64,000 nucleotides of DNA from Ascidia mentula (taxonomy: Eukaryota; Chordata; Ascidiacea; Phlebobranchia; Ascidiidae). Made by a program: the position numbers and the translations under genes. Where the stretch lies: the NCBI GenBank assembly GCA_947561715.1, contig OX387202.1:12041001-12105000 (forward strand). Direction: 5' to 3'. The notes beneath the pieces were generated by a model. The model worked only from the letters and a program-made list of their open reading frames with translations, did not search any database and was not told the origin of the DNA. Each line of letters starts with the position of its first letter. Within the stretch, counting starts at the first letter, position 1. Of the stretch, positions 1 to 64,000 are shown one piece after another.

Positions 1-2
1 AG

Positions 3-3000
3 GACAAGACCCAAAGCCTTCCAAAACCACCAAACCAAAGAATCTGAATCTTGAAAAGATTCTTATGAGGCCTGAAAACGGCGCAACAAAAATACCGGCA
101 CCTGTTTGTATTAATGAGGCCTTTAAAAGATTTGAAAGTATTCGCCAAAGAGAGTATGTCCTCCCAGGTCAGTTTATGTCGTATATTTTTTATTTAGGCG
201 TTAAATAAGATTTTTGTAAACCAATATTTTCTTCAGAACGCTTAAAACGAAAAAGAGTAAAACCGACGATCAACAAAAAAACAGGAGGTTTGTTGCAATG
301 GTTTAAAGATAGAGTTTTCAGAAAGAAAAAGAAATCTTCTGACAAGGTTGCTGCTGACCCAGAAGTTCCCAGTATATCTGCTGGTAGGACGGGTAAAGGA
401 AAAGTAAGTCTAATTCACCTTGTAAACACTGAGGCGTTGAAAGTGTTAAACAAACGACACTACTGTTTTTCCAGCCAAAACCTGCGACCGACACAAAAGA
501 CAATGTGCTACAGTCGACGGACGGAAAAAAAGACGAAACAACATTCAAAGTAACTTGTTATATTGACTTAGTATTTCTTCGGTAATTAATAATTTGTTGA
601 ACTGTTTGCAGCAACTGAAAACCAGCGACATTCATAAGATAAAAGACATAAAGTCCCGGTCAGATTTCTCAACTATAAGAGGTAATATTCCAGGTTTAAC
701 ATATATTTTTCCGACGTTTACATGTGTATTGTTAGGTGTGTTGAAAGGAAAATCACCGATAAAGTGTAACAAAGTCAAGCACAGTGACCAGTTACACAAC
801 AGTGCTGAAATCGCATGTCCTGAAATTCCGGGTAAATAATTAATCACTTACTAAAGCCTATTTGACTTTCGTAAGGTTTTTGATGCTTACAAGATCATTT
901 TGTAACATCTCCTCGCCGAGCCCAAAGAAATAAAAAATATTTATTCAAATTGCATGAAATCATATATGGACAAATCTCGCATGCATGGTGATCAGGGCTG
1001 ACATCTGTCTGTAAGCAAAAATAAGAAATGAAAATAGAATATAACCCTAATTTTCCAACACAAACATTTTTTCGAAAACAACATTTCTTCTTTTAAATAC
1101 ATTAATTAACAGATTTATGACAAAATTGAGTTTCAAAACTACACTATTTATAGCATGCATAGTGTGTCAACAAATTCCTTGGTGAAATATTTTCCATAAA
1201 CATGATAAATATGCATGTACGGTGGTTTGGGAAAATCTGGCATTAACTCTTACTAGAATCAAGACAAACATGATGCACGTTACATACATATTCGATTTTA
1301 CAAATAAAGACAAAATCAGGAAAACTTATAGTAGAAAGTGCGATGTGGCGACTTCGATGCGAGATTGAATCGCACTGTTAACAAATAAATTACATTACTT
1401 CACCTTTCAAGAAAAATTACATAATTTTTTTGGCTGTTTTGTTTACAGGTGATAAAAAGCAAACTTTACCACTGGTCTCTGAACAATTCAAAACATGTGG
1501 CCTATTAGGTGCAATGAGTAATGAGTCTTCGCATGCTGTGGGAGAATTGTGCGAACCAGGGAAACATGAGAGGGTTGAAAGAAATAGAAGTCCTCCATCT
1601 TGCTCCACTTTGACTCCAGCAGGTACAGTTGACAATATATTTGCTATATAAACTACGGTATATTTATTTTGCACTTTTCTAGGTGCTACATCCGAAAAGT
1701 TTGTCAAAGTTTCGAGTTCGGAATTATCGCGTGTTCTTCGACGACCTAACGATGAAACTTCTCAAATTCCGACTCTCAAGAAAACAGGAGACTCCCTCAT
1801 TCCGTATCACAGCAGTCGGAAAATTGTCGACAATTTCAGAAAGCGACAGGAGAAGGAGAAAATAAGAAGAAAAACGCTTCCAGCATGCGCCTTTTACAAA
1901 GTCAGAGGTAAATTTTTATTCAAAACTTTCTTCGGAAAAATTTGCTTTCAGTAAGAAACATAAAACGAATGCTACCTTTACAGGACAAGACCCAAAGCCG
2001 ACAAGGAATATTAAACCTAAGAATCTAGATGTTGAAAAGATTCTTTTGAGGCCTAACAATGGTCCTACTAAAATACCAGCACCCGTTTGCATTGGTGAGG
2101 CGTTTGAAAGATTTGAAAGTATTCGCCAGAAGGAGTATATTCTACCAGGTCTGTTTATGTCGTATAATTTGACTCGAGCGAGGATTTATTTAAACACAGA
2201 TTTTTTTGCAGAACGCCTGGTAAGAAAGAAGGTGAAACCCGCAATTGACAAAAAAACAGGACGGCTCTTAAATTGGTTTAAAAAGAAATTGTGTCGGAAA
2301 AAAAGAGAATCTTCTGACAAAACTATTGTTTCAAAAGTTAACGACGTATCTGCTTGTGCAGAGAATTATGAACAAGTACGTTAAAAACGAAAGTGCGTCA
2401 CACTAATATTTTACAAGACCATCGCTATTTTATCAGCCTAAACCTGAAGCCCAATCAATTGAAAATTTCCTGCAGTCAGAGGAACGCAATAAAGACCAAA
2501 CAATATTCAAAGTTAGTTTTTATATTAATTTAGTGGGCCTAGTTGATCGGTCATTTTGAATGTTTAAACTGTGTTTAGCAACCATATTCCAATGACATCC
2601 AGAAGATAGAAAGCATAACAAATCGACCGGATTTCACAAATATAAAAGGTAATATTTCTGCTTCATTGACAAAGGCGTTTCGACATTTTACATGTGTATT
2701 AAATTGTCAGGTGAGTCAAAAGGGAAAATATCTGCACCAACACAAACCGGTGAGCAAAGCAACATTGAAATCCCCAGTCAAGAAATAATACCGGGTAACT
2801 AATTGATTTCTTCCATTGCCGATTTACCTTTCGTACAGTTTTTAAACTTTCATCATCATTCAATTAAGAAAACTCACCATTTGCATTGTTTCCCGTTATT
2901 GCTGAAAAAATGCATTTCGTTTTGAAAAAATGTCATCTTGGCCGTCTCAAAATATGATAACTAACTAAAAAAATTAAACGACTTAATTTCTACGTAAACT

Positions 3001-4077
3001 TTAAACTAAACAAATGAAAAAACATTGACATTTTTCTTACTGTGTTTTGTTTAGGTGATGAAAATCAAATTCCACCTCTAGCCATTGATGAAGAAGAAGC
3101 ATTGAATTTTGTCATGAGAAAAGGTGATGACAGAAAAAAAACAAAACAATTTCCTGCTATATAAATGATTTTATTTAATTTCAGGATCAGCATTTCAGAA
3201 CCACGAGACGATAAACTCTGTTTCTTCTTTGCATTCTTCGACAAATTCAGGATCAACCAAATATTCTCCTTGTCCCCAGTTGCTTGAACCCATGATTCAA
3301 GCGCCAATCTTGACCGACTTGAGCACTACTGAAGGACAAACAAGATGTGATGGCGCAGAATGTCATTTTCGCCCTAAACCCAATACGGGGCCGATAAAAT
3401 TAGACGTGGAAAATTGGAAATCTACATCAGGCCTTGTCAAACTTCCATTAGCAACCGACCAAGAGTCAATTGAAAATCATCTTTGCGTCAAAAAAGAAAA
3501 CTTACCTGCAGTAAAGAGTATTGACACTGCGCATTCTTCAAAAACCAATTTAAAGAAAGATGAACTTGATATTTACGTACAAGGCGTAAAAATAAAGATC
3601 CTTAATACAATGCTGGAGGAAGCAAAAAAAGAACTACGTGATAGAGGAGGGAAGAAAAAACAAAAGGAAGTAAAGACGAAGCAAACGAACTCGATAGGAG
3701 TACAGACAAGCAACATAACAAGAAGCAAAGACAAGGGATGCCAAACATCGGCCATTATAGAAATTCCCCAGCATTTGTTCCTGGATAAATTACCACCGTC
3801 AGTGACAAGTCAAAAAGAAAACCCGGAAAGTGTTGAGGACAATTTAGACCCATTCTGCACACCACCTCAAAGCACATTACCGACTCCAAGTACACCAAGA
3901 AAAATGCTTGAATTTATTCAAGAAAATTTAGACCCATTCTGCACACCACCTCAAAGCACATCACCGACTCCAAGTTCGTCAAGAAAAATGCTTGAATTTA
4001 TTCAAGATGTGAGAAGATTTCGAAAATATTTCGATCAAAAATACTCAGCGAGAAGGAGGAATACTGATTCTCAGTAA
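3..4077 (+). CDS. Kinase-tail protein, array copy 0 (3' part only)
   Basis: This is the tail-encoding part of a gene repeated three more times in the window; its kinase domain lies before position 1. Fourteen exons can be placed by splice sites and by alignment to the other copies: 3-167, 237-403, 475-549, 612-681, 736-831, 1449-1622, 1683-1907, 1984-2148, 2212-2375, 2437-2511, 2579-2648, 2711-2794, 3055-3123 and 3185-4077. Every junction keeps phase and no stop is seen, so the visible part looks intact. The product is basic and Lys/Ser/Pro-rich, with no recognised domain outside the kinase. Two successive exon sets resemble each other (see the repeat entry). The last exon encodes about 297 residues, with a 28-residue tandem duplication near the end and two QT motifs. 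The function of the tail is unknown. Confidence 0.8.
3841..4008 (+). repeat. 84-bp coding tandem duplication in the last kinase-tail exon
   Basis: Two 84-bp (28-residue) units lie in tandem. Each begins with a Leu-Asp-Pro-Phe-Cys core, continues with a Thr/Ser-Pro rich stretch and ends in a Lys-Met-Leu-Glu helix-like segment. The same pair is present in the last exon of copies 1, 2 and 3 (about 26,110-26,280, 34,597-34,765 and 43,337-43,505). The TP and SP sites could be phosphorylated, but this is only inference. Confidence 0.85.
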
Positions 4078-5937
4078 AACTGTTTAAATCCATTTGCATT
4101 CAATGCAATTTTTTTATATGTTGTATTATAGCACAATAAATACAAAATCCACCGTCTGGTTGACGCTGGTAAAACATTCAACATGCCGAAAATTTTTGCG
4201 CCAGGATGCAATCAAAACCAATGAACGAAAGATTTCATGCAGAAAATTCAAAATTAAGAAGTAAAAAACATAAACTTCCCCGGTTGCCGCTTGGGCATTA
4301 TTCAGCATATAAGTTTGACGCCGTTATGTAGAGGAGAGATGGGCTTCACATAAAACGACAATTCATCACTGTACGATTGGCAATTCATCCTTTCATTCAT
4401 AAGTTTAACCACCATGCATCAGCGCTGGCGAAAGTTACTTCAATAGAAATACAAATATGCGGCTTACGTTAACTAAACCAACGTCAATATCTTTATTTTG
4501 TGGAGAGTTGCGTCAACGCTTCGTGAAAGTTGAAAAACACTGGTTTGCATTGGGCCAAGAATATACATCACCGCATATATGTAGGACCGCAAACTTTCTG
4601 TACATACTGGGCTAAATATAAGAGTTAGAATGAGAACACAGCAAGAAAAATCTGGGGTTGGAAAAACGTTTATCTATATTTGAAATTTAACCCGTCGATT
4701 TAGAGAGAAATAAGTTTGGTTCCCACATCCTTTGCAGATGTTTGATTCAAAATAAAAATATTTCAATTATTATCAAACAGACGTAAACTGATCAGAATTT
4801 TCATTTCTATTATTCAAATGAATGTTTATTCGTTGGTTCCATCCTAAAGTGTTTCAGTAACTGGATAGCCTAAAGCCAGAATCTGTTCACTGTTACTACA
4901 CATACAAAACTGGGTCGCACGTGGAAAAAAGCTTTTCCTAATACAGTTTCAAATGAATAAAAAATTATATGACATCATAGTCTGGGCTGCCAGTTAAAAA
5001 AGTATTATCAAAAACGAGAAGGCTGAAGAGTGAATCAGAACTGACTGTAATACCTCACCAAACTTCAAATTTTTTGAAAAGACAAGTGTAGATTCCCAAA
5101 CCAAAATTTCTTTTTTTTTTGTTACTGTTTTCGTTGTGTTTTCTATGTTTGGCACAACTCTCGTTATTATGTGACAAAGGCTGCGCAGTAGACGTGCGCG
5201 TGCAGACCGCATGGTTATGTTTTTCATTGCTAGTTGTGTTGCCAGTTATTGTAGTACATATAATAATACTCATTCTATTTGAATAAGGATGTTAGTTGCA
5301 AAACGCGAAATAGTTTGTTGACTGCTTTGCAACGATTGAAAAGTTTACTGGATGTTGTCACTACTGATAATTTACGGAATAAGATCGGTCGCAAAACAGT
5401 TCAGTAAGTGCGATTGAATTTGCCATAGTGTGAATTTGTTTATGTATTGAATGTACAATTGTGTTTCTTTAACTAGAAACCGTTCCATCCCTGGCGCGTT
5501 GTTGTGCCGGTCGTTCCCGTATCGAATACAAGTGTCTGTTGTGTTTCGCGGGCTCGGCTACCTGGAAGATTGGATGGGACGCGTTTGGGCTAAAGGCCAA
5601 AAAACTGCTGTGTAGCGTGTAGCGCCGCCGATCCGCAGAAAAAGCACGTTACAACAAGTAAATTTTACTAAATTAGAACTATAATGACATTCGTTCAAAA
5701 CCTTCAACTGATATATTATTGTAGCGCGTCCGACCCAAAACGTGTCCTCCTTTTTAATGATGAAAACAAGGTAGCCTTTAAAACCATATAACATTATACT
5801 CAAAACAGCTCATATATAAACAGGATTATTAAATCTGTAGCGTAGAAACTCTAGTTTGCCTCCATAAATACTGTGTGTGGCATCATTTGTTTTGCTAATA
5901 TTATCATATACTCTACAACATATTTTTCAATGAACTG
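4078..5937. other. Duplicated non-coding spacer downstream of kinase copy 0
   Basis: No gene is supported here. The stretch aligns with the spacers after copy 1 (26,348-27,661) and copy 2 (34,834-36,088), so it belongs to the tandem duplication unit. Alignment continues to about 5,972, just inside the last exon of the - strand receptor gene. A block of roughly 575 bp (about 5,085-5,660) occurs only in this copy and is listed separately. Confidence 0.75.
5085..5660. other. Copy-0-specific insertion, possible transposable element of unknown class
   Basis: The spacers after copies 1 and 2 run straight through this point, but here about 575 bp intervene. The short word acaagt occurs on both sides, which could be a target-site duplication. 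The insert holds a T-run, then a GC-richer part with CG-rich words unlike the AT-rich surroundings. No long ORF or clear terminal inverted repeat was found. Loss from the other copies cannot be excluded. Confidence 0.4.
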
Positions 5938-8900
5938 TTATTTTGGGAACAATGGTGACACCGTTTCTATGGTGTTGATTTTATCGCCGTTTTGCGCCGA
6001 CTTTATAGCAGCAACGATATCCTGCGTGTATGGAAAGCCATGTGTGGCGAGTTTTGAAAACACAGATTTGTTGTTAGTGGACACTTCAAGTGAACTTTGG
6101 CGACCAACAAATCCAGTGACATTGATGTTGTCAGTCTGAGATTCGAGTTCTTCTTTCAATCAATAGAAGCGTCCACTGTAGCCTCAGCTACCACAATATT
6201 AAACAGAAACTTCCACAGGTGCTTTACTCATGATTGTTACAAAACAAACTCAAATTTGAATAACAAAAAAACCTTATTCAAATAGATGTATCAGATGGTA
6301 AAGAGAAACAACATGGCACACTTTATTTTTGTAATGTTAGCCGTTTGGATTGTATTCTGTAGTTCAGTTAAGATGGCCCATTTGCTTGGAAGTTTGACTT
6401 TATGTAAATAGGTACTGTTTAGTGGAGGCTAACGACTAACTTTGACTTAATTTATTGTTAGTCTGTAGTGTGAGTGTAATATTTCTACAATATTTTTTGA
6501 AAAAAGTCTTTAAAAAACAACCTTTTGAAGAAGTGAAATATCACAAATGTTAATTTTATTTATTTCCCGACAGCACACGAGCATCCTTTCTTCTCGAAGG
6601 AAACTCGGAAGGTTCACTATGTTCGAAAAACGCTTTGTACCGCAGCTACTGTGTGCGCCTTTCGGGTATTTATTCGTGCGTGTCGTGTATGTTGTCCGAT
6701 CAAGATTGGTGTGTGGGCAGTCAATAAAGTGGTGAACTGGTGGAAGCCGTATTTAGACAGCGGCAAATTTCAGCAAATATGAGCTACGTGTAATTTATTC
6801 CAATGTATATAACTGATTCAAATTGTGGAATAAGTACAGGCGTTGTTGAATTTAAAAGCGCATTTAAAATTACATAAAGCCAATTTGCTGGAACTCTTCG
6901 TAACAAAGCATGACTCAATTTTCTTCTTTTCTTGGTATTGTCGTTTCGTAGTTCCCTTAGTGACAACCGAAGTAAACAAAAAGCGATTTCACAGAGAAAA
7001 ATATTTACCTTTGCCAGTGTTTAAAGTGTGGTCACCAACCTCCATATACGTGTGACTTAAAACGTTATTTTCTTTACCAGTTTGAAGAATATCTGTGTCT
7101 GAACAATAGGCTTACTTTAGCAATTTATTGTGAATTTTTAACTACGTACCGTAGACATGTTGTTCTTCTTTGGTTTGTTGTGGCTGAACTGGGAGGTTGA
7201 CGTATTCTTGTTGTACTTCTTGTGGCTGAGCTAAAAAATAGCGTAAAACACGTGTAAAATCATTTCCCCAAAAAGCTGTCTATCTGAGTACATAATAGAA
7301 TTAAACATAAACATATGAAATCATAATTGATACTGCTGTTTACCATAGAGAAGATTTTCGTGACTGGTATACGCAATGAAATCTATGGCCGTATATTCCG
7401 AACAACTTTTTAGTTCTTTAAACAACGACTTCGTATAGTTGGTGCACCTAGTCCGTTAAGTTTGATCTCAGCACATTTTAAAACAGGACTTCCCAAACTT
7501 TTTTGATCCACTCTTGCATACAACTGACAGCGAGAAGACATACAGAATCACCTCAACGGTAGCCAATGTGTTTGGCGTCCTAAATGTTCGCGGCCCATAA
7601 TTTTAAAAGTCCTTGGTTGAAACATAATGCCGGAAAACATAATTTAAAGAACCTAATTTAATTTAAAGATGTGTGTTTAAATACGAACTCTATTAAAATA
7701 CCATTTTTGCCATTTAATATCCCTTTTCGATGCAGCCACATACCGAGAGCAGCCATCAAAGTTACCAGCACCAATCCACCAACAACGCTTGCAGCAATCA
7801 CAGCATTGTTGTTAGATGTGGAAACTAGGTCGCTTGATATTTGAAACATAGCACTAAGTGAACTTATCGATGAACGAATAAAAACCTGGTAAATCTCAGT
7901 ACCACCAGTTACCTGTAAATATAGATAAGCAATAAAACAAATATTTTCATTATATAAAGTTTTTACCTCTGTAAAAAACACGAAGTTTTGAGAAATCAAC
8001 CCATTGGCTTCAAACCGACAATCGGAACAAACAAATGGATTTTTATTTAAAGTAATTGTGAAGTTTGTTGCTGGTGGATTTGATGTGAAAGTGACAAGAC
8101 ATGTGCTGTTTTCCACTTCACTCCAAGTACAGTCTGTATTTCCACTTAACATTTCCAGGGAAACTTAAGAACAGAATATTTGGGAATGTTTACTTGACAA
8201 ATTTGTATGCCATATTTAAATAAGTTTTACATGAAACATCCAGAAAAAAATGATTCCATGATTTTCCAAAGCTATCGCTGGTGTTACAAGAATAATTTCC
8301 CCAATCATGTCTTGTCAAGTTAGTAAGTTGTAGCAATGCAGTATTTGTATCAGTGATTCGACTCGGTGACGGAATTTCCCATTGAAACTTGGTATTTAGT
8401 TCTGTTTGGTAAGGAATACTGCAGGATAGCTCAAAGTCTTCTCCAGCGTAAATCCCATTGTTAGTAGAAGGTGTAATTCGTGCTTCTGTTAACCCTGCAA
8501 TACCAAGTAGGCTAAATTTATGCAGATAACTTGAAAGTAAATTGTATCAAACTTACTAGTTTCATTTAATACAACAACTTGGATTTGAGGAGATTCGTCA
8601 ACACCACCTACACTGTTGTCAGCAACACAGGATATATTGTTTGATTCATTGAACATGTACGAGAAAATGCATTCGTTTTTTTCATAAGTGAAAGTTCCAA
8701 TAACAAATGTACAAGTGGGTTTGGGATTCGCGTCACTTTCACAGGACATTGTCACATTTTGTGCGGAGTTAAGAAGTATTTCATTATTTGAAACTGCGAT
8801 ATCCGGAGATATTTTAGCTTTTAATTGCGTGGATTGTGGTTGGTCTAAAATGAGCGTGACGTATAAGTTACCAAGTATTGAACGTGTTTAAATTCACATA

Positions 8901-11135
8901 CAAAGTACATCTATGTAGGTCTGAGTTGCTGATCTTCCAAATGCATCGATTACTTCACATGTATAATTGCCTCTGTTGTACCGAGTAATGTTGTTAATAA
9001 ATAAAGTTTGGTTGGTAGACGAAACTTGTGGAGTTATCCATTTAAATGTAGCGTTGAGTTCATTTTCATAAATTATGCTGCAAGTTAGAGTTAATGCACT
9101 TCCTTCAAGCAAGGGTTGGTCCTCTCCATTTATGCTTGGAATCCCTGTGAAACGTAATCAGTATGACGTATTTGATACAACTCTTATTGTTTATGGTACT
9201 TACTGTCTTCAACAACCACGAAAGCAATTGCGTCACTGGAGTTGTCTCCAGCACAATTGCTTACAACGCATGAAAGGTTTTTGGACTGTTCCAGATTTAC
9301 TTGTGTTTCACAAAATGAAAGAATTGGGCTCAAATCGAAATTCCATGTACAGTTGTAAGGTTCACTTGATTTTCCCTGACACGAAATGCTTACAATTTGA
9401 ATGCCATTTAGGAGTACAATGGAGTCGCTTTTCACGATATTGTTATCGGTTAACACTGAAATAGTGACGTCACTTGGGGCATCTGCGTAAATCGTCAACC
9501 AATTGTTGAACATTTCACAGTTAATAAAATGCAAAGTTGATTGCTACCGATTAATTTAATTGTTTGGATTTTTGATCTTCCAGAATTGTTATAAGTTAAC
9601 ATCTCGGTGAATGGAGTCACAGCTTGGCACGAAACATTTATTCCGCCATGTTGTGGCCACAGATTGATAAAAGAAGTTGTGTCCTGCAGTGAAAAAAGCA
9701 ATGAAAGCCCGAACGCATCTTGCAAACATTTCACCTTTTCGACAGAAACAAACATATTTCCAATGTAGTAATTACTTTTGTTTCCTATGGGAATTGTATC
9801 TTCGTATACACAATTTAAACTCCATATTCCACCAACATGTGGACAAGATCCGGTGACCAAAATACCCTTTGGAGCTACGAACAAGACAAACAATTATCAC
9901 TACGGACATTGAAGTGTAATTACCAGCATTTCATCTAAATATATTTTATTTCTTGATTAAATTTAACGATATGGTATCTCTGGTGTTAGTTTGGTCAAGT
10001 TTATTTCTGGATCCAGTTTTATTCAAGTACAATTTTGAATTTTTACCCATTTCATTCATATTGTACAAGTTTATTGTGTAAAATATCCAAAATATATATA
10101 TGTCAAACTTCGGGTATGGTTGCTATCTTTGTTACACAAAAAACTTGTACTGTTAGATTTAAAAATGTAACCTAATCCAATGATAAACTAATACATAGGT
10201 TACAGGCAAATATTGCCATCTTAATGCCTAATATAAGGAATTAATTTACGAAAGAACACAAATCAACTTTGTAACACTTTTACATTTCCATACCTGCCCA
10301 GCATTCCAAACCATCACTTTCCAGCCACTTAGCTGTTTCAGTGCATCTAGTTTTATTGTTTGTTTGAAGTGTTGAGTTGGAGTAAAATAAATAGCCTCCA
10401 TTATTACAGTAAAATTCTCCAATAGATTGATAAATGTTGTTGTTTGAAAGGACGATTAAATTATGAAGCAATTCCGCAGGACATCCTGGCAATAAAAAAG
10501 GGAAAGAAATGATAACTCCGACTCTAAAATATTTTATTCTTTAATACCAATCTATTGACCTATTATGCTTATTTCGTAAGTGCACACAAAACCTCCATTA
10601 TTAAATGTCACTGTTGATTGATTCTGGCTTTCTGTCAGTGGGATATCTGCGTATAGTGAAATTGTTTGTGATGAATTAAATGGGATGCACTTTGTATCAA
10701 AATAATCTCCGTCAACAGGTTTAACAGCTGTCGAACAATCACAGTAATATGCTCGGTGCTCGGTTAATATGCTGTTGGTTGTGACCGATATCGTCGATAG
10801 TTGGATGGAATCACACGGGTTGTAAATATTGTAAAGCAAGCCATGGTATCCCAATGACCACTGTATATGTGTTGGTTGGATAACAACATTGGTTGCTTTA
10901 TTGCATTCTGAAAAAAAATGAAAAGTAACAATTCTAATAAAATATATAATGCTATAAGTTTAAAGAAAAGTGTCACGGAAATTAAATTACAAGCAAAATG
11001 ACAGCCTAATTGTTTAAACTTGTTGCGAATAAACATAATTTTGAAATTGTTTTCCGTACCTTGTATTTCGCTGGTGGTTTTGTTTGCAATGATTTGTAAC
11101 ATCAATAAACGAACGTACTCCAGCCTAATTCGCAT
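5938..11135 (-). CDS. Ig/CCP-domain transmembrane receptor, 923-aa model
   Basis: Thirteen exons on the - strand: 11135-11060, 10907-10560, 10485-10294, 9874-9548, 9482-9204, 9144-8902, 8844-8557, 8494-8231, 8163-7967, 7912-7702, 7230-7146, 7055-7009 and 6152-5938. Their lengths sum to 2,772 nt, an exact open frame. The order is a weak signal-like start, an Ig-like module with several Cys, one sushi/CCP module (ends Leu-Glu-Cys-Trp), then about six Ig-like modules. Clear examples are TLTC...GNYTCEV and ELSC...GNYSC. A membrane helix (about 7,750-7,810, rich in Ala/Val/Leu) is followed by a basic HRK stop-transfer and a cytoplasmic tail with YVNL and YMEV tyrosine motifs. Many Asn-X-Ser/Thr sites suggest an extracellular glycoprotein. 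The first and the last three exons are least certain. Ligand and function are not recognisable. CCP/Ig receptors of this type include tunicate allorecognition candidates, but that link is inference. Confidence 0.65.
11060..11135 (-). other. Possible first coding exon of the receptor
   Basis: An ATG at 11,135 starts 25 residues with Arg residues, then a short hydrophobic run (VRLLMLQIIA), and ends at a GTACGG donor in phase 1. The next exon at 10,907 accepts phase 1. If real, it provides a start that avoids the damaged distal exons. The signal-peptide character is weak, so the alternative is that transcription starts at 18,812. Confidence 0.4.
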
Positions 11136-12690
11136 TGCTGCTCTACTATATATAATCAAATTATAAAATTCAACAGCTGCTCTACTATATACAAATTCAA
11201 CAGCAGTTAAAACGAACTTATTAATAGGTATTTTATTGTTGCCCATTTTTTGTACGTAATAACGACGCAGTTTCACGTACAAAAACAAAACATTTCCTGA
11301 AGTCCGAGTACTATGCTATTCAAACATATGCCAACATGAACAACGTTATCATTAATTTATTTAAATACTTGGATAAAACGTTGTTATTAAATCATCTTGT
11401 CCTTATACTGAATTAAATATAATTGACATATTCAGTCATTTTAGACTGTCGGTTTTTGTGTATTGCGCAGAATTTGGAAAATTAACCTGGGGAAAATCAT
11501 GATTAACATTACAAAGTTAATTTTAATAATGATAAAAACGTTGGAATAATAAAGTCATCAGGTGACAAAATGACATTGGTGAGGCCCCAAGACGTAACAG
11601 GAAGGTGTCACAAGCGCACCTGACGTCAACTATTTAAAAACACATAAACTAATTTTACTGAGGGATACAAAACCGCGATCCGCAGTGTGCACCAGGCCCA
11701 AAGGATTTGAGCAGCCGAACTGGTACAAATGCATAAAGTTTCCACACAGGCCAAATAAGTTGAAAACTAACAGTATCTGTTCAAAATTTTAAAATCAATA
11801 AGTTAATGCGGCTTAATAAGCTAAGACGCCATGGTTACGAATAAATGAATGCATGACACAGCGGAAATGTATTTTGGTTAAATACAGCTTATCTAAAACA
11901 TCATATGGCCCTAAGATTAGAAACGATCAAAAATATCAAATTCCAAAGCAATTATCTTTATTTCCACCTGTCTTTTATAAAACAAAGCAGCTAGTTTGAC
12001 ATTTTGGTTTAACACCAACTCCTCAACTTCAACATGGAGAATTGTTTACTTGCTCCAATGAACTGACACAAATAATTGTAATGCATAATTGACATCATGT
12101 TGATTAAGATTGTTTTTGTTATCCTCATTCAAATTAATATATCTCAAAACAATAGCAAGAACTTATTAACAGCCCAGAACCTCAGATCTACAATGCGAAT
12201 GTCTATACTACGCATTTTATACGCAGACTGCTGAGCAAACATGGTTGAGAAGTCAAGCGATCAGCCCCGATTCCATGGGCTGCAACATTTTTTCACAAAT
12301 GGTAGTAGGTTCGGATATTTTTTTAAACATACCAAATTACTTTTTTCTTTGTGTGTGTATTCTCTTTATCACGTCACTGAAACATTGTGACGTCATACTT
12401 TTTAATGATTCAAAATCGGTTACGTAACTCAGCCCTCATAAAACAGTAGAAGTTATAGAAGCATGAATATAAAATTACTGTAAAATGATATTGAAAATGG
12501 GTTCAGGCCTGAGATATGACTAAGCGTTAAACCAACACAGCAGTTGACAGAAAGTTAAATCATTATTTTAATTAACCTCATTTTATTTCGTATTTCAGAA
12601 ATTTACGTTTCCCATTCAGCTAAACTGAACTAATGAAACGTTATTGCTTGTAGGAGTCGTTACTTTCGGGTAGATCTTTTGCGCAACAAG

Positions 12691-12750
12691 TGAACAGTCG
12701 ATGCTTTACTTGAACAGTCGATGCTTTACTTGAACAGTCGATGCTTTACT
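12691..12750. repeat. 20-bp tandem repeat, three exact copies
   Basis: The unit tgaacagtcgatgctttact is repeated three times without a mismatch. It lies in non-coding DNA upstream of the shorter receptor model. No function is evident. Exact copies suggest a recent slippage event. Confidence 0.95.
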
Positions 12751-15232
12751 TCTTCGCTCACATGCGTCATGTATAGATGAGTTTACGGGTACTCTTTCCA
12801 TATACTTTTGCGTCAAGAAACATAGTTTTGTAGTCTATATTCCATTATAATTTCTGTATTGTGACATGTTTAATTGCACTTTTCTTCTGCAGATTACGGA
12901 TTGTACTATTAAACAATACTTAAATGAATAAAATTATATTGATAGTACTCTGGTCAAGTAGAGATATTTTACGAATGTGTGCATTTTCATGACAAATCAA
13001 ACTATCGTTACAGTGTCTCGGTTTTGAAGCATCAAAAACAGAAAACACGTTTTCCAGGTTTGTAGCTCGATTGATTGGAAGTTGTAGATTTCAGGAGGAT
13101 TTTGGCATATTCTGGTGGGAAAAGGTTTTATCACAATCATGTACTGGGTAAGAAGTGGCATTCTAAGTGAATGTTCCATGTTCTGTTGGTCTTACAGCCT
13201 TGTCCTACCAGCAAATATTGTTTGCTTAAGGCTGTGACGTCACTGTGTATACGAAAACACTTTCACTTTGATTGTTTGCACAGTCGTGTTAAAACCGTTA
13301 ACGACAAACTAATTGCGTAAACATTAGGTGCGCATAAAATATAAGTTTAATTACACATGCAGTGGTAAAATCTCATTTTGCATTTGTCCAGAATTAAAAA
13401 GTTAAATGTTGTGTTTTGAAATTTAAGACTTCTTCGTCAAATATCGCTATAATTGGTACACGTTTATGAAGTAGTTCATGATAGCTGACATATAAAAGAT
13501 ATTCTTTTGATGACATTTGTGTAAGAATTTAGCGATGCATACATCCTATATTATATCGCACAATTTGTGAAAACTACTATGTCTAATATTTCCTAGATCA
13601 TGTTTTTTTAACAATTATTTCAGAAGGTGTGGTTATATATGAGAACCCGCGATAAAATTTTGGTCCGTACAGCGTAAAGAATTTCCTGAGCGTGATGCGG
13701 TGAAAAAAATATAACTTATTTCAACGAACTCTGGAACTAAAACGTAAATTTTGATTGTAACGCGTTTCATCTGCCATTCGACAAGACTTCTTCAGGGTAA
13801 CAATAAAATTCACGTAACCTTATTGCAGAAGGACAGTTCTTTCAAATTAAAATGCCTGGCAACTACAGTAGCACTTAATAATACTTAATTCAACAATTAT
13901 AAATTTAAAGAGTGTTACCACCTTATGTTGAAACAATACGGGTACTGACTGTTTATATTATTGGCTCAAAAAACCACAAAGTCTTGCTTGCTTGAGATTG
14001 ACGTCACTCTGACAACAAAATTACTTTCACTTTATCTGTTTGCTGAAAGCGCTCATCACTATTTTCATTGGTTTTTTACAACCAGATGTTTGAAAATAAG
14101 AATTTAAATGTAATATTCGCAAATATTTTGTATCAACCACTCCTATTTTAGCACGTTTTGGAATTTTGAAACGCATGTTACAGTTCGAATAAATATGCCT
14201 GAAAATTGCAAATTCAGCTCAGCAGCGACTTCAAGTGGCAAATTAAATATCACCGTCATACCGCTTAAGGAAATTTATTGAAAGATAGTTTTACAACTTG
14301 TCCCATCGGTAGCAATCAAAATCGCAAAGTATAAGTTTAATTGCGCACAAGCGATAAAGAAGGTAAATAATAGCATCTATGATGTAGCGGCCCTTTGTAT
14401 TGGTATTTTACAAGCTTTTATGTCCGTCAAACCGTGCAGGGTTAAGTTTACAAACAAACCCTAAAGGTCTAATAATTCGATTATATTTTAACGAATTTGT
14501 CGTCTTTCATGTGATATTTTGTTGCTTTAAATTAGTCAACCCACTTTTCAATTAGTTACATAATAGGATCAAAGACGTATTTTCTTGATTCAAAAGTGAA
14601 TCGACCGGTTACTTCTTTCATTGTCGGTAACTAAAATATAGTACAAAGAAAGACATGGCAAGATTACGACCAGGAATTTATGTTATTTACGTAGCAATAT
14701 TTCATGCAATTTTCTTTGCAGGATCGCCTCACTACGCATGTCCTTAATTGACGAACACAGCTATCGTATCGGCAATGCCTGAGCTGCTAAGCCTGTAAAC
14801 CATAACGTCTTTTGCTACATTTTTTATGATCAGGAAAACATTTACTTTTCGGTTTATATACATTAGAATACAATGTTTTGTGCAATTGGAAATACACATG
14901 ATGTGAATAACTGGAAAGAAGAACATTCTGATCTTAAATCGGAAACAACATTTCAAATACATCAAATTGAGGTTAAATGCTAAATTTTTGTATAAAATGT
15001 AAGTACAATGACGTAGGAAACTAACAAAGGACTCTTTGTCGTAATACATTACAAGAATTATTTTATTTTATTTCTGAAAATGTTGAAAATGTAAAAATTT
15101 TGCCGCAATAAAATGTGTGCCTTCTGTTTTTTACTACACCTTTACTTTGTCTACTCCATGAAACTGCACCAGTAGTGTGTTTTGTGCGAATATTCGCATG
15201 TGGCCGAATTAATGGATTTTTTTCAATACCCG

Positions 15233-15308
15233 CCGAATCCGAATATCGTCACCGAATCCGAATATTGACACCGAATCCGAACATCGACGCCGAATCCGAA
15301 TGTTGGCC
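15233..15308. repeat. 19-bp tandem repeat, four diverged copies
   Basis: Four units begin with ccgaatccgaa followed by a variable eight-base part. A related word, ccggattcggtccgaatt, occurs again near 15,539. Copies differ at several positions, so this is an older minisatellite than the one at 12,691. Confidence 0.85.
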
Positions 15309-16447
15309 CTATCCGTGTGTTTTACTCAAATTTAAGCCACAATACTGAGTATTGCGCATTGTCGTTGTTTTTGTACAAGAAAAGGGAAATTTGTACACAC
15401 GAAAAAAGGATTATAACACTGGCAAATTTAATGCCTAAATTATGACATGTGAATAACATTTATGTTGCTATATCGACAATATGAAAGATTCGTGTGAGTT
15501 TTATGATCAATTTGTAAATTTAGGACGTGATTTATTATCCGGATTCGGTCCGAATTGATTGGATATTGGGTGCCAAATACTAAGTATTGTGATTTTATAT
15601 GTCGTTTTGGTAAAAATCATTCCTAAAAATACCAATAAAAACCCTGCAATATTTAGCCCAAAGTCGTGCGAAAACACACCACGTGACACAAAATTAATAC
15701 GTTTCAATCACAAGCCAGCCCCCTGTTTTACCAAAATTACAGTGGTTCTCAATATTTGATAAATGTTTTTTTTATTTGCAGTTACATTCTAGAAAATCCT
15801 TTTTAATATGCAAGCTGAGAGAAATTAAACTATTGGGTAGCGTACACAACCAAGAAGGCGTAAGGATTATTGAAGGACCCAAATTTCAAATGCAGAATGA
15901 TTTTAATGACAAACTAAATTAAATCTTTGTGAAGTCCTGACGCAGTAAGATTAATATACAAGAAAAATATCTTTTTTTTACTTCAGGGAACTATTGTCGA
16001 TTTCAGTTTTGGAAACTATTGCCAATTTCAATTTTGGGAACTATTGTCGTTTACCATGGATTCAATCTAAAATCAAACAAAAAATGGTCACGAAACATGT
16101 AATATACACTGACCAGATGTGCATTTCTGAAACATACCAAAGGCAGCATAATTAACGACCATGAACTCTTGTTCCTACAGCGTAGCAATACATGACAAAT
16201 GCTGTTGTAAAAAAGACGGAAAAAACAACGCAGGTCAACATTGTTGCCCATTTCCAATCATCCCAATCTATTCAAACACACTTTGTTTAAAAATAGTTTA
16301 AATTTAAGGATCCAAAATGCAGAAACTTTTTCTGTCATTTGCAAACCTACAAACGTTTGAGTGCGAATAACGACAAGCACTTTTCGTTTAAAATTTGTAC
16401 AAAATATAATATGTGCAAAATCCAAAGTCTTTTAAATGGTTTCTTAC

Positions 16448-18812
16448 TTTGTCCGCATTCTTGAGTAACTGAAACACTTCCGTCTCCTTGGCAAATTCCA
16501 TTTAATTTATACTTGAAAGGCGTAACGCAATCAAATGAACATTTACTTCCGTAGCCACATCCCCTTTGAAACCGGATATACTTGGTTGGTGATATCCAGC
16601 AGTCTGAAATGTTGAAATGCAATCGTTGGTCAATATGGAAGAGGTGATACTCTAGTATTTGGTTTCAAGTTGTTGCGCAAATTCGTAGATTATGATCGTT
16701 GGATTAACACTGAATTTTAAAAGGTTTTGTTTGATATTTACCGTTTTAGGCGAAATATATTTTTCTCTTAATAAATCCATCTGAGCTGTCTAAAGATCGC
16801 TGTATTGGGATTTTAATACATTATTATTGATACGGTGTGCGATCGACAGCCTGCCAGGGGCCTTTGGTTTTTTGATCCAGTTTTTATTTACTTATCACAT
16901 TGTTTGATATTTTTGATGATTATTTTAAAAAATTAAATAATTATGTGAACCTGCAAAGATTTCGAGAGATTTTGCTGCAACAACTGTTCCTTCTTGAAAT
17001 GCGTGCAGGGTAATGGTCGTATCATTCTCATTCATTGTAACTTGTGATAAACTAAGACTAGCATTGTAGACATTTGATGTGGATGTGGAGTCCAATCTGT
17101 AAGAAGTATCAAGGTAAAGTTTCAAATACAGTAAAAGTAAAGGCTCCGTCAAAAGGAAAACACAATTTGTTTGAAGATGTACATACCTCGTTACAACCCT
17201 TTCAGTCGACTGTGTTACACTGCAAACCTTCACCATTTTCATTTGTACAAATTGAAACAGGCTGTAAAGTACTTGACAAAGTAATAATCGTGTTTCTAAA
17301 GTATAAAAACAGTTTGTTACCTGGTTGTTGAGGTTCCAATGAACTGTGAAGTTGATGCCACTCACTTTTACACTGATTAGCGCTGTTGAACCAGCTACAA
17401 GTTGAATTGTTGCCATTTCATATTCAGCTTTATAAAAAAAAATTTTGCACCAAAAATCATAAATATAAAAATTCATGATATTAGCCTTGGAAATATTTGA
17501 GCATCTCCTGTGTTTACTTTCAAATGTTTAACTCACCTAATAATGACGACACCAATTCAAGGTGGCCGTAAATATTGCATAAGTACTCTTCATACCCGTT
17601 CACACAATTAACAACTGTTGTTTGATTGTAATAAATGTCATCAGATACAATGACACATCCAGTCTTTAGTGGGAGATTTTCGGTGCTGCAGGTTACTGCA
17701 AGACATCGTCAGAATATTTTGTTTCAAAGTGGTTGATATTTGCAGCGAATGCTAAAATGGGATTTAGCGGAAAGTTTACTCAGGCAACTTACTTTTTTCA
17801 CATGAGTTATCTGCAGGATCAACATACACCTCACCACCGCCTCCACAAACTCCCCTTGCAGAGCCATTATAACTTTCCAGGCAATTCATAAAACATGTGC
17901 TTTCGTAAGTACAACCTTTTGGAATTTCGGGGTCTATGTTTCCTGCATTTATCCAAATACATTCTGAAAGAAACATTAAGTTGTTGCAGTAGAAACAATG
18001 CGATAACATACAAGCTCGCTTTGAAAATCCATAACCGTTTTAAAATTGACGGTAGCCAGCAAAACAATCTACCACTGTACAATAATAAGGCTAATAGCGA
18101 AAAAACAAGACCTACCTACCGCTACCTGAAACGTCACAGAACCTAAGTTTGTTGGGGGGGAACCAGAGTACATGTTAATTGTTGTACCGTTGTCCCCAAG
18201 TTCAATGTTTTTCAGTCCAAGATAAAGCTCAATGGAAGATGAGGTTAGATTATAGCTGTTGGGTAACAAATATGGCAATGATGCTACTACTAATGCTTAA
18301 TTTCAATTCAATACTTAACCTCGCGCTGATCCTTGGTTCAAAAATGCTGGGCATTAAATTTATCGCAACATTGGTTGCGTTTCTCTGATGGATGCAAGAT
18401 ACAACATCCTAAATTGTTAAGATGAATTACCTGTTTGGTCATTATAAAATAAGACCAGCACCAAACAGCATGTATGTCCGGTGGCACACACGTAAATTTA
18501 ATTTAAAGTCAGTGTTATTATTTAGATTAACTGTAGTCCATTTCCCTCTTCCCTGACCGTTGATGTTCCAGGTTACAAAGAATGCTGTGTTTTAAAGAAC
18601 AATTGACAAGTCGGCTGTTGAAGTTACCGTCTGAACTGAAGTGTTGTAGAATAGAGCCAGTTCCCTTTGAACTATCAAACAACCAAAGGTATAATTATAG
18701 ATTAACTAATTAAAAATAGAACAGTTTTGAACTAACAAAACTTTCAAATTCTATTCTACCAAGTACCTAGTTGTGCATTTGAAGTAAAGCACAGAACTGT
18801 CGCAACTATCAT
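16448..18812 (-). pseudogene. Distal Ig-like/CCP-like exons of the receptor, damaged
   Basis: Ten exon-like units on the - strand: 18812-18767, 18671-18553, 18408-18320, 18255-18116, 17963-17793, 17695-17537, 17427-17321, 17261-17187, 17096-16951 and 16603-16448. The first gives a plausible signal peptide (MIVATVLCFTSNAQ). Then come an Ig-like domain split over three exons, two Cys-rich CCP-like modules, a second three-exon Ig-like domain and a third Cys-rich module. The two Ig-like domains are paralogous: TWNINGQ in one matches HWNLNNQ in the other, and intron phases agree. The first Ig-like domain has an in-frame TAA in exon 18671-18553, and its expected donor reads GG instead of GT. Exon 17261-17187 has one extra base and a stop in its expected frame. 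Phases otherwise run into the exon at 10,907. It is therefore either a decayed 5' half, a decayed neighbour, or a region with assembly errors. Confidence 0.6.
16835..16880 (+). repeat. Dispersed repeat fragment, possibly SINE-like
   Basis: This stretch shares gacagcctgccagggg and the following cttggtt-like words with 59,279-59,325, over 42 kb away. Both are followed by T/A-rich sequence. The match looks like the head of a tRNA-derived SINE, but the internal promoter boxes are poor. Confidence 0.4.
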
Positions 18813-19494
18813 ACACACATAATTCAACGAATTGGAATTTTGCGATTTCAACTTCAAGCTTTGATGTGTTTAAAGTGTTGGACCCCTGGAAATGTATAAA
18901 CTAACTTCTGGTACAGAACGTATATTTCTTTCCGTTTCAACGTTGCACGGCTCTCGACAAGCAAATCTCTTTTCTACTACGTCTGTGGACCTTTTAATAC
19001 GAACATGGAGATCAACAGCTTCCGTAAGGCATTGCGTCCAACGGTGGGATTTGTAAATAAATAGTAAATCACATTAGTTGTTCAAGGACGTAGAATGGTT
19101 AGTGTATTTTTGGATATAAAACTTTCTTTTGTGCCTGTAACTTGAGTAGTGTGTGCCGGCATGTGCTTTTACTATGAGAAGTGCAATCATGAAAAATGGA
19201 TGGAATAGCTATTACTGCGATTTTAAGTTTGTTGTTGGTGTTAGAGTCAAATGGGAAACAGCAATTTTGTATACAGCATTAACACCATTTTGCAAACTCA
19301 ATTAAGATGTAAGGTTGTTGTGCAACAATCCAAATTTCTGAGAAAGTACACATTATTGCCTGAAGACCTCTAAATGATTACATGTTACAATTTCATTTAT
19401 ACCCATCTGCTTCATTTAGCTATTCTTATTATTGTAAACCAAATACTGTAAATCCCTAGATGTCGCCATTGTGTCAATGTTTTCTTAGGTGAGG
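18813..19494. other. Non-coding interval before the copy 1 duplication unit
   Basis: No coding exon is supported. The unit shared with copies 2 and 3 begins at about 19,495 (ggttagatctagtcatgtg). Everything to the left, back to 5,973, is absent from the spacers between copies 1/2 and 2/3. Confidence 0.65.
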
Positions 19495-19734
19495 TTAGAT
19501 CTAGTCATGTGTCATTTGATAGTACAAAGTACATTTTGCTATGATTAAAGAAAAGGGATTATATTGCTTTTCAAACCAAAACTGACAGATATAAACATGT
19601 TGTTTTTATTTTAATAAACCAGTTTTGCATAAATACACACCCACGTTTCAATATGTAATAGTTTTTAAAGCATATTCAATCAAATTATACCCAACCATTA
19701 CAAAAACTTGAAATAAATTCAAACAATAGCATTA

Positions 19735-19742
19735 TGACGTCA
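19735..19742. promoter_or_regulatory. CRE palindrome upstream of kinase copy 1
   Basis: A perfect TGACGTCA lies 130 bp before the ATG at 19,872. This is the known binding site of CREB/CREM/ATF bZIP factors. The same site at the same distance precedes copies 2 and 3. The window shows no TATA box in a fixed place. Confidence 0.6.
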
Positions 19743-19871
19743 TAAACGTATCTTGGGAAGCCAAGTTGTTGGTTGCTGTGTGAGAAAATATATTACCCTC
19801 GTTTTGCATTCTAGTGTGCAGTTGTACATTACAAATTGTTGCAAAATCTCATCTGTGTTGAACAGAAAACA

Positions 19872-22800
19872 ATGGATCACCGTTTCGAAAGTCAATTGTT
19901 GAAGAAGGAAAAAGCTGCGTGTCATAGTAAGGGCTATGACATGGCAGAGAGCAAGTTTCTTGGTGGTGGGGCAGTTGGCCGGGTATTCTCGGCAAATGTG
20001 ATGGCAGATACAATTGCCAACAAGGAAAAAATGAGAGCTATCAGTGAAACTGGGAAGCAACAAAGGTTAAACAAATATATGTAGTAATATAGTAACTTAT
20101 CAATATTGGTATTTAAAATATATTAAACGTACTTTCTTTAATGGTTTTAAATATTGTACTAGGTAGCAATTAAGATTATTTATGCTGATCTTGGTGCCTC
20201 AAGACTCAGCAAGTTGGCCGAGTGTGTACCCAACGAAATCAGCATTTTAAACAAAGTATTTGGACATCCTAACATTGTACGTATCTTTTATCATTAGTGA
20301 TAAACAGTTGTATGTTAATAAATTTATTTTAGATAATGTTACTGGATGTTTTCGTCTCCGACAAGCGGATTTATCTGGTCACGGAGTATGCCGCAAAGGG
20401 CAATTTGAAGCAGGTTTTGCATTCTTTTGTCCATAAGAACAGATTTGTGCCGTATTTGTCAGAAACAACTGCCAAATATTACTTTAAAAAAATGTTATGT
20501 GGAGTGCAGAAGTTGCACGAAAACAACATCGCTCATCGGTAGGATTTAAATTTGCAAATAAATAATCAAACATTTTTTAATACAAACTAACGATCGCTCC
20601 AAAGGGATTTGAAGCTGGAAAACATTTTTGTATCGGAGGACGGAGAGGTAAAATTGGGAGACTTTGGCTATGCCACTGAGATTCCAGTGTTGGATCCAAA
20701 CAAAAATATCCAAGAAAAGCTCCAGGCAATGCTAAATAGGCCTACTAACCAATGTGGGACAGCACCATACATGGCTCCGGAGGTATTAATGAAATTTTGC
20801 GGATACAACGCTATCTTTGCAGATCTTTGGTCAATGTAAGTCGTCTCATATCATCAACTTTTTTCAGTCCACTAACAATAGCTTATCGTTTAGTGGAATT
20901 CTACTTTTTGTTCTGGTTAATGGATATTTTCCGTTTCCCGGGAAAACCGTGGAAGAGGTTTTGGACCAATATCAGAGTTCAAAGAATAAAGAGCTTCCAT
21001 TTCGTGAAAGCGTTTCTCTTGGTTGGTTATTGTCGTTAATTCTCAATATTCAGCATTTCAAACAATATTCTGTATTTTCTGTGTACAGAGTGCAAGGATT
21101 TGGTCAATCAATTACTGAATATTAAATCCTTTCAAAGGCCTAATGTTAGCACAATATTACGTCATCCCTGGATGATGGGTTTGGATTTAACTTCTTTCTG
21201 TGTTCCGAGATATGTAAGTATCTTCAGCAACAGCTTCTCACAATCAACGCATTTAATATATTTAAAACCCAGTATCATTTTCAGCCACTGTTACGAAGTG
21301 AATTGAAGACAATTGAAGAAAATCCATGTAAGTTTTACAAAGTTATTAAAATAGGGAGACATTGCAATGTTTTTTTTTGGTTCACAGTGTACAAATATCA
21401 ATCGAATTACGTCTCAAACTATCTCGTCCAGAGAAGGGATCTAATTAAAGATCGTCGTATGTTCTTTAAAAGAAAAACAATCCCTGGTCATCACACTGCT
21501 GACGAGTTTGGTATTCAAATACGCCTTCCTCGTCAAGATACAAATGGTACAAGTGTGTACGAGATATGGCGCTTTACAACCAATCCCAAGGAAGTTGGTT
21601 GTAAAGAAATTGGAACCGACGAAAACACTTCACTTGATTTTTCGCGGATCTTTGCAAGTGGCGATGAAGAAAAAACTCTCGGGATGCCGATAGTTACGCA
21701 AACCCTCGACGAGTTACCGCTTTTGCAAGTATGGCAAAAAATCCGAGATGACAATTTGCCGCCGTTCGCCAGCATTGAAAAATGCGTCCAACTTTGTAAT
21801 ACAGTTGATTTAGACACAAACGAAAGCTGGCCATTAAGTTTTAATATTCCTCACCCTGAGCAAGAGTGGGTTAAAGCCGTTGGTTTTCCTGACAACTTCT
21901 GTTCAAATTCTACATTCAAAGTAAACGAGGATGGCATCCGTATGGTTTTGTCCCATGTTGGAAAATGCAGCATCGCACCCAAAGACGTCCTTGCAATTCC
22001 ACTTACAGTGGATGCGAATAACAATAGTGTTATCGCAATGGATACTGAAATAACAAAGAAACAGAAAGTGGTCAGTGATTTAAATTTACTCAAAAATTTA
22101 CTACAAATGCACAGACTTATGTTTGTTTAATATTTCGAAGATTCCAAATCAAAACCGATGCCAATTGGGAGAACCGGAGAAATGCAAGAAGGTTGAAATA
22201 ATTGAAAGTCTTCCATCTCCTTCCACATGCATTCCATATGGTGAAGTAGACAATTTAATTGCCAAATTATCTTTAACCGTCTTTGCATTTTGTAGGTGTC
22301 ACTTTGCATTTTGTAGGTGTTGCACCGAAAATAACTGGTAACGTTTCTTCTTCGGATTTGCCGCGAATTCTACATCGACCTAACGAAGAAACTTCTCAAA
22401 TTCCTACTCTCAAGAAAACAGGAGACTCCCTCATTCCGTATCACAGCAGCCGGAAAATTGTCGACGATTTCAAAAAGCGACAGGAGAAGGAGAAAATAAG
22501 AAGAAAAACACTTCCAGCATGCGCCTTTTACAAAGTCCGAGGTAAATTAATATTTTTTATAACAATTTGCTCGACTGTTTGGTATTAAATCACGTAAAAA
22601 CCGCCACCCTTTCAGGACAAGACCCAAAGCCTTCAAAAACCATCAAACCAATGAATCTGAATCTCGAAAAGATACTTTTGAGGCCTGAAAACGGCGCAAC
22701 AAAAATACCGGCACCTGTTTGTATTAATGAAGCCTTTAAAAGATTTGAAAGTATTCGCCAAAGAGAGTATGTCCTCCCAGGTCAGTTTTGTCGTACATTT

Positions 22801-25800
22801 TTTATTTAGGCATCAAATAAGATTTTCGTAAACCAATATTTTCTTCAGAACGCTTAAAACGAAAAAGAGTAAAACAGACCATCAACAAAAAAACAGGAGG
22901 TTTGTTGCAATGGTTTAAAGATAGAGTTTTCAGAAAGAAAAAGAAATCTTCTGACAAGGTTGCTGCTGACCCAGAAGTTCCCGGTACATCTGCTGGTAGC
23001 ACGGATAATGGAAAAGTAAGTCTAATTCACCTTGTAAACACTGAGGCGTTGAAAGTGTTAAACAAACAATACTACTACTTTACCAGCCAAAACCTGCGAC
23101 CGACACAAAAGTCGATGTGCTACAGTCGACGGACGGAAAAGATGAAGACAAAGCAACATTCAAAGTAACTTGTTATATGGACTTATATATTTCTTCGGTA
23201 AATAATAATTTGTTGAACTGTTTGCAGCAACTGAAAACCAGCGACATTCATAAGATAAAAGACATAAAGTCCCGGTCAGATTTCTCAACTATAAGAGGTA
23301 ATATTCCAGGTTTAACATATATTTTTTCGACGTTTACATGTGTATTGTTAGGTGTGTTCAAAGGAAAATCACCGATAAAGTGTAACAAAGTCAAGCACAA
23401 TGACCAGTTACACAACAGTGCTGAAATCGCATGTCCTGAAATTCCGGGTAAATAATTAATCACTTACTAAAGCCTATTTGACTTTCGTAAGGTTTTTGAT
23501 GCTTACAAGATCATTTTGTAACATCTCCTCGCCGAGCCCAAACAAATAATTAAATTGCATGAAACTTCGATGCGAGATTGAATCGCACTGTTAACAAATA
23601 AATTACATTACTTCACCTTTCAAGAAAAATTACATAATTTTTTTTGGCTGTTTTGTTTACAGGTGATAAAAAGCAAACTTTACCACTGGTCTCTGAACAA
23701 TTCAAAAGATGTGGCCTATTGGGTGCAATGAGTAATGAGTCTTCGCATGCTGTGGGAGAATTGTGCGAACCAGGGAAACATGAGAGGGTTGAAAGAAATA
23801 GAAGTCCTCCATCTTGCTCCACTTTGACTCCAGCAGGTACAGTTGACAATATATTTGCTATATAAACTACGGTATATTTATTTTGCACTTTTCTAGGTGC
23901 TACATCCAAAAAGTTTGTCAAAGTTTCGAGTTCGGAATTATCGCGTGTTCTTCGACGACCTAACGATGAAACTTCTCAAATTCCGACTCTCAAGAAAACA
24001 GGAGACTCCCTCATTCCGTATCACAGCAGTCGGAAAATTGTCGACAATTTCAAAAAGCGACAGGAGAAGGAGAAAATAAGAAGAAAAACGCTTCCAGCAT
24101 GCGCCTTTTACAAAGTCCGAGGTAAATTTTTATTCAAATCTTTCTTCGGAAAAATTTGCTTTCAGTAAGAAACATAAAACGAATGCTACCTTTACAGGAC
24201 AAGACCCAAAGCCGACAAGGAATATTAAACCTAAGAATCTAGATGTTGAAAAGATTCTTTTGAGGCCTAACAATGGTCCTACAAAAATACCAGCACCCGT
24301 TTGTATTGGTGAGGCGTTTGAAAGATTTGAAAGTATTCGCCAGAAGGAGTATATTCTACCAGGTCTGTTTATGTCGTATAATTTGACTCGAGCGAGGATT
24401 TATTTAAACACAGATTTTTTTGCAGAACGCCTGATAAGAAAGAAGGTGAAACCCGCAATTGACAAAAAAACAGGACGGCTCTTAAATTGGTTTAAAAAGA
24501 AATTGTGTCGGAAAAAAAGAGAATCTTCTGACAAAACTATTGTTTCAAAAGTTAACGACGTATCTGCTTGTGCAGAGAATTATGAACAAGTATGTTAAAA
24601 ACGAAAGTGCGTCACACTAATATTTTACAAGACCATCGCTATTTTACCAGCCTAAACCTGAAGCCCAATCAAATGACAATTTCCTGCAGTCAGAGGAACG
24701 CAATAAAGACCAAACAATATTCAAAGTTAGTTTTTTTTTAATTTAGTGGGTCTAGTTGATCAGTCATTTATTAATGATTAAACTGTGTTTAGCAACCATA
24801 TTCCAATGACATACAGAAGACAGAAAGCATAACAAATCGACCGGATTTCACAAATATAAAAGGTAATATTTCTACTGCTATTTTTGTTGCCAGTCATACT
24901 AGTTAATCAGAATTGCTCTTCTGGTAATATTTCTGCTTCATTGACAAAGGCTTTTCGACATTTTACATGTGTATAAAATTGTCAGGTGAGTCAAAAAGGA
25001 AAATATCTGCACCAAAACAAACCGGTGAGCAAAGCAACATAGAAATCCCCAGTCAAGAAATAATACCGGGTAACTAATTGATTTCTTCCATAGCCGATTT
25101 ACCTTTCGTACAGTTTTTAAACTTTCATCATCATTCAATTAAGAAAACTCACCATTTGCATTGTTTCCCGTTATTGCTGAAAAAATGCATTTCGTTGTGA
25201 AAAAATGTCATCTTCACCGTCTCAAAATATGACAACTAACTAAAAAAATGAAACGACTTAATTTCTACGTAAACTTCAAACTAAACAAATGAGAAAACAT
25301 TAACATTTTTCTTATTGTGTTATGTTTAGGTGATGAAAATCAAATTCCATCTCTAGCCGTTGATGAGGATGAAGCATCGAATTTTATCATGGGAGAAGGT
25401 GATGACAGTTTAAAAATAATTTCCTGCTATATAAATGATTTCATTCAATTTCAGGATCAGCATTTCAGAACCACGAGACGATAAACTCTGTTTCTTCTTT
25501 GCATTCTTCGACAAATTCAGAATCAACCAAATATTCTCCTTGTCCCCAGTTGCTTGAACCCATGATTCAAGCGACAAACTTGACCGACTTGAGCACAATT
25601 GAAGGACAAACAAGATGTGATGGCGCAGAATTTCATTTTCGCCCTAAACCCAATACGGGGTCAATAAAATTAGATGTGGAAAATTGGAAATCTACATCAG
25701 GTCTTGGCAAACTTCCATTAGCAACCGACCAAGAGTCAATTGAAAATCATCTTTGCGTCAAAAAAGAAAACTTACCTGCAGTAAAGAGTATTGACACTGC

Positions 25801-26347
25801 GCATTCTTCAAAAACCAATTTAAAGAAAGATGAACTTGATATTTACGTACAAGGCGTAAAAATAAGTATCCTTAATACAATGCTGGAGGAAGCAAAAAAA
25901 GAACTACGTGATAGAGGAGGGAAGAAAAAACAAAAGGAAGTAAAGACGAAGCAAACGAACTCGATAGGAGTACAGACAAGCAACATAACAAGAAGCAAAG
26001 ACAAGGGATGCCAAACACCGGCCATTATAGAAATTCCCCAGCATTTGTCCCAGGATAAAGTACCACTGTCAGTGACAAGTCATAAAGAAAACCTTGAAAG
26101 TGTTGAAGACAATTTAGACCCATTCTGCACACCACCTCAAAGCACATTACCGACTCCAAGTTCGCCAAGAAAAATGCTTGAATATATTCAAGACAATTTA
26201 GACCCGTTCTGCACACCACCCCAAAGCACATCACCGACTCCAAGTGCATCAAGAAAAATGCTTGAATTTATTCAAGATGTGAGAAGATTTCGAAAATATT
26301 TCGATCAAAAATATTCAGCGATAAGGAGGAATACTAATTCTTATTAA
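19872..26347 (+). pseudogene. Kinase-tail gene, array copy 1 (frame broken at exon 1/2)
   Basis: Exons 1-8 encode the kinase and the start of the tail: 19872-20065, 20163-20276, 20333-20538, 20605-20835, 20894-21021, 21089-21213, 21285-21327 and 21388-22070. The tail follows in 22141-22240, 22317-22541, 22616-22780, 22849-23015, 23087-23164, 23228-23297, 23352-23447, 23663-23836, 23897-24121, 24198-24362, 24426-24589, 24651-24725, 24793-24862, 24986-25069, 25330-25398 and 25455-26347. All kinase motifs are present. Exon 1 is 194 nt, against 195 nt in copies 2 and 3: one base is missing just before the donor. The usual splice then reads a stop at the second codon after the junction. No alternative GT/AG nearby rescues the frame. 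The rest is open. It may be a very young pseudogene or a base-call error. Confidence 0.65.
22281..22322 (+). repeat. 21-bp duplication of a splice acceptor in copy 1
   Basis: The unit ctttgcattttgtaggtgt plus two bases occurs twice in tandem at the 3' end of intron 9, creating two AG acceptors 21 nt apart (exon starts 22,296 or 22,317). Copies 2 and 3 have one. Use of the first would add seven residues in frame. Confidence 0.85.
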
Positions 26348-27661
26348 AACTTTTCAATTCCATTTGCATTCAATGCAAATTTTGTTGTATATGTTGTTTT
26401 ATAGCGCAATACATACAAAATCCACCGTCTGGTTGACGCTGGTAAAACATTTAACATGCGGAAAGTATTTGCGCCAGGATGCAACCGAAACAAATGAACG
26501 AAAGATTTCATGCAAAATATTTACAAATAAGAAGTAAAAAACATAAACATCCCCGGGTGCCGCTTGGACATTATTCAGCATATAAGTTTGACGCCGTTAT
26601 GTACAGGAGAGATGGGCCTCACATAAAACGAAAATTCATCACTGTACGATTAGCAATTCATCATTTCATTCGTAAACTTAACCACCATGCACCACCGCTG
26701 GCGAAAGTTACTTCTATAGAAATACAAGTATTCGGCTTACATTAACTGATTGAACGTCAATATCTTTGTTTTGTGGAGAGTTGCGTCAACGCTTCGTGAA
26801 AGTTGAAAACCACTGAGTTGCATTGGACCAAGAATATACCTCACCGCATATATGAAGGACCGCAAACTTTATGTACATACTGGGCTAAACATAAACTTAA
26901 GAGTTGAGAAACACAGCAAGAAAAGTCGGTGGTTGGAAAAACGTTTATCTATATTTAAAATTAAACCCGTCGATTTGGAGAGAAATAAGTTTGGTTACCA
27001 CATCCTTTGCAGATGTTTGATTCAAAATAAAAATATTTGAATTACTATCAAACAACCGTAAACTGATCAGAATTTTCATTTCGATTATTTAAGTGAATGT
27101 TTCAGTAACTAGAAAGCCTAAAGCCAGAATCTGTTCACTGTTATTACAAATACAAAACTGGGTCGCACGTGCAAAAAAGCTTTTCCTAATACTGTTTCAA
27201 ATGAATAAATAATTATATGACATCATAGTCTGGGCTGCCAGTTAAAAAAAGTATTATCAAAAACGAGAATGCCAAAGAATAAATCACAACTGACTGTATT
27301 ACCGCACCAAAGTTCAGATTTTTAGACAAAACAAGTAAATTTTAATTGATTACAATTATTATAAAATTCGTTGAATATCATATTCAACGAATATCATATT
27401 ATAGTAGCGCATCCGGCCCAAAACGTGTCCCCAGTGATGAAAATATGGTAGCCTTTAAAACCATTCAACACTATTGTCAAAACAGCCCCCATGTAAACAG
27501 CTCCAAGATTATTAAATCTGTAGCATGGAAACTCTAGTTTGCCTCCATAATTTCTGTGTGTGGCATAATATGTATTGCTAACATTAGCATATATTCTACA
27601 ACATATTTTTCAATGAACTGTTGTAATACCCGTTTGCGAACCATGGTGACACCGTTTGTAT
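26348..27661. other. Duplicated spacer between kinase copies 1 and 2
   Basis: Non-coding. It matches the spacer after copy 0 but lacks the 575-bp insertion. It ends with ccatggtgacaccgtttgtatgg, the equivalent of the receptor's last-exon edge at 5,950-5,972. It then passes directly into the upstream region of copy 2 at about 27,662. Confidence 0.75.
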
Positions 27662-27904
27662 GGTTAGATCTAGTCATGTGTTATTTGATAATACAAAGTA
27701 CATTTTGCTATGATTAAAGGAAAGGAATTATATTGCTCTTTAAACCAAAACTGACAGATATAAACATGTTGTTTTTATTTTAATAAACCAGTTTGACATA
27801 AATACACACCCACGTTTCAATATGTAATAGTTTTTAAAGCATATTCAATCAAATTATACCCAACCATAAATAAAAACTTGAAATAAATTCAAACAATAGC
27901 ATTA

Positions 27905-27912
27905 TGACGTCA
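27905..27912. promoter_or_regulatory. CRE palindrome upstream of kinase copy 2
   Basis: TGACGTCA lies 130 bp before the copy 2 ATG, in sequence nearly identical to that before copies 1 and 3. Confidence 0.6.
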
Positions 27913-28041
27913 TAAACGTATCTTGGGAAGCCAAGTTGTTGGTTGCTGTGTGGGAAAATATATTACCCTCGTTTTGCATTCTAGTGTGCGGTTGTACATT
28001 ACAAATTGTTGCAAAATCTCATCTGTGTTGAACAGAAAACA

Positions 28042-31000
28042 ATGGATCACCGTTTCGAAAGTCAATTGTTGAAGAAGGAAAAAGCTGCGTGTCATAGTAA
28101 GGGCTATGACATGACAGAGAGCAAGTTTCTTGGTGGTGGAGCAGTTGGCCGGGTATTCTCGGCAAATGTGATGGCAGATACAATTGCCAACAAGGAAAAA
28201 ATGAGAGCTATCAGTGAAACTGGGAAGCAACTAAAGGTTAAACAAATATATGTTGTAATATATTAACTTATTAACATTGGCATTTAAAATATATCAAACG
28301 TACTTTCTTTAATGGATTTAAATATTGTACTAGGTTGCCATTAAGATTATTTATGCTGATCTTGGTGCCTCAAGACTCAGCAAGTTGGCCGAATGTGTAC
28401 CCAACGAAATCAGCATTTTGAACAAAGTATTTGGACATCCTAACATTGTACGTATCTTTTATCGTTAGTATTAATATGTGGTATTTTAATAAAATATTTT
28501 TAGATAATGTTACTGGACGTTTTTATCTCCGACAAGCGGATTTATCTGGTCACGGAGTATGCCGCAAAAGGCAATTTGAAGCAGGTTTTGCATTCTTTTG
28601 CTCATAAGAACAGATTTGTGCCGTATTTGTCAGAAACAACTGCCAAATATTACTTAAAAAAATTTTTATGTGGAGTGCAGAAGTTGCACGAAAACAACAT
28701 CGCTCATCGGTAGGATTTAAATTTGCAAATAAATAATCAAACAATTTTTAATACAAACTAACGATCGATCCAAAGGGATTTGAAGCTAGAAAACATTTTT
28801 GTATCGGAGGACGAAGAGGTAAAATTGGGAGACTTTGGCTATGCCACTGAGATTCCAGTGTTGGATCCAAACAAAAATATTCAAGAAAAGCTCCAGGCCA
28901 TGCTAAATAGGCCTACTAACCAATGTGGGACAGCACCATACATGGCTCCGGAGGTATTAATGAAATTTTGCGGATACAACGCTATCTTTGCAGATCTTTG
29001 GTCAATGTAAGTCGTCTCATATCATCAACTTTTTTCAGTCCACTAACAATAGCTTATCGTTTAGTGGAATTCTACTTTTTGTTCTGGTTAATGGATATTT
29101 TCCGTTTCCCGGGAAAACCGTGGAAGAGGTTTTGGACCAATATCAGAGTTCAAAGAATAAAGAGCTTCCATTTCGTGAAAGCATTTCTCTTGGTTGGTTA
29201 TTGTCGTTAATTCTCAATATTCAGCATTTCAAACAATATTCTGTATTTTCTGTATACAGAGTGCAAGGATTTGGTAAATCAATTACTGAATATTAAATCC
29301 TTTCAAAGGCCTAATGTTAGCACAATATTACGTCATCCCTGGATGATGGGTTTGGATTTAACTTCTTTCTGTGTTCCGAGATATGTAAGTATCTTTGGCA
29401 ACAGCTTATCACAATCAACGCATTTAATATATTTAAAACCCATTATCATTTTCAGCCACTGTTACGCAGTGAATTGAAAAGAATTGAAGAAAATCCATGT
29501 AAGTTTTGCAAAGTTATTAATATAGGGAGACATTGCATCGATTTTTTTTGGTTCGCAGTGTACAAATATCAATCGAATTACGTCTCAAACTATCTCGTCC
29601 AGAGAAGGGATCTAATCAAAGAGCGTCGTGTGTTCTTTAAAAGCAAAACAATCCCTGGTCATCACACTGCTGACGAGTTTGGTATTCAAATACGCCTTCC
29701 TCGTCAAGATACAAATGGTACAAGTGTGTACGAGATATGGCGATTTACAACCAATCCCAAGGAAGTTGGTTGTAAAGAAATTGAGACCGACGAAAATACA
29801 TCACTTGGTTTTTCGTCGATCTTTGCAAGTGACGATGAAGAAGCAACTCTTGGGATGCCGATAGTTACTCAAACCCTCGACGAGTTACCGCTGTTACAAG
29901 TATGGCAAAAAATCCGAGATGACAATTTGCCGCCGTTCGCCAGCATTGAAAAATGCGTCCAACTTTGTAATACAGTTGATTTAGACACAAACGAAAGCTG
30001 GCCATTAAGTTTTAATATTCCTCGCCCTGAGCAAGAGTGGGTTAAAGTTGTTGGTTTTCCTGACAACTTCAATTCAAATTCTACATTCAAAGTAAACGAG
30101 GATGGCATCGGTATGGTTTTGTCCCATGTTGGAAAATGCAGCATCGCACCCAAAGACGTCCTTGCAATTCCACTAACAGTGGATGCGAATAACAATAGTG
30201 TTATTCCAATGGATACTGAAATAACAAAGAAACACAAAGTGGTTAGTGATTTAAATTTACTCAAAAATTTACTACAAAACTCATGTTTGTTCATTAATTC
30301 GAAGATTCCAAATCAAAACCGATGCCAATTGGGAGAACCGGAGAAATGCAAGAAGGCTGAAATAATTGAAAGTCTTCCATCTTCTTCCGCATGCATTCCA
30401 TATGGTGAAGTAGACAATTTAGTTGCTAATTTATCTTTAACCGCCCACTTTGCATTTTATAGGTGTTGCACCGAAAAAACCTGGTAACGTTTCTTCTTCG
30501 GATTTGCCGCGAATTCTACATCGACCTAATGATGAAACTTCTCAAATTCCCACTCTCAAGAAAACAGGAGACTCCCTCATTCCGTATCACAGCAGTCGGA
30601 AAATTGTCGACGATTTTAGAAAGCGGCAGGAGAAGGAGAAAATAAGAAGAAAAACACTTCCAGCATGCGCCTTTTACAAAGTCCGAGGTAAATTTATATT
30701 TTTTGAAACAATTTGCTCGAATGTTTGGTATTAAATCACGTAAAAACCGTTACCCTTTCAGGACTAGACCCAAAGCCTTCAAAAACCATCAAACCAAAGA
30801 ATCTGAATCTCGAAAAGATACTTTTGAGGCCTGAAAACGGCGCAACAAAAATACCAGCACCTGTTTGTATTAATGAGGCCTTTAAAAGATTTGAAAGTAT
30901 TCGCCAAAGAGAGTATGTTCTCCCAGGTCAGCTTATTTCGTATGTTTTATTTAGGCATTATGTAAGATTTTTGTAAACCAATCTTTTCTTCAGAACGCTT

Positions 31001-34000
31001 AAAACGAAAAAGAGTAAAACCGACGATCAACAAAAAAACAGGAGGTTTGTTGCAATGGTTTAAAGATAGAGTTTTCGGAAAGAAAAAGAAATCTTCTGCC
31101 CGGGCTGCTGCTGACCCAGAAGTTCCCGGTATATCTGCTGGTAGAACGGGTAATGGAAAAGTAAGTCTAATTTACCTTGTAAATAGTGAGGCGTTGAAGT
31201 ATGAAACAAACGATATTACTATTTTACCAGCCAAAACCTTCGGACGACACAGGAGACAAAATGCTACAGTCAACGGACGGATAAGATGAAGACAAAGCAA
31301 CATTCAAAGTAACTTGTTATATTGACTTAGTATTTCTTCGGTAAATAATAGTTTGTTGAACTGTTTGCAGCAACTGAAAACCAGCGACATTCATAAGATA
31401 AAAGACATAAAGTCCCGGTCAGATTTCTCAACTATAAGAGGTAATATTCCAGGTTTAACATATATTTTTCCGACGTTTACATGTGTATTGTTAGGTGTGT
31501 TCAAAGGAAAATCACCGATAAAGTGTAACAAAGTCAAGCACAGTGACCAGTTACACAACAGTGCTGAAATCGCATGTCCTGAAATTCCGGGTAAATAATT
31601 AATCACTTACTAAAGCCTATTTGACTTTCGTAAGGTTTTTGATGCTTACAAGATCATTTTGTAACATCTCCTCGCCGAGCCCAAACAAATAAAAAATATT
31701 TATTCAAATTGCATGAAATCATATATGGACAAATCTCGCATGCATGGTGATCAGGGCTGACATCTATCTGGAAGCAAAAATAAGAAATGAAAACAGAATA
31801 TAAACCTAATTTTCCAACACAAACATTTTTTCGAAAACAACATTTCTTCTTTTAAATACATTAATTAACAGATTTATGACAAAATTGAGTTTCAAAACTA
31901 CACTATTTATAGCATGCATAGTGTGTCAACAAATTCCTTGGTGAAATATTTTCCTTAAACATGATAAATATGCATGTACGGTGGTTTGGGAAAATCTGGC
32001 ATTAACACTTACTAGAATCAAGACAAACATGATGCACGTTACATACATATTCGTTTTTACAAATAAAGACAAAATCAGGAAAACGTATAGTAGAAAGTGC
32101 GATGTGGCGACTTCGATGCGAGATTGAATCGCACTGTTAACAAATAAATTACATTACTTCACCTTTCAAGAAAAATTTCATAATTTTTTTTGGCTGTTTT
32201 GTTTACAGGTGATAAAAAGCAAACTTTACCACTGGTCTCTGAACAATTCAAAAGATGTGGCCTATTGGGTGCAATGAGTAATGAGTCTTCGCATGCTGTG
32301 GGAGAATTGTGCGAACCAGGGAAACATGAGAGGGTTGAAAGAAATAGAAGTCCTCCATCTTGCTCCACTTTGACTCCAGCAGGTACAGTTGACAATATAT
32401 TTGCTATATAAACTACGGTATATTTATTTTGCACTTTTCTAGGTGCTACATCCGAAAAGTTTGTCAAAGTTTCGAGTTCGGAATTATCGCGTGTTCTTCG
32501 ACGACCTAACGATGAAACTTCTCAAATTCCGACTCTCAAGAAAACAGGAGACTCCCTCATTCCGTATCACAGCAGTCGGAAAATTGTCGACAATTTCAAA
32601 AAGCGACAGGAGAAGGAGAAAATAAGGAGAAAAACACTTCCAGCATGCGCCTTTTACAAAGTCCGAGGTAAATTTTTATTCAAAACTTTCTTCGGACAAA
32701 ATTTGCTTTCAATAAAAAACATAAAACGAATGCTACCTTTACAGGACAAGACCCGAAGCCGTCAAGGAATATTAAACCTAAGAATCTAGATGTTGAAAAG
32801 ATTCTTTTGAGGCCTAACAATGGTCCTACAAAAATACCAGCACCCGTTTGTATTGGTGAGGCGTTTGAAAGATTTGAAAGTATTCGCCAGAAGGAGTATA
32901 TTCTACCAGGTCTGTTTATGTCGCATAATTTGACTCGAGCGAGGATTTATTTAAACACAGATTTTTTTGCAGAACGCCTGGTAAGAAAGAAGGTGAAACC
33001 CGCAATTGACAAAAAAACAGGACGGCTCTTAAATTGGTTTAAAAAGAAATTGTGTCGGAAAAAAAGAGAATCTTCTGACAAAACTATTGTTTCAAAAGTT
33101 AACGACGTATCTGCTTGTGCAGAGAATTATGAACAAGTATGTTAAAAACGAAAGTGCGTCACACTAATATTTTACAAGACCATCGCTATTTTATCAGCCT
33201 AAACCTGAAGCCCAATCAAATGACAATTTCCTGCAGTCAGAGGAACGCAATAAAGACCAAACAATATTCAAAGTTAGTTTTTTTTTAATTTAGTGAGCCT
33301 AGTTGATCCGTCATTTATTAATGATTAAACTGTGTTTAGCAACCATATTCCAATGACATCCAGAAGACAGAAAGCATAACAAATCGACTGGATTTCACAA
33401 ATATAAAAGGTAATATTTCTGTTTCATTGACAAAGGCTTTTCGACATTTTACATGTGTATAAAATTGTCAGGTGAGTCAAAAGGGAAAATATCTGCACCA
33501 AAACAAACCGGTGAGCAAAGCAACATAAAAATCCCCAGTCAAGAAATAATACCGGGTAACTAATTGATTTCTTCTATAGCCGATTTACCTTTCGTACAGT
33601 TTTTAAACTTTCATCGTCATTCAATTAAGAAAACTCACCATTTGCATTGTTTCCCGTTATTGCTGAAAAAATGCATTTCGTTGCGAAAAAATGTCATCTT
33701 GACCGTCTCAAAATATGATAACTAACTAAAAAAATTAAACGACTTAATTTCCATGTAAACTTCAAACTAAACAAATGAGAAAACATTAACATTTTTCTTA
33801 CTGTGTTATGTTTAGGTGATGAAAATCAAATTCCATCTCTAGCCGTTGATGAGGATGAAGCATCGAATTTTATCATGGAAGAAGGTGATGACAGTTTAAA
33901 AATAATTTCCTGCTATATAAATGATTTTATTCAATTTCAGGATCAGCATTTCAGAACCACGAGACGATAAACTCTGTTTCTTCTTTGCATTCTTCGACAA

Positions 34001-34833
34001 ATTCAGGATCAACCAAATATTCTCCTTGTCCCCAGTGGCTTGAACCCGTGATTCAAGCGACAATCTTGACCGACTTGAGCACTACTGAAGGGCAAGCAAA
34101 ATGTGATGGCGCAGAATTTCATTTTCGCCCTAAAACCAATACGGGGTCAATAAAATTAGAAGTGGAAAATTGGAAATCTACATCAACTTGTGGCAAACTT
34201 CCATTAGCAACCGACCAAGAGTCAATTGAAAATCATTTTAGCGTCAAAAAAGAAAACTTACCTACAGTAAAGAGTATTGACACTGCGCATTCTTCAAAAA
34301 CCAATTTAAAGAAAGATGAACTTGATATTTACGTACAAGGCGTAAAAATAAGTATCCTTAATACAATGCTGGAGGAAGCAAAAAAAGAACTACGTGATAG
34401 AGGAGGGAAGAAAAAACAAAAGGAAGTAAAGACGAAGCAAACGAACTCGATAGGAGTACAGACAAGCAACATAACAAGAAGCAAAGACAAGGGATGCCAA
34501 ACATCGGCCATTATAGAAATTCCCCAGCATTTGTCCCAGGATGAATTACCACTGTCAGTGACAAGTCATAAAAAAAACCCGGAAAGTGTTGAAGACAATT
34601 TAGACCCATTCTGCACACCACCTCAAAGCACATTACCGACTCCAAGTACACCAAGAAAAATGCTTCAATATATTCAAGACAATTTAGACCCATTCTGCAC
34701 ACCACCTCAAAGCACATCACCGACTCCAAGTTCGTCAAGAAAAATAATTGAATTTATTCAAGATGTAAAAAGATTTCGAAAATATTTCGATCAAAAATAC
34801 TCAGCGAGGAGGAGGAATACTGATTCTCAGTAA
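28042..34833 (+). CDS. Kinase-tail gene, array copy 2 (kinase whole, stop in tail exon 13)
   Basis: Kinase exons: 28042-28236, 28334-28447, 28504-28709, 28776-29006, 29065-29192, 29260-29384, 29456-29498 and 29559-30241. Tail exons: 30305-30404, 30463-30687, 30762-30926, 30994-31160, 31231-31308, 31371-31440, 31495-31590, 32209-32382, 32443-32667, 32745-32909, 32973-33136, 33198-33272, 33340-33409, 33472-33555, 33816-33884 and 33941-34833. Kinase motifs are intact: GGGAVGRV glycine loop, VAIK lysine, HRDLKLEN catalytic loop, DFG and APE. Exon 13 carries TAA at 31,282-31,284 where copy 1 has AAA. Exon 13 is 78 nt and bounded by phase-0 introns, so skipping it would restore the frame. Without skipping, the product keeps the kinase and about half of the first tail block. 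Confidence 0.75.
31282..31284 (+). other. In-frame TAA in copy 2 exon 13
   Basis: In the phase set by flanking exons the codons read Asp-Gly-stop; copy 1 reads Asp-Gly-Lys at the same place. A single A to T change explains it. Reading depends on exon 13 being included in the mRNA. Confidence 0.75.
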
Positions 34834-36088
34834 AACTGTTCAATTCCATTTGCATTGCATGCAATTTTTTTATATGTTGTATTACAGCGCAATAAATACA
34901 AAATCCACCGTCTGGTTGACGCTGGTAAAACATTTAACATGCGGAAACTTTTTGCGCCAGGATGCAACCAAAACCAATGAACGAAAGTTTTATTGCCGAA
35001 AATTTACAAATAAGAAGTAGAAAATATAAACATCCCCGGGTGCCGCTTGGACATTATTCAGTATATAAGTTTGAAGCCGTTATGTAGAGGAGAGATGGGT
35101 TTCACATAAAACGAAAATTCATCGCAGTACGATTAGCAATTGATCATTTCATTCGTAAACTTAACCACCATGCACCACCGCTGGCGAAAGTTACTTCTAT
35201 AGAAATACAAATATTCGGCTTACATTAACTGAATGAACGTCAATCTCTTTGTTTTGTGGAGAGTTGCGTCAACGCTTCGTGAAAGTTGGAAACCACTGAG
35301 TTACATTGGACCAAGAATATCACCGCATATCCTATATGTAGGTCCGCAAACTTTATGTACTTTGTAAATTAAACCCGTTGATTTAGAGAGAAATAAGCTT
35401 GGTTACCACATCCTTTGCAGATGTTTGATTCAAAATAAAAATATTTGAATTACTATCAAACAACCGTAAACTAATCAGAATTTTCATTTCGATTATTCAA
35501 ATGAATGTTTATTCGTTGGTTCCAAAACAAAGTGTTTCAGTAACTAGAAAACCTATAGCCAGAATCTGTTCCCAGTTATTACAAATACAAAACTGGGTCG
35601 CACCTGAAAAAAGCTTTCCTAATACTGTTGCAAATGAATAAATAATTATATGACATCATAGTCTGGGCTGCCAGTTAAAAAAGTATTATCAAAAAAGAGA
35701 ATGCCAAAGAATAAATCACAACTGACTGTATTACCTCACCAAAGTTCATAATTTTAGACAAGACAAGAAAATTTTAATTAATTAGAATTATTATCAAATT
35801 CGTTCAAAACCTTCAACTAATATCATATTATAGTAGCGCATCCGGCCCAAAATGTGTCCCCAGTGATGAAAATATGGTAGCCTTTAAAACCATTTAACAC
35901 TATTGTCAAAACGGCCCCCATGTAAACAGCTCCAAGTTTTTAAATCTGTAGCGTAGAAACTCTAGTTTGCCTCCATAATTTCTGTGTGTGGCATCATTTG
36001 TTTTGCTAATATTATCATATACTCTACAACATATTTTTCAATAAACTGTTGAAAAATCCGTTTGGGAACCATGGTGACACCGTTTCTA
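34834..36088. other. Duplicated spacer between kinase copies 2 and 3
   Basis: Non-coding and aligned with the spacers after copies 0 and 1. It ends at ccatggtgacaccgtttctatgg and continues directly into the upstream region of copy 3, so this junction has the same structure as the copy 1/2 junction. Confidence 0.75.
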
Positions 36089-36332
36089 TGGTTAGATCTA
36101 GTCATGTGTTATTTGATAATACAAAGTACATTTTGTTATGATTAAAGAAAAGGAATTATATTGCTCTTTAAACCAAAACTGACAGATATAAACATGTTGT
36201 TTTCATTTTAGTAAACCAGTTTTACTTAAATACACACCCACGTTTCAATATGTAATAGTTTTTAAAGCATATTCAATCAAATTATACCCAACCATAAATA
36301 AAAACTTGAAATAAATTCAAACAATAGCATTA

Positions 36333-36340
36333 TGACGTCA
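36333..36340. promoter_or_regulatory. CRE palindrome upstream of kinase copy 3
   Basis: TGACGTCA lies 130 bp before the copy 3 ATG, as in copies 1 and 2. Confidence 0.6.
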
Positions 36341-36469
36341 TAAACGTATCTTGGGAAGCCAAGTTGTTGGTTGCTGTGTGAGAAAATATATTACCCTCGT
36401 TTTGCATTCTAGTGTGCGGTTGTACATTACAAATTGTTGCAAAATCTCATCTGTGTTGAACAGAAAACA

Positions 36470-39400
36470 ATGGATCACCGTTTCGAAAGTCAATTGTTGA
36501 AGAAGGAAAAAGCTGCGTGTCATAGTAAGGGCTATGACATGGCAGAGAGCAAGTTTCTTGGTGGTGGGGCAGTTGGCCGGGTATTCTCGGCAAATGTGAT
36601 GGCAGATACAATTGCCAACAAGGAAAAAATGAGAGCTATCAGTGAAACTGGGAAGCAACTAAAGGTTAAACAAATATATGTTGTAATATATTAACTTATC
36701 AACATTGGTATTTAAAATATATTAAACGTACTTTCTTCAATGGTTTTAAATATTGTACTAGGTTGCAATTAAGATTATTTATGCTGATCTTGGTGCCTCA
36801 AGACTCAGCAAGTTGGCCGAGTGTGTACCCAACGAAATCAGCATTTTAAACAAAGTATTTGGACATCCTAACATTGTACGTATCTTTTATCGTTAGTGAT
36901 AAACTGTTGTGTTTTAATAAATTATTTTTAGATAATGTTACTGGACGTTTTTATCTCCGACAAGCGGATTTATCTGGTCACGGAGTATGCCGCAAAAGGC
37001 AATTTGAAGCAGGTTTTGCATTCTTTTGCTCATACGAACAGATTTGTGCCGTATTTGTCAGAAACAACTGCCAAATATTACTTTAAAAAAATGTTATGTG
37101 GAGTGCAGAAATTGCACGAAAACAACATCGCTCATCGGTAGGATTTAAATTTGCAAATAAATAATCAAACATTTTTTAATACAAAATAACAATCGATACA
37201 AAGGGATTTGAAGCTGGAAAACATTTTTGTATCGGAGGACGGAGAGGTAAAATTGGGAGACTTTGGCTATGCCACTGAGATTCCAGTGTTGGATCCAAAC
37301 AAAAATATTCAAGAAAAGCTTCAGGCCATGCTAAATAGGCCTACTAACCAATGTGGGACAGCACCATACATGGCTCCGGAGGTATTAATGAAATTTTGCG
37401 GGTACAACGCTATCTTTGCAGATCTTTGGTCAATGTAAGTCATCTCAGAACATCAACTTTTTTCAGTCCACTAACTATAGCTTATCGTTTAGTGGAATTC
37501 TACTTTTTGTTCTGGTTAATGGATATTTTCCGTTTCCCGGGAAAACCGTGGAAGAGGTTTTGGACCAATATAAGAGTTCAAAGAATAAAGAGCTTCCATT
37601 TCGTGAAAGCGTTTCTCTTGGTTGGTTATTGTCGTTAATTCTTAATATTCAGCATTTCAAACAATATTCTGTATTTTCTGTATACAGAGTGCAAGGATTT
37701 GGTAAATCAATTACTGAATATTAAATCCTTTCAAAGGCCTAATGTTAGCACAATATTTCGTCATCCCTGGATGATTGATTTGGATTTAACTTCTTTCTGT
37801 GTTCCGAGATATGTAAGTATCTTCAGCAACAGCATATCACAATCAACGCATTTAATATATTTAAAACTCAGTATCATTTTCAGCCACTGTTACGCAGTGA
37901 ATTGAAGAGAATTGAAGAAAATCCATGCAAGTTTTACAAAGTTATTAAAATAGGGAGACATTGCAATGTTTTTTTTTGGTTCACAGTGTACAAATATCAA
38001 TCGAATTACGTCTCAAACTATCTCGTCCAGAGAAGGGATCTAATTAAAGATCGTCGTGTGTTCTTTAAAAGCAAAACAATCCCTGGTCATCACACTGCTG
38101 ACGAGTTTGGTATTCAAATACGCCTTCCTCGTCAAGATACAAATGGTACAAGTGTGTACGAGATATGGCGATTTACAACCAATCCCAAGGAAGTTGGTTG
38201 TAAAGAAATTGGGATCGACGAAAATACTTCACTTGGTTTTTCGTCGATCTTTGCAAGTGGCGATGAAGAAGCAACTCTTGGGATGCCGAAAGTGACGCAA
38301 ACCCTAGAAGAGTTACCGCTTTTACAAGTATGGCAAGAAATCCGAGATGACAATTTGCCGCCGTTCGCCAGCATTGAAAAATGCGTCCAACTTTGTAATA
38401 CAGTTGATTTAGACACAAACGAAAGCTGGCCATTAAGTTTTAATATTCCTCACCCTGAGCAAGAGTGGGTTAAAGTTGTTGGTTTTCCTGACAACTTCAG
38501 TTCAAATTCCACATTCAAAGTAAACGAGGATGGCATCCGTATGGTTTTGTCCCATGTTGGAAAATGCAGCATCGCACCCAAAGACGTCCTTGCAATTCCA
38601 CCAACAGTGGATGCAAATAACAATAGTGTTATCCCAATGGATACTGAAATAACAAAGAAACACAAAGTGGTCAGTGATTTAAATTTACTCAAAAATTTAC
38701 CACAAAATCATAGACTTATGTTTGTTTAATATTTCGAAGATTCCAAATCAAAACCGATGCCAATTGGGAGAACCGGAGAAATGCAAGAAGGTTGAAATAA
38801 TTGGAAGTCTTCCATCTTCTTCCGCATGCATTCCATATGGTGAAGTAGACAATTTAATTGCCAAATTATCTTTAACCGTCCACTTTGCATTTTGTAGGTG
38901 TTGCACCGAAAAAAACTGGTAACGTTTCTTCTTCGGATTTGCCGCGAATTCTACATCGACCTAACGAAGAAACTTCTCAAATTCCTACTCTCAAGAAAAC
39001 AGGAGACTCCCTCATTCCGTATCACAGCAGTCGGAAAATTGTCGACGATTTTAGAAAGCGACAGGAGAAGGAGAACATAAGAAGAAAAACACTTCCAGCA
39101 TGCGCCTTTTACAAAGTCCGCGGTAAATTAATATTTTTTATAACAATTTGCTCGAATGTTTGGTATTAAATCACGTAAAAACCGCCACCCTTTCAGGACA
39201 AGACCCAAAGCCTTCAAAAACCATCAAACCAATGAATCTGAATCTCGAAAAGATACTTTTGAGGCCTGAAAACGGCGCAACAAAAATACCGGCACCTGTT
39301 TGTATTAATGAGGCCTTTAAAAGATTTGAAAGTATTCGCCAAAGAGAGTATGTCCTCCCTGGTCAGTTTGGTCGTATATTTTTTATTTAGGCATTAAATC

Positions 39401-42400
39401 AGATTTTCGTAAACCAATATTTTCTTCAGAACGCTTAAAACGAAAAAGAGTAAAACCGACCATCAACAAAAAAACAGGAGGTTTGTTGCAATGGTTTAAA
39501 GATAGAGTTTTCGGAAAGAAAAAGAAATCTTCTGACAAGGTTGCTGCTGACCCAGAAGTTCCCGGTACATCTGCTGGTAGCACGGATAATGGAAAAGTAA
39601 GTCTAATTCACCTTGTAAACACTGAGGCGTTGAAAGTGTTAAACAAACGACACTACTGTTTTACCAGCCAAAACCTGCGACCGACACAAAAGACAAAATG
39701 CTACAGTCGACGGACGGAAAAAAAGACAAAACAACATTCAAAGTAACTTGTTATATTGACTTAGTATTTCTTCGGTAATTAATAATTTGTTGAACTGTTT
39801 GCAGCAACTGAAAACCAGCGACATTCATAAGATAAAAGACATAAAGTCCCGGTCAGATTTCTCAACTATAAGAGGTAATATTCCAGGTTTAACATATATT
39901 TTTCCGACGTTTACATGTGTATTGTTAGGTGTGTTCAAAGGAAAATCACCGATAAAGTGTAACAAAGTCAAGCACAGTGACCAGTTACACAACAGTGCTG
40001 AAATCGCATGTCCTGAAATTCCGGGTAAATAATTAATTACTTACTAAAGCCTATTTGACTTTCGTAAAGTTTTTAAAGCTAACACGATCATTTTGTAACA
40101 TCTCCTCGCCAAGCCCAAAGAAAAAAAATATATTTATTTAAATTGCATGAAATCATATATGGACAAATCTCGCATATATGGTGATCAGGGCTGACATCTA
40201 TCTGGAAGCAAAAAATAAGGACTGAAAATAGAATATAAACTAAATTTACCAACACAAACACAAAGGTTTTATTCGGGAAAAAACATTTCTTCTTTTACAT
40301 GCGTCAAATAACAGATTAATGACAAAATTGCATTTCAAAACTACACTATTTATAGCATGCACAACTTGCCAACAAAATTCCTTGGTGAAACATTTTCCTA
40401 AAACATAATGAATATACATGTACGATGGTTTGGGAAAAGCTGGCATTAACTCTTACTAGAATCAAGGCCAACATGATGCACGTTACATACATATTCGTTT
40501 TTTACAAATAAAGACAAGGAAAACTTGTTGTAGAAAGTGCGATGTGGCGACTTCGATGCGAGATTGAATCGCATTGTTAGCAAATAAATTACATTACTTA
40601 ACCTTTCAAAAAAAATCAAATATTTTTTTTTGGCTGTTTTGTTTAGGTGATGAAAGGCAAACTTTGCCACTGGTCTCTGAACAATTCGAAAATTGTGGCC
40701 TATTTGGTGCAAAGAGTAAGGAGTCATCGCATTCTCTGCATGCCAGTTTGAAGAAACAAGATCTTCAAACAAATCTGGAGGCAACTCTCTCGTACGATTT
40801 TACAATTTATAGATCGTTGGATACAAACCAGACTGTGGGAGAAGCACAAATATTAAAAAAACGAAAACTGGTGAGTGAATAATTTTACCCATTAAATATG
40901 CCCCCAAATTCACGCACCAAGTTTAATTTATAATTTTAAAGATTTCAAATCGAAACCAACAAGTAATATGCGAACTGGAAAAACACAAGGGAATTGAAAG
41001 AACTGGAAGTCTTCCACCTTGCTCCACTTACTCTCCAGCAGGTGCAGATGAAAATGTATTTTCAATATTACGTACGGTATATTTACTTTTGACTTTTCTA
41101 GGTGCTAAGTCCGAAAAGTTTGTCAAAGTTATAAGTTCGGAATTGTCGCGTGTTCTTCGACGACCTAACGATGAAACCTCTCAAACTCCGACTCTCAAGA
41201 AAACAGGAGACTCCCTCATTCCGTATCACAGCAGTCGGAAAATTGTCGACGATTTCAGAAAGCGGCAGGAGAAGGAGAAAATAAGAAGAAAAACACTTCC
41301 AGCATGCGCCTTTTACAAAGTCCGCGGTAAATTTATATTTTTCTTCGGACAAAAATGTTCTTTTGACAAAATTTACTTTCAATAAAAAACATAAAACGAA
41401 TGCTACCTTTACAGGACAAGACCCGAAGCCGTCAAGGAAGATTAAACCTAAGAATCTAGATGTTGAAAAGATCCTTTTGAGGCCTGACAATGGTCCTACT
41501 AAAATACCAGCACCAGTTTGCATTGGTGAGGCGTTTGAAAGATTTGAAAGTATTCGCGAGAAGGAGTATGTTTTGCCAGGTTTGTTTATGTCGTATATTT
41601 TGATTCGAGCGAGATTAAGATTTATTTAAACACAGATTTTTTTGCAGAACGCCTGGTAAGAAAGAAGGTGAAACCCGCAATTGACAAAAAAACAGGACGG
41701 CTCTTAAATTGGTTTAAAAAGAAATTGTGTCGGAAAAAAAGAGAATCTTCTGACAAAACTATTGTTTCAAAAGTTAACGACGTCTCTGCTTGTACAGAGA
41801 ATCATGAACAAGTATGTTAAAAACAAAAGTGCGTAACAGTAATATTTAATAAGACCATTGCTGTTTTACCAGCCTAAACCTGAAGCCCAATCAATTGACA
41901 ATTTCCTGCAGTCAGAGGAACGCAATAAAGACCAAATAATATTCAAAGTTAGTTTTTATATTAATTTAGTGGGCCTAGTTGATCGGTCATTTTTGAATGT
42001 TGAAACTGTGTTTAGCAACCATATTCCAATGACATCCAGAAGACAGAAAGCATAACAAATCGACCGGATTTCACAAATATAAAAGGTAATATTTCTACTG
42101 CTATTTTTGTTGCCAGGCATACTAGTTAATCAGAATTGCTCTTCTGGTAATATTTCTGCTTCATTGACAAAGGCTTTTCGACATTTTACATGTGTATAAA
42201 ATTGTCAGATGAGTCAAAAGGGAAAATATCTGCACCAAAACAAACCGGTGAGCAAAGCAACATTGAAATCCCCAGTCAAGAAATAATACCGGGTAACTAA
42301 TTGATTTCTTCCATAGCCGATTTACCTTTCGTACAGTTTTTAAACTTTCATCATCATTCAATTAAGAAAACTTACCATTTGCATTGTTTCCCGTTATTGC

Positions 42401-43574
42401 TGAAAAAATGCATTTCGTTGTGAAAAAATGTCATTTTGAGCGTCTCAAAATATGATAACTAACTAAAAAAATGAAACGACTTAATTTCTACGTAAACTTC
42501 AAACTAAACAAATGAGAAAACATTAACATTTTTCTTGTCAACTGTGTTTTGTTCAGGTGATGAAAATCAAATTCCACCTCTCGCCGTTGATGAAGAAGAA
42601 GCATTGAAACTTGTCATGGGGAAAGGTGATGACAGTTTAAAAAAAATTTCCTGCTATATAAATGATTTCATTCAATTTCAGGGTCAGCATTTCAGAACTA
42701 CGAGACGAAAAACTCTGTTTCTTCTTTGCATTCTTCGACAAATTCAGGATCAACCAAATATTCTCCTTGTCCCCAGTTGCTTGAACCCATGATTCAAGCG
42801 CCAATCTTGACCGACTTGAGCACTACCGAAGGACAAACAAGATGTGATGGCGCAGAATTTCATTTTCGCCCTAAACCCAATACGGGGCCGATAAAATTAG
42901 ACGTGGAAAATTGGAAATCTACATCAACTCTCGGCAAACTTCCATTAGCAACCGACCAAGAGTCAATTGAAAATCATCCTTGCGTCAAAAAAGAAAACTT
43001 ACCTGCAGTAAAGAGTATTGACACTGCGCATTCTTCAAAAGCCAATTTAAAGAAAGATGAACTTGATATTTACGTACAAGGCGTAAAAATAGGTATCCTT
43101 AATACAATGCTGGAGGAAGCAAAAAAAGAACTACGTGATAGAGGAGGGAAGAAAAAACAAAAGGAAGTAAAGACGAAGCAAACGAACTCGATAGGAGTAC
43201 AGACAAGCAACATAACAAGAAGCAAAGACAAGGGATGCCAAACATCGGCCATTATAGAAATTCCCCAGCATTTGTCCCAGGATGAATTACCACTGTCAGT
43301 GACAAGTCATAAAGAAAACCCGGAAAGTGGTGAGGACAATTTGGACCCATTCTGCACACCACCTCAAAGCACATTACCGACTCCAAGTACACCAAGAAAA
43401 ATGCTTGAATATATTCAAGACAATTTAGACCCATTCTGCACACCACCCCAAAGCACATCACCGACTCCAAGTTCGTCAAGAAAAATGATTGAATTTATTC
43501 AAGATGTAAAAAGATTTCGAATATATTTCGATCAAAAATACTCAGCGAGAAGGAGGAATACTGAATTTCAGTAA
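36470..43574 (+). CDS. Ser/Thr protein kinase with long basic tail, array copy 3 (intact)
   Basis: 25 exons: 36470-36664, 36762-36875, 36932-37137, 37204-37434, 37493-37620, 37688-37812, 37884-37926, 37987-38669, 38740-38839, 38898-39122, 39197-39361, 39430-39596, 39668-39742, 39805-39874, 39929-40024, 40647-40870, 40942-41041, 41102-41326, 41415-41579, 41648-41811, 41873-41947, 42016-42085, 42209-42292, 42557-42625 and 42682-43574. They sum to 4,692 nt (1,563 aa plus stop). The kinase domain covers about residues 24-340: Gly loop near 30-36, catalytic Lys 69, HRDLKLEN 171-178, DFG 191-193, MAPE 228-231, then DLWSIG and a HPWM end motif. The motif style suggests the CAMK group (TSSK/SNF1-like), and an active enzyme is expected. 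The DFG-APE segment is long (about 41 residues). The 1,200-residue tail is basic, repeat-built and unrecognised. Intron 7 has a GC donor. Confidence 0.85.
37927..37986 (+). other. GC-AG intron in kinase copy 3
   Basis: The donor reads GCAAGT, where copies 1 and 2 read GTAAGT at the same junction. The rest of the site is a perfect consensus, which is typical of functional GC donors, so splicing is probably kept. Confidence 0.8.
38740..42292 (+). repeat. Internal duplication of a seven-exon block in the kinase tail
   Basis: Exons 9-15 (38,740-40,024) and 16b-22 (40,942-42,292) of copy 3 are paralogous in order, phase and length: 100/100, 225/225, 165/165, 167/164, 75/75, 70/70 and 96/84 nt. 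Products match too, for example LIPYHSSRKIVDDF in both 225-nt exons, KIPAPVCI in both 165-nt exons, and ERLKRKRVKP versus ERLVRKKVKP. The preceding exon ends also match (KKHKV versus KKRKL). Equivalent blocks lie in copy 1 (22,141-25,069), copy 2 (30,305-33,555) and copy 0 (partial, to 2,794). The block was duplicated before the genes were. Confidence 0.9.
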
Positions 43575-44357
43575 AACTGTTCAATTCCATTTGCATTGAA
43601 TGGAAATTTTTTTTATGTGTTGTATTGTAGCGCAATAAATACAAAATCCATCGTCTGGTTGACGCTGGTAAAACATTTAACATGCGAAAAGTTTTTGCGC
43701 CATGATGCAACCGAAACAAATGAACGAAAGATCCCTGGGTGCCGCTTGGTTCATCATTTCATTCGTTAACTTAACCACAATACATCACCGCTGGCGAAAG
43801 TTACTTCAATAGAAACACAATTATGCGGCTTACATTAACTAAACCAACGTCAATCTTTTTTTTTGTGGAGAGTAGGAAACCATTTTATTCTAGTAGCTGC
43901 AGCTGGTTACTGTAGCACTATAACATCTTGTATTGTTTTGAAGCACGAGTGTACAAGTTTACTTGCACATTTGGTCAAAAAATAAAGCCTTAAGGAACAT
44001 GATTTATGTCTATAAATTCTAGCAATCATATCACATGTTTTGTACTGATGTATGCTGACGCAGAAATTAATTAAAAACAGAGATCATCAAAACAACCAAA
44101 ACAGCTAGACAAAAAACATACACAATACAAAGACGCGATGCGACAAAACGCAAATACCACGACAACAATGTATTCGCATGCGTAACGAACATCGCAAACA
44201 GACTACGCAACAGCGCTTTATGTTTTAATATGATCACAGGCGAAAAATGCAGCAAATCCCTGACGTATGTAACTGACGCAACATCGCCTCATATTTGTCG
44301 GTTTAATGTCGATTTGCGAGGGTGGTGTTTCGTGATTCGCATCGCTTTCAGCAAGGT
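43575..44357. other. Truncated spacer after copy 3, then unique non-coding DNA
   Basis: Similarity to the other spacers continues, with internal deletions, up to about 43,870 (tttgtggagag) and then stops. The rest is unique sequence with no supported gene, leading to the TATA box of the next gene. This is the right end of the array. Confidence 0.7.
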
Positions 44358-44364
44358 TATATAA
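44358..44364 (+). promoter_or_regulatory. TATA box of the Cys-Cys acidic repeat gene
   Basis: TATATAA followed by GAGGG lies 83 bp before the ATG at 44,447. A start of transcription some 25-30 bp downstream would fall near 44,390. Confidence 0.55.
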
Positions 44365-44388
44365 GAGGGTTGAAGCAAAGCAGAGGAC

Positions 44389-44457
44389 ATGAATCGTTGC
44401 AAGCATTTCTACGATACAGAAACTACTGCTGGAGCATTTGATCGATATGAATTCTAG
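44389..44457 (+). other. Possible upstream ORF overlapping the main start codon
   Basis: An ATG at 44,389 opens 22 codons in another frame and ends at TAG 44,455-44,457, past the main ATG at 44,447. It lies very near the expected transcription start, so it may or may not be in the mRNA. Confidence 0.35.
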
Positions 44458-45991
44458 TCCCGACAAAGGGAATGTGGAAATCTCTACCGAAGGAGTCTTT
44501 GTGCGTCTGACTGGCACTTGCCGGAGGATCATCTTCAACTTTAACAAGAATGAGAATCCTCTTGACAACGAACCAGCCCAAGATTCAACAAAAGACGCCG
44601 CTAAGGATGACGATATTCTTGTAACAGAGAATACTGTAGACAAACAGGAACCGGAAATTGAAGAAACCCAGGAAGAAGAGGTGGACGAATGTTGTGATGA
44701 ACCTGGGGATGAGGTACAAGAGGCTGAAGAAGAGCCAGAGCAAGCTGTAAAAGATATGGAACCCGAAGAAGCAGAGGTGGACGAGTGTTGTGATGAACCC
44801 GAAGACGAGGTAAAAGAGGACGAGAAAGTGCCAGAATCGACGGCAAAAGATATTGAACCCGAAGAACAAGAAGAGGTGGACGAGTGTTGTGATGAGCCTG
44901 CGGATGAGGTACAAGAGGCCGATGAAGAGCCAGAGCAAGCAGTAAAAGACATGGAACCCGAAGAAGAAGAGGTGGACGAGTGTTGTGATGAGCCTGAGGA
45001 TGAGGGACAAGAAGACGAGCAAGAGCCGGAGCAAACAGCAACACAAAATGAAGATTGTATGCAAGAAGAACCAAAAATGTTTGTCCCCGCTCCCGCCATC
45101 TTTGTCCTGGCGGAACAAACTGCAACAGAGGAAGAGCCCGACAAAGATGAGGGACAAGAAGACGAGCAAGAGCCGGAGCAAACAGCAACTCAAAATGAAG
45201 ATTGTATGCAAGAAGAACCGAAAATGTTTGTCCCCGCTCCCGCCATCTTTGTCCAGTCGGAACAAACTGCAACAGAAGATGACATAGTAGAAGAAAAAGA
45301 TGATGATGACGCAGAAGTAGATGAATGCTGTGATGAACCAGCACAAGAAGATCAGGTGGCTGAAGAATCAATTGTGAAAGATGACATTCAAGAGGAAGAT
45401 GAGCCTCTTGTGATTGAGCAGGCAGAAAATGACCTTGAAGAAAATGCGAAGGAAATAGATAAATGCGACGAAGTCGAGGATAAAATTGATGAAACAGAAA
45501 CTGCAATTGACGCAAGTGACTTGCAGGGCGGCAGCGATGCGGCAGGAGCCACAATTTTTCCAACAAATGGCGTTAAACTTCTTATGAGCGAAAACTGTGG
45601 TTTGGGATCTCAGAAAATTGGCGTCATCGTTCGTGTCATCGACAAACCAGAAGACTGGAAGATCTGGAATGCTCTTGGCTCCAACCGCTATCTTTTCAGT
45701 ATCAAAAGCCCATTCGGCATTGGAAACATGTTCCTGAAGGCAAGCTACGAAATACCCAAGTACTCTAACACCACCAGCAAATGCTACTTGCTTCAATTGA
45801 AGCACGCAAGCGATCCTATCGATGGCGTAACTGACGAGCACGAGGGAATGTTGTTTGACCTTGAAATGATTGACGAAGGTTATTTGATGTTCAACTTGGC
45901 CATTGAGAAATATCTCTCCCACGTAGACGGCTGCTTGAAGTTTACCGACAAAGGACAGGCCGTTGTATGGAAAATGGTTAATAGCAACTAG
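44447..45991 (+). CDS. Acidic Cys-Cys repeat protein with C-terminal globular module (515 aa in this model)
   Basis: Single open exon starting at the first ATG after the TATA box. Residues about 15-35 (GVFVRLTGTCRRIIF) resemble the start of the gene at 47,089. Residues about 60-370 are extremely Glu/Asp-rich with repeats: VDECCDEP occurs five times, spaced about 30-35 residues early on. A longer Gln/Glu unit ending in FVPAPAIFV occurs twice (near 45,010-45,130 and 45,150-45,270). The last 150 residues are different: mixed hydrophobic/charged with aromatic positions and a short EKYLSHVDGCLKF motif, suggesting a compact beta-rich fold. A fascin/beta-trefoil likeness is a guess. There is no signal peptide or membrane segment. 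It could be a metal-binding or scaffold protein; the function is unknown. Confidence 0.75.
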   Translation: MNSSPDKGNVEISTEGVFVRLTGTCRRIIFNFNKNENPLDNEPAQDSTKDAAKDDDILVTENTVDKQEPEIEETQEEEVDECCDEPGDEVQEAEEEPEQAVKDMEPEEAEVDECCDEPEDEVKEDEKVPESTAKDIEPEEQEEVDECCDEPADEVQEADEEPEQAVKDMEPEEEEVDECCDEPEDEGQEDEQEPEQTATQNEDCMQEEPKMFVPAPAIFVLAEQTATEEEPDKDEGQEDEQEPEQTATQNEDCMQEEPKMFVPAPAIFVQSEQTATEDDIVEEKDDDDAEVDECCDEPAQEDQVAEESIVKDDIQEEDEPLVIEQAENDLEENAKEIDKCDEVEDKIDETETAIDASDLQGGSDAAGATIFPTNGVKLLMSENCGLGSQKIGVIVRVIDKPEDWKIWNALGSNRYLFSIKSPFGIGNMFLKASYEIPKYSNTTSKCYLLQLKHASDPIDGVTDEHEGMLFDLEMIDEGYLMFNLAIEKYLSHVDGCLKFTDKGQAVVWKMVNSN

Positions 45992-46075
45992 TATGGTTAG
46001 GAAATTTGCTTGTACGTAGACAATTGCAATGTATTCGTCATGTTTTGTTTGTTACTCGGAAACTTATTTAATCGG

Positions 46076-46081
46076 AATAAA
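46076..46081 (+). terminator. Polyadenylation signal of the Cys-Cys acidic repeat gene
   Basis: AATAAA lies 85 bp after the TAG stop. It is the first canonical signal downstream. Confidence 0.65.
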
Positions 46082-46971
46082 TGCAGCAAGTCATTTTGCG
46101 TATTATTTGATGCAAAGGGTTTAAGTAACACCATTTGACATACGCACAACAGCAGGTGTAGCTATAGGAAAACAGTCAAACTACAAAACATCTATAAGGC
46201 AAAAAATAGTAACAAATGCAAAAGAGTCTTTGCGATAAATTATTAAATGATAAAGACAAACATAAATATTAGGTGCTGGTTTGTCGTGCATTCAATAAAT
46301 TTGAAAAAATGTAATTCCATGTTTTACCTCATGGTGCAACGAAAAATAGTGACTAATAAAAATTAATTAACGTTATTGGAATTGAAACATCAAAACATTT
46401 ATTGGCACTCGCACTCACAGGAAATTATGCGTTTTCGACGTTTGGTCATATCCTGTCAAAAAACTGCTCAGATGCTCCACTCTTGTACCAAACATGTAAA
46501 CAGCGCCAAAGTAGCCTAGCTGTGTTAAACTGAGTTAAGCAAGCGATGACTTGCATTGAGCTTGTTTGAAATGTTGCAGTGATAATAGTGTGCGCAGTAC
46601 CACAAAGGCAAATACAAAGCAACAAAAGGCTGTTAAAGTATCAGGAATTTGCTGTTGGTCGGTGCCAGAAAATGATATTAGATTTAAATGTGTATACTAA
46701 CGCTCGTAAAAAGGTATTTAAAGCTTTTAGCAATTTATGTTTGAGAAAAAATGGACAAGCAAGTATCAATACATATGCCACAATAAAAACCACCACCAAA
46801 ACAACAAACTGTACGTTAAAAAAGGAATCTTAAATATTAATCCCCATCGTCGTGCACATATTTTAATCACTAGTCGTAATCATATTTGTTTTCCACCCTA
46901 CATGCAAAGATTTTTTAATCACTAACTTTGTTTTGTACAACTACGCTAATCACCAATTTTCAGACTTGGAA
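46082..46971. other. Intergenic, nothing recognised
   Basis: AT-rich sequence between the two + strand acidic-protein genes. No coding exon, RNA gene or element is supported. Confidence 0.6.
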
Positions 46972-46980
46972 TATATATAT
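46972..46980 (+). promoter_or_regulatory. Possible TATA box of the 13-residue repeat gene
   Basis: TATATATAT lies about 110 bp before the ATG at 47,089. In AT-rich DNA such words are common, so support is modest. Confidence 0.35.
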
Positions 46981-47088
46981 TCATAGTATTTTGCACCAAA
47001 CATGGAAATGTTGTATTTTTAGGAAAGTAATTGGGCGCATAAATACCGCAATTGGTCTGTGATATTGCGGACTGTGGTCTAGTTGCAA

Positions 47089-50000
47089 ATGGAGAAAGAA
47101 GACAATAAAACGGGTCTGTTCATTCAATTGCGTGGAAGATGCAGTAAAATCGTACTAAAGTACGCAAATGGCCAAACAAAAGTCATCACGTCAAAAGACC
47201 AAAATGAAGAAACCAACGTTGAAGGTACAATCAGCACATCGTAAAATATAAAACCTCAGATATTGGCATTTGTCTGTTCAAGGTTTGCTTATAAACAATA
47301 TTAACGATTCTTTGAACTTTTATGGTGTGTAAATTCCTTGTGTTGTTCGAGATCCTTCCTAGTTTAGCCTTCTGTCAGGTCAACTACTCACAATCCAATT
47401 TTGGTTCTTAGCTAGACCTTTTTCGTCTCTTCTACATGAGTGTTATATAATGTGTGCAATCATGACGAAAAAATAAACGAATCTTAAATCTGGAAATTTT
47501 AAGTATAAACTAATGACAAAATACTGCCTAGTGTATACTTGCACAACCCCAAGTCAATCTAAAGCCAAACGATTCGATATAAGTAAGTTTATATAATACA
47601 ACTTATTTAACAGCGGAAGATAAACAGAAATGAAATCAAACAGAGAGTTAAAATCAAACTTTATGCTTTTACAGAACATGTGGAAGCGGATAAAGATCAG
47701 CAAGCAGACGATCAAACTCCTGTGAGCGAACAGGGCCAGCAAGCAGGAGACAAAACACCTGGCAGCAAACAGGACCAGAAAGCAGAAGACCAAACTCCTG
47801 GCATCGAAGATGACCAGCAAGCAGAAGACCAAACTCCTGGCATCGAACAGGACCAGCAAGCAGAAGACCAAACTCCTGGCATCGAACAGGACCAACAAGC
47901 AGAAGACCAAACTCCTGGCATCGAACAGGACCAGCAAGCAGAAGACCAAACACCTGGCAGCGAAGATGACCAGCAAGCAGAAGACCAAACTTCTGGCATC
48001 GAACAGGACCAGCAAGCAGAAGACCAAACTCCTGGCATCGAACAGGACCAGCAAGCAGAAGACCAAACTCCTCGTAGCGAACAGGACCAGCAAGCAGAAG
48101 ACCAAACACCTGGCAGCGAACAGGACCAGCAAGCAGAAGATCAAACACCTGGCAGCGAACAGGGCCAGCAAGCAGAAGACCAAACTCCTGGCAGCGAACA
48201 GGACCAGCAAGCAGAAGACCAAATTCCTGGCAGCAAACAGGACCAGCAAGCAGAAGACCAAACTCCTCTTAGCGAACAGGACCAGCAAGCAGAAGACCAA
48301 ACACCTGGCAGCGAACAGGACCAGCAAGCACAAGACCAAACTCCTGGCAGCGAACAAGACCGGCAAGCAGAAGACCAAACCCCTGATAGCGAAGATGACC
48401 AGCAAGCAGAAGACCAAACCCCTGATAGCGTAGATGACCAGAAGGCAGAAGACCAAACTCCTGATAGCGAAGATGACCAGCAAGCAGAAGACCAAACTCC
48501 TGATAGCGAAGATGACCAGCAAGCAGAAGACCAAACCCTTGATAGCGAAGATGACCAGAAGGCAGAAGACCAAACTCCTGATAGCGAAGATGACCAGCAA
48601 GCAGAAGACCAAACCCTTGATAGCGAAGATGACCAAAAGGCAGAAGACCAAACTCCTGAAAGCGAAGATGACCAGCAAGCTGAAGACCAAACCCCTGATA
48701 GCGAAGATGACCAGCAAGCAGAAGACCAAACCCCTGATAGCGAAGATGACCAGAAGGCAGAAGACCAAACTCCTGATAGCGAAGATGACCAGCAAGCAGA
48801 AGACCAAACCCCTGATAGAGAAGATGACCAGAAGGCAGAAGACCAAACCCCTGATAGCGAAGATGACCAGAAGGCAGAAGACCAAACTCCTGATAGCGAA
48901 GATGACCAGAAGGCAGAAGACCAAACCCCTGATAGCGAAGATGACCAGCAAGCAGAAGACCAAACCCCTGATAGCGAAGATGACCAGCAAGCAGAAGACC
49001 AAACTCCTGATAGCGAAGATGACCAGCAAGCAGAAGACCAAACCCCTGATAGCGAAGATGACCAGCAAGCAGAAGACCAAACCCCTGATAGCGAAGATGA
49101 CCAGCAAGCTGAAGACCAAACTCCTGATAGCGAAGATGACCAGCAAGCAGAAGACCAAACCCCTGATAGCGAAGATGACCAGAAGGCAGAAGACAAAACC
49201 CCTGATAGCGAAGATGACCAGAAGGCAGAAGACCAAACCCCTGATAGCGAAGATGACCAGAAGGCAGAAGACCAAACTCCTGATAGCGAAGATGACCAGC
49301 AAGCAGAAGACCAAACCCCTGATAGCGAAGATGACCAGCAAGCAGAAGACCAAACCCCTGATAGCGAAGATGACCAGCAAGCAGAAGACCAAACCCCTGA
49401 TAGCGAAGATGACCAGCACGCAGAAGACCAAACCCCTGATAGCGAAGATGACCAGCAAGCAGAAGACCAAACCCCTGATAGCGAAGATGACCAGCAAGCA
49501 GAAGACCAAACCCCTGATAGCGAAGATGACCAGAAGGCAGAAGACCAAACTCCTGATAGCGAACAGGACCAGCAAGCACAAGACCAAACTCCTGGCGGCG
49601 AACAAGACCGGCAAGCAGAAGACCAAACCCCTGATAGCGAAGAAGACCAGAAGGCAGAAGACCAAACTCCTGATAGCCAACAGGACCAGCAAGCAGAAGA
49701 CCAAACTCCTGATAGCGAACAGGACCAGCAAGCACAAGACCAAACTCCTGGCGGCGAACAAGACCGGCAAGCAGAAGACCAAACCCCTGATAGCGAAGAT
49801 GGCCAGAAGGCAGAAGACCAAACTCCTGATAGCCAACAGGGCCAGCAAGCAGAAGACCAAACCCTTGATAGCGAAGATGACCAGAAGGCAGAAGACCAAA
49901 CTCCTGATAGCCAACAGGACCAGCAAGCAGAAGACCAAACTCCTGATAGCCAACAGGACCAGCAAGCAGAAGACCAAACTCCTGGCAGCGAACAGGGCCA

Positions 50001-51519
50001 GCAAGCAGAAGACCAAACTCCTGGCAGCAAACAGGACCAGCAAGCTGAAGACCAAACTCCTGATAGCGAACAGGACCAGCAAGCACAAGACCAAACTCCT
50101 GGCAGCGAACAAGACCGACAAGCAGAAGACCAAACCCCTGATAGCGAAGATGACCAGAAGGCAGAAGACCAAACTCCTGATAGCCAACAGGACCATCAAG
50201 CAGAAGACCAAACTCCTGGCAGCAAACAGGACCAGCAAGCTGAAGACCAAACTCCTGATAACGAAGATGACCAGAAGGCAGAAGACCAAACCCCTGATAG
50301 CGAAGATGACCAGAAGGCAGAAGACCAAACTCCTGATAGCCAACAGGACCAGCAAGCAGAAGACCAAACTCCTGATAGCCAACAGGACCAGCAAGCAGAA
50401 GACCAAACTCCTGGCAGCGAACAGGGCCAGCAAGCAGAAGACCAAACTCCTGGCAGCAAACAGGACCAGCAAGCTGAAGACCAAACTCCTGATAGCGAAC
50501 AGGACCAGCAAGCACAAGACCAAACTCCTGGCAGCGAACAAGACCGACAAGCAGAAGACCAAACCCCTGATAGCGAAGATGACCAGAAGGCAGAAGACCA
50601 AACTCCTGATAGCCAACAGGACCATCAAGCAGAAGACCAAACTCCTGATAGCCAACAGGACCAGCAAGCAGAAGACCAAACTCCTGGCAGCGAACAGGGC
50701 CAGCAAGCAGAAGACCAAACTCCTGGCAGCAAACAGGACCAGCAAGCTGAAGACCAAACTCCTGATAGCGAACAGGACCAGCAAGCACAAGACCAAACTC
50801 CTGGCAGCGAACAAGACCGACAAGCAGAAGACCAAACCCCTGATAGCGAAGATGACCAGAAGGCAGAAGACCAAACTCCTGATAGCCAACAGGACCATCA
50901 AGCAGAAGACCAAACTCCTGGCAGCAAACAGGACCAGCAAGCTGAAGACCAAACTCCTGATAACGAAGATGACCAGAAGGCAGAAGACCAAACTCCTGGC
51001 AGCGAACAGGGCCAGCAAGCAGAAGACCAAACTCCTGGCAGCAAACAGGACCAGCAAGCTGAAGACCAAACTCCTGATAACGAAGATGACCAGAAGGCAG
51101 AAGACCAAACTCCTGGCAGCGAACAGGGCCAGCAAGCAGAAGACGAAACTCCTGGCAGCAAACAGAACCAGCAAGCTGAAGACCAAACTCCTGATAGCGA
51201 AGATGACCAGAAGGCAGAAGACCAAACTTTTGGCAGGGAACAAGACCAGCAAGGAGAAGATCAAACTCCTGGCAGCGAACAGGACCAGCAAGCTAAAGAC
51301 CAAACTCCAGATGGCGAAAATGACCACCAAGCTGAAGACCAAACTCCTGACCACGAAGAAGATCAGGATGCAGAAGACCAAACTCCTTATAGCGAAGATG
51401 ATCAGCAAGCTGAAGACCACATTCCTGACAGTGAACAGGACCAACAAGTGGAAGACCAAACTCCTGATGGCGAAGAAGATCAGGATGCGGAAGACCAAAC
51501 TGCTGTCAACGATCATTGA
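47089..51519 (+). CDS. Giant acidic protein built of 13-residue repeats (1,326 aa)
   Basis: Two exons, 47089-47224 and 47675-51519, joined in phase 1 (GAAG|GTACAA donor, tttacag acceptor); together 3,981 nt, an exact frame. Exon 1 encodes a short non-repetitive start with the motif GLFIQLRGRCSKIVLKY, alike in pattern to the N-terminus of the gene at 44,447. Exon 2 is almost wholly a 13-residue tandem repeat with consensus DQQAEDQTPDSED, about 97 units, rich in Asp, Glu and Gln and without Cys. The protein should be highly acidic and disordered. No signal peptide, membrane segment or C-terminal domain is seen, unlike the neighbour. The function is unknown; ion binding or space-filling roles are only guesses. 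The repeat DNA leaves other frames open as well, but exon 1, phase match and a stop just after the array favour this frame. Confidence 0.8.
47695..51510 (+). repeat. 39-bp coding minisatellite, about 97 units
   Basis: The 39-bp period is kept without frame-breaking changes for 3.8 kb. Variants of the unit (SED, SEQ, SKQ, SQQ ends; QQ or QK starts) are themselves arranged in larger repeats toward the 3' end. The variant start cctggcagcgaacagggcc recurs at 49,981, 50,410, 50,683 and 50,995, spacings of 11, 7 and 8 units. The middle (48,380-49,550) is the most uniform. Confidence 0.95.
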
Positions 51520-52033
51520 CGAAAAGTTGGCGTTATTTTCCTATCGTTTTTTGAACTCGCAACTGTTTGAATGCTTCACGTGTAATTATTATCTTATGTG
51601 TTTATTTAATTTGTGTATTAGCCTTTTTTACAGACATTAACCTGTGCACTTTTGACAGAACATTGCATATGTTTATGCGTTGTATTTTGATGGTGATTGC
51701 TAGGATAATCTCTAACCTTTTTGATTTGTTTAGTTTTTTCTGAAAACTCACTATTATTTTTTTTCCAAATCAGACCATATTCAGGAATCAAAATTACTTT
51801 GCTATATACACCGGTGTATAACCTCGCTGTAAAAACTATCACGTGTCATTATTTATTGCATGCGAATTCACCTGTACAAAAATTACACTATAATAGCTTT
51901 TCTGAAATGTATAATTAGAGAACGCAATAAGGTGTTTATGTAAAAAGTTATTTTCCGTCATTCCGTATTACCACTGTTTAAAAATTGCTTTTGATATTAC
52001 ATTTATACATTAAAAAGGAAGCAAAGCACAATT
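51520..52033. other. Convergent intergenic region, nothing recognised
   Basis: It lies between the stop of the 13-residue repeat gene and the 3' end of the - strand gene. No canonical + strand AATAAA was noticed close to the stop, and no other feature is supported. Confidence 0.5.
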
Positions 52034-52039
52034 TTTATT
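52034..52039 (-). terminator. Polyadenylation signal of the 32-residue repeat gene
   Basis: TTTATT on the + strand (AATAAA on the - strand) lies about 307 bp beyond the stop at 52,346. Confidence 0.5.
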
Positions 52040-52345
52040 GAACATGCAACACTCATCAGAAAAAATAGGCATCTATAAGGCATTTTGTCATGATACTATA
52101 ATCCTCCGTAATTATTTCTTCATTGATTAACTGGAAATGTTTACAAGAAAAGCTGTGAAACGTAACAGTAGCCAGAATCGATGTCCACATTTTTCAGAGC
52201 GCTACTGTTGTGCCCTGCATGCAAAAAAACCTGGCAGTAACTTCGGTGTCACCGCGTTTTTCACTTCCTGTGGGCGAAGAACCAGCCATTAGAATTTACG
52301 GTAAATCATGTCAACACTAATATCGTCGTTCTTCTCAAAATCAAC

Positions 52346-55300
52346 CTATATCGTAGGCTTGTCAGTTTCGGATATCGTGTGGTGAACAAACAAATTTGAA
52401 ATCTCCACATCTGTTACCTCTTGTACATTCAAAATACCATGATCTTCGAACTGCTGCCAATACAACGCTCCCACAAAATCACAGACATAAGCAGAAGGGT
52501 GAAATTGAATGTCACGGTTATTTTCAATTACTGACAGATCCACCACCGGTAGTTTCAAAGGTGTTTCACAAGTTGTTGGCGTAAATTCCAGGTCTCTTTT
52601 CGATTTCGTATCATTTGCTGCTACTTTGTTACAACGTATAAGACACTGATCCGTGTTGTTTTCATGAACTAAGTCGCTATTTGGTTCGTGTAAGTCTGGA
52701 GCAATAACGTCGACGTAAACATTACAAACATCTGAGAACTCAAAGACCTGCAGATCCTCACTAGCGGCGTTGGTGGTTGCGATACTTCCAGTGAACTGAA
52801 ATGCAGTTAGACTGTTCAGATTCTCTGTACTTATACTTGCTTTTTCCCCATTATTCAAGACAATGGTCAAGCTATTTACATTTAATATAGTAGTTTGTAC
52901 CATCATCAAGGCTTGTGTATAATCCTTAAAAGCTGTGGTCAAATCTTGTCCCCGTTCAAAGATTTCCGTGTTCATTGGGATGTCATTCTGGTGGGAGGAA
53001 GAAGCAGCTTGAACATAGCTTTTTGCTTCAGGAATGTCGGTTAAACTGTGGTGGAGACCGTTTGACTGTCCAGTAACCGAGACGTCGTTTAGCTTGTACT
53101 GCGAGTATTGCGTAGAATCCGATAACACTTTCAAAAACTGGTCAGTAGTCTCATTTAAGCCATCAGCTAGAAGACGTTTGTTATGCAGCAAACTCACTGA
53201 TTTACTGTTGTACTCAACGTCAGTCGGAGTATTTTCAATTTCATTGCTATTGTCTGTATCAAAGACTTCGTCCAGAAAAGAATTTAACTGCCACTCATGT
53301 ACTGGTTTGTCCTCAAATTTTGGAATGATATCCTCAGAGCAAATGCTGACACTTGTGGGGGATTGTGTAACTTCTAGTTCGTCCCAATCCAACTGCAATT
53401 TTGATTTCACAAAACTTTCATGTTCCATAGAAACTGACGTAAATCGATCACACCACGAATCGTGTGACGTAATGGAAGGCACGTGACTTTCAAATGGTCT
53501 ATCTTCTAAAACTAGTTCTTCACGCTCACCGTCGTATTTCACTAACCCACCAAAATTAAGCACTGAAATTTTGGACAAGCCCTTCGTGTCGAGTGTTGTC
53601 TTAATTCCGTTCTGGTCGACTGTGATATCTAAGCTTTGGTCTGTAAGCTCAATGTCAATATGATGTGAGGAGTCCCACGGCAACACGTCGTCTTGATCCA
53701 ATGCAGTTTCGCAAGGAGGTGACATCACAACAGGTTGAAAATCATAGGGTTTTGAGATATCCGTTTGCTTTGCCATGAATGGTTTCGATTGGGGCCCTGC
53801 AGGAAGAAAATGCGCAGTGTTATCTATTTGTTCGCCGGACTGTAATAAAGGAATTTTACACCAACCTTCAATTTCGTCGTTAACTTCAGCGACGTGATTT
53901 ATGCACGCCATCGAATCGATGTTTGGTTTGCTTGTGGTTATTTCTTTCCGACCTTCCATTTCATCAGTGGAATACGTGTCTTGGTGGTGATCTAATATTT
54001 CGCAGCTAGCATCGTGAATGTCTACACTTTTTAAAGCTTGACCCATTGCAAGGTCTGCGACAGGCAAAACCGTGTCAGTTTCTTCTTCGAAATCAAATAA
54101 GGTAACAAGAAGCAGTTGCTCAGTCACATCTTTTTGCACATCCCCTGAATTTTGGTAGCTTTTCGAGCGCAGGTTGTTTGTAGCGCCGTGCTCGGATGTG
54201 TGTTCACGCGACCCAGTTAAAGGAACGATTGAAAAATTGTCGGGGGTTATTTTTGCTAAACATTCGTTCGTTTCCGTGATTTGTGGATCGTCTCGATAAA
54301 ATGAACTTTGACAACCACTGGTAGAGCAAAAGTCGTCGCAAACAAGATCTTTTCGTAATATTGCTATAACAGAATCTGTAGACACGTTTGACGTGTTGTT
54401 TACCACCAGCCTAATGTTGTTGGTTTGATACACGTCTCCGCTTGGCACACGATGCACTGCTGTCATTTCCTCGTTTTCGACAATCGGAAGTAGTCGAATT
54501 TCGTAGTTTTCCGCTGAGTTAATCACGTGATCAGCATGTTTTGACAAGGGAGGTGTTGTTGTTTCGTCGCATGGCAAAAGTAATAGGGTAACTATTTCCG
54601 AACCTATTTCTTTTAAAGGCACAAACTCAGTCTGATATTCAGCAACTTGATTAGACACATTATCCCTAACTCGACAGTGTTCGAGCTCAACGTTTACGTT
54701 TTCAAATTCATCGTATTCCATGCTATTGTTTCCATTTTGAAAGTTAAGATTAAAATTGCATAGATTGACCTCAAACGTTTCATCAGCGACGTCAATGTAT
54801 TCTGTACATAAAACTTTACTGACGTTTTTATCAGTACAACTGTAACTCCCGTTTAAAGAGCCTTCCACATGTATGACATCTTGATTTTGTGCCTTATCTG
54901 TGAGTATAAGAATATTATCCGAGATACTGATGTTTTCCATGTGTTCGATAACTGAAACTCGTTCATAATCAATGGGTTCGTCGCCAGATTCTTGTTGAGT
55001 TATATTATCAGGTATTTGGGCGTTTTCATGCTGGACATCTTCCACATCTGATATTATTACATCGTCAATGGGTTCGTCCGCAAATTCTTGTTGTGTTATA
55101 TTATCAGGTATTGGGTCGCTTTCTCGCTGGTTTTCTTCGACATTTGAAATTCCTTCATCGCCAATTGGTTCGTCGCCAGATTCTTGCTGTGTTATATTAT
55201 TAGGTATTGGGTCGTATTCTTGCTGGATTACTTCGACATTTGAAATTCCTTCATCGTCAATTGGTTCGTCGGAAGATTCTTGTTGTGTTATATTATCAGG

Positions 55301-57691
55301 TATTTCGTGGTTTTCATGCTGGACGTCTTCCACATCTGATATTATTTCATCGTCAATTGGTTCGTCGGCAGATTCTTGTTGTGTTATATGATTAGGTATT
55401 GGGTCGCTTTCTCGCTGAATTTCTTCGACATGTGAAATTCCTTCATCGTCAATTGGTTCGTCGGAAGATTCTTGTTGTGTTATATTATCAGGTATTTGGT
55501 CGCTTTCTCGCTGAATTTCTTCGACATGTGAAATTCCTTCATCGTCAATTGGTTCGTCGGCAGATTCTTGTTGTGTTATATTATCAGGTATTTCGTGGTT
55601 TTCATGCTGGACGTCTTCCACATCTGATATTATTTCATCGTCAATTGGTTCGTCGGCAGATTCTTGCTGTGTTAGATTATCAGGTATTGGGTCGTATTCT
55701 TGCTGGATTACTTCGACATTTGAAATTCCTTCATCGCCAATTGGTTCGTCGCCAGATTCTTGCTGTGTTGTATTATCAGGTATTGGGTCGTATTCTTGCT
55801 GGATTACTTCGACATTTGAAATTCCTTCATCGTCAATTGGTTCGTCGCCAGATTCTTGCTGTGTTATATTATCAGGTATTGGGTCGTATTCTTGCTGGAT
55901 TACTTCGACATTTGAAATTCCTTCATCGCCAATTGGTTCGTCGCCAGATTCTTGCTGTGTTGTATTATCAGGTATTGGGTCGTATTCTTGCTGGATTACT
56001 TCGACATTTGAAATTCCTTCATCGTCAATTGGTTCGTCGGAAGATTCTTGTTGTGTTATATCATTAGGTATTGGGTCGCTTTCTTGCTGGATTACTTCGA
56101 CATCTGATATTATTTCATCGTCAATTGGTTCGTCGGAAGATTCTTGTTGTGTTATATTATCAGGTATTTCGTGGTTTTCATGCTGGACGTCTTCCACATC
56201 TGATATTATTTCATCGTCAATTGGCTCGTCGGCAGATTCTTGTTGTGTTATATTATTAGGTATAGGGTCGCTTTCTTGCTGCATTTCTAAGACATCTGAA
56301 ATTAGTTCATCGTCAATGGACGTTGTATTGTTGTTACCTTCATTTGCTTCATTTTCGTCAACTTGCCTTATGTCGTATTCGACTTTACCAGATTGTAAAA
56401 ACGTCCCCTTATGCTCTTGAATTCGCGAATCTTCACTGCATAAACTTCCACTCCTGTCGAGGTCAAAATCATTTTCCACATGCCGTGCTCGGTTCACCGA
56501 AAATCTCCCATTTTCTGAATAGTTATTGTTCGGTGCTTGGGTTTCAAATACCCCAAATCCGCTTTTCTGAGTTTCGCCTGCTGGGAAAGGAGATTCGGCG
56601 ATGGTTTCGTCTGAATCTGAAATATCTTCGTCAAAATCAAAGGCAATTTCCTCCTCCCTACTACTCGAAAGGGAATCGTACGAAGTTGGCGAACTATCTG
56701 TAGAGTTGTCAGTCGTTCCGGAACTCGGAATGCATGATTCGTTTTGGCGTGGTGCTTCGACAAATTGATTTGCATTACTTTGTTCTGTATTGCAACCGTC
56801 CACTGAGCACGGCAATGTACAAATATCATGGCTGTTTGATTCGTCGGTAAGTAACGAACTTTCGTTTAAAAAAATAGCATCTTCATCTACAGGACCCGCT
56901 GCATCTTTAATACCAAAAGAAAAAACTTCTGGTTCACCGCTGTTGCTGATGGAATTATCGTCACTCGCTGTAAAAGAGTCGGTGGAAGCAAATGTAAAAA
57001 CTTCTAACTCGTCTTCGTACCTGACGCTGTAATCTCTACTCGTTTCATTTGTAGAAAACTCGAACAATGACAAGTCGCAACTTAATCGTTTCAAGCTTCT
57101 TCTGGGCGTCATTCGTTGCCCATCATGTGCAACATCATTATCGATATTTTCATGCTTTTCTGCACTAGTAGTATTTAAATTTAGTTCATTTGTAGGTAGT
57201 TCGGGTAAAGCACAAGTAGCAACATCGCAAACATTATTTGAATTTGTGGACGTTGTTCTTGCATCACCGTTATTTCCATGGACACCGTGGTCAGTTGGAG
57301 AAACTGGAAAGGACTCGTCTTGCAGAATTTCATCATCCGTCGTATCAACTTCACATTCGTTTTCAGAAGCAACTTTAACTTTGCCATCACAATTTTCTTT
57401 TTGGAGCCCCAAATTATTTGTTGACAGTTTCGAACACGTTTTATCGTGTCCTTGCTTTGCCTCAACTTCGTCCGCAATACGAACAGTAGCAAAAGCATTT
57501 ATTTTGTCTTCAGATAAAGACTCTCCACCATCTTGAACAGAAATACAAGTGGGAAAAGATGTCGGAACAGTGTCATTTAACTTTGGACTCACTACCCCCA
57601 TGACGTCATCAACGTTTCTGCTTCTGTTCCTTTGTTTCTTCGGTATCCATCCAAAATAATCATAGCACACAGAGGTCCAGAAGAGACACAT
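52346..57691 (-). CDS. Large acidic protein with 32-residue repeats (1,781 aa)
   Basis: One uninterrupted - strand frame. The first ATG is at 57,691, giving a Cys/aromatic start (MCLFWTSVCYDYFGW) followed by basic residues. An upstream acceptor in the open frame cannot be excluded. The N-terminal 450 residues are Ser/Asp/Glu-rich. Then come fourteen 32-residue repeats with a DDEGISNVE start and a PDNITQQES end (56,323 to 54,970), then about 870 mostly non-repetitive acidic residues. There is no membrane helix or known domain. The short hydrophobic, Cys-containing start could be a lipid-modified anchor, but that is a guess. Long single exon, composition and position beside two other acidic repeat genes are notable. 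There is no sequence likeness to them beyond composition. Function unknown. Confidence 0.8.
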   Translation of the reverse strand: MCLFWTSVCYDYFGWIPKKQRNRSRNVDDVMGVVSPKLNDTVPTSFPTCISVQDGGESLSEDKINAFATVRIADEVEAKQGHDKTCSKLSTNNLGLQKENCDGKVKVASENECEVDTTDDEILQDESFPVSPTDHGVHGNNGDARTTSTNSNNVCDVATCALPELPTNELNLNTTSAEKHENIDNDVAHDGQRMTPRRSLKRLSCDLSLFEFSTNETSRDYSVRYEDELEVFTFASTDSFTASDDNSISNSGEPEVFSFGIKDAAGPVDEDAIFLNESSLLTDESNSHDICTLPCSVDGCNTEQSNANQFVEAPRQNESCIPSSGTTDNSTDSSPTSYDSLSSSREEEIAFDFDEDISDSDETIAESPFPAGETQKSGFGVFETQAPNNNYSENGRFSVNRARHVENDFDLDRSGSLCSEDSRIQEHKGTFLQSGKVEYDIRQVDENEANEGNNNTTSIDDELISDVLEMQQESDPIPNNITQQESADEPIDDEIISDVEDVQHENHEIPDNITQQESSDEPIDDEIISDVEVIQQESDPIPNDITQQESSDEPIDDEGISNVEVIQQEYDPIPDNTTQQESGDEPIGDEGISNVEVIQQEYDPIPDNITQQESGDEPIDDEGISNVEVIQQEYDPIPDNTTQQESGDEPIGDEGISNVEVIQQEYDPIPDNLTQQESADEPIDDEIISDVEDVQHENHEIPDNITQQESADEPIDDEGISHVEEIQRESDQIPDNITQQESSDEPIDDEGISHVEEIQRESDPIPNHITQQESADEPIDDEIISDVEDVQHENHEIPDNITQQESSDEPIDDEGISNVEVIQQEYDPIPNNITQQESGDEPIGDEGISNVEENQRESDPIPDNITQQEFADEPIDDVIISDVEDVQHENAQIPDNITQQESGDEPIDYERVSVIEHMENISISDNILILTDKAQNQDVIHVEGSLNGSYSCTDKNVSKVLCTEYIDVADETFEVNLCNFNLNFQNGNNSMEYDEFENVNVELEHCRVRDNVSNQVAEYQTEFVPLKEIGSEIVTLLLLPCDETTTPPLSKHADHVINSAENYEIRLLPIVENEEMTAVHRVPSGDVYQTNNIRLVVNNTSNVSTDSVIAILRKDLVCDDFCSTSGCQSSFYRDDPQITETNECLAKITPDNFSIVPLTGSREHTSEHGATNNLRSKSYQNSGDVQKDVTEQLLLVTLFDFEEETDTVLPVADLAMGQALKSVDIHDASCEILDHHQDTYSTDEMEGRKEITTSKPNIDSMACINHVAEVNDEIEGWCKIPLLQSGEQIDNTAHFLPAGPQSKPFMAKQTDISKPYDFQPVVMSPPCETALDQDDVLPWDSSHHIDIELTDQSLDITVDQNGIKTTLDTKGLSKISVLNFGGLVKYDGEREELVLEDRPFESHVPSITSHDSWCDRFTSVSMEHESFVKSKLQLDWDELEVTQSPTSVSICSEDIIPKFEDKPVHEWQLNSFLDEVFDTDNSNEIENTPTDVEYNSKSVSLLHNKRLLADGLNETTDQFLKVLSDSTQYSQYKLNDVSVTGQSNGLHHSLTDIPEAKSYVQAASSSHQNDIPMNTEIFERGQDLTTAFKDYTQALMMVQTTILNVNSLTIVLNNGEKASISTENLNSLTAFQFTGSIATTNAASEDLQVFEFSDVCNVYVDVIAPDLHEPNSDLVHENNTDQCLIRCNKVAANDTKSKRDLEFTPTTCETPLKLPVVDLSVIENNRDIQFHPSAYVCDFVGALYWQQFEDHGILNVQEVTDVEISNLFVHHTISETDKPTI
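54970..56323 (-). repeat. 96-bp coding repeat, fourteen units
   Basis: Units of 96 bp encode 32 residues. Three main types alternate, with cores VEVIQQEYDPIP, VEDVQHENHEIP and VEEIQRESDPIP. Pairs of VEVIQQEYDPIP units alternate Asp/Gly at the first residue and Asn-Thr/Asn-Ile near the end, showing that two-unit blocks were copied. Confidence 0.95.
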
Positions 57692-58943
57692 AATGCGTTT
57701 TACTATGTTCAATAATCACCTGCTATTGAATAACACTGCAGTCTGTGGAATAAATGTTTTTGTACTTTATCTAAAATTAAAAAATGACTATCCATCGCTT
57801 TTGTAACAGGCCACAGGCAGAATAGGAAAAAACATAAACGGTGTTTATATGGAACAGTAAAATTAAGATGATAAGTAAAAGCTAAGAAACCTTCTAAGAC
57901 ATTTACTTGCTGAGTTTACCTAGAAATTTAAACAAAGAAAGTGAATTTTATGTCTTATGCAAACAATGACAGGGGATTGTAACCCTCTGCTTATTGGACG
58001 CATTTACAAACATTCACAAGATTGGCTGTATTTCTTATTCATGAACAGCTACAAAAAGAATTTTTAGTCCATACATATCTGCCTCAGCTGTGTGCTCAAG
58101 CCGAAATTACTCTACTAAGCGTACAAGCTGCATCCTAGAATGCCACAATTTCGTTAAGCCTCATCAACAACAAAACGTTCGAAAACATTGTTTCCTCATA
58201 AAGGGTACACTCAAGTGCGTCACAACCAACAACAAAGACTGTTCCTTTACGTACAAACAAACTGTAATATTTTGAGTATAAAAGGTTTATTGGAATTTTT
58301 AAGGCATTTATTTATTTGGTTCTTTTTGGGGGATAATAACTTCGATAATCTACATCTTACACACCGCATCAGGGCCGATCCAGAAATGGGGGAAACGATT
58401 CAAAATTCATTGTGACGCATTAATAGCGATTTTAGGCGCTAGACAAAAGCGCCCCAGTGTTATGAACGAAAATAACTTTTAGGACAACCCTACGGTCTGT
58501 CAATAAAGCGTTTTTTGTGCTATGACATGATCTTGGCCCTTGATCGCCTCCTCTGCAACAAATTGTGTTCCCTACTAATTAGAAAACAGTGATAAACAAA
58601 GCATAGCAAATCAGGAGCAAAGTATTTTTTGTGCCTATATGTTTCTTTACTCGTCTCTCTCAGACACACGTTACCACATTGCCTAGTTCCCACTATTTAC
58701 TGGTGAACTCGTAGAATGCCAGTCACCCATTAACAGAAATACGACCACCTGAACACATTGCATATGTTCCTAGAAATCTCGCACATCAATGTTCTCTTGC
58801 CTTAAGTAGGCAGTGTTCTGACAAAAACACCCGTAAGGAAGTCTTTTATTGTCCATACAAACAATGAAACCGCTGTCAAATTCCACTTGCACTGACTTTA
58901 ATCACCATTGGAGAGAAATCTTTAGAACAGTGTTGTCTTATTG
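57692..58943. other. Intergenic, no gene recognised
   Basis: It is upstream of the - strand 32-residue repeat gene and downstream of RRS1. No convincing exon, RNA gene or complete element is seen. A word cagggccgatccag at 58,370 looks like an end of some DNA transposons, but no partner end was found. Confidence 0.55.
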
Positions 58944-61725
58944 TCATCTCTTTTTTCCTTTACCCTTTCCAAAACTTTTGCGGCTTTTTTGGCCTTTTCC
59001 TTTTTTGTTTGTCTTCGGTTTACTGTAAACACAGGATAGTTTTAATTGTAAGTTTATGTGGTTTCTGGGTAAGGGTTAACACTTACAGAGTTGTGGTCTG
59101 CTTTATTTCATGGTTGACAGCCTGAAAAGATTTTGTACAGTCAAAATTATATTTTGGTTTTACAATAATTTTCAATTTTAAACCTATATTAAAAATACAG
59201 TATATTGCAAATATATTTATATGTCAATTTCAATACAGCGATCTTGTAGACATTGCAATAGAAATACATGTCGTGATAGGGAGCACGATTGACAGCCTGC
59301 CAGGGGATCTTGGTTCAAACTGATCTAAATTACTTTATTATTTTGTAAACACAACAGTAAATTGCATTTGGTGAAAACTTGAAAAAAAAAACGCATTAAA
59401 ACACATTTAAAAATTACTTTTTGATGGTTTTATAACCTACCTCTGGGCACAGCAAACACAAAAAGTTCACTTACTTTATTAACATCTATTTTGGGACTCT
59501 TTTTAAACATATCATTGACGATTTTCAACTGTCGATCCTTTTCAGACGGCATGATTACCGGATCAAACTGTAACAAATCACAAGTTCTGTATTACATTTT
59601 CCACATCAAAAATTTAATTTAATGTTGCAACCATGTTGATACTGTTTGGTGCTACGTTGATATTGCAACGTCCTTATGATGGACCAAGTCAGGCCAACCG
59701 TGCACTTGTCAAGTGATAGTAGTGGACTAGAATGACCAACTGCAACGCTGGCAGTCAAGAGAAGAGGAAACAATTTATGCTGTCACATGAACTAGCATTT
59801 AACCGTTAACATGGGAAACAGGATTTACTTTATAATTTAGCTTGGTAAGCATAAGATCTTTGCAATATCAATTTTTCACTAACAGAATATCAGCATTAGC
59901 AATACAAAAATGCTTGACAAAAGCTTACTTTTCTCTTTTTCCCTTGGTTTCTGGCAGGTTTTTCATTTCTCTGAAAAATAAAAAAAGGCACTTTATGTGA
60001 ATACGGCTCAAATTAACATGCAGAATTTTCTCCTTAAAACTAACCAAATTGCCTTCAAATCTCCCCAAAGAAGCAGTAGATCGTTTTGCTTGATGGAATG
60101 TGACTTCAAGCTAAAAATGTTAAAATGGAAAGGTATTTACAAATATAACTCACAAAATAATGATTCTACAAACAAATAAGTTTATTTACCTCATTCACAG
60201 ATTGTTTTTGGTCAGGCAAACTAGACTTTCCAATTCCAGGAACTTTTTTGCCACTTCGTCTGGCAATATTTCTCAAGCGCTGCAGTTCATTCTTAGCTAC
60301 TCTTTCACGCTTTTCTTTTGATTTCTTTTCAAACTGGTCTTCATTAGGATCTAAAAGGCAAGATAAACATGCAGTCTTTCAACCAGTGAAATAGTTTTCA
60401 TGCTTGATTGGGCGTGGATTCCAAAAACTTTTTTACAATGCAAATTTTTTACTTTTCAACACACCTGCGTTTTTAGGAACTTCCAGGACCCACTCTTTTG
60501 TGTCATCATTTGTTCGGTTATAACCCCACCTTGGTTTCCATGACTACAAAATCAAAATACCCTTGTCAGACAACGGTAAAATCTTTCATAAATCAGTTAT
60601 ATTATTTATTAAAGCATACTTCTCAAACATTATGGTATAAACTTACTGCTTATTTAAAAATAAATATACCTTGGAGGTTTCGTCCCATAACATTCGACCT
60701 TTCTTGCGGTTTTTGATGACCTGTAAGTATTTACAAAGATAATTATTCAGACTTAGTCCAAACTTACATGACTTGGATGTAACCAACAAAATGTTTTTAC
60801 TTGCCTTCAGCTTTGCATATTCCTCCCATTTTGTTGCTGGCTTTAGTTTAGGAACCTATGATCCAATGTCAAATTTGCATGAACTTCAAATGAAGCAAAC
60901 ATGTTGGATATAAACAAACAGCAATTGCTACTTACAGGTTTTTCTCTTGGCAAGGTAGTTGTGGGATCTGGCAACTGGAGTTAAAAAATTTACATTAGAA
61001 AAAATATATTTTAGGTATTCAATTGAAAAGTTTTTTTTTATTTAAAAGTTTTATATTATTTTAATCAAGCAAACTGCATATCTACGACATTTTTGTTCTT
61101 GTATCATCAAAATTAAAAAAAAGGCACACAAAATTGTACAAAACCACTTTGGATTAGGCCATGATTTAAAAATTAAAAACAGAAAAATACCTTAGCAACG
61201 ACAGCATCCTCTACTCTTTCTGTTTCAAGCTAAGGAAACAGTAATAATATTTGCTTCGTGCACCAACAGAAGAATGCAAGATTCAGACTGCCAATACACC
61301 CAAAAATCAACCCAATTGTATGATAACAGCATGTATATTTTGAGTCTTGTTTATTGATGTGGAGAGGTCTTTTTAAAACCCAAATTTCCTTCTAGATGCG
61401 TCAATGAAACATATTTTGTTACCTGCCATATTTGATTCAACAGAAGCTGTGTGTTTCCTCTTGCAAGTTGCTTAATGTAACTTTCTTTTTCTTTTCTAAA
61501 CCCACATGTGTTGGTTAAAAAGATCATTGGTTACAAAACCACTAATATAAGAGACAAATTAATGCTTTACCTTAACTTAATAGCATCAAGTGGGTTGGAA
61601 TCGGTTGCCAGCAGATTTCCCAAATCGAAGTTTAAATCTATATCTTTGTCAACTGATGTGCTTTTTAACTTTTCCTGCTCATCTTTCCTGATTGTTTCCA
61701 ACAGTTCTTCAGTTTTAATTCCCAT
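58944..61725 (-). CDS. RRS1: Ribosome biogenesis regulatory protein RRS1 homologue (320 aa)
   Basis: RRS1 acts in the nucleolus in assembly of the large ribosomal subunit: in yeast it works with Rpf2 to bring in the 5S RNP. Thirteen exons on the - strand: 61725-61571, 61495-61423, 61229-61191, 60974-60936, 60855-60805, 60720-60670, 60543-60465, 60350-60190, 60110-60045, 59970-59929, 59567-59475, 59121-59087 and 59022-58944. They total 963 nt, an exact frame of 320 aa plus stop; human RRS1 is about 365 aa. Family marks in order: DLNFDLGNLLATD near residue 30, NTQLLLNQIWQ, LPREKP, KPATKWEEYAKLK, RWGYNRTNDDTKEW, DQFEKK, RVAKNELQRLRNIAR, STASLGRF, and a Lys/Gly-rich C-terminus. The start was chosen at MGIKTEELL because it fits the family's N-terminus. 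An in-frame ATG at 61,788 exists. Human RRS1 is, as I recall, a single coding exon, so the intron-rich structure here is of interest. Confidence 0.93.
59279..59325 (+). repeat. Dispersed repeat fragment, possibly SINE-like (intron of RRS1)
   Basis: It is the partner of 16,835-16,880: gacagcctgccagggg followed by atcttggttcaaactg, which resembles a tRNA B box (GGTTCRANNCC). The upstream gagcacgattgacag could be an A box relic. It lies inside an RRS1 intron. Confidence 0.4.
60721..60804 (-). other. GC-AG intron in RRS1
   Basis: Between exons 5 and 6 the donor reads AAG|GCAAGT, and the acceptor is ttacag. Joining there gives AKLK-VIKNRKK, which aligns with the family. The nearest GT would add residues and break phase. 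Confidence 0.8.
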
Positions 61726-62297
61726 TTCACACAAAGCATTCGAGACTGCGTCAATACAACAGTTAAGATTAAAAATACACAAGCACACTCATTTACGAAG
61801 TTGTTATCGTTGTAAGATGGGTTGCCTTTTGTTTTTATATAGGTTGTTTTTACGCGCAGTGGTGGAATTATTCGTTAACTGAGTAGTGAGTACCACTGAT
61901 CTCTGGAGATCATCCATGTGACTAACGTTAATTGCGTTATGTACGATCAGGCAATAATTATACAAGAAACAGCATACAAAATAAAAAAAGGAAATCTTAA
62001 ATTTTTGCAAACAAACAAAAACACGTGAGATTTTCCGAAATTGCAGATGAGGGTAAAAAATCGGATGAGCTCAATTTTTTTTATACGTATCCATATTCTA
62101 TATGCATCGGAAAGGAAAATACCCTTTGTATTCTAGAAGTAATTTTGAAAACTAAACAAAAATAATAGAAAGTTTGTACTTTCTGCATATTCTCGGTTTT
62201 TGAGTATAGCAAAGCTGGTTATAAGATTGTGTGATTTATTCACATAGACCCGTCAAAAAGTTTCAAGCGATTTACTTGGTCAAAAGTATGTATTATT
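61726..62297. other. Upstream region of RRS1, nothing further recognised
   Basis: AT-rich, with no TATA box in a clear position and no exon supported on either strand. Confidence 0.5.
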
Positions 62298-62399
62298 CAC
62301 CCCATTAGTCGACGATTAGTCGTTAGATAGCCGCTTTAAATCGCTAATTGTGTCAGCTAACGTGCGCTATCTAACGACTAACTGTCGACTAATGGGGTG
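62298..62399. mobile_element. Palindromic 102-bp MITE with 7-bp target duplication
   Basis: Arms of about 34 bp starting caccccattagtcgac are inverted repeats of each other with one small gap, around a loop of about 34 bp. The 7-bp word tattatt flanks both sides (62,291-62,297 and 62,400-62,406) as a target-site duplication. There is no coding capacity. It is a non-autonomous DNA transposon of foldback type; the superfamily is not certain. Confidence 0.8.
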
Positions 62400-62524
62400 T
62401 ATTATTAGGTAATGTCTGCTTTACTAAGTTTATTGAGTTGCCCTGGAAAGCAAGCGTTTTCCAGTGCTGAAAATGGAATAAAAACAGCCCATCAAAACTT
62501 TTCGAAGGCAACGTTGCTGTAGTG

Positions 62525-62762
62525 CAGTGTTTCTTAACCTTTTTTGGATCACGAACCCCTAAAACATTCTTTGAAAAGCTATGGGCCCCTTTGCAAAGAA
62601 CGCATTGCAAATGTCGAAAAATCAAAATTCGTGTACAGAGAAACCTTATGGACAGAGGAAAATACGTGGATTTTCGGAATAATTGTATTTCGTTTCATGG
62701 ACCCCTTAATGCATCTTCTCGGATCCCTTGGGGGTTCATGGACCCCAGGTTAAGAACCCCTG
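62525..62762. mobile_element. hAT-type MITE, 238 bp
   Basis: The ends are imperfect inverted repeats: cagtgtttcttaacct on the left, and caggggttcttaacct reading inward from the right (14 of 16 match). An exact 8-bp duplication, ctgtagtg, flanks the element at 62,517-62,524 and 62,763-62,770. The CAG-start ends and 8-bp duplication are hallmarks of hAT elements. There is no transposase, so it is non-autonomous. The perfect duplication suggests a fairly recent insertion. Confidence 0.85.
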
Positions 62763-62770
62763 CTGTAGTG

Positions 62771-63742
62771 GTTGAAAAACAAGGAGTTTTGGATATTATC
62801 ATAATGATGTGCAAAGATATCCGTCTCATACGACCTAGTTGATTCAAATATTTGTAACATCGAAACGACTGGCAATCTAGTAAAATTAAACAACGCACTC
62901 ATATGACACAGAAATATGACTCAAAATGCCAGGAGGTTCAAAAGATTTCGGTTTCGGCCTCCAACAATCGTTATCGACCTAATTGTGCAGCATTGCCGTC
63001 ATGTCTTGTTGTGCGCAACAGGGAATTTCCGAAACATCGAAAATACCCGAAGCGAAACGTGACGCTGTTGTTGTCACAAAAGCCTGAGGTTCTACGGGGC
63101 GCCTGACATTACATACCTCAACTTGCCTTTGTTAAAGAAGCCAATACTTAACAAAAGGTGAAATGCGAGACATGGTAAGCAGTGGCAGAAGTTTATGTGT
63201 GGCAATGACAGCAACAAAAGCTAACGCTAAAGAATCGAAGCCAGAAAGTGTTTTTTTTGCTAAAAAATGTACAGTCTATTTTCAAAGGACACATGTCTGT
63301 GAATAATTCGTTCTCATCAAAACACCCAGTTTTCTACAAAAACAACGTTGATTTCATTGCTTAGATGTGTTGGAAAATAATTTCAAATACACATTTGTCG
63401 AACAGTCAAATATTAGTCAACTAATATTCATGCCATCATGTAATTCTCGATACAGTCAAAAGTAAACTGTAATAAATTAATTTGCAAAAGTGCAAACCAC
63501 AAACATAAATAAAGCCACTAACATGAGGTATAAGAGCAAGCAATAACACAAAACAAAACTTTGTTACCTCTGTGTAAACAGCAGCACAACAAAAACAAGG
63601 GTGGAAATTTTACGAACAAGCTTGCTGGGATTTATACCAACTATTTTTAATAGCTTTTAATCAATGAAATAAAGTTCACTTTAAATTAAGTTTAAATGTT
63701 TCATCACTATATATGAAAAACCAAAATGTGATTTCTATGAAG
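62771..63742. other. Intergenic or 3' UTR, nothing recognised
   Basis: AT-rich sequence before the stop codon of the last - strand exon. Short ORFs here have no coding character. The part next to 63,742 is probably the 3' UTR of that gene. Confidence 0.5.
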
Positions 63743-63985
63743 TTATATTCCTTTTGTTTCATCTAAAATGCCTCCTCTTCGTTTCTGAGTCCAAGCAACC
63801 GATGTTTGGTCTTCAATTTGACGATTTAAAGGATAAGTAGAACAGTTGCTACCAGTTTGCACTGCAGGTGGAGAGATGCCTCCATCGTGTGACATTTCTT
63901 GGTTGTACATTTCAAACAAGCTTTGAACTAATTCTTGGTCATCGAAAGGGTTTTTTCCAAACTTTGAGAAAAACCATTCACGTTC
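63743..63985 (-). CDS. Last exon of an unidentified gene (80 residues)
   Basis: A ctgtttacag acceptor is followed by an 81-codon phase-0 frame ending in TAA. The sequence begins EREWFFSKFGKNPFDDQELVQ, continues with a helical LFEMYNQE part and ends in a polar tail with KRRGG. The gene continues beyond the window on the right. I do not recognise the family. Coding character, splice site and codon use support a real exon. Confidence 0.6.
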   Translation of the reverse strand, partial: EREWFFSKFGKNPFDDQELVQSLFEMYNQEMSHDGGISPPAVQTGSNCSTYPLNRQIEDQTSVAWTQKRRGGILDETKGI

Positions 63986-64000
63986 CTGTAAACAGTAGTT

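Follow-up and report, generated by a model that had tools for sequence, protein, structure and literature searches.

A nested duplication in a tandem array of long-tailed kinase genes in Ascidia mentula

Organisation of the locus

The window, a stretch of 64,000 nucleotides of the Ascidia mentula genome, lies on the chromosome labelled C70 and covers part of an array of five kinase gene copies, designated Z, 1 (A), 2 (B), 3 (C) and 4 (D) (Table 1). The copies are adjacent, share one orientation and are closer to each other than to other members of the family, and thus form a tandem array. An initial annotation of the window had described four tandem copies; the tandem arrangement holds, while the number rises to five, with copy Z lying to the left of the window. 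The array is split by an insert of 13,519 bases containing minus-strand exons that resemble Ig domains. Positions 5973 and 19493 were considered as a true boundary of the duplication and rejected, as they merely mark where this insert interrupts the alignment.

Table 1. Features of the C70 kinase array, in window coordinates (negative positions lie left of the window).
Feature	Position	Strand	Remarks
Copy Z	-10880 to -4162		left of window
Copy 1 (A), whole gene	start -2723		exons 1-10 at -2723 to -72, left of window
Copy 1 (A), exons 11-24 and flank	1..4077	+	no internal stop
Copy 1 block 1, exons 11-15	3..831	+	exons 9-10 left of window
Copy 1 block 2, exons 16b-22	1523..2794	+	16b fused into exon 16, as its final 100 nt
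Copy 1 exon 24, 84-nt direct repeat	3841..4007	+	two units
13.5-kb insert between copies 1 and 2	5974..19492	.	GGT repeated at junctions
Copy 2 (B), 24 exons	19872..26347	+	frameshift in exon 1 (194 rather than 195 nt)
Copy 2 block 1, exons 9-15	22141..23447	+	
Copy 2 block 2, exons 16b-22	23737..25069	+	
Copy 3 (C), 24 exons	28042..34833	+	exon 13 interrupted by TAA (31282-31284)
Copy 3 kinase domain, exons 1-6	28042..29384	+	
Copy 3 exon 8	29559..30241	+	227 aa, without known domain
Copy 3 block 1, exons 9-15	30305..31590	+	
Copy 3 block 2, exons 16b-22	32283..33555	+	
Copy 3 exons 23-24	33816..34833	+	exon 24 with 84-nt repeat and putative distal breakpoint region
Copy 4 (D), 25 exons	36470..43574	+	open over 1563 aa; exon 7 followed by a GC donor
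Copy 4 block 1, exons 9-15	38740..40024	+	
Copy 4 exon 16a, unfused	40647..40870	+	start exon-23-like, end exon-8-like
Copy 4 block 2, exons 16b-22	40942..42292	+	16b a separate 100-nt exon

The gene model is best illustrated by copy 3, whose 24 exons are joined by GT-AG at all internal junctions with continuous phases. Exons 9-15 measure 100, 225, 165, 167, 78, 70 and 96 nt; they are followed by exon 16 (174 nt), the final 100 nt of which correspond to exon 16b of the initial annotation, and by exons 17-22 of 225, 165, 164, 75, 70 and 84 nt, so that the proposal of two runs of seven tail exons with matching lengths and phases is borne out. Exon 13 has 75 nt in copies 1 and 4 and 78 nt in copies Z, 2 and 3. 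Z and copies 1-3 have a fused exon 16; in copy 4, where it was modelled separately, it consists of 16a (224 nt), an intron and 16b (100 nt). With the exception of the GC donor and exon 16 of copy 4, the exon model, phases and GT-AG junctions recur in the four remaining C70 copies, and also in all mapped exons of seven genes on a second chromosome, C52, which were read over exons 1-15 (exons 10 and 15 are unmapped in six of the seven). All exons of the 24-exon gene probably belong to a single transcript. The reading frame is open throughout in Z (1486 aa), copy 1 (1513 aa) and copy 4. A disabling change is present in two of the five C70 copies (two of the four within the window), namely the frameshift in copy 2 and the nonsense codon in copy 3, the latter located in a frame-neutral exon.

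A kinase family on two chromosomes

A search of the genome with exon 8 recovered 16 stop-free family members, five on C70 and eleven on C52, all at 85% or more, and beyond these three weak matches (E about 0.4); the family in the Ascidia mentula genome would therefore number at least 16 kinase genes. A solitary gene on C52 carries a partial third block. In the C52 array, stretches of tail without a kinase adjoin the kinase genes. These were considered as single-block genes and rejected; the one that was read (about 7451489-7454374) has in-frame stops in several exons and is for this reason treated as a decayed fragment. The available parts of the literature on ascidian testis-specific serine kinases, Ascidia mentula kinases and expansion of the Ciona kinome contain no description of this kinase family.

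The kinase and its tail

The kinase domain matches PF00069 with E 1.5e-54 (185.6 bits against a cut-off of 31.7). The translation of copy 3 contains GGGAVG, VAIK, HRDLK, DFG and APE, residues that we take to be the glycine loop, VAIK, HRD, DFG and APE motifs, and with these catalytic motifs the earlier description of an active-looking kinase is supported. The enzyme is presumably a member of the CAMK group. Its nearest solved structures are MARK2 and MARK3 (E 1e-31); within the best 60 of 2486 PDB matches MARK comes first and TSSK6 is absent. In comparison with known CAMK kinases, the family carries an insert between the glycine loop and VAIK. C-terminal to their kinase domain, MARK kinases possess a UBA and a KA1 domain, neither of which was found in the four pieces of the family's tail that were scanned (exon 8, exons 10-12, exons 17-23 and exon 24).

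The Pfam scan of these four pieces yielded nothing above cut-off, and a search of the PDB with exons 8 and 24 returned no significant match. Two candidate assignments were rejected, block 2 as DUF4411 (E 0.013, below cut-off) and exon 24 as bL12m (PDB match, E 0.21). The tail had been characterised as long, basic and devoid of recognised domains; the first two properties hold for copy 1 (1165 aa, pI 9.5) and the third for the pieces tested against Pfam and the PDB.

The family kinase is 25-31% identical to 14 other Ascidia mentula kinases, a sample that leans towards kinases with few introns. Three TSSK-like genes score highest among them (108-114 bits, the next 102), and two of these, C67 and C2 minus, cluster with the family kinase in a tree with the 14 kinases (support 0.862). 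C67 matches TSSK6 chains with E 3e-63, and C2 minus groups with C67 with a support of 0.997; we assume the two C2 genes to be TSSK-like on the basis of resemblance, and C2 minus also on the basis of this grouping. The family differs from C67 and C2 minus in that its kinase domain is split over exons 1-6, whereas theirs are each contained in one open frame. Judged by homology, the family appears to encode a catalytically competent CAMK/TSSK-like serine/threonine kinase.

Two paralogous exon blocks and the exon between them

Alignment of exons 9-15 with exons 16b-22 reveals a similarity far beyond chance: whole block 1 matches block 2 with blastn E-values of 1e-137 to 1e-162 and 68-73% identity over 1.0-1.4 kb, introns included, and the part of block 1 of copy 1 that is cut by the window still matches with E 1e-66 to 1e-70. 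Between the blocks, exons are 76-77% identical. Introns reach 70-77%, and shuffled ones 63-67%; as this excess is modest, strong intron similarity was dropped as an argument. The collinear order of paralogous exons with equal phases within one gene identifies an intragenic tandem duplication. Both scales of duplication that had been reported for the locus are therefore real, and a third is added by the 84-nt duplication within exon 24 of copies 1-4.

Between their two blocks, the C52 genes retain a hybrid exon that appears to link the start of the last exon, exon 24, with the end of exon 8. A profile of five C52 hybrid sequences scores 18.0 and 16.5 bits with exon 24 and 24.6 bits with exon 16a of copy 4, compared with a best score of 7.3 bits in 1500 shuffled controls; with this profile exon 8 does not rise above shuffled exons. 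The exon 8 side is detected by blastp in the two of the five sequences that retain that part (E 3e-5 and 3e-4) and by tblastn in three of seven C52 genes (E 0.0006-0.002). Short DNA matches of the hybrid exon follow one another in the order intron 22, exon 23, exon 24, end of exon 8, those on the exon 8 side spanning 38-49 bases. The hybrid exon may be read as the junction of the intragenic tandem duplication, where the distal breakpoint was joined to the proximal one, firmly on its exon 24 side and more weakly on its exon 8 side; in this reading, the end part of exon 8 would have been copied along with block 2.

Order of events

Synonymous divergence between block 1 and block 2 is 0.65-0.76 over six exon pairs in all five C70 copies, while copy 1 and six C52 genes are separated by a dS of 0.08-0.15 (kinase and exons 7-8) and the C70 copies among themselves by 0.02-0.11. 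In the trees of exons 11/18 and 12/19, which include two and four C52 segments, respectively, the block-2 exons of both chromosomes stand apart from block 1 with a FastTree support of 1.000; the blocks separate across chromosomes in the trees of two of three exon pairs. Together with the junction exon on C52, dS and trees support the view that the tail block was probably duplicated first and the whole gene multiplied later. By exon pair, dS amounts to 0.22-0.36 for 10/17, 0.29-0.54 for 13/20 and 0.75-1.28 for 11/18 and 12/19, and is saturated for 15/22; because 10/17 and 13/20 fall below 11/18 and 12/19, the age of the block is uneven and an event of conversion is needed. Searches of the Ascidia mentula genome with copy-3 DNA, exon 8 and exon 24 found no single-block gene.

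Selection on kinase and tail

The kinase is under purifying selection, with dN/dS of 0.09-0.46 for exons 2-6 in all ten C70 pairs; between copy 1 and the C52 genes the ratio is 0.39-0.69, a weaker constraint than inside each array. Among the C70 copies, dN/dS reaches 0.55-0.84 in block 1 and 0.46-1.41 in exon 24, and between copy 1 and the C52 genes 0.56-1.03 in block 1; with such ratios, parts of the tail may evolve almost neutrally. Block 2 gives 0.21-0.54 in every one of the ten C70 pairs. On C52 a stop occurs in 32 of 39 rows matching exon 24, rows that include fragments, may cross introns and do not correspond to one per gene. The mapped C52 exons 9-15 change in length by multiples of three (exons 12 and 13), the sole exception being exon 15 of the solitary gene (97 versus 96 nt). 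Overall, the tail appears looser than the kinase and the less constrained part of the gene, on C52 often interrupted by stops: change is slow in the kinase part and rearrangement continues in the tail.

A stepwise origin and its alternatives

The family probably arose stepwise, by duplication of a block within the gene, spread and tandem amplification on two chromosomes, and later exchange and decay, which left a CAMK/TSSK-like kinase with a changeable tail. In the proposed ancestor, a single set of seven tail exons would have stood between exon 8, which followed the kinase domain, and a long last exon. With breakpoints in exon 8 and in the last exon, a tandem duplication inside this gene may then have generated block 2 and the hybrid exon between the blocks, after which the two-block gene would have reached two chromosomes and been amplified in tandem on each, as trees and dS suggest. 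Later changes would have comprised exchange and conversion between copies and between blocks, additional duplications within the genes, disabling changes, and deletions such as the one presumed to underlie the fused exon 16; this step is proposed because of the mosaic of identity, the exon 10/17 patch, the partial third block and the broken copies. Going by homology, the kinase domain and exon 8 may do conserved work and the basic tail may serve as a changeable docking arm.

The kinase-less tail stretches that adjoin kinase genes on C52 could be taken to mean that, downstream of each kinase gene, the tail exons constitute independent genes of a family made of tails alone, and that the 24-exon model joins too much. 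This is quite unlikely, as phases run on from exon 8 to exon 9 and across all 24-25 exons, stop-free in Z, 1 and 4, and as the C52 stretch read base by base looks decayed; moreover, the hybrid exon appears to unite exon 24 with exon 8, which would therefore have belonged to one unit at the time of the duplication. The same exon bears on the idea that the two-block tail is older than its kinase and was fused to it as a ready-made tail gene, for which the lack of any single-block kinase gene among those found in the genome would speak. Since exon 8 lies behind the kinase and its end seems to be present in the inter-block exon, exon 8 would have been attached to the tail before the block was duplicated; the argument concerns exon 8 and not exons 1-7, and such a fusion seems improbable.

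A better, though still doubtful, case can be made for a largely decaying array, with importance confined to the kinase part of a few copies and the tail carried along as a passenger. It draws on the two disabled C70 copies, on the dN/dS of block 1 and exon 24 (0.46-1.41) and on the stops in exon 24 on C52, but has to contend with the frames of Z, 1 and 4, open across 1486-1563 codons, with the low dN/dS of block 2 and with the preservation of frame in exons 9-15 on C52.

The initial notion of an unusual gene family is only partly borne out: both scales of duplication stand, but the duplication processes involved are already well known, two of the four copies in the window carry a disabling change, and the tail is under less constraint than the kinase. 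What the locus offers is a well-resolved nested duplication, whose order, approximate breakpoints and later homogenisation may be read from the paralogues of one genome, the hybrid exon left at the junction being part of that record. It also points to a long-tailed kinase family, the tested tail pieces of which have no Pfam match above cut-off, and sets a conserved part (kinase and exon 8) apart from a part in flux.

A bolder and highly improbable idea is that the tail is a recombination-driven module held in flux by selection, which would re-tune the docking of a conserved sperm or gamete kinase among 16 copies, for instance via paired QT cores; the family would then evolve in the manner of gamete-recognition systems and not as a set of ordinary redundant genes. 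Exon 24 contains two such cores, GVQTS and GCQTS, about 14 residues apart, and both are readable in the two C52 genes examined, where the start of the exon and this stretch do not share an open frame, so that the stretch may be untranslated. Non-canonical LC8/DYNLL binding motifs and paired sites, with GKAP, are covered in PMC3078936 and PMC12797016; neither core fits the full motif as published there, and the resemblance is a putative lead.

Intragenic and tandem duplication are both named in a paper on the primate POTE gene family (PMC7073761). POTE is an unrelated protein; in the kinase family, the junction of the internal duplication seems to be still visible in the paralogues as a hybrid exon.

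Array layout and gene model

The nested duplication in this kinase family is real and well ordered, and the processes behind it are ordinary. The genes do form a tandem array on the window's chromosome (C70), as the initial annotation held; its count of four copies rises to five once 30 kb to the left are included. The outer limits it had assigned to the locus, 3 and 43574, prove on exon mapping to be where exon 11 of copy 1 starts and where exon 24 of copy 4 stops. Copy 3 was modelled by hand from a three-frame reading and comprises 24 exons, with GT-AG at all internal junctions and continuous phase. In this model the exon lengths and phases of the two tail blocks (block 1, exons 9-15; block 2, the paralogous exons 16b-22) are as previously described, with the exception of exon 13, for which the claimed 75 nt hold in copies 1 and 4 and 78 nt are found in copies Z, 2 and 3. 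Exon 13 of copy 3 is frame-neutral (78 nt, phase 0-0), and skipping of this TAA-bearing exon would therefore preserve the frame.

Coordinates of the array and of associated features (window positions unless a chromosome is named; negative values lie to the left of the window)
Feature	Position	Basis	Remarks
Copy Z	-10880 to -4162	exon mapping	open, 1486 residues
Copy 1	-2723 to 4077	exon mapping	open, 1513 residues
Copy 2	19872-26347	exon mapping	exon 1 one base short
Copy 3	28042-34833	exon mapping	TAA in exon 13
Copy 4	36470-43574	exon mapping	open, 1563 residues; GC donor after exon 7
Exons 10 and 17, copy 1 example	-296 to -72 and 1683-1907
Insert between copies 1 and 2	5974-19492		13.5 kb
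Mixed acidic repeat frame	44393-45991
39-nt repeat	47698-51505		inside 1302-aa open frame
1789-aa open frame	52346-57715		minus strand
96-nt repeat	54944-56317		inside 1789-aa frame
Exon-8 copies	five on C70; ten at C52 7.43-7.60 Mb; one at C52 15.9 Mb	genome search
Tail fragment L017	C52 7451489-7454374
Solitary C52 gene (L010 with L019)	C52, about 15.91 Mb		minus strand

The insert between copies 1 and 2 is preceded by TATGGT and followed by GGTTAGATC, compared with TATGGTTAGATC in the units at 27663 and 36091, giving a 3-bp repeat, GGT. Minus-strand open frames within the insert have weak Ig-domain matches, the best of which (Ig_3, E 2e-6, 8193-8546) lies just under the cut-off.

Family members in the genome

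A genome search with exon 8 (227 aa) recovered 16 stop-free copies, each at least 85% identical, on C70 and on a second chromosome, C52; beyond these it gave three weak matches with E about 0.4. A DNA search led to the same family places, plus numerous tail fragments. Exons 1-15 were examined in seven of the 11 C52 genes, and two of the 11 were followed as far as the gene end. Exons 1-8 are open in six of these seven, the seventh (L016) having a frameshift in exon 4. Exons 10 and 15 could not be mapped by DNA in six of the seven; tblastn located parts of exon 10 in all seven and parts of exon 15 in six. A description of this kinase family was not found in the open-licence papers searched.

L017 is a tail fragment that has no kinase, contains in-frame stops and adjoins a kinase gene; DNA matches laid out much like it recur across the C52 array. 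A further large expansion of kinases lies on two other contigs: tight clusters on C1, at about 2.0-3.0 Mb, and on C2, at about 0.4-3.3 Mb, contain kinase-domain matches by the dozen, with long open frames.

The two tail blocks and the exon between them

Alignment of block 1 with block 2, which the initial annotation had proposed as a check, bears out their paralogy: blastn gives E 1e-137 to 1e-162 for whole blocks, with 68-73% of positions identical across 1.0-1.4 kb, and E 1e-66 to 1e-70 for block 1 of copy 1 as cut by the window. Taken exon by exon, the blocks are 76-77% identical in all five copies; the introns reach 70-77% compared with 63-67% for shuffled introns, a modest excess.

Between the blocks, the C52 array genes carry an exon-23-like stretch and a long exon that starts like exon 24 and ends like exon 8. 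A profile of this junction was built from five C52 exons (L010 without an exon-8-like end; the C52 loci L014 and L016 left out). Exon 24 scores 18.0 and 16.5 bits against it, correctly ordered, and the 16a exon of copy 4 scores 24.6, the best of 1500 shuffled exons being 7.3; exon 8 itself does not rise above the shuffled exons in this scoring. Single junction exons match exon 8 by blastp in two of five cases (E 3e-5 and 3e-4), the other three retaining too little of the exon-8 part. Short stretches of DNA similarity are lined up in the order intron 22, exon 23, exon 24, exon-8 end; no copy has all four. The junction exon would thus be what was left by an intragenic tandem duplication spanning exon 8 to exon 24. 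On C70, a shortened 16a and its intron are retained in copy 4, and exon 16 is fused in the other four.

Order of duplications

Across six exon pairs, dS between the blocks is 0.65-0.76 in all five C70 copies. Copy 1 set against six C52 genes gives 0.08-0.15 for the kinase with exons 7-8 and 0.19-0.32 for block 1, and comparisons within the C70 set of five give 0.02-0.11, varying with the segment. FastTree analyses of exons 11/18 and 12/19 split the block-2 exons of both chromosomes from block 1 with support 1.000; these trees hold two and four C52 block-2 segments, a decayed fragment included, and the 11/18 tree took in one stray, distant, non-exon segment of copy Z. Exon 17 was not found on C52, and the exon 10/17 tree is therefore uninformative on order.

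Later turnover and probable exchange

Copies Z, 1, 2 and 3 share 96-100% identity between intron 15 and roughly exon 19, where copy 4 is only 85-96% identical to them, a pattern that fits the spread of the fused exon 16 by exchange. The exon pairs differ in dS: 0.22-0.36 for 10/17, up to 0.75-1.28 for 11/18 and 12/19, 0.29-0.54 (from few sites) for 13/20, and saturation for 15/22. In each of the five C70 copies, exons 10 and 17 differ from one another at 24-29 of the first 90 bases and at 3-9 of the last 135, and exon 10 of the solitary C52 gene has dS 0.37-0.56 to exon 17 and 0.23-0.31 to exon 10. Judged from these sequence comparisons, the end part of exons 10/17 is read here as a conversion patch between the blocks. 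The 84-nt repeat of exon 24 is doubled in copies 1-4 and single in copy Z and the two C52 genes examined.

In the solitary C52 gene, a second set of exons 13-15 lies behind an exon-24-like stretch; this is a further internal duplication with other breakpoints.

Selection on kinase and tail

Among C70 copies, dN/dS is 0.09-0.46 for kinase exons 2-6 in all ten pairs, 0.26-0.52 for exons 7-8 in nine pairs and 1.01 in one, 0.55-0.84 for block 1, 0.21-0.54 for block 2 and 0.46-1.41 for exon 24, with small synonymous counts (3-17 per pair) and pairs that are dependent owing to exchange between copies. Within the C52 array (five genes) the kinase gives 0.13-0.43; comparisons of copy 1 with C52 yield 0.39-0.69 (kinase), 0.40-0.63 (exons 7-8) and 0.56-1.03 (block 1). 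Stops occur in 32 of 39 C52 exon-24 match rows, fragments being among them; in the C52 array gene read to its end, exons 17-18 found no counterpart in block 2. It is the kinase together with exon 8 that is conserved, and the tail is in flux; this constrained kinase against a changing tail is, with the junction exon, what is worth keeping.

Kinase identity

The protein kinase domain is present (Pfam domain match), with its catalytic motifs read in translation, and MARK kinases are its nearest solved structures (E 1e-31). In a sample of 14 further kinases of the genome, biased to genes with few introns, the nearest are three labelled TSSK-like (108-114 bits; next 102). Two of these group with the family (support 0.862); one of the two matches TSSK6 chains at E 3e-63, and resemblance is the ground for the remaining two labels. 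The 60 best PDB matches of the family kinase do not include TSSK6, and because of this and the lean of the sample to few-intron genes, the suggested TSSK kinship is a lead. The tail of copy 1 is basic (pI 9.5; 198 K+R, 144 D+E), and the protein is inferred to be a serine/threonine kinase that this tail would dock and that may belong to the male germ line. Exon 24 holds two QT cores similar to paired LC8 sites, although they do not match the full motif given in PMC3078936.

Acidic repeat frames beside the array

The 39-nt unit is present in about 98 copies and reads without stops as a 13-aa acidic repeat resembling EDQTPDSEDDQKA. In the 1789-aa frame, a 96-nt (32-aa) acidic repeat occurs 14 times, and the mixed frame combines several acidic repeat kinds (DECCDEP and others); two tested pieces of each of the latter two frames gave no match in Pfam. 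All three acidic open frames built from repeats are neighbours of one another and adjoin the kinase array.
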